From: a virus
Virus record (IMG/VR): IMGVR_UViG_3300025276_000173
Location: 1-27,438 of that record
Direction: 5' to 3' (one strand)
Length of the DNA stretch: 27,438 nucleotides
Shown: positions 1 to 27,438 of the stretch, piece after piece
How the letters are laid out: every line of letters begins with the position of its first letter
Position numbering within the stretch: the stretch's first letter is position 1
The notes under the pieces: model-generated
Told to the model about the DNA's origin: nothing
Databases searched by the model: none
The model's input: only the letters and a program-made list of their open reading frames with translations
Position numbers and translations under genes: made by a program

Positions 1-288
1 ATTGTACAATTAGGTAACATCGTTTTAGAACAAGGGGAATACGATGAAGAGGGCGAAGAAGTTACTGCTCCTGTATTATCTGACAAATGGCATTTAGACG
101 TTGCTTGGAGTGATTCAGAAATCACAACAGTAGAAGAAGAAGCGGTTTTAGATGAAGAGGGTATGATTGTATCTCCAGAGGTTGTATCAGTAGACCATCC
201 TTACGGTTGGAAATCTTACGCAGTTGAAATAGAGGGCGATGGAGTACATTCTTTCTTTGGGTTAAGCTATGATTCACTAAAGTTGTAA
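1..288 (+). CDS. 3' part of the small late protein that begins at 27409
   Basis: The frame is open from base 1 to a TAA at 286-288 (95 codons) with no start at its left end, so it is 5' truncated by the window edge. Joined in frame to the 10 codons at 27409-27438 it makes a 105-residue acidic protein. It has many Glu residues in the middle and ends in a G-V-H-S-F-F-G-L-S-Y-D-S motif that looks like a small beta-rich structural or accessory protein. It precedes the lysis genes. I recognise the general type from Bacteroidota phages but know of no function. Alternative: two unrelated gene ends, if the window is not circular. Confidence 0.75.
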   Translation: MVQLGNIVLEQGEYDEEGEEVTAPVLSDKWHLDVAWSDSEITTVEEEAVLDEEGMIVSPEVVSVDHPYGWKSYAVEIEGDGVHSFFGLSYDSLKL

Positions 289-297
289 AAAGTGGAT

Positions 298-447
298 ATG
301 CAAGACCTAAAATTAGCGTTTATCAATTCCCTTACTTTAACAGTAAGTTTCTCTAATGCAGAGCAATGGCTAAAATTAACGCTTTTAGTAGTGTCTATTG
401 CATATACAGTTCTAAAGATTTTTAACTTAAAGAAAAAGAGTGAGTAG
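298..447 (+). CDS. Small single-span membrane protein, holin- or lysis-associated candidate
   Basis: This 49-residue ORF starts with an ATG nine bases after the previous stop. Residues about 27-42 (LKLTLLVVSIAYTVLKIF region) form one hydrophobic segment, and the tail is basic (KKKSE). Its end overlaps the GTG start of the amidase by 8 bases, so the two are probably translationally coupled. Position and topology fit an accessory holin or antiholin, but a clearer holin lies at 1281, so this role is inference only. It is too short for most gene-finders. Confidence 0.6.
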   Translation: MQDLKLAFINSLTLTVSFSNAEQWLKLTLLVVSIAYTVLKIFNLKKKSE

Positions 448-865
448 GAAAATTGATAAAATAATTATTCATTGTACTGCAACACCAGAAAACAGAGAGG
501 TAAGTGTTCAAGATTTAAAAGATTGGCACGTAAAAGATAATGGGTGGTCTGATATTGGTTATCATTTTTTTATTGATTTGTATGGAGTAGTTCATAAATG
601 CAGACCAATAGAAAGGATTGGAGCGCATACAAAAGGTTATAATAAAAATTCTATTGGTGTTGCTTATGCTGGTGGAATGGATAAAGAAATGAAATTTTCA
701 AAAGATACAAGAACAGATAATCAAAAAGAATCTTTAGTTAATTTATTGTGTGATTTAAAAGATAGTTATAATGCAAAAATTTATGGTCATAGAGATTTTT
801 CCAAAAAAGATTGCCCAAGTTTTGATGCTAAAAAAGAGTATGAAAACATAAGTTTTAGATATTAG
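440..865 (+). CDS. N-acetylmuramoyl-L-alanine amidase (T7 lysozyme type endolysin)
   Basis: This 141-residue amidase_2-family enzyme would cleave the lactyl-amide bond between MurNAc and the stem peptide to lyse the host. Motifs line up with T7 lysozyme. H11 (IIIHCTATP), H117 (GHRD) and C125 (KKDCPSF) match the three zinc ligands, and Y41 (GYHFF) and K123 match the catalytic Tyr and Lys. The H117-C125 spacing of eight equals that of T7 lysozyme. H63 (GAHTKGYN) is the other conserved family histidine. No signal peptide is visible, so release needs a holin. The start is GTG at 440, overlapping the upstream small membrane ORF by 8 bases; no ATG lies nearby in this frame. Neighbours are the small membrane proteins and the holin, forming a lysis cassette. 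Confidence 0.93.
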   Translation: MSRKIDKIIIHCTATPENREVSVQDLKDWHVKDNGWSDIGYHFFIDLYGVVHKCRPIERIGAHTKGYNKNSIGVAYAGGMDKEMKFSKDTRTDNQKESLVNLLCDLKDSYNAKIYGHRDFSKKDCPSFDAKKEYENISFRY

Positions 866-879
866 TATAAAAATTTGTT

Positions 880-905
880 TTTTGTAAATGATTAAGTTTA
901 CAAAA
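880..905. repeat. Perfect 9-bp inverted repeat TTTTGTAAA / TTTACAAAA
   Basis: The arms at 880-888 and 897-905 are exact reverse complements separated by 8 bases, 15 bases after the amidase stop. No T-run follows in either direction, so it is not a standard terminator. It is the first member of a local TGTAAA/TTTACA cluster and may be a protein-binding site. Confidence 0.6.
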
Positions 906-914
906 CGCAAGTAA

Positions 915-934
915 TGTAAACCCTTATGTTTACA
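915..934. repeat. Perfect 7-bp inverted repeat TGTAAAC / GTTTACA
   Basis: The arms at 915-921 and 928-934 are separated by CCTTAT. It repeats the half-site of the palindrome at 880-905, and a further TTTACAAAA lies at about 966-974. The rest of the 232-base gap 866-1097 shows no convincing ORF, terminator or RNA gene. Confidence 0.6.
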
Positions 935-1097
935 ATGAGAGTAATAAGTATAGAAAAATTAATTCTCTTTACAAAAGGGATTTAATATGATAAGAAATAG
1001 AGATTATATTCACTAATAGCTATAACCAAAAGTAAATTTATAGGAATATACAAACTAATAGTGTGTGTATTTGGAGTATTTTAAACAAGATCAAATT

Positions 1098-1235
1098 ATG
1101 GAAATAAACTTAATTTTATTAATGCCTAACGCAATGATGTTAGGATGTCAGTATCACGAACCAGAGAAAGGATTTGAATATTCAGAAGTTAATTTTTTTT
1201 TATTTTTTGGTCAAATACAAGTACGATGGGAGTAA
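1098..1235 (+). CDS. Small phage protein of unknown function
   Basis: This is a 45-residue ORF with an N-terminal hydrophobic stretch (MEINLILLMPNAMMLGC), a polar middle (EPEKGFEYSE) and an aromatic, hydrophobic C-terminus ending in QIQVRWE. Short proteins with this hydrophobic start, an E/Y-rich centre and a final I-Q-x-x-R-W occur in flavobacterial phages (recollection, not searched). The MLGC tetrad is only a weak lipobox, so a spanin-like lipoprotein role is possible but unproven. It sits between amidase and holin, 46 bases upstream of the holin. Confidence 0.5.
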   Translation: MEINLILLMPNAMMLGCQYHEPEKGFEYSEVNFFLFFGQIQVRWE

Positions 1236-1280
1236 TTACTCTCGTTAATTGAACAAGGGTAAATAACAAAACTTATACAG

Positions 1281-1673
1281 ATGAAAAAGATACTAAATTG
1301 GTTTACAGGGGGGGTTATTAAAGAAATAGGAAATGCGATTGACAAACTATTTACCACAGAAGAAGAACGCTTAAAAGCCAAGAATGAAATATTCAAGGTA
1401 CTACAAGAACAACAATTAGAATTACAAAAACTACAAACAGAAATTATTGTTACAGAAGCGAATGGTAATTGGTTACAGAGAAGTTGGCGACCAATACTTA
1501 TGTTAGCGTTTGGTTTTATAGTTATCTATGTTAAATTCATTGCACCTTTATTTAGTTTACCTATTCCTCCTTTAGAGAATGAGTTTTGGGACTTATTACA
1601 GTTAGGTATTGGAGGGTATGTACTTGGTAGAAGTGCTGAAAAGATTGCAAACAATATTACTATTAAAAAATAA
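1281..1673 (+). CDS. Phage holin, 3TM/GTA-holin-like family
   Basis: This 130-residue membrane protein would act in the inner membrane to time lysis and release the amidase. Residues 1-60 form an amphipathic, Glu/Gln-rich helix likely to be a coiled coil (about 26-60). The family hallmark NWLQRSWRP follows at 63-71, then a strong transmembrane segment at about 71-92 and a weaker hydrophobic stretch at about 103-116. The W-x-Q-R-S-W-R-P motif before the membrane span is typical of 3TM/GTA-type holins. It lies directly downstream of the amidase and small ORFs. The next gene has its own motif-bearing start. Confidence 0.85.
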   Translation: MKKILNWFTGGVIKEIGNAIDKLFTTEEERLKAKNEIFKVLQEQQLELQKLQTEIIVTEANGNWLQRSWRPILMLAFGFIVIYVKFIAPLFSLPIPPLENEFWDLLQLGIGGYVLGRSAEKIANNITIKK

Positions 1674-1689
1674 ATTTATCTAGTTTTTC

Positions 1690-1701
1690 TATTATATATA
1701 T
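1690..1701 (+). promoter_or_regulatory. Late-promoter-like TATTATATA element abutting a start codon
   Basis: TATTATATA at 1690-1698 is preceded by TTTTTC and followed by TAT and the ATG of the phosphoesterase at 1702. The first T is exactly 12 bases before the ATG, as at 14206, 21073, 21825 and 24446. The promoter reading is inference. Confidence 0.5.
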
Positions 1702-2433
1702 ATGAGCGAAAAACAAAATAAAACACACAGACCAAGATTAAGAGGAAATGTTTTTAAAGCCTACGAGAAATCTATAAAAACAGAAGATAGAGTTTTAGTT
1801 ATTGGAGACTTACATGAACCATTTTGTTTGGATGGTTATTTATCTTTTTGTAAAAAAGTATATGCTGAAAATAACTGTAATAAAGTTGTTTTTATTGGGG
1901 ATGTAATTGACAACCATTATTCAAGTTACCATGAATCTGATGCGGATGGATTTGGTGGAAAAACAGAACTAGAATTTGCAGTTAATAAATTAAAAAGATG
2001 GTATAAGGCTTTCCCTAATGCTTTTGTTACTTTAGGAAACCATGACAGAATTATAATCCGTAAAGCACAATCATCTAATATTCCTAGTAAATGGATTAAG
2101 GAATTTTCTGAAGTGTTAGAAACTCCAAAATGGAAATTTGTTACAGAAGTTTTTATAGATGGTGTTCGCTACGTTCACGGAGATAAAAGCGGTAAGGCAA
2201 GAATGGCTGCTAAAAGAGATATGGTTTCTACGGTATCTGGTCATTATCATACGGATTTTTATTGTGAATGGATGTTTGGTAAAACCAGAGCTATCTTTGG
2301 AATGGCAGTAGGTTGTGGAATAGATAGTAAATCTTATGCAATGGGTTATATGCAAGGTGGAAAAAAAGAAGCAATTGGTGTTGGTGTTGTAGTTGGAGGA
2401 CATACAGCGTTCAACGTTAAAATGGCTTTATAA
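1702..2433 (+). CDS. Calcineurin-like metallophosphoesterase
   Basis: This 243-residue enzyme carries the complete metallophosphoesterase signature in order: GDLH (35-38), GDVIDNH (66-72), GNHD (112-115), HGD (159-161) and GHYH (180-183). These supply the dinuclear metal ligands and catalytic His, so it should hydrolyse a phosphomonoester or phosphodiester. The substrate (nucleic acid ends, cyclic nucleotide or protein phosphate) cannot be read from the sequence. Residues 1-30 are a basic, polar leader. It is the last rightward gene before the convergent integrase, overlaps the integrase end by 6 bases, and has its own TATTATATA element. It therefore appears to be a separately expressed accessory gene of the late set. 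Confidence 0.9.
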   Translation: MSEKQNKTHRPRLRGNVFKAYEKSIKTEDRVLVIGDLHEPFCLDGYLSFCKKVYAENNCNKVVFIGDVIDNHYSSYHESDADGFGGKTELEFAVNKLKRWYKAFPNAFVTLGNHDRIIIRKAQSSNIPSKWIKEFSEVLETPKWKFVTEVFIDGVRYVHGDKSGKARMAAKRDMVSTVSGHYHTDFYCEWMFGKTRAIFGMAVGCGIDSKSYAMGYMQGGKKEAIGVGVVVGGHTAFNVKMAL

Positions 2434-3726
2434 AATAAAATCAATTTTATCAGACCAGTCATCTGGAATATCTGCATCTATTGTATGTATATACTTTTGA
2501 AGTGCTGCTCTTGTTTCATGCCCTGTTATTGGTTGCAGTACTTCAATAGCTTCTGAGTAGTTTTTATTTTCAACTGTTCTAAGGTATCTGAATAAATTTG
2601 TAATAAAAGAATGTCTAAAAGAATACAATCCATATTCTAAACCAAGATTAAATTTATTTTTAACAACTTTAAAACGTTTAGAAAAAGTATTTCTTCTGGA
2701 GTTATCAGATGATTTCCATAAAGCTGGTTCATTCTTTGGAGTAAATAAAAAGTACTCCTTATTATATAGGTGTAAATTTAGTGCTTTAATATCTTCAATA
2801 AATATACTTGGTATTCTTTTTATTTTTAACGATTTGTTTTTAGCTTGGAAATATAATAAACCTTCTTCAAGATTTACATCCTTTACTTTTAGCCTATTTA
2901 CTTCAACTGGTCTAAGAAAATTATAAGCAACAAATTTTATATATAATAAAAGGTACGGATCAGTGTACTTTAACCAATTTACAATTTCTACTAATTCAGA
3001 TTTTGTAAAAGTTCTATCTGTTTTGGCTTTTGTTTTTTCGTTGGATATATCTTTAATGAAATTTCTGTCAATTAAATTCAGCTTATTTTCCATAACTGAA
3101 AACAATGCAGACAAAGAAGATTTATAATTGTTTCTAGTTCTGGCAGATGTTTTTTTAAGTTTTTGATTTAAAAAAGATACAATAGAAGATTTTGTTACCT
3201 TATTAATATCTTTTAGTTGATGTTCAGTTCCAATAAAATCTAAAAACTGTTCTTTAGCATAATAGTAATCTTTAGAGGTTACATCTGAAACTGTAAGTTT
3301 ACAATGTTCATGCGCTAACTTTAAAGCATCCTTTATACTGCAAAACTTTTTATCTCCTTCAAAATCGAAATCAGTTTTGTTTTTTTTATCAAATGGGGAA
3401 TATCCGTTTTTTAATTTTTTCTTTAACCTTTTTTTTAAAAAATTCAAATATTCTAATCTTGAAGATTTTTTTATATACCTATTTACACCAGCTTTCACAT
3501 TTGTTTGTCTTTCTAAAATATTTGTTTTAGGATTTCTAAATGACCAACGAATGTACCAGCTTTTTTTTAATGCGTTTTTTTTTTCGGTAGGTGTTAATTC
3601 AGACCATTTATCAACATTAACTCCCCCTGTGTAGAATTTTATAACGTATTTTTCTTGCATTTTATACGGTATTTTAAGAGTGTACTTTTTAGTGTACTTT
3701 TTAGCCTTTTTATTTTTTTTACCCAT
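2428..3726 (-). CDS. int: Tyrosine recombinase (phage integrase)
   Basis: This 432-residue integrase would catalyse attP x attB recombination through a 3'-phosphotyrosine intermediate. Catalytic residues visible are R272 (FLRPVEV), a beta-hairpin Lys around 296-301 (KNKSLKIKR), R371-H372 in YSFRHS (Tyr replaces the first His of H-x-x-R), H403 (TGHETR) and nucleophile Y412 (KYIH). Residues 130-230 look like the core-binding SAM-like domain. The very basic N-terminus (K-rich, residues 1-120) resembles an AP2/arm-binding region. The first codons (KYTKKYT) coincide with a direct DNA repeat that is probably an arm-type site. The putative attP lies just upstream of the gene, and a perfect hairpin ends two bases before the start codon. 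The end is convergent with the phosphoesterase. Confidence 0.95.
   Translation of the reverse strand: MGKKNKKAKKYTKKYTLKIPYKMQEKYVIKFYTGGVNVDKWSELTPTEKKNALKKSWYIRWSFRNPKTNILERQTNVKAGVNRYIKKSSRLEYLNFLKKRLKKKLKNGYSPFDKKNKTDFDFEGDKKFCSIKDALKLAHEHCKLTVSDVTSKDYYYAKEQFLDFIGTEHQLKDINKVTKSSIVSFLNQKLKKTSARTRNNYKSSLSALFSVMENKLNLIDRNFIKDISNEKTKAKTDRTFTKSELVEIVNWLKYTDPYLLLYIKFVAYNFLRPVEVNRLKVKDVNLEEGLLYFQAKNKSLKIKRIPSIFIEDIKALNLHLYNKEYFLFTPKNEPALWKSSDNSRRNTFSKRFKVVKNKFNLGLEYGLYSFRHSFITNLFRYLRTVENKNYSEAIEVLQPITGHETRAALQKYIHTIDADIPDDWSDKIDFIL
3679..3702. repeat. Tandem 12-bp direct repeat AGTGTACTTTTT, putative integrase arm site
   Basis: Two exact copies lie head to tail, at 3679-3690 and 3691-3702, inside the first codons of int. 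The same AGTGTAC pair with the same 12-bp spacing and orientation occurs at 3920-3943, on the other side of the tRNA-like core. The arm-site role is inference. Confidence 0.55.
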
Positions 3727-3728
3727 TA

Positions 3729-3763
3729 ATAAACGATTTAGAAAGTTAATCTAAATCGTTTAT
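3729..3763. promoter_or_regulatory. int leader: Perfect 14-bp hairpin in the int leader
   Basis: Arms at 3729-3742 (ATAAACGATTTAGA) and 3750-3763 are perfect reverse complements with a 7-base loop (AAGTTAA). It ends two bases upstream of the int ATG on the minus strand. In RNA it would bury the initiation region; as DNA it may be an operator or excisionase site. The 9-mer ACGATTTAG in its arms recurs at 3925-3933 inside the distal arm repeat. Confidence 0.7.
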
Positions 3764-3793
3764 TTACAGGGGGTTAAAAGGGTTTTAAAATAG

Positions 3794-3835
3794 TAGCGAG
3801 GAGCAGAATCGAACTGCCCACCTCAGAGTTATGAA
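3794..3835 (-). other. attP: Putative attP core: 3' part of tRNA-Met(CAT), anticodon loop to acceptor end
   Basis: On the minus strand the segment reads as tRNA positions 32-73. It has the anticodon loop TTCATAA, a 3' anticodon-stem strand CTCTG, variable loop AGGTG and T-arm GGCAG-TTCGATT-CTGCT. The acceptor strand CCTCGCT and discriminator A follow. The length is exactly the canonical 42 nt. The 5' half is absent: the bases preceding the loop (CTGGA) do not pair with CTCTG, and no D-arm is present. A tRNA 3' fragment beside a tyrosine integrase is the classic attP arrangement, where integration restores the host tRNA. The host tRNA should carry CAGAG before the loop. Confidence 0.8.
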
Positions 3836-3919
3836 TCCAGCCCTAAAAAATCAATATATCTTAAACAGCTAATAATCAATTATTTACATTTTTTAAATCA
3901 TCTTTTTTTTTCCTTAAAC

Positions 3920-3943
3920 AGTGTACGATTTAGTGTACTTTTT
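3920..3943. repeat. Distal AGTGTAC direct-repeat pair, putative integrase arm site
   Basis: AGTGTACGATTT (3920-3931) is followed directly by AGTGTACTTTTT (3932-3943). Both have the same period and orientation as the pair at 3679-3702. The two pairs lie roughly 120 bp to either side of the tRNA-like core. Between the core and this repeat (3836-3919) I see only AT-rich sequence. Confidence 0.55.
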
Positions 3944-4014
3944 GTTAATATTTTTTTTATTTTAATTTGCAATTAATTTAGAAGTGTTCTATATTGTAGA
4001 AAATTAGAGAAAGT

Positions 4015-4134
4015 ATGCAATTGACCACTGTGGAGTTAAAAAAAGAAGTAAAAAAAAATGCTATAATTATAAAAAAAATAAAAGATAAAATAGGTTCAAA
4101 AAAATTAAAACTTATTCTTTCAAAATTTGAATAG
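4015..4134 (+). CDS. Possible small basic protein beside attP
   Basis: This 39-residue, very Lys/Ile-rich ORF runs from an ATG at 4015 to a TAG at 4132-4134. Its end overlaps the convergent repressor-like gene by 23 bases. No domain is recognisable; size, charge and position between attP and the repressor would suit a small DNA-binding accessory factor, but that is speculation. Lys-rich composition is also expected by chance in such AT-rich DNA. Confidence 0.3.
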   Translation: MQLTTVELKKEVKKNAIIIKKIKDKIGSKKLKLILSKFE

Positions 4135-4453
4135 CTCTTTTTTGGCTTTCAACTTCAAACCATAATCCGTAAACTTCTACTTGTAAAAGTTTTACGTGGT
4201 TTTTGATTACTTCTTTAGCTAATTCTTCCAGTATTATTATATCTTCTACTTTAGTAATTATCTCTTTTTCAGAAATTCCTTTTTTGTTTTTAAATTCTTT
4301 AATAACAGAGTTTACATGGTTTAAATAGACTTGATCTACTTTACCTCTTGTAAAAGCTGTTCTTAGTGAATTACCTGCAATTGGCAATCCTTCAGCCAAA
4401 AAATCCCAAGTCAATCCTAGTTTTTTACGTTCTATTATAATTTTTTTCAACAT
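4112..4453 (-). CDS. Helix-turn-helix repressor-like protein (lysogeny control candidate)
   Basis: This 113-residue protein has an N-terminal HTH-like segment at about 12-50 (ERKKLGLTWDFLAEGLP, then a recognition-helix-like AGNSLRTAFTRGKV). A helical, Glu/Lys-rich C-terminal half (about 55-113) follows that could dimerise as a coiled coil. It lacks a LexA/CI-type peptidase domain. It is transcribed leftward, divergently from the early genes, and shares a 110-base control region with them, which is the usual arrangement of a phage repressor. I infer that it represses the early promoter at 4486-4521. No canonical TAnnTTTG is visible for its own promoter. The start ATG at 4453 is the first in frame. 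Confidence 0.75.
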   Translation of the reverse strand: MLKKIIIERKKLGLTWDFLAEGLPIAGNSLRTAFTRGKVDQVYLNHVNSVIKEFKNKKGISEKEIITKVEDIIILEELAKEVIKNHVKLLQVEVYGLWFEVESQKRAIQILKE

Positions 4454-4485
4454 GGCAAAAAATTTTTTTATTAAAAAAAGTACGT

Positions 4486-4521
4486 TTTGTTTGTTTGGTC
4501 TGTTTGCTTTGTATATATTTG
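4486..4521 (+). promoter_or_regulatory. Rightward early promoter of Bacteroidota type, with TTTG repeats
   Basis: TATATTTG at 4514-4521 matches the TAnnTTTG -7 element of Bacteroidota sigma-ABfr promoters. TTTG at 4490-4493 (20-base spacer) or 4494-4497 (16-base spacer) could be the -33 element. TTTG recurs six times between 4486 and 4521 in the shared leader of the repressor and early operon, so operators may overlap. AAAGTAC (4478-4484) and GTACTTG (4521-4527) form an imperfect inverted pair around it. Confidence 0.6.
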
Positions 4522-4563
4522 TACTTGTTACTAATATAAATATACGACAATTAAAACAAAATC

Positions 4564-4875
4564 ATGTTAATTTTAACAGTTTTAACTACAATTAATTCAT
4601 CTAACATCCTAAAAATGTGTTCAATAGAAACAGAACGCATTTATTATGACGATGATCCTCGTTCTTCAATCCCTTTTTACAAACAATTTCAAACAGATTC
4701 TTTATTGGTTGATATATCTGGAGCTGTTTCTGTAAAGTGGAATACCAAAACAGATTATGACTTTACAGAATTAGATTCTATTTCTATTGAAGTAAGTGGG
4801 GAAGATGGAGAGGTTTTTATAGACGATAATTTATTCTGCGAAATTACAAAAAATCTTGAATTTACAATTATATAA
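4564..4875 (+). CDS. First early gene, unknown protein
   Basis: This 103-residue acidic protein is the first rightward gene after the early promoter, about 40 bases downstream of the -7 element. It is rich in Asp and Glu, with short beta-like stretches (DSLLVDISGAVSVKW, SISIEVSGEDGEVFI). I recognise no domain. An internal ATG at 4615 (MCSIETERIYYDDD) is an equally plausible start and would remove the hydrophobic first 17 residues. Acidic first-early proteins in phages are often antagonists of host DNA-binding proteins, but nothing here proves it. Confidence 0.65.
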   Translation: MLILTVLTTINSSNILKMCSIETERIYYDDDPRSSIPFYKQFQTDSLLVDISGAVSVKWNTKTDYDFTELDSISIEVSGEDGEVFIDDNLFCEITKNLEFTII

Positions 4876-4876
4876 T

Positions 4877-5107
4877 ATGATAAATAACACACTTATAAAA
4901 AGTCTGTCTAAAACCAGTCTAACACTGGATTCAAAGACAAAAGAAATATTTAATCAGATAATAATTAAATCTTTTTATGAAGCAGCAACTTCAAAAGAGG
5001 AAGAAGTAATTGCTGCAATTGCGTTGCAGTTTGACTTAAACTGTTTTGAAGAAATATTAAGCATAATACAAGTTGAAGGATATAAAATGCCATTTGATAA
5101 TGAATAA
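4877..5107 (+). CDS. Unknown early protein
   Basis: This 76-residue, mostly helical protein has alternating polar and hydrophobic segments (EIFNQIIIKSFYEAATSKEEEVIAAIA is one long predicted helix). I choose the ATG at 4877, one base after the preceding stop, over an upstream TTG at 4856 that would overlap the previous gene. Its last 8 bases overlap the next gene (ATGAATAA), indicating translational coupling to the HTH-like protein. No family is recognised. Confidence 0.65.
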   Translation: MINNTLIKSLSKTSLTLDSKTKEIFNQIIIKSFYEAATSKEEEVIAAIALQFDLNCFEEILSIIQVEGYKMPFDNE

Positions 5108-5333
5108 ACTTGAAACACTAAGAACTGAAATAAACAAAATTTCTAAACATACTAGACAACATAAACTGGTATCTGAAAAATCAAATGTTAGTGTTTCAGC
5201 ACTTACAAAAATAAAAAAGGGGGATTTATGTGTATTGGATAATGAACCAAACATTAACAAATTAAATATCATTCTAAAGAACTATAAGGAAGTAGGTAAG
5301 GAGCAACTGAAAAACCTACAAAACATTCTATAA
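5100..5333 (+). CDS. HTH-like DNA-binding protein, Cro-like candidate
   Basis: This is a 77-residue protein. Residues about 10-45 have an XRE-like pattern: a first helix (LETLRTEINKISK), then KLVSEKSNVSVSALTKIKKG in which V-S-x-S-A-L-T-K-I-K-K-G resembles the recognition helix and its exit. The C-terminal part (NINKLNIILKNYKEVG) resembles the last helix of such domains. The start is ATG at 5100, overlapping the previous stop; an upstream TTG is less likely. Lying in the early operon opposite the repressor-like gene, it could be the antirepressor or Cro counterpart. This is inference from position. Confidence 0.7.
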   Translation: MNKLETLRTEINKISKHTRQHKLVSEKSNVSVSALTKIKKGDLCVLDNEPNINKLNIILKNYKEVGKEQLKNLQNIL

Positions 5334-5500
5334 TGTCTGAACTAGAACAAAATATTGTAAACCTATTACCAACGCTTTCTGAGGAAGCGAAAAGGAAAGC
5401 ACGTTTTGTTTTAGGGGAAGAACCAGTTACACCGAAAAAAAGAAATCAAAAGTTTTCTGAACAAAAAGTCGATTTAATTCTAAGTAAATTTTTTAAATAA
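5333..5500 (+). CDS. Small early protein, unknown
   Basis: This 55-residue charged ORF starts by TAATG overlap with the preceding stop and ends by TAATG overlap with the next gene, so it is embedded in a tight operon. It reads as a helix (LPTLSEEAKRKARFVLG), a Pro/Lys linker (PVTPKKRNQK) and a second short helix. No family is recognised. Confidence 0.6.
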   Translation: MSELEQNIVNLLPTLSEEAKRKARFVLGEEPVTPKKRNQKFSEQKVDLILSKFFK

Positions 5501-5637
5501 TGACTAAAATCAGTACAAAAATAAAACTAGCAAGATTCATTATTAATAACAAGCAAGAGTTTTCAAAAATAGAGATACAAAAAGCTCAACAATTTATAGA
5601 TGTGGAAGCAGTTGCCACAAACTCCAACTGTAATTAA
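5500..5637 (+). CDS. Small early protein, unknown
   Basis: This 45-residue ORF starts by a 1-base overlap with the previous stop. It is basic at the N-terminus (MTKISTKIKLARFI) and has a Q/E-rich helix after it. No domain is recognised. It is followed by an 11-base AT-only gap before the SSB-like candidate. Confidence 0.5.
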   Translation: MTKISTKIKLARFIINNKQEFSKIEIQKAQQFIDVEAVATNSNCN

Positions 5638-5648
5638 ATATATATAGT

Positions 5649-6389
5649 ATGTCAAGATTAAAAAGACCAGTACAAGAAAATGAAAATCCTAATCCTGCAA
5701 CAAAGTTTTTGCAATGGAAATCAAACGATCAAAATTTTGAGTTCTACAACAAAGAAGCAGGAGAAAAAGTAAAGGTTGAACTACCATTAAAAGTTTTGTT
5801 CCTAGAACACTACCATACTGTTAAGGGTTGGAGTGATAGCGCAAACAGTGGTATTTGGAGCAATGAAGTTTATTCTATTGGTAAAGAAGAATTTGAGGTT
5901 AAAAGCTCAAACGGTACAATCTGCAAAGGTGTGTACAAAGACAATAGAAGTTTGATTAAAAATGCTGGAGGTGTATATCACAGAAGTATTTATTGCATGA
6001 CACCAGAAGGCGAAATTGTAAACCTACAACTTAAAGGAGCTGTTATTGGTGGTTTAGATGCTGAGACTTCAGTAGATGGAAAACCTGTAAATGGTTGGAG
6101 TGATTTTTATTCTGGAGATAAAAAGAAAAAAATAAAAGGGGTTTCCCATTTATTAGACAATCAATGGATTGAAATCAAACAAGCAAAGCAAGGTAAAAAA
6201 GGTGCTGTAAAATACACAATACCATTTTTTGAAGTTGGTAAATCAATTACACCAGTACAGGATAACCTTGCAAACATAGCTTCTGAAAAATTACAGAAAT
6301 ATATGGATTCCTACTTTACAAAAGAATCTGTAACAGAGGTTGAGGAAGTAGAAGTGTTAGCTGAAAGTTTAGAAAGTTTAACCTTTTAA
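5649..6389 (+). CDS. Replication-associated protein, possible phage ssDNA-binding protein
   Basis: This is a 246-residue protein. A conserved-looking core spans about 15-215 (NPATKFLQWKS..., HTVKGWSD, GIWSNEV, AGGVYHRSIYCM, NLQLKGAV, GWSDFYSG) with many predicted beta strands. A flexible acidic tail of about 20 residues ends in E-S-L-T-F. A beta-rich core plus an acidic tail with a terminal aromatic is the design of phage and bacterial SSBs (T7 gp2.5, E. coli SSB), and the gene lies at the head of the replication module. The OB fold itself is not demonstrable by eye, so the SSB role is inference. Proteins of this type recur in flavobacterial phages (recollection). Confidence 0.65.
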   Translation: MSRLKRPVQENENPNPATKFLQWKSNDQNFEFYNKEAGEKVKVELPLKVLFLEHYHTVKGWSDSANSGIWSNEVYSIGKEEFEVKSSNGTICKGVYKDNRSLIKNAGGVYHRSIYCMTPEGEIVNLQLKGAVIGGLDAETSVDGKPVNGWSDFYSGDKKKKIKGVSHLLDNQWIEIKQAKQGKKGAVKYTIPFFEVGKSITPVQDNLANIASEKLQKYMDSYFTKESVTEVEEVEVLAESLESLTF

Positions 6390-6391
6390 CA

Positions 6392-6811
6392 ATGGTTAAG
6401 GAGATGTTTTTTGAGGTGCGTGAACAAGAAGTTGCGCACCTTCTACAAGAGGTTGAAGATGGAAATATACCAGCACTATCAACATACGGAAATCTTAAAA
6501 GATGCCAAGCATTATACGCTGAAGCAATTAAGCAAATAGAAAATTATGCTTTTGATGAAGCCAATAATTATACAGAAAAAACTTTTAAAGATTCTGGTTT
6601 TGTTTTCGAAAAAAGAAACGGTGGTATTAGATTCTCTTTTAAACACATAGAAGAATGGAATCAAGCTGAGAAAACAAAAAAAGAAATAGAAGAAAGATCA
6701 AAACAAGCATACTTCGCTATGCAAAGAAGTTTACTGGTAGGTACACAAGATGGAGAAATTGTAGAAGTGCCAAAAGTAACATATACAAAAGATTCACTAA
6801 TCGTAAGATAA
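6392..6811 (+). CDS. Unknown early protein, helical
   Basis: This 139-residue protein begins two bases after the preceding stop. It has helical segments throughout (VAHLLQEVEDG, YAEAIKQIENYAFDEANNY, EEWNQAEKTKKEIEERSKQAYFAM) and a short beta-like end (VEVPKVTYTKDSLIVR). The layout resembles small helical phage recombination or replication accessory proteins, but no motif identifies it. An in-frame ATG at 6404 is an alternative start. Confidence 0.7.
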   Translation: MVKEMFFEVREQEVAHLLQEVEDGNIPALSTYGNLKRCQALYAEAIKQIENYAFDEANNYTEKTFKDSGFVFEKRNGGIRFSFKHIEEWNQAEKTKKEIEERSKQAYFAMQRSLLVGTQDGEIVEVPKVTYTKDSLIVR

Positions 6812-6817
6812 AATAAT

Positions 6818-6988
6818 ATGGTAATCACAAGAGAAGCACAAGAACGAATTGTTTACGAATATACAAAAGAACACACAACAAAAGAAGTATTAGGGTTCAT
6901 TGATGGAATAGAAGCAACAATATCTTTAATGATAAAAATACAAAAGGATCAAAACAATTTTTATAAAAGCCTAAACCATGAGCAGTAA
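6818..6988 (+). CDS. Small early protein, unknown
   Basis: This 56-residue ORF starts with an ATG six bases after the previous stop and overlaps the following ORF by 11 bases. It has a polar N-terminus rich in Thr, Glu and Lys and a hydrophobic-periodic helix (VLGFIDGIEATISLMIKI). No family is recognised. Confidence 0.55.
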   Translation: MVITREAQERIVYEYTKEHTTKEVLGFIDGIEATISLMIKIQKDQNNFYKSLNHEQ

Positions 6989-7091
6989 AACACAAAGAAT
7001 GAAAGAGTTTTTAGACTGGATGAACAATAAAGTAAAAAGTATCCATGTAATGACAAACAAAGAATTTGTGAACATACTTGATAAGATGTAA
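6978..7091 (+). CDS. Tiny early ORF, unknown
   Basis: This 37-residue ORF overlaps the end of the preceding ORF by 11 bases and is the last before a long A/T tract. It is basic with a Trp-Met pair (FLDWMNNKVKSI). Its reality rests only on the coupled arrangement. Confidence 0.4.
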   Translation: MSSKTQRMKEFLDWMNNKVKSIHVMTNKEFVNILDKM

Positions 7092-7123
7092 AACGCAACA
7101 CTTCAACACTTTTTTGCCAATAT

Positions 7124-7203
7124 TAGATTTGTCAAAAAAAAAAAAAAAATAAAAAAAAAAATTTTTAAAAATTTTTTGTACTAATGCAACATTAAACTGT
7201 TGC
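7124..7203 (+). promoter_or_regulatory. Promoter-like element, pure A/T tract and small hairpin before the primase-helicase
   Basis: TAGATTTG at 7124-7131 matches the Bacteroidota TAnnTTTG element, although no well-spaced -33 TTTG is obvious. It is followed by 44 bases of only A and T (7134-7177), including runs of 16 and 11 A. A perfect hairpin then follows, GCAACA (7186-7191) with TGTTGC (7198-7203), ending 14 bases before the start codon. The tract could be a bent or unwinding element; the hairpin may tune translation. Confidence 0.45.
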
Positions 7204-7217
7204 GAAATCAAAAAAAA

Positions 7218-9599
7218 ATGATAATCACGCTTTTTAAGAACATAAAAGAAACAAACACACCTTACCATCTAAATATTGATGATGTCTTGTTACGTATTAA
7301 AAGAGGGGATTCTAAAGAGAAGATTTTAGCAATTAGAAATGAAAAGGAAAAACAGAAAAGACAAGAACTAAAAAAGAACTTACCATCTATTTGTTTTTCT
7401 GGAACGTTTAGAGAACGCTCTGCTAAAAAATTAATAAACCATTCTGGCTTAATATGTTTAGACTTTGATGACTTTAAAAATGAGCAGGATTTAATTGATT
7501 ATAAAGCTAGTTTCTTACAAGATAAATTTGTATATTGTTGTTTTATATCCCCTTCTGGAAATGGTTTAAAAGTGTTGGTTAAAATACCAGCAGAAAAACA
7601 CAACCATAAAAAATACTTTGATTCTTTAAAGGAGTATTTTGATACCTCACATTTTGATATATCTGGAAGTGATGTAAGTAGGGTTTGTTATGAATCGTAT
7701 GATCCAGATATTTATGTAAATAAAGATTCAGTAGTATTTAATGAAATATTAGATACTAAGGAATACCTACACCATGATACGGATAACTTTAAAGTACCTC
7801 TTAAAGAAAAAGGGGAAATCATAAAAAGACTTGATAAGTGGTTTGATAAGAACTTTGGCAATGTACAAGGCGAAAGGAACTCTAATATTTTTAAGTTAGC
7901 TTGTGCTTTCTCTGAATTTGGGATAGATCAATACACTACTGAAACACATTTTTCTAAATTCATTCAAAAGGATTTTACTAAGACAGAAATTCAACGAACT
8001 ATCCAATCTGGTTATAAAAAAACCAAATCTACATTTGACACCAAATACTTTGAGGATAACGATATTACAGACTATGTTAATAGACAATATTTATCTGGTG
8101 TTTCACAAGAGAAAATAGAAAAAGAATTAGAGTCTAGGGGATATGATGCAGAAGATATTGATACTGTTATCACAGAAGCCAAAGAAAATGAATCTATTGA
8201 TATATTTTGGACTGTTTCATCAAGAGGAAAAGTTACTATTATCTCTAAAAAACTTAAAGACTATTTAAGACAAAAAGGATATTACAAATTCTATCCAGAA
8301 GGCTCTGAGTCTTTTGTATTTGTAAAGGTAGAATCTAACTTAATAGATTTTACAACAGAGGACAAAATCAAAAGCACATTATTAAAGGAACTTGAAGAAA
8401 ATAAACAATATGAAGTTTATGAATTTCTAGCGGTAAACACACGATATTTTAAAGAGGACTATTTAAACATTTTAGATTCCATCTCCGTATCTATGAAGCA
8501 AGACACTAGAGAAGCAGCGTATTGTTATTACAGGAATTGTATTGTAGAAGTTACAAAGAAAGGTTTGAAAACTATAAAATACATAAATTTAGATGGGTAT
8601 GTTTGGAAAGATAGCGTAATAGATAGAGACTTCTCTATCTCAAATAACCACACAAACGATTATCAAACTTTTATTCGTAGAATCTCTGGAGACAATGATA
8701 ATAATGTACTAAGTTTTGAAACTACTATTGGTTACTTAATGCATGGTTTTAAGAACAAAGGTTATTCTCCTGCTGTTATTTTAAACGATGAAGTAATATC
8801 AGAGAACCCAGAAGGAGGAACAGGGAAAGGAATCATTGTAGATGCTTTAAAAAACTTAAAGAAGGTGGTTATTTTGGATGGTAAATCCTTTGATAAAAAC
8901 AAAGCATTTGCTTACCAAGTAGTAACAACATCAACACAAGTTTTAGTATTTGATGATGTTAAAAAGAAGTTTGATTTTGAAGGTTTGTTCTCTTTAATTA
9001 CAGAGGGTATCACACTGGAAAAGAAAAACAGAGATGCAATAAAATTAGACTTCTACCAATCTCCAAAGATTGTTATTACAACCAACTACGCAATTAATGG
9101 TACTGGAAACTCACACGAAAGAAGAAAGTGGGAACTTGAATTAGCACAACACTACAACGCAAAGAATACTCCATTTGATGAATTTGGTAAAATGCTACTA
9201 GATGACTTCTCAGATGATGAATGGTTGCGATTTGATAACTACATGATTTCAAACTTACAGAAGTTTTTAAAGCTAGGCTTTGCTACTCCAGAGTTAAAGA
9301 ATTTAAAAACAAGAAAGTTTATTACTTCAACATCTTTTGAGTTTCACGAATGGGCAGAGGATGAACAAAATACATCAATAAAAAAATCAAGAGTATCTAA
9401 ATCAGAACTGTTTGAAGATTTCATAGAAGAATACACAGACTATAAGAAATGGCTAAGAAAGAAAACCTTTCAGAATTGGCTTAAACAATACGCAAAGTTT
9501 AAAGATGTAAACTATGAAGAAGGAAACACAAACGGAACTCGCTGGTGCGATTTAGGATTTAAAGAACAAGAAATAGAATTAGACCAAATACCATTTTAA
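7218..9599 (+). CDS. Primase-helicase: BT4734/VirE-like N-terminal domain plus SF3/D5-like helicase
   Basis: This 793-residue replication protein has two halves. Residues about 55-170 form a BT4734/VirE-type, AEP-primase-like region with LDFDD (D82, D84, the h-D-h-D metal motif), SPSGNGLK (111-118) and a downstream SDVSRVCYESYDPD block. Residues about 500-650 form an SF3/D5-like ATPase with Walker A GGTGKG (533-538), Walker B VLVFDD (575-580) and sensor-like TTN (621-623). It should prime and unwind phage DNA. Residues 190-330 hold a PriCT-like helical linker. I start at the ATG at 7218, since the upstream TTG at 7200 lies in the hairpin. It is followed closely by the DnaA-like gene. Confidence 0.88.
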   Translation: MIITLFKNIKETNTPYHLNIDDVLLRIKRGDSKEKILAIRNEKEKQKRQELKKNLPSICFSGTFRERSAKKLINHSGLICLDFDDFKNEQDLIDYKASFLQDKFVYCCFISPSGNGLKVLVKIPAEKHNHKKYFDSLKEYFDTSHFDISGSDVSRVCYESYDPDIYVNKDSVVFNEILDTKEYLHHDTDNFKVPLKEKGEIIKRLDKWFDKNFGNVQGERNSNIFKLACAFSEFGIDQYTTETHFSKFIQKDFTKTEIQRTIQSGYKKTKSTFDTKYFEDNDITDYVNRQYLSGVSQEKIEKELESRGYDAEDIDTVITEAKENESIDIFWTVSSRGKVTIISKKLKDYLRQKGYYKFYPEGSESFVFVKVESNLIDFTTEDKIKSTLLKELEENKQYEVYEFLAVNTRYFKEDYLNILDSISVSMKQDTREAAYCYYRNCIVEVTKKGLKTIKYINLDGYVWKDSVIDRDFSISNNHTNDYQTFIRRISGDNDNNVLSFETTIGYLMHGFKNKGYSPAVILNDEVISENPEGGTGKGIIVDALKNLKKVVILDGKSFDKNKAFAYQVVTTSTQVLVFDDVKKKFDFEGLFSLITEGITLEKKNRDAIKLDFYQSPKIVITTNYAINGTGNSHERRKWELELAQHYNAKNTPFDEFGKMLLDDFSDDEWLRFDNYMISNLQKFLKLGFATPELKNLKTRKFITSTSFEFHEWAEDEQNTSIKKSRVSKSELFEDFIEEYTDYKKWLRKKTFQNWLKQYAKFKDVNYEEGNTNGTRWCDLGFKEQEIELDQIPF

Positions 9600-9603
9600 A
9601 AAC

Positions 9604-9999
9604 ATGATAGAAAATTTAGAAATACTTAGAAATTTAATTATTAAAAACTTCAAAATTGATCCATTGGATAAAAGTAGAGAAAGAAATATTGTAGATGCAA
9701 AAAAAGTTTTTACACTAATTGCATTTAATGAAATAAACGGATTCTCATATACAACAGTATCTAGGTTCATGGGTTACCATCATGCTACATTAATACACCA
9801 TGTAAAAACAGCAAAAGACTTAATAGAATATGATTCTAAATTTAAAGAGATGTACTCAAAAATTGAATCAGAATTTTTCTTTTTAAACAAATCTATAATT
9901 AAAAAAGAAATAGAAGCAGAGCTGATTTTATTAGACATCAGAATAAATAAACTCAAAGAAATTTACCATCAAAACGAAGAACACAGTGTTGCAGTTTAG
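9604..9999 (+). CDS. DnaA domain IV-like DNA-binding protein
   Basis: This 131-residue protein has residues about 20-90 following the DnaA C-terminal (domain IV) pattern. It shows K-S-R-E-R-N-I-V-D-A-K (23-33), a basic HTH (SYTTVSRFMGY) and the signature GYHHATLIHHVK (57-68), which corresponds to the G-x-D/H-H-A-T-V-x-x-A/H block that reads DnaA boxes. No AAA+ domain is present, so it binds DNA without ATP-driven assembly. A basic/acidic helical tail follows. It sits 4 bases after the primase-helicase and overlaps the helicase gene by 14 bases. I infer an origin-binding or helicase-recruiting role. I found no clear TTATCCACA-type box in the window. Confidence 0.75.
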   Translation: MIENLEILRNLIIKNFKIDPLDKSRERNIVDAKKVFTLIAFNEINGFSYTTVSRFMGYHHATLIHHVKTAKDLIEYDSKFKEMYSKIESEFFFLNKSIIKKEIEAELILLDIRINKLKEIYHQNEEHSVAV

Positions 10000-11236
10000 A
10001 CCATACCAACAAACAATCATAGAGGAAGGTACAAAGCGTTTGTCTAGGCTTCGCATTATATTATTAGCTATGGAGGTAAGAACTGGTAAAACACTTACTT
10101 CTTTAGGCATAGCTGATAAGATGCACATAAACTCTGTATTGTTTATTACTAAGAAGAAAGCAATATCTTCTATCAAAGCTGATTACAAGCTGCTGAATCC
10201 TAGCTATTCAATTAACATAACAAACTATGAAGCAGTACACAAAGTAACAGCAAATGATTATGATCTAATAATTGTTGATGAATCTCATTCACTTGGTGCA
10301 TTTCCTAAAGCATCAGTTAGAACAAAACGTATTAAAGAGATCATAGGAAGCAAGTACTGTATTTTATTAAGTGGAACACCAACCCCAGAAAGCTGGTCGC
10401 AAATCTTTCATCAGTTTTGGATTAGTGAGTATTCTCCATTTCCTCACAATTCATTTTACGCTTGGGCGAAAAACTATGTGAACGTAACACAGAAATTTGT
10501 AGCACATGGAAACAAAGCCAATGATTACTCTGGAGCTAATGAAAACCTTATTAGACAAAAATTGTCCAAATACATTATCTCATTCTCACAAAGCCAAGCA
10601 GGTTTTACATCAAAAGTAAACGAACATATCCTTGAAGTAGAGATGAAACCAACAACATATAAGCTCGTTAAAACCATTGAAAAGGATTTAGTATATGAAG
10701 GGAAGAATGGTGGTGTAATATTAGCAGATACACCTGTTAAATTAATGCAGAAAGTGCATCAACTATACAGTGGAACTATTAAGCTAGAAGATGGCAGTGC
10801 AACTATTATAGATAACAGCAAAGGATTGTTTATTCAACAGAAGTTCAAAGGAAAGAAGATAGGAATTTTCTACAAGTTCAAAGAGGAATTAAAGCTATTG
10901 CAGTCAGTCTTTGGAGATGATCTAACAACAGACTTGGAGGAGTTCAACACAACCAATAAAAACATAGCACTCCAAATAGTATCTGGTAGGGAAGGGATCA
11001 GCCTATCAAAAGCAGATTACTTGGTTTATTTCAATATAGATTTTAGTGCAACATCTTACTGGCAAAGTAGAGATAGACTAACAACTAAAGATAGGATGCA
11101 GAACGATGTGTATTGGATATTCTCTAAAGGAGGATTAGAGCAAAAGATATACGAGCGAGTATTGGAAAAAAAATCATTTACAACTAAACATTATGAGCGA
11201 AGCACAATATCAAAACAAGTTGATCAAACAATATGA
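9986..11236 (+). CDS. SNF2/DEAD-type superfamily 2 helicase
   Basis: This 416-residue SF2 ATPase shows Q-like RPYQQ (5-9), motif I EVRTGKT (30-36), motif II DESH (98-101), motif III SGTPTPE (129-135) and motif V VSGREGISLSKAD (about 332-344). Motif VI follows as QSRDR (360-364). The pattern and small size match phage SNF2-like helicases thought to act in replication, recombination or branch migration. The start is GTG at 9986 (TTG at 9989 also possible), inside the end of the DnaA-like gene. The end overlaps the VRR-NUC gene by 44 bases, so helicase and nuclease are coupled and probably cooperate. Confidence 0.9.
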   Translation: MLQFRPYQQTIIEEGTKRLSRLRIILLAMEVRTGKTLTSLGIADKMHINSVLFITKKKAISSIKADYKLLNPSYSINITNYEAVHKVTANDYDLIIVDESHSLGAFPKASVRTKRIKEIIGSKYCILLSGTPTPESWSQIFHQFWISEYSPFPHNSFYAWAKNYVNVTQKFVAHGNKANDYSGANENLIRQKLSKYIISFSQSQAGFTSKVNEHILEVEMKPTTYKLVKTIEKDLVYEGKNGGVILADTPVKLMQKVHQLYSGTIKLEDGSATIIDNSKGLFIQQKFKGKKIGIFYKFKEELKLLQSVFGDDLTTDLEEFNTTNKNIALQIVSGREGISLSKADYLVYFNIDFSATSYWQSRDRLTTKDRMQNDVYWIFSKGGLEQKIYERVLEKKSFTTKHYERSTISKQVDQTI

Positions 11237-11435
11237 AGCAGAAGGATATTATGTATTAAAGCTGATAAAAACAAATAAAAACGGAATACCAGACCTATTG
11301 GCTGTAAAGCCAGACGATGTTAAATTCATCGAAGTAAAAGGAGCAACAACTCCTGTATCAAAATTACAAGAATATAGAATTAAAGAACTTAAAAAATTAG
11401 GATTCGATGCAACAATTAAAAGAGCAGAACATTAA
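11193..11435 (+). CDS. VRR-NUC domain endonuclease
   Basis: This 80-residue, single-domain nuclease of the VRR-NUC family has the PD-(D/E)xK signature as GIPDLLAV (D34) and EVKG (E47, K49). It is preceded by a conserved-type N-terminal helix (EAQYQNKLIKQYEAEGYYVLKL). Stand-alone phage VRR-NUC proteins act as structure-specific nucleases, often proposed as Holliday-junction resolvases. It overlaps the SNF2 helicase by 44 bases, suggesting that the two work on the same recombination or replication intermediates. The length is typical for phage members. Confidence 0.9.
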   Translation: MSEAQYQNKLIKQYEAEGYYVLKLIKTNKNGIPDLLAVKPDDVKFIEVKGATTPVSKLQEYRIKELKKLGFDATIKRAEH

Positions 11436-11637
11436 TCTTCCAGACTTTATCACAATGACAAATTATTGTGAAGAAAAAGGATATGAAGTAGAGTTTATTA
11501 AATCAAGAAAGGGAATTACTTGTGATATATACAAAGAAAATCAACTACTAAAGTCTGGTTCAATAATATTTCAATCATGTATTGAAGCACAGAAAGATAG
11601 TTATTCTAAAATATATAAAGCACTTCTAAAATGTTAA
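11407..11637 (+). CDS. Small early protein, unknown
   Basis: This 76-residue ORF begins at ATG 11407 inside the end of the nuclease gene. An in-frame ATG at 11455 (MTNYCEEKGYEVEF) would avoid the overlap and gives 60 residues, which I consider at least as likely. It reads as a short alpha/beta protein (EVEFIKSRKGITCDIYKENQLLKSG) and overlaps the sigma-like gene by 7 bases. No family is recognised. Confidence 0.6.
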   Translation: MQQLKEQNINLPDFITMTNYCEEKGYEVEFIKSRKGITCDIYKENQLLKSGSIIFQSCIEAQKDSYSKIYKALLKC

Positions 11638-12101
11638 AAAAAGTTTACCAAGACCATAACAAATGGATTAACACCGTACTGAATTTCGGATGTACCAAAA
11701 CAGAAGCAGAAGATATTGTTGGAGATATGTATGTCATCATAGGAACAATGCTTAATAAAGGCTTAAATATTTCTTATGGTTCAGAAGTAAACTATTTTTA
11801 TATATACAGAACATTAAAAACAACCTTTTTTAAAATGTATAATAAAAAGAAAAAAGAAAACAAAACTTCTATTGATTTAGTAGTTAATCTTTCTACTGGA
11901 GAATACATAGACTACAACGAAGCAAACAAAGTTGTAGAAGCTGAACTGCAAAATCTACACTGGTACGACCAAAAAGTATATAACATGATACAAGATGAAT
12001 ACTCAATTACAGAACTATCAAATAAAACTAATATCTCATATCATTCGCTTTACAATACATTTAGAAAAGTAAAAGATAGATTAAAAGAAAAAGTAAAATA
12101 A
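11631..12101 (+). CDS. Sigma-70 family-like RNA polymerase sigma factor, late-gene activator candidate
   Basis: This 156-residue protein has the two-domain outline of a small ECF-like sigma factor. Residues about 8-70 resemble region 2 (W-I-x-x-V-L-x-F-G ... E-A-E-D-I-V-G-D-M-Y, 25-34, then a basic helix). Residues about 108-152 resemble region 4 with an HTH (DEYSITELSNKTNISYHSLYNTFRKVKDRL). A charged linker at 72-107 separates them. It is the last sizeable early gene, some 490 bases before the first late-promoter-like TATTATATA. Such factors occur upstream of terminase genes in flavobacterial phages (recollection). I infer that it redirects host RNA polymerase to the late motifs. A plain HTH regulator is the alternative. 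Confidence 0.7.
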   Translation: MLKKVYQDHNKWINTVLNFGCTKTEAEDIVGDMYVIIGTMLNKGLNISYGSEVNYFYIYRTLKTTFFKMYNKKKKENKTSIDLVVNLSTGEYIDYNEANKVVEAELQNLHWYDQKVYNMIQDEYSITELSNKTNISYHSLYNTFRKVKDRLKEKVK

Positions 12102-12229
12102 TGAAACTAGGAAACTTAATAGAACGGATCACATATTACACAGGAATCAAATACATCTGGAAGAAACTCTATCCAAATTGTAAGTGTAAAGAAAGACAAC
12201 AGAACCTAAATGATATTGAATTATGGTAG
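12101..12229 (+). CDS. Small conserved-looking phage protein, unknown
   Basis: This 42-residue ORF overlaps the sigma-like stop by one base and the next gene by 7 bases. It has an amphipathic N-terminal half (LIERITYYTGIKYIWKKLYP) followed by N-C-K-C-K-E-R, a Cys pair. A similar small protein with a T-G-I-K core and a C-x-C motif follows the sigma-like gene in other flavobacterial phages (recollection). The function is unknown. Confidence 0.65.
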   Translation: MKLGNLIERITYYTGIKYIWKKLYPNCKCKERQQNLNDIELW

Positions 12230-12411
12230 AAGATAAAATTATATGGCAAGGTGTTAAAGAAAGAATTACATCTAAAATGTCTAACCAAGATTTTAAAACA
12301 ATGTGCAGACTTCATGCAAAGTATTTCAATCATAAGTACTCAGAACCCTGCACTTGTAACAAAAATAGATTAAGACAATGGATAGAACAACTAAACAATA
12401 AATTATTATGA
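12223..12411 (+). CDS. Small Cys/His protein, possible zinc-binding, unknown
   Basis: This 62-residue protein has a centre reading MCRLHAKYFNHKYSEPCTCNK. Here Cys, His, His and a C-x-C pair are arranged so that a zinc site is plausible, followed by a basic helix (RLRQWIEQL). The start ATG overlaps the preceding stop, and the end overlaps the next gene by ATGA. It lies in the same tight string of small genes between the sigma-like factor and the terminase. No function can be assigned. Confidence 0.65.
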   Translation: MVEDKIIWQGVKERITSKMSNQDFKTMCRLHAKYFNHKYSEPCTCNKNRLRQWIEQLNNKLL

Positions 12412-12554
12412 ATAGCATAGAATTAAAACCAACAGAAAAAAAAGACCATTACAGACTTATTTTAAACGGAGTAGATGTAACAGGAGAACAAGAGCGAAGT
12501 GTCTTTAGACATCTGCTCGAAGTTGTAGATAACGGAATAGAAGTAGGAAATTAA
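12408..12554 (+). CDS. Small protein, unknown
   Basis: This 48-residue ORF starts by ATGA overlap with the preceding gene. It looks like a short beta-beta-alpha unit (HYRLILNGVDVTGEQERSVFRHLLEVVDNG). It is the last gene of the early string; the late region starts after a 76-base AT-rich gap containing the TATTATATA element. Confidence 0.6.
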   Translation: MNSIELKPTEKKDHYRLILNGVDVTGEQERSVFRHLLEVVDNGIEVGN

Positions 12555-12594
12555 AAAATAATTACATAAAAAAAATAAAAACACCTTCTTTTTC

Positions 12595-12603
12595 TATTAT
12601 ATA
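12595..12603 (+). promoter_or_regulatory. Late-promoter-like TATTATATA element before the packaging operon
   Basis: TTTTTC precedes TATTATATA (12595-12603), which is followed by AGT, as at 21073. Here no ATG lies 12 bases on; the first good start is 12631. Conservation without an adjacent start favours a promoter over a translation signal. Confidence 0.5.
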
Positions 12604-12630
12604 AGTAATCAATATTGAATTTTTTTGATT

Positions 12631-12879
12631 ATGGATGGAAGAAAGAACAATAAAGGTCATGTAGGGAAAGCTGGTAGAAAGTCTAAAGCTGATGAAATGC
12701 TTTTGATAGAAAGACTAAGCCAACACATTGACAAAGATGAAGCTATATTAAAGCTTAAAGAATTAATGGATGCTGGAGATTTTAAAGCTATCCAACTGTA
12801 CATGGCTTATATGTATGGTAAACCAAAAGAAACAAAAGATATTACCATTAGTTCGGAGCAACCTTTGTTTGACTTATAA
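12631..12879 (+). CDS. terS: Putative terminase small subunit
   Basis: This 82-residue basic, helical protein begins with a Gly/Lys-rich arm (DGRKNNKGHVGKAGRKSK). Helices of the type seen in small TerS or its DNA-binding domain follow (ADEMLLIERLSQHIDKDEAILKLKELMDAGDFKAIQLYMAYMYGKP). The end overlaps the TerL start by one base, the usual TerS-TerL pairing. I choose ATG 12631 over a TTG at 12625. The identification rests mainly on position and general character. Confidence 0.7.
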   Translation: MDGRKNNKGHVGKAGRKSKADEMLLIERLSQHIDKDEAILKLKELMDAGDFKAIQLYMAYMYGKPKETKDITISSEQPLFDL

Positions 12880-14045
12880 TGTTCCAAACAACAACAGCTA
12901 TAAGAAAACTTCACGCTTTAGAAAAACGTAAGAAAGTTATTCAAGGGGGTACTTCGGCTGGTAAGACTTTTGGAATACTCCCTATCTTAATAGATAGATG
13001 TATTAGAACTCCTATGCTAGAAACAAGTGTAGTGTCTGAGTCTATACCACATTTAAGAAGGGGATGTATTAGAGACTTCTTAAAGATAATGATTGCTACA
13101 AATAGGTTTAAAGATAGCCAATGGAATAGGTCATCTTTAACTTACACTTTTACAAATGGTTCTTATATAGAGTTCTTCTCAGTAGAACAACCAGATAAAT
13201 TAAGAGGTGCAAGAAGAAATGTATTGTATGTAAACGAAGCAAACAATGTTCCCTTTGAAGCATATACACAACTATCAATTAGAACTTCTGGAGATATATG
13301 GATTGACTTTAATCCAACAGCTAATTTTTGGGCGCATAAAGAAGTAGCAGGAAATGATGATGCAGACTTTATTACTTTAACCTATTTAGACAATGAAGCA
13401 TTACCAGAAACCATTGTAAAAGAAATAGAAGCTGCAAGAGATAAAGCAAAACATTCAACCTATTGGAGTAATTGGTGGCAAGTATATGGGCTTGGAAAGA
13501 TTGGTTCTTTAGATGGTGTGTGTATAACAGATTGGAAAGAGATAAACCAACTACCAGAAGAAGCAAGGCTACTATGTTATGGGATGGATTTTGGCTACCA
13601 AAATGATCCTAGCGTTTTAATAGGGTTATACAAATACAACGATGCATATATCTTCGATGAAGTATTCTATCAAAAGAAACTTCTGAACATAGACATCTCA
13701 AACCTATTGACTTCAAACAATATATCAGAAGTAATATATGCTGATTCAGCAGAACCTAAATCAATTGCAGAGCTAAAAACATACAGACACAAAATACTTC
13801 CTTGTACTAAAGGGAAGGATTCAATTGTGTATGGTATTAACCTAATCAATCAAAACAAAATCTTTGTAACAAGTAGAAGCAAGAACTTAATAAAAGAGTT
13901 GCAGTCTTATACTTGGATGAAAGATAGAGAAGGGAATACTATTAACAAACCTATTGATGCATTTAATCATTGTATTGATAGTTGTCGTTATGCAATTTCT
14001 TCACAGTTAAAGAATCCAAACGCTGGTAAATACTTTATTAGATAA
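12879..14045 (+). CDS. terL: Terminase large subunit (packaging ATPase-nuclease)
   Basis: This 388-residue terminase_3-like motor has Walker A GGTSAGKT (23-30), a Walker B-like VLYVNEAN (115-122; Asn in place of the usual Asp before Glu, as in related terminases) and a coupling motif near 141-149 (WIDFNPTAN). The C-terminal RNase H-like nuclease shows D237 (GMDFGY), D289 (YADSAEPK) and D367 in the final IDSCRYA block. It would translocate DNA into the prohead and cut it. It is complete at the usual length for the compact flavobacterial phage type, and the small gene downstream begins in its stop codon. Confidence 0.94.
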   Translation: MFQTTTAIRKLHALEKRKKVIQGGTSAGKTFGILPILIDRCIRTPMLETSVVSESIPHLRRGCIRDFLKIMIATNRFKDSQWNRSSLTYTFTNGSYIEFFSVEQPDKLRGARRNVLYVNEANNVPFEAYTQLSIRTSGDIWIDFNPTANFWAHKEVAGNDDADFITLTYLDNEALPETIVKEIEAARDKAKHSTYWSNWWQVYGLGKIGSLDGVCITDWKEINQLPEEARLLCYGMDFGYQNDPSVLIGLYKYNDAYIFDEVFYQKKLLNIDISNLLTSNNISEVIYADSAEPKSIAELKTYRHKILPCTKGKDSIVYGINLINQNKIFVTSRSKNLIKELQSYTWMKDREGNTINKPIDAFNHCIDSCRYAISSQLKNPNAGKYFIR

Positions 14046-14197
14046 TGGATAATCTGCAAATGATAGCAACAGTAGAATGTTTTATACATCACAAAACAGG
14101 AAAAGAAATACGCATTACTAAACCAAACAAACCTAATCATTATTTACTTCTAGTAAAAGCATTTGAAAATTGTAAGGGTTTTTTCATAAAAATTTAA
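14045..14197 (+). CDS. Small protein after terminase, unknown
   Basis: This 50-residue ORF starts by a one-base overlap with the TerL stop. It has a short beta-hairpin-like pattern (TVECFIHHKTGKEIRITKP) and a hydrophobic helix (HYLLLVKAFENC). No family is recognised. The coupling supports translation. Confidence 0.55.
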   Translation: MDNLQMIATVECFIHHKTGKEIRITKPNKPNHYLLLVKAFENCKGFFIKI

Positions 14198-14205
14198 CAT
14201 AAAAG

Positions 14206-14217
14206 TATTATATATAT
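14206..14217 (+). promoter_or_regulatory. TATTATATA element abutting the tail-assembly start
   Basis: TATTATATA at 14206-14214, then TAT and the ATG at 14218, with the invariant 12-base spacing. No TTTTT precedes it here; the flank is AACATAAAAG. Confidence 0.5.
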
Positions 14218-14871
14218 ATGAAGATAGAAATCAACGTTCCATCAAATCTAAATGAAATAACTTTAGGACAGTATCAAAGATATTTAAAGATAGCAGAAAG
14301 CAATCCAGAAGGTACTTTCTTGGATGCAAAAATGGTTGAGATATTCTGCGGAATACCTTTATCAGATAGCTATAAATTAAAGATGGCTAGTGTTGCTGCA
14401 ATTACTGATATTATAAATTCACTTTTAGAAGCTACACCAAAACACATTCAAAGGTTTACAATTAATGAAGTTGAATATGGCTTTATTCCAGACTTAGACG
14501 ATATGAGTTTAGGGGAATATATTGACTTGGATAACAATGCTAGTAAATGGGATCAAATGCACGTTGCCATGAATGTTTTATACAGACCAATTAAAACAAG
14601 TAAGCTAGGAAAATACAATATAGAACAATACGATGTGAACAATCCAGAGGCAATGAAAGAAATGCCATTGGGGGCAGCTATTGGTAGTCTTTTTTTTTTC
14701 TACAATTTAGGAATAGAGTTGTCGAATCATACGATTCTTTATTCCAGCAATCAAGTGGAGATGCAGAACATTCAAGAGCAGCTCAATTCGGAAGTAAATG
14801 GGGTTGGTATCAATCAATTTATGCACTCGCTAACGGATGTGTTGAACGATTTGAAGATATCACTAAATTAA
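14218..14871 (+). CDS. Tail assembly chaperone-like protein (short, zero-frame product)
   Basis: This 217-residue protein starts at the ATG next to the TATTATATA element. It is mixed alpha/beta with conserved-looking blocks LGQYQRYLKIAE, DLDDMSLGEYIDLD and HVAMNVLYRPI. At codons 158-161 the gene crosses a run of ten T (14690-14699). The zero frame then continues for about 56 codons (FFFYNLGIELSN... NGVGINQFMHSLTDVLNDLKISLN), while the -1 frame is also open and protein-like to 14954. This G/GT-like dual coding points to a tail assembly chaperone, although several genes lie between it and the tape measure, unlike lambda. The assignment is inference from architecture. Confidence 0.7.
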   Translation: MKIEINVPSNLNEITLGQYQRYLKIAESNPEGTFLDAKMVEIFCGIPLSDSYKLKMASVAAITDIINSLLEATPKHIQRFTINEVEYGFIPDLDDMSLGEYIDLDNNASKWDQMHVAMNVLYRPIKTSKLGKYNIEQYDVNNPEAMKEMPLGAAIGSLFFFYNLGIELSNHTILYSSNQVEMQNIQEQLNSEVNGVGINQFMHSLTDVLNDLKISLN

Positions 14872-14954
14872 ATGTACATCAATGTTTTACTTTTTTATCA
14901 TTCACAAAAGAGAAGGCAGAAATAGAGCAACAACAAATAAAAAATAAATTCTAA
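14688..14954 (+). CDS. -1 frame extension of the tail assembly chaperone-like protein (frameshift product)
   Basis: The -1 frame is open from 14688 to a TAA at 14952-14954 and has no ATG, GTG or TTG, so it can only be read by frameshifting from the upstream gene. The slip would give a product of about 245 residues. Its C-terminus (QFGSKWGWYQSIYALANG, then CVERFEDITKLNVHQCFTFLSF and a charged helix ending IKNKF) is protein-like and resembles GT-type extensions of flavobacterial phages. It stops in a TAATG overlap with the next gene, as a genuine coding end would. A sequencing indel in the T run is the main alternative. Confidence 0.7.
   Translation, partial: SFFFLQFRNRVVESYDSLFQQSSGDAEHSRAAQFGSKWGWYQSIYALANGCVERFEDITKLNVHQCFTFLSFTKEKAEIEQQQIKNKF
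14690..14699 (+). promoter_or_regulatory. T10 slippery sequence for -1 frameshifting
   Basis: Zero-frame codons CTT TTT TTT TTC contain the heptamer T-TTT-TTT, which fits the X-XXY-YYZ rule for -1 slippage. It is located exactly where the -1 frame opens: the last -1 stop, TAG, is at 14685-14687. I did not establish a downstream pseudoknot. Confidence 0.65.
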
Positions 14955-15409
14955 TGAAGGGATTTTATCAAGTAACAGAAACAATAAAGAATCAATTGTT
15001 ATCAGATGTAAATGTAAATACAGTTACAACTGGAGACATTACTCGCATTGATTTATCAAAGCAGACAATGTACCCTTTATCACATATCATTGTAAACAAT
15101 GTTAGTAATGATGACAATGTATTGCGTTTTAGTTTATCTGTTTTAGCAATGGATGTTGTAGATGTTTCAAAAGAAGAAGTGGTTGATATTTTTATAGGGA
15201 ACAACAACGAACAAGATATATTAAATACACAGTTAGCTGTATTAAATAAGTTGGTGCAAGTTTTAAGAGGTGGAACATTATACCAAGACTTGTATCAATT
15301 GGATGGTTCTCCAAACTTTGAACCATTTTATGATCGGTTTGAGAATGAGGTAGCTGGATGGGCGTTAACTTTAGATGTATTGATACCTAATGATATTGAT
15401 ATATGTTAA
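14954..15409 (+). CDS. Tail terminator/completion-like conserved phage protein
   Basis: This 151-residue protein begins in the TAATG of the frameshift ORF. It shows VNTVTTGDITRIDLSKQTMYPLSHIIVNN, a FSLSVLAMDVVD strand, NNEQDILNTQLAVLNKLVQVLRGG and FYDRFENEVAGWALTLDVLIPN. This pattern recurs in Bacteroidota tailed phages (recollection) and has the alpha/beta look of small tail-terminator or head-tail joining proteins. The last residues are DIDIC. It overlaps the next gene by 7 bases. The precise role is inferred from position and size. Confidence 0.7.
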   Translation: MKGFYQVTETIKNQLLSDVNVNTVTTGDITRIDLSKQTMYPLSHIIVNNVSNDDNVLRFSLSVLAMDVVDVSKEEVVDIFIGNNNEQDILNTQLAVLNKLVQVLRGGTLYQDLYQLDGSPNFEPFYDRFENEVAGWALTLDVLIPNDIDIC

Positions 15410-15930
15410 ATAATGTAGAAAAAGAGTTAAAGAATTTTGCGAAGTATGTAGTTACTAAATCAAGAATGAATCTTAAAACTTCAGATAAAAACAGCTCTGG
15501 AGAATTAGCTAAAAGTTTAGATTCAGATGTTAAGAAAAGTAAAAATAGTTTTCAATTAACTTTTATGATGGAAGAATATGGTGTCTTTCAAGATAAGGGT
15601 GTAAGGGGAAAAACATCAAGTACTAAAGCACCAGACAGCGATTTTAAGTTTGGTTCTGGTAGAGGAAAAAAAGGGGGTTTAACAAAGGGAATAAATAAGT
15701 GGGTTAAAAGAAAAAGGTTTCAATTTAGAGATAAAGAAACAGGAAAGTTTTTAAGTTATGATAGTACTGCTTTTTTAATTACAAGAAGTATTTATAATAA
15801 AGGTATTGCACCTAGTTTATTTTTTACCAAACCATTTGAGAAAGCGTTTAAGAATTTAGATAAAGATTTAATTAAAGCATACAAATTAGATGTAGAGCAG
15901 TTAATAAAAACAACAGTAAATAATAAATAA
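15403..15930 (+). CDS. Neck/tail-completion-type protein (gp10-like)
   Basis: This 175-residue basic protein has an N-terminal helix (NVEKELKNFAKYVVTKSRMNLK), a middle with EEYGVFQDKGVRG (about 57-69), and a Gly/Lys-rich loop (FKFGSGRGKKGGLTKGINKWV). An ITRSIYNKGIAPSLFFTKPFEKAF block follows. The Y-G-x-F-x-D-x-G-V motif followed by a basic helical region resembles HK97 gp10-like proteins that join head and tail. It overlaps both neighbours slightly. The function is inferred. Confidence 0.65.
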   Translation: MLNNVEKELKNFAKYVVTKSRMNLKTSDKNSSGELAKSLDSDVKKSKNSFQLTFMMEEYGVFQDKGVRGKTSSTKAPDSDFKFGSGRGKKGGLTKGINKWVKRKRFQFRDKETGKFLSYDSTAFLITRSIYNKGIAPSLFFTKPFEKAFKNLDKDLIKAYKLDVEQLIKTTVNNK

Positions 15931-17081
15931 TGGCAATAGAAGTAAGAAGTCCAAAATTTGAAAGTATAACTATCGCAAACGCATCTTATGGTATATTAAA
16001 TTTATACATTTGGGTTGGAGATAAAACAATTGTAACGAATCCTATATACACCTTAAGAAAGTCAGCAACTACACCAACTACTGGTAATCCAAGAGTAACG
16101 TTTGAAACGGCTGAACTAATAAGAGATTATTTAGATATTGAGTTTGATGGAAATTATAGTGGGCAAGGTGTATGGGTTAGAACTGATTTCGATGTTTATA
16201 ATTCTTCTAATGTATCTATTATTGATTATGATTATATAAGTATTGCTTTTGATGGTTACCAATATTTTGAAGAAAATTCTGTTTTCTCTAATTTAATGAT
16301 TACAAATAGAAAGTTATTTGTTTTAGAGGATAATACTTTTAGAGTACCAATAGATACATCATTAAATAATCCAACAGTTACTTTCGTAAAAGATAATGAA
16401 ATTGTAGGTACTACATCATTTACATCAAGTAATCAAAGTTCAGAACAAATAAAGTATGTTTCTATTTATGGAACTGATACTAACTGGGATTCATTTCAAG
16501 AAAGAGTTTTGGAAAGTGGTGGAACAGATTATGAATCAAACAAATGTTTAGAATCTTACTTTAACGATTACTCAATAGGAGCAGTAGATAAGATAATCAT
16601 ATCAACTACAAATGCTAACGTAAAAGATATAATAGTAAATGTAAGTGTTTTAGAAGGGTGTAAATATGAACCTAAAAAGGTAACGTTTGTAAACAAATTT
16701 GGTGCTTTGCAAGATATATATTTCTTTAAGAAGTCAGTAGAGAAAATGAATGTTAAGAAAGAATCTTATAAATCAAATATACTAAACCAATTTATAGGGT
16801 ATAATAAAAGTCAGCACGTTTACAGAGATTTCAATGTAGTAGGTAAAGAATCAGTTACTTTAAGTAGTGGTTTTTTAAGTGAAGAATACAACGAAGTATT
16901 TAAACAAATGATGCTATCTGAAAAGGTTTGGGTTACTAATATAACAGAAGATGGAGAGCAAGTGTTACCAATTAATGTTAAGACATCTAACATCACATAC
17001 AAGACATCTTTAAACGATAAGTTAGTAGAATATACATTTGACTTTGATAATTCATTTAATGTAATAAACGACATTCGATAG
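15930..17081 (+). CDS. Tail-associated structural protein, unknown role
   Basis: This 383-residue, beta-rich protein begins by a one-base overlap with the preceding stop. Residues 1-250 look like repeated beta strands with many Thr, Ser and Asn. The second half contains KKVTFVNKFGALQDIYFFKKS and ends in VEYTFDFDNSFNVINDIR. It lies between the tail-completion gene and the large 671-residue tail protein, both upstream of the tape measure, so a distal-tail or baseplate role is likely. I recognise the type from Bacteroidota phages but not a defined family. Confidence 0.75.
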   Translation: MAIEVRSPKFESITIANASYGILNLYIWVGDKTIVTNPIYTLRKSATTPTTGNPRVTFETAELIRDYLDIEFDGNYSGQGVWVRTDFDVYNSSNVSIIDYDYISIAFDGYQYFEENSVFSNLMITNRKLFVLEDNTFRVPIDTSLNNPTVTFVKDNEIVGTTSFTSSNQSSEQIKYVSIYGTDTNWDSFQERVLESGGTDYESNKCLESYFNDYSIGAVDKIIISTTNANVKDIIVNVSVLEGCKYEPKKVTFVNKFGALQDIYFFKKSVEKMNVKKESYKSNILNQFIGYNKSQHVYRDFNVVGKESVTLSSGFLSEEYNEVFKQMMLSEKVWVTNITEDGEQVLPINVKTSNITYKTSLNDKLVEYTFDFDNSFNVINDIR

Positions 17082-19097
17082 ATGCAGAAAATACAATTAT
17101 ACATAGAGGGAGAAAGGGTTGATATGTTTGATGATGAAAGCGTTGTTATTACTCAAACAATAAAGAACGTTAAAGATATTGGTAAAATATTTACTGACTT
17201 TACAAGAACGTTTAGTTTACCAGCGAGTAAAACAAATAACAAAATCTTCAAACACTATTATAATTTTGATATACAAAATGGATTTGATGCAAGGGTAAGA
17301 AAACCAGCAAACATAGAATTAAATACTTTACCTTTTACAGATGGTAGAGTTAAGCTGGAAGGAGTTGATTTAAAGGACAATAAACCACATACCTATAAGA
17401 TTACATTCTTTGGTAGTACAGTTACCTTAAAAGATACTTTAGGAGATGATACGCTATCTGCTTTATCAAGTTTAATTTCTTTAAATAAATCATACGATGC
17501 TGCAAGTATAAAAGATGCTTTACAAGATGACCCAACTACAAACGATATTATTGTACCATTAATTACACACACACAAAGATTAACATATAATAGCAATCCA
17601 TCAGATATAACTGCTGGTAATCTACATTATAAAAGTGGTCATATAAAAGGTGTTTTATATTCAGATTTAAAATATGCTATTAGATTACATTCTATTGTTG
17701 AAGCAATACAAACTAAATACGGATTAACATTTAGTGATGATTTTTTTGTAAATACCAATGCACCTTACTATAATTTGTTTATGTGGTTACACAGAAAAAA
17801 GGGAGCAGTTGAAAATTTAAGCGGATTAAATCAAGCAATTGTAAGTGGTTTTACAAACCAATCAGATGGATTAACATTATCACGAATAACAAGTAATTCT
17901 ACTTTAGAATTATTAGGTCAAAACATTAAATACTTTGAAAAACTTTTAGTTTTAGATGTTATAACAACTGCAAATTTTAGTGTATCTATTCAAAATAATG
18001 GTATTGAGATTTATAATAGTGGAGAAATAAACAGTAGTACTATAATAAATTTAAGTAGTTATGATTTCGGATATGCTGGAACTGTTATTTATATTGAAAG
18101 TGCAGATGTTATTGCTTTTTCAAAAATAGAATGGCAAATAGGTTACAGACCATCCGCATCTCAATTACTCACTAAAAATTATACAATTTTAGGTTATGGT
18201 TATAACCCTATATTTACTTTTGATATTACACAACAAATACCAAATATTAAAGTAATTGATTTTTTAAGTGGGTTATTTAAAATGTTTAACTTAACTGCTT
18301 TTGTTGACCAAATTACAAATGAAATTGTTGTAAAAGATTTAGATAGTTTTTATAGTAGTGGTTCTTCTTATGATATAACTAAATATGTAGATGTAAGTAA
18401 AAGTCAAGTAAATATTGCTTTACCATATAGAGAGATTAATTTTCAACACGAAGATACAGATACTTTTCTCTCTGCTTTTCATAAACAAAGATTTGGTAAA
18501 ACTTGGGGTAAATCTGAATTCACAAACGGAGAAAGATTAGATGGTAGCATCTATGACATTAAAACACCTTTTGCACAAATGAAGTACGAAAGGTTAATTG
18601 ATGGAAATGGTGGTTCAAATACTGATGTTCAATGGGGGTGGTCTGTTGATGATAATCAAGAATCTTATCTTGGTAAACCTTTATTGTTTTATCCTATAAG
18701 GCAAGTATTAACAACTCGTATTGCTTTTTTAAATTCTTCAACATCACAAGAAAATAATGGTATAGGAACTTATAATATACCATCAAATAGTGTTGCGTTA
18801 GCATCTTCAACAAGTTCTTATAATATGAATTTCTTTCAAGAGCAGAACGAATATTCTCCAACGGATACTGGTTTTACAAATACATTATTCCAAGCATATT
18901 ATAGTGATTATATAACAAGTGTCTTTAATCCTACAAACAGAATAACAAAAGTAAGTGCTTATCTACCTTTAAGAATTTTATTGAATTACACTTTAGCAGA
19001 TAGATTTGTAATAGGGGGGAATAGTTATAAGATAAATTCAATAAAAACTAATTTAAAAAATGGTAAATCTGATATAGAATTACTTAACGATTTATGA
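17082..19097 (+). CDS. Large tail/baseplate-like structural protein
   Basis: This 671-residue protein starts directly after the preceding stop. The N-terminal 130 residues (IQLYIEGERVDMFDDESVVITQTIKNVKDIGKIFTDFTRTFSLPASKTNNKIFKHYYNF) form a well-defined domain. A long beta-rich middle full of Thr, Ser and Asn follows. The C-terminus has LPLRILLNYTLADRFVIGGNSYKINSI, reminiscent of baseplate hub or late tail-domain folds. It is the largest tail protein apart from the tape measure, and with no obvious separate fibre gene it may contribute to host attachment. That role is inference. Confidence 0.75.
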   Translation: MQKIQLYIEGERVDMFDDESVVITQTIKNVKDIGKIFTDFTRTFSLPASKTNNKIFKHYYNFDIQNGFDARVRKPANIELNTLPFTDGRVKLEGVDLKDNKPHTYKITFFGSTVTLKDTLGDDTLSALSSLISLNKSYDAASIKDALQDDPTTNDIIVPLITHTQRLTYNSNPSDITAGNLHYKSGHIKGVLYSDLKYAIRLHSIVEAIQTKYGLTFSDDFFVNTNAPYYNLFMWLHRKKGAVENLSGLNQAIVSGFTNQSDGLTLSRITSNSTLELLGQNIKYFEKLLVLDVITTANFSVSIQNNGIEIYNSGEINSSTIINLSSYDFGYAGTVIYIESADVIAFSKIEWQIGYRPSASQLLTKNYTILGYGYNPIFTFDITQQIPNIKVIDFLSGLFKMFNLTAFVDQITNEIVVKDLDSFYSSGSSYDITKYVDVSKSQVNIALPYREINFQHEDTDTFLSAFHKQRFGKTWGKSEFTNGERLDGSIYDIKTPFAQMKYERLIDGNGGSNTDVQWGWSVDDNQESYLGKPLLFYPIRQVLTTRIAFLNSSTSQENNGIGTYNIPSNSVALASSTSSYNMNFFQEQNEYSPTDTGFTNTLFQAYYSDYITSVFNPTNRITKVSAYLPLRILLNYTLADRFVIGGNSYKINSIKTNLKNGKSDIELLNDL

Positions 19098-19237
19098 TAG
19101 AAAATATATTAGAATTATTAAAAAATACAGATTGCAAATCAGAGATAGTGCAATTAGCAAAAGGAAAAAATAAATTTCCAGAAAGTTTTAAAGAGGTATT
19201 TACAAGACAAAAACAAGATTTAGAATGGAAAAGATAA
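19094..19237 (+). CDS. Small protein before the tape measure, unknown
   Basis: This 47-residue, helical, basic ORF starts by ATGA overlap with the large tail gene and overlaps the tape measure start by 13 bases. Its position just ahead of the tape measure resembles small chaperone-like genes, but the sequence (NILELLKNTDCKSEIVQLAKGKNKF) is not diagnostic. Confidence 0.55.
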   Translation: MIENILELLKNTDCKSEIVQLAKGKNKFPESFKEVFTRQKQDLEWKR

Positions 19238-21036
19238 TTATTGATTTAGAAGCTAAAACAGACAAAGCTATAAAGGGGATTGATAAAGTTGCTGATAGTG
19301 TAAAAGACCTTAATAAATCTGTTACAGATAGTAATGATAAAACTCAAAAATCTTTAAGAGGTGTTGAGAGTGCTTCTAAATCAGCATCAAAAGGTATTAA
19401 GGCAATTGGTACAACTTTAAAAGCCATTGGTATTGGTTTAGTTATTTCTGCTCTTGGTACTTTAAAAGAGTTATTCTCACAGAATCAAAAAGTAGTAGAT
19501 ACATTTAATATTGTATTTGAAACTGCTGCTCAAATAGTAGGTCAAGTTGCAACTGCTTTTGTAGATACTTACAATGCTTTAACACAAACAACAGATCAGT
19601 TAGATGCTCTTGGTAAGGTTGCAAGTGGGATTTTAACAATAGTATTAAGCCCATTTCAACTTGCTTTTTATGGTATTGGTTTAGCTATTGATGAAGCCAT
19701 GTTAGCTTGGGAAAAATCATTTTTAGGAAATAATGATCCAGAAACAATAAAGGCTTTAAATCTATCCATATTAGAAACTAAAAATAACATTGTAGGAATT
19801 GCAGATGGAGTTTCACAAGCTGGTTCTGATATTGTAAATAATTTTTCAGAAGCAATATTAGAGGTTTCAGAAATTGGAAAAGTTGTTGTAAAAGAATTTG
19901 GGGAAGTCAGTATATCAGCAGCAAAAGAAGCTGCTAAAGCAAATGTTGAATTACAGAAGTCTGCTGAATTAGCAGCAGCAAGACAAGGTTTATTCTTTGA
20001 AAAATTTGATAGACAAGCAGAGAAATTAAGACAAATAAGAGATGATGAAACAAAATCTATTGAAGAACGTAAAGCAGCAAATGATGCATTACTAATTAAA
20101 ATAGATTCAGCAGAATCCGCAATGTTATCACAAGCACAAATGCAATTGGCTTTAGCAGATGCAAATTTAAAAAAGGATAAAGACAATATAGAGTTCCAAA
20201 CTGCAAGAATAGAAGCGTTAAGAGAATTGGCTGGTGTTGAAGCACAGATTGAAGGTATTAGGTCAGAACAGAAATCAAATGCTTTAGCTTTAGATAGAGA
20301 ATCTTTAGAATTAACTAATTCAAAAAAAGAAGCTGATGCAGAATTAAATGCTAATAAAAATCAATTTGAAGCGGAGCAAATACAAAACGAACTTGCAAGA
20401 TTAGAAAGACAAAAAGCATTAAATGAAGAAGAATCTAATTTAGAAAAAAAACGATTAGAAGATAAAAGAGATTTATATAAAAAAGGCACTATTGCATTTC
20501 AAGAAGCACAGAATGAACTAACTGCGTATGAACAAGCAAATGGACAAAAAAGAGTTACAATAGATAAACAGATTGCAAAGGAAAAAGAAAAGACTGTATT
20601 TGAATCTTTAGGAGCAATTGCTGGTTTATTAGGTAGCAACAGCAAATTTGGAAAAGCATTAGCGGTTACACAAGCAATAAGAGATACTTATACTGGAGCG
20701 AATAAGGCTCTTGCACAAGGTGGTATTTTTGGATTTATTGGTGCTGCTGGAATTATAGCATCTGGATTGGCAAACGTTAAACAGATCACTGCATCAAAAG
20801 AACCAGCAGCACCATCATTTGCAACTGGCGGTGGCGGTGGTGGAGCTGTTTCTACTCCTACTGCACCATCATTACCTCCAGCATTTAATGTTGTTGGAGC
20901 AAGTGAAACGAATCAATTAGCAGAAGCAATTGGAGGTCAATCACAACAACCAGTAAAAGCATTTGTAGTATCTAATGATGTTACAACTGCTCAACAAATG
21001 GATAGGAATATTGTGAAGGGTGCTTCGATAGGATAA
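19225..21036 (+). CDS. Tail tape measure protein
   Basis: This 603-residue protein has tape-measure architecture. A helical N-terminus with Lys/Asp/Ser repeats is followed by hydrophobic, membrane-like helices (about 57-80, 133-156). A long coiled-coil rich in Glu, Ala, Lys and Gln spans about 230-480, and a second hydrophobic Gly/Ala segment lies near 505-528 (GGIFGFIGAAGIIASGLA). A Gly-rich linker and a Pro-rich tail close it. By the usual rule for siphophages (about 1.5 angstrom of tail per residue) the tail would be roughly 90 nm. No sheath gene is visible, consistent with a non-contractile tail. Its late position in the tail block is followed by the capsid genes. Confidence 0.85.
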   Translation: MEKIIIDLEAKTDKAIKGIDKVADSVKDLNKSVTDSNDKTQKSLRGVESASKSASKGIKAIGTTLKAIGIGLVISALGTLKELFSQNQKVVDTFNIVFETAAQIVGQVATAFVDTYNALTQTTDQLDALGKVASGILTIVLSPFQLAFYGIGLAIDEAMLAWEKSFLGNNDPETIKALNLSILETKNNIVGIADGVSQAGSDIVNNFSEAILEVSEIGKVVVKEFGEVSISAAKEAAKANVELQKSAELAAARQGLFFEKFDRQAEKLRQIRDDETKSIEERKAANDALLIKIDSAESAMLSQAQMQLALADANLKKDKDNIEFQTARIEALRELAGVEAQIEGIRSEQKSNALALDRESLELTNSKKEADAELNANKNQFEAEQIQNELARLERQKALNEEESNLEKKRLEDKRDLYKKGTIAFQEAQNELTAYEQANGQKRVTIDKQIAKEKEKTVFESLGAIAGLLGSNSKFGKALAVTQAIRDTYTGANKALAQGGIFGFIGAAGIIASGLANVKQITASKEPAAPSFATGGGGGGAVSTPTAPSLPPAFNVVGASETNQLAEAIGGQSQQPVKAFVVSNDVTTAQQMDRNIVKGASIG

Positions 21037-21072
21037 AAAAGTAGTTGAAAATATAAAAAACAATAAAAAAAA

Positions 21073-21084
21073 TATTATATAAGT
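21073..21084 (+). promoter_or_regulatory. TATTATATA element before the capsid protease
   Basis: TATTATATA at 21073-21081, AGT, then the ATG at 21085. TTGAAAATA lies 19 bases upstream of the motif, the same arrangement as at the 21825 copy, and could be an upstream recognition element. Confidence 0.55.
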
Positions 21085-21660
21085 ATGAAAATGATAGAAC
21101 TTATTTTAGATGATGATGAAGCAATTGGAGTTGAAGCAATTAGCGTTGTAGAAAATCCTGCTATTGAATCAGATTTTATAGCACTTAATAATCAAGAGAT
21201 AAAACTTGCTGAAATAAGCAAAGAAAAAAGGTTGTTAATGGGTGCTTTATTAATCCCAAATAAACCAATTTACAGAAGAAACGGAGAAGATGAATACTAT
21301 GTATTCTTTTCTGCTGATACTGTCTTGAAGGCTTCACAAATGTATTTACAGAATGGCAATCAATCTAATTCTACTTTAGAACATGATGCACAATTAAAAG
21401 ATTTAACACTTGTTGAGAGCTGGATTGTAGAAGATAAAGAAAAAGACAAGTCAGCATTATATGGTTTAGATGTAGAAGTTGGCACTTGGATCGGATCTGT
21501 TAAGGTTGAGAATGATGAGATATGGAATGATTATGTAAAGACTGGAAAAGTAAAAGGTTTTTCAATAGAGGGATATTTTGCAGATAAGTTAGAAACACCT
21601 AATGAAGAATTGAAAGAAGATTTATCAGTAATAGAAGAACTTAAAAAACTATTATCATAA
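21085..21660 (+). CDS. Prohead maturation serine protease (XkdF-like)
   Basis: This 191-residue protein resembles the XkdF/prohead-protease type. It has an N-terminal EAISVVENPAIESDF entry sequence, IPNKPIYRRNGEDEYYVFFSADT, the catalytic His in TLEHDAQ (H100), and GFSIEGYF with the nucleophile S160. It should cleave scaffold and capsid proteins during head maturation. It starts 12 bases after a TATTATATA motif and heads the capsid group (protease, small Cys protein, coiled-coil protein, scaffold candidate, capsid). The tail after 170 is acidic and Leu-rich. Confidence 0.85.
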   Translation: MKMIELILDDDEAIGVEAISVVENPAIESDFIALNNQEIKLAEISKEKRLLMGALLIPNKPIYRRNGEDEYYVFFSADTVLKASQMYLQNGNQSNSTLEHDAQLKDLTLVESWIVEDKEKDKSALYGLDVEVGTWIGSVKVENDEIWNDYVKTGKVKGFSIEGYFADKLETPNEELKEDLSVIEELKKLLS

Positions 21661-21788
21661 TGAGGGCAGTTTATTGTAAGTGTAAAAATACGTATTCAAT
21701 ACAGTGCAATAATAATACTGATAAAAATTGCAAAACTCCAGAATATTGGAAGCAAGGAATAGGCAGTATTCACAAGGCAGAAGAATAA
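21660..21788 (+). CDS. Small Cys-rich protein, unknown
   Basis: This 42-residue ORF starts by a one-base overlap with the protease stop. Cysteines at 6, 8, 16 and 24 (YCKCKNT, QCNNN, NCKTP) are arranged like a small zinc-ribbon. Translational coupling suggests that it is made, but the role is unknown. It ends 48 bases before the next start, separated by the TATTATATA element. Confidence 0.6.
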   Translation: MRAVYCKCKNTYSIQCNNNTDKNCKTPEYWKQGIGSIHKAEE

Positions 21789-21824
21789 ATTTCAATTTGA
21801 AAATACAAAATAGTAATTAAATTT

Positions 21825-21836
21825 TATTATATAAAT
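21825..21836 (+). promoter_or_regulatory. TATTATATA element before the coiled-coil and scaffold genes
   Basis: TATTATATA at 21825-21833, AAT, then the ATG at 21837. TTGAAAATA again sits 19 bases upstream, as at 21073. Confidence 0.55.
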
Positions 21837-22223
21837 ATGAATATTCAAAATAGAGTTTTTAAGAAACTTGCAGAAGTAGAAAAAGTTGAATTGTCTGTTC
21901 AGAAAGTTGAGTTGGCAAGAAAAGCACCAAGTGTTTTAAAAGATTTAAATAAATTAGATGATAAGTTGAAAAAAGCAGAAGCAAAAATTTCAACTGTATT
22001 TAATTCATATAGAAAAGCTTGGCAAGATTTTCAAGACATTATTAATGATGTTTCTGGAGATAGAGATAAACTTGAAAATGATGTAGCTGAAATTAATCAA
22101 GCCGCTATGGATTTAGGAGTTGATTTTAGTTCTGTTGATGGTTTAAAACAAGCACAAGATGCTTCAAGAATGTTAGATGGATTAATTCCAGATTTAAAAA
22201 GATTATACAATAAACCAAAATAA
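21837..22223 (+). CDS. Coiled-coil capsid-region protein, unknown
   Basis: This 128-residue, all-helical protein is rich in Lys, Asp and Glu (KLAEVEKVELSVQKVELARKAPSVLKDLNKLDDKLKKAEAKI). It carries heptad-like hydrophobic spacing over most of its length. It sits between the protease and the acidic scaffold candidate in the head-assembly group, so a scaffold or internal head role is possible. I recognise no specific family. Confidence 0.75.
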   Translation: MNIQNRVFKKLAEVEKVELSVQKVELARKAPSVLKDLNKLDDKLKKAEAKISTVFNSYRKAWQDFQDIINDVSGDRDKLENDVAEINQAAMDLGVDFSSVDGLKQAQDASRMLDGLIPDLKRLYNKPK

Positions 22224-22233
22224 ACATTAATAT

Positions 22234-22806
22234 ATGAACACAAAAGAAACATTAAACAAGGTTCGCACTTTACTAGGGATAGAGGTAAAGTTTGAGCAAA
22301 CTAAACTTGATAATGGTGCTGTATTAGAAGCAGAAGTATTTGAAGCAGGAGCTGAGATATTTGTCGTTGCAGACGATGAAAGAGTAGCTGTGCCTGTTGG
22401 AGAATACCAAACTGAAGATGGTAAAATTATCGTAGTTTCAGAAGAAGGGATTATTGCTGAAATTAAAGATGCTGAAGCAGAAGAAGAAGAAGCACCAGCA
22501 ACTGAAGAAGTAGTTGAAGAAGAAGAATTATCAACTGAACCAGCAACTCCTAAAAAAGTAGTTAAATCAATTAGCGAAGAAACATTCTTTTCTGAAATTG
22601 AAAAATTAAGAAATGAGATCAACGAACTTAAACTTGCAAAAGTAGAAGTAAAAGAAGAAGAAGTAGTAGAATTATCTGCTGATTCAGAAGTTGAAGGAAT
22701 TTCACACAATCCAGAGAATTTAGCAGATAAAAAAGAATTAAATCTTTATTCTCAAAAATCAAAGAGTACAACAATTAGTAGAATTTTTAATAAAATAAAT
22801 AAATAA
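22234..22806 (+). CDS. Acidic scaffold-like capsid assembly protein
   Basis: This 190-residue protein is placed immediately before the major capsid gene. A folded-looking N-terminus (1-75) precedes a very acidic, Glu/Ala-rich disordered stretch (about 78-105) and a helical segment (112-140, FFSEIEKLRNEINELKL). The end is basic (about 170-190, SKSTTISRIFNKINK). This layout is typical of scaffolding proteins, which are degraded by the prohead protease and use a basic tail to touch the capsid protein. The Glu repeats also create a spurious Ser-rich ORF on the opposite strand. Confidence 0.75.
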   Translation: MNTKETLNKVRTLLGIEVKFEQTKLDNGAVLEAEVFEAGAEIFVVADDERVAVPVGEYQTEDGKIIVVSEEGIIAEIKDAEAEEEEAPATEEVVEEEELSTEPATPKKVVKSISEETFFSEIEKLRNEINELKLAKVEVKEEEVVELSADSEVEGISHNPENLADKKELNLYSQKSKSTTISRIFNKINK

Positions 22807-22810
22807 AAAA

Positions 22811-23746
22811 ATGCCACAACCAACAATTACAACAACTTACGCAGGAGAATTTGCAGGGAAATATGTATCCGCAGCACTTTTATCTGGTAAAACAATTTCA
22901 AACGGTTTAATCGAAGTTAAACCAAATGTAAAACACAAAGAAGTTTTAAAAAGAGTAGATTTAGCAGGAGCAATTGCAAATGCATCTTGTGATTTCACAT
23001 CTGCTGGAACTGTTACTTTAACAGAAAGAGTAATCGAACCAAAAGAATTACAAGTAAATTTAGAGCTTTGTAAAACTCCATTCCAATCAGATTGGGAAGC
23101 AGTATCAATGGGATATTCTGCATTTGACAATTTACCATCTAATTTTTCTGATTACTTTATCGGATTAATGGCTGAAAAAATTGCAGAGCAAACTGAATTA
23201 GACATCTGGAGTGGAACAGCAGGAGCAGGAACTTTTGATGGTTTCTCAACTTTATTATCTGCTGATGCAGGACACACAGGAGCAAAGAAAATTACAGGAG
23301 AAGCAATAACTTCTGCTAACGTAATTTCACAACTAGAATTGGTAGAAGCACAAATACCAAATGCTGTTTATGATAAAGAAGATTTATTTATCTATGTTTC
23401 TCCAAACATCTTAAGAGCTTATAAGTCAGCTTTAGGAGGTTTCCAAGCAAACGGACAAGGAGCTGCTGGTGTTAATGCACAAGGTCAAAACCAAGATATT
23501 GACATCCAATACTTCAACGGTGTTAAAATTGTTGCTGCAAACGGATTAGCAAATAATGCTGCAATCGCTACAACTAAATCAAACTTATTCTTTGGAACTG
23601 GTTTATTATCAGATCACAATGAAATAAAGGTTTTAGATATGGCTGATTTAGATGGTTCAAAAAATGTAAGATTTATTGCTCGTTATACTGCTGGAGTTCA
23701 GTATGCTGTTGTAGATAATATCGTTTCTTACGGATTAGGACTATAA
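22811..23746 (+). CDS. Major capsid protein (HK97-fold)
   Basis: This 311-residue protein is the expected major head subunit, placed after protease and scaffold and followed by a strong terminator. Features include AGEFAGKYVSAALLSGKTISNGLIEVKPNVKHKEVLKRV at the N-terminus and the E-loop/P-domain-like stretch KELQVNLELCKTPFQSDWEA. A-domain-like blocks IYVSPNILRAYKSALGG and IQYFNGVKIVAANGL are present, with a C-terminal RYTAGVQYAVVDNIVSYG. The A-domain and P-domain order fits HK97-like capsids of Bacteroidota phages. No separate decoration gene is obvious. The codons are more GC-rich and regular than in its neighbours, as expected for a highly expressed gene. Confidence 0.9.
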   Translation: MPQPTITTTYAGEFAGKYVSAALLSGKTISNGLIEVKPNVKHKEVLKRVDLAGAIANASCDFTSAGTVTLTERVIEPKELQVNLELCKTPFQSDWEAVSMGYSAFDNLPSNFSDYFIGLMAEKIAEQTELDIWSGTAGAGTFDGFSTLLSADAGHTGAKKITGEAITSANVISQLELVEAQIPNAVYDKEDLFIYVSPNILRAYKSALGGFQANGQGAAGVNAQGQNQDIDIQYFNGVKIVAANGLANNAAIATTKSNLFFGTGLLSDHNEIKVLDMADLDGSKNVRFIARYTAGVQYAVVDNIVSYGLGL

Positions 23747-23774
23747 TATAACTTAATTAATAATCATTAAAATT

Positions 23775-23802
23775 GGGGTAGGTTCTTGCCTATCCCTTTT
23801 TT
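23775..23802 (+). terminator. Rho-independent terminator after the capsid gene
   Basis: The stem GGGGTAGG (23775-23782) pairs with CCTATCCC (23789-23796) with one G-U pair across a 6-base loop, followed by six T. It lies 28 bases after the capsid stop and would end or attenuate the capsid transcript before the tail-tube gene. Confidence 0.85.
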
Positions 23803-23822
23803 ATTTAAAACAATATAATAAT

Positions 23823-24356
23823 ATGGCTTGTTTAACAATAGGAAATGGAAGAACATTACCTTGTAAAAAATCAACTGGGGGATTAAAAGCAGTTTATTTT
23901 GCTGATTATGGTACTTTAGGCGCTCCTTCAATAACTGGTTCTGAGATCACTGGTTTGGGTGGAAATCCAGATTGGTACAAATACGACATTAATGGTTCTT
24001 CTTCTTTAGAAACAACTGTTAATAGTTCAACAGAAAACGGAAGTTTATTTTATGCACAAACTTTGAATTTAAGTTTACTTGTATTAGATAAATCAACACA
24101 AGAACAAATTAAAATTTTAGCAACTAGCAGACCTCATGTCATTGTTGAAGATTACAATGGTAATTTATTTATGATTGGTTTAGAAAACGGAACAGAAACA
24201 ACAGGAGGTTCAATCGTAACTGGTGCTTCAATGGGAGATGCTCAATCTTTTTCATTAACACTTGAAGCAAAGGAAACATCTCCAGCTTATTTTGTTGGAT
24301 CAACTTATGATCTTGCAGCAGATACTAATGCATCACAAATAAATCCAAACGCTTAG
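23823..24356 (+). CDS. Major tail (tube) protein candidate
   Basis: This 177-residue protein begins MACLTIGNGRTLPCKKSTGGLKAVYF, a start recurring in flavobacterial tail-tube proteins (recollection). A beta-rich body (NGSSSLETTVNSSTENGSLFYAQTLNLSLLVL, LENGTETTGGSIVTGASMGDAQSFSLTLEAKE) resembles tube folds. It is placed alone between two terminators, which suits a subunit needed in high amount. The tape measure and other tail genes lie upstream, not beside it. The start ATG is preceded by an AT-rich tract without an exact TATTATATA, so its promoter is unclear. Confidence 0.75.
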   Translation: MACLTIGNGRTLPCKKSTGGLKAVYFADYGTLGAPSITGSEITGLGGNPDWYKYDINGSSSLETTVNSSTENGSLFYAQTLNLSLLVLDKSTQEQIKILATSRPHVIVEDYNGNLFMIGLENGTETTGGSIVTGASMGDAQSFSLTLEAKETSPAYFVGSTYDLAADTNASQINPNA

Positions 24357-24379
24357 AATTTTTTCATCTTTGGTTTTAA

Positions 24380-24414
24380 AAAGGGATAGTCTTAAGTGAT
24401 TATTCCTTTTTTTT
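24380..24414 (+). terminator. Rho-independent terminator after the tail-tube gene
   Basis: The stem AAAGGGATA (24380-24388) pairs with TATTCCTTT (24401-24409), with one G-U pair, around a 12-base loop, followed by further T (to 24414). It lies 23 bases after the stop, and the TATTATATA element for the next operon follows at 24446. Confidence 0.8.
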
Positions 24415-24445
24415 ATTTTAAATAAATAAAAAAACAAAGTTTTTG

Positions 24446-24457
24446 TATTATATATAT
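24446..24457 (+). promoter_or_regulatory. TATTATATA element before the portal operon
   Basis: TTTTTG precedes TATTATATA (24446-24454), then TAT and the ATG at 24458, with the standard 12-base spacing. It is directly downstream of a terminator, so new initiation here is needed for the portal genes. Confidence 0.55.
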
Positions 24458-24820
24458 ATGAAACATTTGTTGCCAATATCAGCTTCACAAACTATAAAAG
24501 TAATTCCAAGAGTATATGCTACTTCTGTTACTTTAAAATTAAGAGATGACAGTACAAATGATACAAATACTTTATTGATTACTGGTGTTAAAACTGGTAA
24601 TTATATTAGCTTATCAAGTGTTTTTGATTTAAAAGAAGGTCGTTTTTACGATTTAAAAATATACAATGGTCAAGGTGTAGTCTCTGAATCTGATATAATA
24701 TACAGAGATAAAATATTTTGTACTTCACAATCAACAAACCAATCTAACAACGAACATTATACAGTAAATAAAGACGAGTATAAATCAAAGGGTGGTAATA
24801 ACGATTTTATAATATTATGA
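24458..24820 (+). CDS. Phage structural-region protein, unknown
   Basis: This 120-residue protein is made mostly of predicted beta strands (TIKVIPRVYATSVTLKLRDDS, TLLITGVKTGNYISLSSVF, RFYDLKIYNGQGVVSESDIIYRDKIF), with a polar disordered tail (about 95-120). The start is ATG 24458, placed by the TATTATATA element; an in-frame TTG at 24443 lies within that element and is rejected. It overlaps the portal by 4 bases. It resembles a small capsid- or tail-associated beta protein, but no family is identified. Confidence 0.7.
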   Translation: MKHLLPISASQTIKVIPRVYATSVTLKLRDDSTNDTNTLLITGVKTGNYISLSSVFDLKEGRFYDLKIYNGQGVVSESDIIYRDKIFCTSQSTNQSNNEHYTVNKDEYKSKGGNNDFIIL

Positions 24821-26643
24821 GTAAACGTATAAATAAATTCAGAAAAGAAACGGTAAGTAAACCAAGCAACTCAAAAGTTAGTTTTGTTAATTTATCTACT
24901 TACACATCTCCAGCAATTGTTGAATCTAAGAATAAAGAATGGGTTGAATTTGGTGCAGACAACAATTACTTTCAGTTTTTAATTGATAGGTATAACGGAA
25001 GCGCAACAAATAACGCAGTTATAAATGCTATTTCTCAAATGATATACGGAAGGGGATTAGATGCAACTGATAGTTCAAGAAAGCCAGAGCAATACGCAAG
25101 AATGATCTCTTTATTTAAAAAAGAAGATGTAAGAAGGTTTGCCTATGATTTAAAATTAGCAGGACAATGTGCAATTCAAGTAATTTATTCAAAGGATAAA
25201 AAAAGTATTGTAAAAATTGAACATTTACCAATTGAAACATTAAGAGCTGAAAAATGTAGTGCTGATGACAAACAAGTACAAGCGTATTATTATCATCCAG
25301 ATTGGGCAAATATTAAACCAAGTGAAGAACCTTTAAGAATACCTGCTTTTGGTGTTTCAAAGAATACACAACCAATTGAGATATTATATGTAAAACCTTA
25401 CAAAGCTGGAATGTATTATTATAGCACACCAGATTATCAAGGTGGTTTACAATATGCTGAATTAGAAGAAGAAATTTCAAACTATCATTTAAACAATATA
25501 ATGAATGGTTTAGCTCCTTCAATGTTGATTAATTTCAACAATGGAGTACCAGATGAAGAAAAACAATCTTTAATAGAAAGCAAAATACAACAGAAGTTTC
25601 AAGGTAGTTCAAACGCAGGAAAATTTATACTTGCTTTTAATGATGATAAAGAATCAGCAGCAGATATAAACCCTGTTCAATTATCAGATGCACATAACCA
25701 ATATCAATTCCTTTCTGATGAATCTCAAAAGAAAGTAATGGTATCTCACAGAGTTGTTTCTCCTATTTTATTAGGTATAAAAGATAGCAGTGGTTTTGGA
25801 AACAATGCAGATGAATTAAAAACTGCTTCTATATTAATGGATAATACAGTTACTAGACCATTTCAAGAGCTTTTAATAGATGCTTTTGATAGAATACTAG
25901 CGTTTAACGGTAGTGCATTAAACCTATACTTTAAGACTTTACAGCCATTACAATTTGTTGATTTAGAGAATGTACAGGATCAAGAAACAAGAGAGGAAGA
26001 AACTGGTGTTAAGTTATCATTATCAAAAGATGGTAAAGTAGTAGGTAAAGAGTTAATTGATTTAGCTGATGAAGATGTAGAAGGTTGGAAATTAATTGAT
26101 GAAATGGATGTAGACTATGAAAAAGAAGATGAGTTAGATTTAGAAATACAAAAATTAAATTCTCAAAAAGAATCTATTTTTTCTAAAATGTATGATTTTG
26201 TAAGAAGTGGAACTGCAAGACCTAATAGAAAAAGTAAGCAAGATAAAGAAATAGATGGTGTTCAATATAAAGTTCGTTACAGATATTCTCCTTTAGATGC
26301 TTCTGAAGATACAAGACCTTTTTGTAGAAATATGATTAGAGTAAATAAGCTATATAGAAAAGAAGATATTATAGCTATGGAAAACAAACCAGTAAATAAA
26401 GGTTGGGGTTTAAAAGGTGCAGATACTTATTCAATTTGGCTCTACAAAGGCGGTGGTAATTGCCACCACAAATGGAGGCGAGAAACTTATGAATTTGTTG
26501 GAGAAGGAAAAGCAAGTATAGGTAGAAGTGATAAAATAAGTACAGGAAAATCAGAAAGAGAGGGTTACAGAATTAGAAATCCTAAAGAGGTTGCTATGCG
26601 TCCAACTGATATGCCTGATAACGGATTTGTAAATAAAAGATAG
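24817..26643 (+). CDS. Portal protein with a fused C-terminal Cys/His domain
   Basis: This is a 608-residue protein. Residues about 20-440 have HK97-like portal character (FVNLSTYTSPAIVESKNKEWVEFGADNNYFQFLIDRYNGSATNNAVINAISQMIYGRG, then helices and a long EEISNYHLNNIMNGLAPSMLINF). After an acidic helix and linker (about 440-475), a separate domain (about 477-555) contains RPFCRNM (about 500) and GGGNCHHKWRRETY (about 545-558). That Cys/His-rich stretch recalls MuF-type minor head domains (H-x-x-C-R-C), suggesting a portal-MuF-like fusion, but the match is partial. It forms the head-to-tail vertex and docks TerL. The usual separate MuF gene is not seen elsewhere. Confidence 0.85.
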   Translation: MSKRINKFRKETVSKPSNSKVSFVNLSTYTSPAIVESKNKEWVEFGADNNYFQFLIDRYNGSATNNAVINAISQMIYGRGLDATDSSRKPEQYARMISLFKKEDVRRFAYDLKLAGQCAIQVIYSKDKKSIVKIEHLPIETLRAEKCSADDKQVQAYYYHPDWANIKPSEEPLRIPAFGVSKNTQPIEILYVKPYKAGMYYYSTPDYQGGLQYAELEEEISNYHLNNIMNGLAPSMLINFNNGVPDEEKQSLIESKIQQKFQGSSNAGKFILAFNDDKESAADINPVQLSDAHNQYQFLSDESQKKVMVSHRVVSPILLGIKDSSGFGNNADELKTASILMDNTVTRPFQELLIDAFDRILAFNGSALNLYFKTLQPLQFVDLENVQDQETREEETGVKLSLSKDGKVVGKELIDLADEDVEGWKLIDEMDVDYEKEDELDLEIQKLNSQKESIFSKMYDFVRSGTARPNRKSKQDKEIDGVQYKVRYRYSPLDASEDTRPFCRNMIRVNKLYRKEDIIAMENKPVNKGWGLKGADTYSIWLYKGGGNCHHKWRRETYEFVGEGKASIGRSDKISTGKSEREGYRIRNPKEVAMRPTDMPDNGFVNKR

Positions 26644-27144
26644 ATGGCAACAGCATTATTCATAAGTAGAACGGATTTAGTAAAGAATAGTATTCTTGAT
26701 GGGAATGTAGATACTGATAAATTCATACAATTTATTAAGATTTCACAGGAAATACATATACAAAACTATTTAGGTGGAAAATTATATGATAAAATATCAG
26801 CAGATATTATTGCAGATACTTTAACAGGGGATTATTTATCCCTTGTTACAGATTATGTACAGCCTATGTTGATTCATTATGCAATGGTTGATTATTTACC
26901 ATTTGCAGCTTACCAAGTTAAAAACGGTGGAGTATTTAAACACAATTCAGAAAATGCTGAAACAGTTTCTAAAGATGAAGTTGATTTTTTAGTACAAAAA
27001 CAAAGGGATTTTGCTGAATATTATACAAGAAGGTTTGTTGATTATATGTGTTTTAACAGTACTAAATTTCCAGAATATACAAGTAATAGTGATTCTGATG
27101 TTTATCCAGATAAAGATATTAATTCTTCAAATTGGGTACTATAA
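26644..27144 (+). CDS. Head-tail connector-like protein
   Basis: This 166-residue protein starts immediately after the portal stop. A helical N-terminus (FISRTDLVKNSILDGNVDTDKFIQFIKISQEIHIQNYLGGKLYDKISADI) is followed by a core (YVQPMLIHYAMVDYLPFAAYQVKNGG) and a Trp/Tyr-rich end. It matches my memory of Bacteroidota phage gp6-like connectors (a DUF6712-type family). It would add the ring below the portal. The next ORF overlaps its stop by one base. Confidence 0.75.
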   Translation: MATALFISRTDLVKNSILDGNVDTDKFIQFIKISQEIHIQNYLGGKLYDKISADIIADTLTGDYLSLVTDYVQPMLIHYAMVDYLPFAAYQVKNGGVFKHNSENAETVSKDEVDFLVQKQRDFAEYYTRRFVDYMCFNSTKFPEYTSNSDSDVYPDKDINSSNWVL

Positions 27145-27221
27145 TGAAAGTATTATATAAACCAAAACAAGCAAACGTTGTTAAATTGAAAAAGTATTTA
27201 ACTAAAAAAGAAAATAAATAA
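27144..27221 (+). CDS. Tiny basic ORF between connector and next gene
   Basis: This 25-residue ORF with an ATG in the preceding stop (TAATG) ends in a TAATG shared with the next gene. It is Lys-rich (KQANVVKLKKYLTKKENK). Double coupling suggests translation, but the length gives little support. An exact TATTATATA at 27151 lies inside it, without the usual nearby ATG. Confidence 0.4.
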   Translation: MKVLYKPKQANVVKLKKYLTKKENK

Positions 27222-27403
27222 TGGCAAACGAAATATACGATAGTACTTGGTGGGGTAACACAATACAAACTGCATCTTCAATAGGTACATCTACTGAAAT
27301 GATACAAGGACAGTTTAATATGGAGGATAGGCAAGAGGTTGAAGCAGTAAAATGTTTAGCAGATGCAATTCATAGAATAGGAATACAAGACATACAAAAT
27401 TAA
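27221..27403 (+). CDS. Small structural-region protein, unknown
   Basis: This 60-residue protein begins in the preceding stop and ends five bases before the ATG of the gene that crosses the window edge. It has an aromatic start (IYDSTWWGNTI) and a helical end (RQEVEAVKCLADAIHRIGIQDIQ). Similar short genes occur at this place in flavobacterial phages (recollection). No domain is recognised. Confidence 0.65.
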   Translation: MANEIYDSTWWGNTIQTASSIGTSTEMIQGQFNMEDRQEVEAVKCLADAIHRIGIQDIQN

Positions 27404-27408
27404 AAACA

Positions 27409-27438
27409 ATGGCAAAACCAAAATTAGCATTAATACCA
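27409..27438 (+). CDS. 5' end of a small phage structural-region protein, continues at base 1
   Basis: The last 30 bases form an ATG followed by nine sense codons (MAKPKLALIP) and run off the right edge. The reading frame is exactly the one that enters at base 1, so the two pieces together would give a 105-residue protein. The ATG lies five bases after the stop of the preceding 60-residue gene, as expected for the next gene in the late operon. Short late proteins starting with a similar K-x-A-L-I-P stretch occur in flavobacterial phages (recollection, not searched). The function is unknown. Confidence 0.75.
   Translation, partial: MAKPKLALIP

Follow-up and report, generated by a model that had tools for sequence, protein, structure and literature searches.

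The window, by which we mean the whole stretch of 27,438 nt that was analysed (record IMGVR_UViG_3300025276_000173), belongs to a marine bacterial virus. The following genes, all on its plus strand, are relevant here: a metallophosphoesterase gene (1702-2433; Pfam Metallophos, E 1.8e-10), the gene of P0001, a predicted ECF-type sigma factor (11631..12101), which closes the replication block just upstream of terS, the gene of the terminase large subunit P0002 (12879..14045; Pfam Terminase_3C, E 1e-19), gene A (ATG at 14218; 217 aa, phrog_32199), the gene of the probable major capsid protein P0003 (22811..23746) and that of the portal protein P0004 (24817..26643; phrog_33693, E 1.4e-113). P0003 matches phrog_11320 (E 2.5e-42), a family of unknown function, and phrog_422 (E 0.0011), a major head protein.

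Motif copies and upstream boxes in the window

An earlier note on this DNA had listed exact copies of TATTATATA at 1690, 12595, 14206, 21073, 21825 and 24446. All six were recovered on the plus strand; in five the first T is exactly 12 nt away from an ATG, and the one at 12595 has no ATG at this distance. The listed sites are real and the list is incomplete: the window holds ten exact copies on both strands (1.48 expected; at least ten in 0 of 100 shuffles), the further four being located at 2760 (plus) and 2940 (minus) inside the integrase gene, at 4869 (minus) at the end of ORF 4564-4875, and at 27151 (plus) a few codons inside a short reading frame. TATTATATANNNATG occurs five times, with 0.02 expected, a number reached in 0 of 100 shuffles. 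A second conserved box, YAAA, starts 19 nt upstream of the six listed copies only and is lacking at the other four, and the composite YAAAN15YATTATAYA is found at exactly the six listed sites (0.02 expected). This -35-like box had escaped the earlier note.

Each of the six sites was annotated as a predicted late promoter on the plus strand. The first (1671..1704) comprises the box TAAAT at 1671 and TATTATATA at 1690-1698 ahead of the metallophosphoesterase ATG at 1702; the second (12576..12633), with TAAAA at 12576 and TATTATATA at 12595-12603, precedes the ATG of the terS-like gene at 12631. The gene A promoter (14187..14220; TAAAA at 14187, TATTATATA at 14206-14214) and that of the XkdF-like head protease (21054..21087; TAAAA at 21054, TATTATATA at 21073-21081, ATG at 21085) follow. 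The fifth (21806..21839; CAAAA at 21806, TATTATATA at 21825-21833, ATG at 21837) precedes the 22234 gene and the probable capsid gene, and the sixth (24427..24460; TAAAA at 24427, TATTATATA at 24446-24454, ATG at 24458) opens a unit with the portal gene as its second gene. In the region upstream of the capsid gene no promoter of the YAAAA-N14-YATTATAYA kind was found directly before P0003. The gene content, namely terS/terL, head protease, scaffold-like and capsid, portal and phosphoesterase genes, is in line with the late units postulated before. Two predicted intrinsic terminators, at 23775..23796 (plus) downstream of the capsid gene and at 24378..24411 (plus) just upstream of the 24446 promoter, agree with unit borders, yet the site counts in the region are not above those of shuffles.

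A scan for host sigma-70-type promoters was uninformative (55 and 82 sites vs shuffle means of 72.9 and 73.5). The earlier proposal that TAnnTTTG-type promoters are confined to the control and replication regions holds for intergenic copies on the plus strand, where the only discernible copies of TANNTTTG are those at 7124 and 4514, the latter preceded by a TTTG box; it does not hold overall, since the majority of the 17 copies on the plus and 30 on the minus strand lie within genes. None of these coordinates coincides with the six promoter sites, at which the flavobacterial housekeeping -7 element TAnnTTTG is thus not found.

The composite motif in related phages

Relatives, which like the phage itself are mostly uncultivated contigs, were located via the terminase large subunit P0002; 118 loci were fetched, from which five pieces of the window and five same-contig duplicates were removed. 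The motif search in these related phages, which had been proposed as a check, revealed that the composite marks the same late units. Outside the window 77 of 217 TATTATATA sites in the 109-sequence set lie exactly 12 nt before the ATG of an ORF, and these ORFs belong to several unrelated gene families. The constant distance claimed in the earlier note therefore stands as a rule and not as a universal one, since the composite is located 31-46 nt before the ATG of terS and, in part of the relatives, the motif is located 13-32 nt from that of gene A. A composite at 12 nt from unrelated start codons but at 31-46 nt from terS argues for a promoter and against a translation signal.

The upstream box is conserved in both settings: AAA occupies positions -18 to -16 in 20 of 20 non-redundant sites with the ATG at 12 nt and, per column, in 24-25 of 26 terS-type sites, whereas 35 control copies of TATTATATA contain no column above 0.5 bit outside the word itself. 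In 15 of 20 hand-chosen long records AAAN15TATTATATA was detected at 51 sites, confined to one strand per record, compared with three sites for the reversed pattern. When the pattern was searched first, 63 of 113 new loci among the matches listed belonged to the lineage vs 5 of 120 for a scrambled pattern, as did all 21 multi-hit loci among the matches listed; the 113 loci were taken from 119 real-pattern stretches listed and include some other stretches of contigs already fetched, while all 120 control loci listed were used. The promoter also stands ahead of the sigma gene itself in 51 of 115 loci, compared with 203 of 2860 background windows. In phage FPSV-S2, which has a related TerL, the composite was not found. 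A generic AT-rich word was rejected on the basis of shuffles and a comparison with ten other AT-rich words, although some of these control words peak as well (TTTAATTAT, 27/124 at 7 nt; ATATATATA, 22/115 at 8 nt).

P0001 and its covariation with the -10 type

The structural model of P0001 (156 aa, eight helices, pLDDT 86.3, pTM 0.47) contains two helical domains, sigma2 (approximately residues 1-81) and sigma4 (approximately 93-156), without sigma3, as in ECF (group 4) sigmas. Sigma2 superimposes on 5uxx_C with 2.2 A over 77 residues and sigma4 on 2h27_D with 1.9 A over 64 residues (Z about 10), and both Foldseek (best E 1.6e-3) and VIA match the protein to ECF sigmas. The sequence evidence for a sigma factor is weak: phrog_1740 is matched by P0001 (E 3e-4) and in six of 28 family members, Pfam Sigma70_r2/r4 were not detected in P0001 and Sigma70_r2 was found in one of the 28, and among PDB sequences no sigma was matched, whether the query was the sigma profile, one distant sigma or the sigma of P12024S. 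No relatives of P0001 were found in the phage collection. A profile search of genome contigs returned 127 candidate stretches and one relative, on a 3.5 kb contig of a Campylobacterales MAG which is probably mis-binned, and no cultured host was found. The predicted fold, the phrog_1740 match and the covariation described below suggest that P0001 is a probable ECF-type sigma reading the six promoters.

The isolated Nonlabens phages P12024S and P12024L (Inhavirus) share the syntenic order VRR-NUC, sigma, terminase and a related portal protein (36%), and the syntenic sigma gene of P12024S is annotated with PF04542. They carry CGTTAATA 12 nt from late ATGs, and CGTTAATANNNNATG is present in five exact copies in each phage (0.03 expected in P12024L). 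They differ from the window in motif sequence, box spacing and the sigma itself, which is only 19% identical to P0001 (alignment A2).

Three -10 types were compared among the sigma loci, YATTATAYA (YA), TG- and CGTTATATA (CG). A first k-mer search of 36 distant-sigma loci gave no clear promoter; visual inspection of the upstream regions of 19 of the 36 revealed CGTTATATA, which was later counted in all 36. For this comparison further same-contig duplicates, locus L119 and named phages other than P12024S were removed; the removals followed a manually compiled list, so that a few duplicates could still be present. With strict labels (only offset 12 accepted, nothing edited by hand) 86 YA, three TG and ten CG promoters were obtained in 127 sigma loci, 74 of which have at least one strict promoter and none of which is mixed, while 53 remain unlabelled. 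On the sigma tree the three types require two changes, the minimum, and none of 200 shuffles was as low. Looser labels gave a weaker result with six changes; here the distant loci L048, L152 and L163 were mixed and had been assigned to CG manually in building the first tree, and we rely on the strict table. The covariation comprises only two independent tree changes, and near-copies inflate the counts.

Positions 36, 65 and 68 of the sigma are the only ones that separate YA from TG and CG. Residue 68 is Q or K where -11 is A, and N or D where it is G; among the YA loci Q was found in 59 of 62 and K in three of 62, P0001 itself carrying K. By register this residue aligns with N92 of SigH, which bonds the -11 base pair according to PMC6411747. 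The link to the sigma-like protein drawn in the earlier note is backed by this covariation of sigma clade and -10 type.

Transcription start, rival readings and meaning

Two published registers, G-11T-10T-9 of SigH (PMC6411747) and T-12A-11 of Flavobacterium (PMC6847099), place +1 at offset 12 from the first motif base. Among leadered promoters 64 of 78 have A at offset 12 and 56 of 78 T at offset 11, and terS promoters keep T/A at -1/+1 though no ATG is located there. Since both registers put +1 on the A of the ATG and terS retains T/A, leaderless late mRNAs are likely, the start codon itself being probably the first triplet of most late messages. The corresponding spacing is present at five of six window sites, and 74 of the 127 sigma loci contain strict offset-12 sites. 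The earlier suggestion of leaderless messages is thus favoured with exception of the terS-like unit, for which a 24-nt leader is predicted if +1 is 12607. A start a few bases off, giving very short leaders or starts just inside the ATG, in which case leaderless messages would not be a programmed feature, seems unlikely. Start-site choice in transcription is flexible and motif-ATG distances of 13-14 nt occur, but distance 12 dominates across unrelated genes, all three -10 types and P12024S, and leadered promoters keep T/A at offsets 11/12.

TATTAT resembles the sigma-70 -10 element TATAAT, so that host RNA polymerase with a host sigma might read these promoters and the phage protein might serve another role. 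We regard this as quite unlikely: the -10 tracks both the clade of the phage sigma and its residue 68, FPSV-S2 lacks the composite despite its related TerL, the phage collection gave no P0001 relative, and the six sites are devoid of the flavobacterial -7 element TANNTTTG (consensus in PMC6847099). A translation-initiation signal, in the form of a Kozak-like, AT-rich context in a phylum that makes no use of Shine-Dalgarno sequences, would account for the exact 12 nt seen at 77 of 217 copies in relatives and at five of the six in the window, and bases near the start tune initiation in Bacteroidetes (PMC6847099). It was rejected, as highly improbable, on account of the variable distance at terS and in part of the gene A set and of the equally conserved box 19 nt further upstream; moreover, the motif is absent at the capsid and portal genes inside units and occurs in relatives some 180-206 nt ahead of the sigma gene. 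The preference for a promoter expressed in the earlier note is upheld by the -35-like box, by the distances of 13-46 nt to the ATG at terS and at some gene A copies, and by the change of motif with sigma clade.

We infer, with a probability of roughly 0.77, that the six sites are bipartite late promoters for host RNA polymerase bearing P0001, five of them leaderless and that of terS leadered. In the proposed mechanism the ECF-type sigma would recognise YAAAA-N14-YATTATAYA at each of the six sites, with sigma4 reading YAAAA and sigma2 reading Y-12, A-11, T-10 and T-9. As its gene stands at the end of the replication block, the product would switch on later units, namely those for packaging, head, tail and lysis-side functions. 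In five units transcription would start at offset 12, on the A of the start codon, and in the terS unit it would leave a 24-nt leader.

T4 late promoters (TATAAATA), read by gp55, are not known to contain a -35 box; both systems have an AT-rich late -10 and a phage sigma, whereas an upstream box is conserved here. In the enterobacterial podophages phiEco32 and 7-11 a phage sigma is likewise present and structural genes are preceded by a short promoter motif, which is TAATGTATA in phiEco32; the sigma gene lies behind its own promoter and the motif differs between relatives (PMC4331800). Their motif sequence is another one, P0001 has no match in the phage collection, and the part of that paper covered here makes no mention of leaderless starts or of a sigma residue that covaries. 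Mycobacterium SigH and E. coli SigE share the sigma2-sigma4 fold predicted for P0001 and bipartite promoters with an A-containing upstream box, and GTT within the SigH -10 recurs here in the CG type (PMC6411747). P0001 differs in being phage-borne and in the AT-rich -10 with A at -11 of its clade, and by our reckoning SigH promoters have 2-3 bp more between box and motif. A search of part of the open literature brought up no account of promoters like these in phages of Bacteroidetes.

On balance we favour the view that a widespread lineage of bacteroidete phages, to which the isolated Inhavirus belongs, produces dedicated leaderless late mRNAs with an ECF sigma of its own and via a 34-bp promoter-start-codon cassette which could be inserted before any gene, and whose -11 base covaries with sigma residue 68. 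A counterargument comes from F. johnsoniae, where leaders above 10 nt are present on 87% of those transcripts for which a promoter is predicted (PMC6847099), which suggests that host ribosomes are not specialised for leaderless mRNA. If the proposed reading is true, late translation would start on bare AUG ends in hosts with mostly leadered mRNAs, and a large group of uncultured Bacteroidetes phages would possess a readable late-gene code. The naturally matched pairs of sigma and promoter, with A or G at -11 and Q/K, N or D at residue 68, could then serve to test how ECF sigmas read the base adjoining the melting point, and the isolated phage would permit a direct test of late translation from leaderless messages in a phylum that does not use Shine-Dalgarno sequences.

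The composite motif and its setting in the window

Within its 27,438 bases, the virus record encodes a terminase, a portal protein, an XkdF-like protease, an integrase and a weak capsid match, a gene content indicative of a tailed phage whose host is a marine flavobacterium. Its closest isolates, judged by the portal and gene A (217 aa, phrog_32199), are the Nonlabens phages P12024S and P12024L. The earlier note had placed an exact -10-like word at 1690, 12595, 14206, 21073, 21825 and 24446 (plus strand), and all six positions were confirmed. The word occurs ten times in the window versus 1.48 expected, and TATTATATANNNATG five times versus 0.02 expected. A YAAA box starting 19 nt 5' of the word sets the six copies apart from the other four; accordingly specified, the composite YAAAN15YATTATAYA matched these six sites and no others on both window strands (0.02 expected). 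The proposal that the motif marks late transcription units is upheld and better defined than before: judged from sequence, the six sites are a real, functional-looking late promoter, the late timing being taken from gene function.

Several further elements were observed. The leader of the small terminase subunit gene terS (12604-12630) contains inverted or direct repeats (TCAATATTGA), as do the terS leaders of relatives (AACTGATTTAAACTGATT or AGTAAACTAATT), and these repeats represent a possible operator. Adjoining the integrase gene, 3790-3860 resembles, on the minus strand, the 3' portion of a tRNA and may be the attachment site of the phage; ARAGORN gave no tRNA call there. A long A-rich run at 7120-7200 with a TANNTTTG site at 7124, upstream of a primase-like gene, is a possible replication-region promoter or origin.

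Distribution of the promoter cassette among relatives

A sigma search yielded 44 viral loci and a terminase search 80, with contigs partly shared; after removal of duplicates the set comprised 109 sequences (1.04 Mb, window included). Outside the window it holds 217 copies of the word; for 77 of these the ATG of an ORF of at least 40 aa follows at exactly 12 nt, and the next distance peaks, at 34 and 36 nt, both belong to terS. The genes behind the 12-nt copies represent several unrelated families, among them, in three loci, a gene with a DPPYG motif of the DNA-methyltransferase type. In two loci (L066:1366 and L068:1596) such a methyltransferase-like gene lies beside the terminase with its own copy of the cassette (the composite with its ATG) at exactly 12 nt, which suggests that the promoter travels with inserted genes. 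The gene preceding the scaffold-like gene varies among relatives, and the cassette precedes whichever gene is first.

In the non-redundant sets, all 20 sites with the ATG at 12 nt have the AAA of the upstream box, as do, per column, 24 to 25 of the 26 terS-type sites; among 35 other word copies used as control, no column outside the word exceeded 0.5 bit. Upstream of gene A the exact word was found in 58/96 loci; the remaining ones mostly carry one- or two-base variants, e.g., CATTATATA, and in some relatives the motif lies 13-32 nt from the ATG. Among 20 long records of our choice, AAAN15TATTATATA occurs in 15 with 51 sites, on one strand per record, and the reversed pattern three times. None was found in the other five, all of which have variant -10 elements at the same genes: CATTATATA in L018 and L032, TGTTATATA/TGTAATATA in L042 and L044, and CGTTATATA in L048. 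FPSV-S2 (TerL 49%) and TCUEAP1 were searched for the composite and yielded none.

A scan starting independently of genes, with AAAN15TATTATATANNTATG as query and a scrambled word as control, gave the same picture as the gene-first approach. Among the matches listed, 63/113 new pattern loci contain relatives of the window's late genes or sigma versus 5/120 for the scrambled word, and all 21 loci with at least two matches belong to the window lineage, whereas the control gave no multi-match locus. Sites opening an ORF of at least 50 aa amounted, among the matches listed, to 80/88 in lineage loci, 18/50 elsewhere and 52/120 in the control.

The predicted sigma factor and its covariation with the promoter

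P0001, the predicted ECF-type sigma (11631-12101, plus strand), is encoded between the helicase/nuclease block and terS; P12024S carries a gene annotated with Sigma-70 region 2 at the matching position, after VRR-NUC and before the terminase. Profile matches are weak: phrog_1740 matches P0001 with E 3e-4 and 6/28 members overall, and Pfam Sigma70_r2 1/28. The predicted model (pLDDT 86.3, pTM 0.47) contains both ECF domains. ECF sigmas lead its Foldseek matches (best E 1.6e-3, with no match reaching 1e-3), and VIA gave Z near 10, with 2.2 Å over 77 residues for sigma2 and 1.9 Å over 64 for sigma4. A search of 50,697 phage records at E 0.01 gave no sigma relative. A 3.5-kb MAG contig assigned to a Campylobacterales bacterium (L119) carries a close relative of the phage sigma (69%) and is probably mis-binned phage DNA.

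Sigma and -10 type, named YA, TG or CG by its first bases, change together, with only two independent changes. A sigma profile scan returned 80 loci. Where sigma identity was below about 50% (36 loci), TATTATATA stood 12 nt from an ORF in 0/36 and CGTTATATA in 10/32; in 123 near-sigma loci the values were 91/262 and 0/6. With strict labels, i.e., promoters at exactly 12 nt only, 127 sigma loci contain 86 YA, 3 TG and 10 CG promoters; 74 of these loci carry one or more, never of mixed type. On the sigma tree the three types require two changes, the minimum, a value reached in 0/200 shuffles; looser labels require six. In L042, L044 and L138 the terS and gene-A promoters are both of TG type.

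Only sigma positions 36, 65 and 68 separate YA from TG plus CG. At position 68, Q/K accompanies A-11; the TG clade has N there and the CG clade D, as does the P12024S sigma in the aligned column. In our own alignment, Y59, R60, T64, F66 and Y70 of P0001 pair with Y83, R84, N88, Y90 and Y94 of SigH, residues named in PMC6411747, which also describes N92 as bonding C-11 of the template strand; by this register residue 68 would correspond to N92. The sigma4 helix (SYHSLYNTYRK-like) and, likewise, the AAAA box are conserved across all three clades.

Of 115 sigma loci with enough upstream sequence, 51 have a composite of any -10 type no more than 400 nt 5' of the sigma gene, mostly at 180-206 nt, versus 203/2860 background windows; it is absent upstream of the P0001 gene. 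In L102, L087, L032, L035, L016 and others, where the composite lies at about this distance, the box is followed by a conserved GTCAT-like stretch, and the leader measures roughly 170-190 nt. Autoregulation or a leader RNA is possible for this distant promoter. In L041, L042 and L044 of the TG clade, CGTTATATA with an A-rich box precedes the called start of sigma by 21-56 nt and differs from the TG-type late promoters of these phages.

Probable transcription start and leaderless mRNAs

SigH promoters read G-11T-10T-9 in PMC6411747, and CG-type promoters with +1 at offset 12 (12 nt from the first base of the word) read C-12 G-11 T-10 T-9. The T-12 A-11 of Flavobacterium promoters, as given in PMC6847099, places +1 at offset 12 as well. 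Among 78 non-identical longer-leader promoters, partly related by descent and including some chance matches inside genes, 64 have A and 8 have G at offset 12, and 56 have T at offset 11. CGTTAATANNNNATG has five copies each in P12024S and P12024L (0.03 expected in the latter). From these registers, bases and isolate copies, leaderless mRNAs would be expected from five of the six units in the window, and an mRNA with a 24-nt leader from terS. Mapped 5' ends were sought for these phages and none were found. According to PMC6847099, 87% of the F. johnsoniae transcripts for which a promoter is predicted carry leaders >10 nt, so that in such hosts mRNAs lacking a leader would form a minority class.

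The window promoter probably works like other late promoters served by phage sigma factors; a start codon fused to the promoter and a matched residue in the sigma would make it a new variant among phage-sigma late promoters.

Follow-up and report, generated by a model that had tools for sequence, protein, structure and literature searches.

The phage DNA analyzed here carries a gene that almost certainly undergoes programmed recoding at a long run of T residues, whether the ribosome or RNA polymerase does the recoding. The DNA is an IMG/VR virus record of 27,438 bases, and the window referred to below is the whole of it, positions 1 to 27,438. A programmed −1 change giving G-like and GT-like products is supported because the run, the two frames and their offset are strictly kept down to about 20–30% protein identity. 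The recoded gene pair is widespread in phages of Bacteroidota, with hundreds of relatives, and has so far been left unannotated. As to which machine slips, we lean toward RNA polymerase over ribosomal −1 frameshifting, judging from sequence comparison, because a floor of nine T holds in all codon phases, T TTT TTC is missing and no downstream structure is conserved. In the mechanism we propose, one gene would yield two proteins, the 217-aa zero-frame protein G and a minority product GT. The T run would program the frame change: RNA polymerase would presumably slip on nine or more T, with one U added, and the U+1 mRNAs would be translated normally, with the −1 frame being read. GT would then be the first ~160 residues of G followed by an 87-codon −1 domain, and the two proteins would most likely serve as tail assembly chaperones, like gpG/gpGT of lambda.

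The features of the locus are collected in Table 1. The zero-frame ORF runs from an ATG at 14218 to a TAA at 14869–14871 and continues for 56 codons beyond the T10 run. The −1 frame has to be entered at or after the run because the TAG shuts it just upstream. When the −1 frame of the window was searched for ATG, GTG or TTG up to its stop, none was found, and that stop (TAA, 14952–14954) shares a base with the next gene's ATG (14954–14956), giving TAATG. An earlier note on this DNA, made from its letters and ORFs, had described the T10, the start-less −1 frame and its ending in TAATG, and all of these were borne out in the window. It had also remarked that several genes separate this one from the tape measure. 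There are four between G/GT and the gene that we identify, by length and composition, as the probable tape measure. The gene directly downstream of G/GT probably encodes a tail completion protein, judged by its position. In a structure model of G, pLDDT is mostly 80–94 to residue 160 and 39–60 in the tail; the prediction is of an ordered domain to about residue 165 with a poorly ordered tail. The model of the −1 domain has a mean pLDDT of 76 and five helices, and this domain is predicted to be all-helical.

Table 1. Features of the G/GT locus and its surroundings in the window.
Feature	Position	Strand	Remarks
Terminase large subunit, upstream of G/GT	12879..14045	+	Pfam Terminase_3C E=1e-19; phrog_2
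G-like protein, zero frame	14218..14871	+	217 aa; phrog_32199 E=1.2e-18
TAG shutting the −1 frame	14685..14687	+	5 nt upstream of the run
T10 slippery run, frame junction	14690..14699	+	zero-frame codons AGT CTT TTT TTT TTC TAC
−1 frame extension ("T" domain)	14688..14954	+	start-less; motif F-G-x-K-W-G-W-Y-x-S-I-Y
KWGWYQSIYALAN region	−1 frame domain	+	would be joined to upstream G in GT
Putative GT fusion (zero frame up to the run, then −1)	14218..14954	+	inferred from conservation; remote single-ORF proteins match G + T models
Next gene downstream of G/GT	14954..15409	+	phrog_30964 E=2.2e-17
Probable tape measure protein	19225..21036	+	603 aa, coiled-coil, hydrophobic; phrog_21537 virion structural protein E=4.2e-6

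A search of viral contigs with the zero-frame protein gave 80 close relatives. In all 80, both frames are present, the run has 9, 10 or 12 T and the zero-frame protein is of full length. With remote relatives included, T9–T12 stands at the junction in every one of the 154 relatives found with this query; the −1 frame is shut within 140 nt upstream of the run in these, and the +1 frame meets a stop no more than 24 nt from it. The −1 domain was used as a second query, chosen to avoid selection for the zero frame. It found 148 loci, 147 of them with T9–T12 and the remaining one (L357) cut by a contig end. The junction tally over 321 loci, in which some contigs were matched by both searches and so are counted twice, is T9 in 194, T10 in 112, T12 in 10 and T7 in 5, with no T8. 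The relation of the zero frame to the −1 frame is identical across all of them. The T7 loci (L410, L411, L413, L414 and L415, all genome loci) form one remote clade and read CAT TTT TTT A. The isolate Nonlabens phage P12024L, at ~30% identity, shares the −1 domain and has T9 at the junction, and searches of Bacteroidota genomes brought up prophage-like copies, one of them with T9 in a 3.91-Mb chromosomal contig. The comparison with relatives for a conserved slippery run, suggested as a check in the earlier note, thus finds T9–T12 in 316 of 321 loci, and this strict conservation of run, frames and offset supports the overlapping G/GT-type products proposed there. Elsewhere in the coding DNA of the relatives, sense-strand runs of nine or more T number 6 in 494 kb, all in one lineage, against 154 of 154 at the junction. 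L184 (at about 1361) and five kin have a second T9 in a small gene that precedes the terminase and is probably the small terminase gene; this T9 is probably incidental, no other frame being open there.

Several explanations other than recoding have been weighed against this record. Homopolymers are error-prone, and the junction might reflect a mistake in sequencing or assembly, or else a disrupted gene. We find that scarcely credible, since independent assemblies and genome sequences show the same junction at 321 loci, and run lengths of 9, 10 and 12 are always phased to keep the −1 offset; assembly error is ruled out by conservation of the junction. Long T runs also mutate easily, and replication slippage could make the run a phase-variable on/off switch for GT. 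This is only a little less improbable, given that no relative has a run length putting G and T in-frame or at +1. Very unlikely too, if a shade less so than the switch, is that the −1 ORF is a gene in its own right, started separately by reinitiation or coupling. It is annotated this way in P12024L, where there is an ATG within the −1 frame and two ORFs (gp40 and gp41) are marked. Against a separate gene, the −1 frame is without ATG, GTG or TTG in the window and 20 other relatives, the first start codon in most other relatives lies at least 178 nt beyond the run, and conservation of the −1 protein starts right at the run.

That both frames after the T10 make credible protein, as the earlier note had proposed, agrees with codon resampling, codon-position diversity and the relatives. 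In the resampling, synonymous codons were redrawn with one protein fixed, and the openness of the other frame was scored. For the window, 0.01% of trials (0.0001) left the −1 frame without a stop when the zero-frame protein was kept constant. In the converse test, with the −1 protein kept constant, 1.7% of trials (0.017) left the zero frame open for the window, and no more than 0.7% did so for remote relatives whose tail is full-length. Chance is therefore a poor account of the two open frames. Nucleotide diversity was tabulated by zero-frame codon position in 30 dereplicated close relatives. Upstream of the run, it is 0.16/0.10/0.40 at positions 1/2/3, which is ordinary zero-frame coding. Within the overlap, it is 0.12/0.18/0.20, with every position damped, and past the zero-frame stop it is 0.06/0.34/0.14, which is ordinary −1 coding. 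Conservation of the −1 protein sets in at the T run itself. The zero-frame tail after the run has 53–61 codons in most relatives and up to ~80, and it is short in a few cases: 6 codons in L126 (the same contig as L222), ~15 in L157 and ~24 in P12024L. A long tail is common and seems dispensable in some lineages. The dual-coded zone, which the earlier note had called unusually long, does have about 56 codons; that length is usual among the relatives, and it is not essential. Of the two products encoded in the overlap, the −1 domain is the strongly conserved one: a helical fold is predicted for it, whereas the zero-frame tail is short in some lineages and has little predicted order.

The case for RNA polymerase begins with the run itself. 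Outside the T7 clade, there is a floor of nine T whatever the codon phase. The run may be built as GCT/GGT/ACT/TAT TTT TTT followed by TTG or TTA, as GTT/CTT/ATT TTT TTT followed by a T-initial codon, or as TTT TTT TTT followed by a C-initial codon, and a T lost on one flank is compensated on the other. When right flanks were shuffled against left flanks, ignoring kinship between lineages, only 2 of 100,000 trials had every run at nine T or longer when 33 lineages below 60% identity were used (P=2e-5), and P was 2.7e-4 with 15 lineages below 50% identity; six GCT-type lineages in this test may be a single clade, which would weaken both of these kinship-blind P values. Further, TTC as the second Phe codon, leaving T TTT TTC as the only site, was never found in the 321 loci. 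Where Tyr follows, as it does in most relatives, that substitution changes neither protein; TTC makes up 51% of Phe codons in the remote group; and U_UUU_UUC is an efficient ribosomal frameshift motif in E. coli (PMC4066793). If a ribosomal heptamer alone were selected, the lack of T TTT TTC and, in the main clade, of T7 and T8 would be unexpected. Downstream of the run, RNAalifold found no consensus pairs in the alignments, and folding has a mean z of about −0.3 for 45 T9–T12 loci and 0.0 for 5 T7 loci. A hairpin seen downstream in single folds of near relatives (z −1.7 in the window) was ruled out, there being no consensus pairs and a mean z near zero. Base composition is not the cause of the T9, because T9 is also found in two remote loci of 52% and 57% G+C. 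Nine A or T are enough for efficient slippage by bacterial RNA polymerase (PMC1088944; PMC5009743), and transcriptional slippage is described at Tn with n>8 (PMC3711429); this ~9 T threshold comes from published bacterial cases and may not be that of the Bacteroidota RNA polymerase. The conserved unit is a homopolymer of at least nine T, and this points to RNA polymerase slippage no less than to the ribosome.

The same two products could also be made by classical ribosomal −1 frameshifting on the in-phase U_UUU_UUU, working without a strong stimulator, and we regard this as a real possibility, if a somewhat doubtful one. Lambda-type G/GT shifts are ribosomal, and the −1 offset is common to them and to this gene. 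The in-phase T_TTT_TTT heptamer is present in all 321 loci, being contained within every T9 run, and the remote clade keeps T7 only, which points to the ribosome there. In E. coli, U_UU.U_UU.U shifts at more than 0.1% without a stimulator (PMC4066793). A ribosomal shift would nevertheless leave unexplained why the main clade has no runs of 7 or 8 T, why a lost T is compensated on the other flank and why T TTT TTC is never the sole site, and it would have to do without a conserved downstream structure, which is a common stimulator though not an obligatory one. A more far-reaching proposal would be that a large set of Bacteroidota phages makes G/GT by polymerase slippage at T9–T12 while the related T7 clade is still ribosomal, so that the recoding machine has changed within one gene; to this proposal as a whole we give an even chance. 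With its in-phase heptamer and no extra T, the T7 clade offers a natural ribosome-versus-polymerase comparison.

Gene order in P12024L is the same as in the window, terminase and then G/GT (gp39-gp40-gp41). Its gp40 and gp41 (JQ823123.1 23946-24640; L082:6001-6695) are annotated as hypothetical proteins and are the two frames of this gene. Among more distant matches, six viral proteins of 226–267 aa were found by both the G search and the −1 domain search. L395, L422, L424 and L426 have a −1-like domain in a single long ORF (182–258 aa) with no T run of seven or more; they are candidates for shift-free GT proteins. The remote single-ORF matches are weak, with E about 1e-4 to 1e-9. Together, the six proteins and these ORFs suggest that the fused GT protein does exist and that certain lineages make it from a single frame. 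Continuous-frame relatives without a slippery run, which the earlier note would have held against a frameshift, thus turn up only at very great distance, and there they speak for the fused protein. In L423:1-420, the −1 domain is present and T9 absent, and the junction may lie at GGTTTTTC.

The pair likely works like G/GT and likely belongs with the G/GT type. There are two ORFs overlapping at −1 with the second start-less, and the slippery junction is conserved (T9–T12 in 316 and T7 in 5 of 321 loci). The gene does not lie between the major tail protein and the tape measure; a terminase precedes it in the window and in P12024L. The position between those two genes is usual for G/GT and not obligatory. 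No family scored above cut-off in Pfam and NCBIfam searches, and a PDB fold search with the zero-frame model gave no match. In the BFVD, the zero-frame model matched many uncharacterized viral proteins and, weakly, A0A8S5V8Z8, "Tail assembly chaperone protein" (E=0.018, TM 0.40). Four of 20 members also match phrog_166, "tail protein", weakly, with a best E of 0.005. The "tail chaperone-like" label of the earlier note therefore stands as to G/GT anatomy and one weak fold match, which together suggest the role, and finds no family match behind it. In PHROGs, the zero-frame protein (phrog_32199) and the P12024-type −1 protein (phrog_38404) are filed separately, with unknown function.

Lambda gpG/gpGT and HK97-type pairs resemble this one in a shared N-terminal domain, a longer product that passes into the −1 frame and a place in the structural module. 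Unlike lambda, where the shift is at GGGAAAG, the site here is T9–T12, the dual-coded zone is ~54–61 codons, the gene comes just after the terminase and four genes before the probable tape measure, and the sequence matches none of the known chaperone families. In Shigella mxiE, likewise, addition of a U joins two overlapping ORFs, at a stretch of about nine T (PMC1088944; PMC3711429); mxiE is a bacterial regulator with demonstrated slippage, whereas here slippage is proposed for a phage tail gene. Thermus dnaX and IS elements, which use transcriptional realignment, share a conserved homopolymer of ~9 or more and need no RNA structure, but their runs are of A, and dnaX slippage leads to a shorter product.

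If RNA polymerase is indeed the slipping enzyme, this would be a widespread phage family with transcriptional slippage in a morphogenesis step where stoichiometry is critical, and a switch between ribosomal and transcriptional recoding would be testable inside one gene family. We found no report of transcriptional slippage for tail chaperones in the literature searched. Under the ribosomal reading too, an unannotated G/GT pair has been found in hundreds of Bacteroidota phages, and the split annotations of P12024L gp40/gp41 and of phrog_32199 and phrog_38404 are corrected. The conserved T9 rule can be used to find such genes. The window has other homopolymers as well. An integrase-like gene at 2428-3726 (minus strand) has a sense-strand A10, which is T10 on the plus strand at 3575-3584, and several A8 runs; these could be a further place of slippage. 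At 7134-7161, runs of A16 and A11, probably intergenic, lie directly upstream of a 799-aa replication-type ORF.
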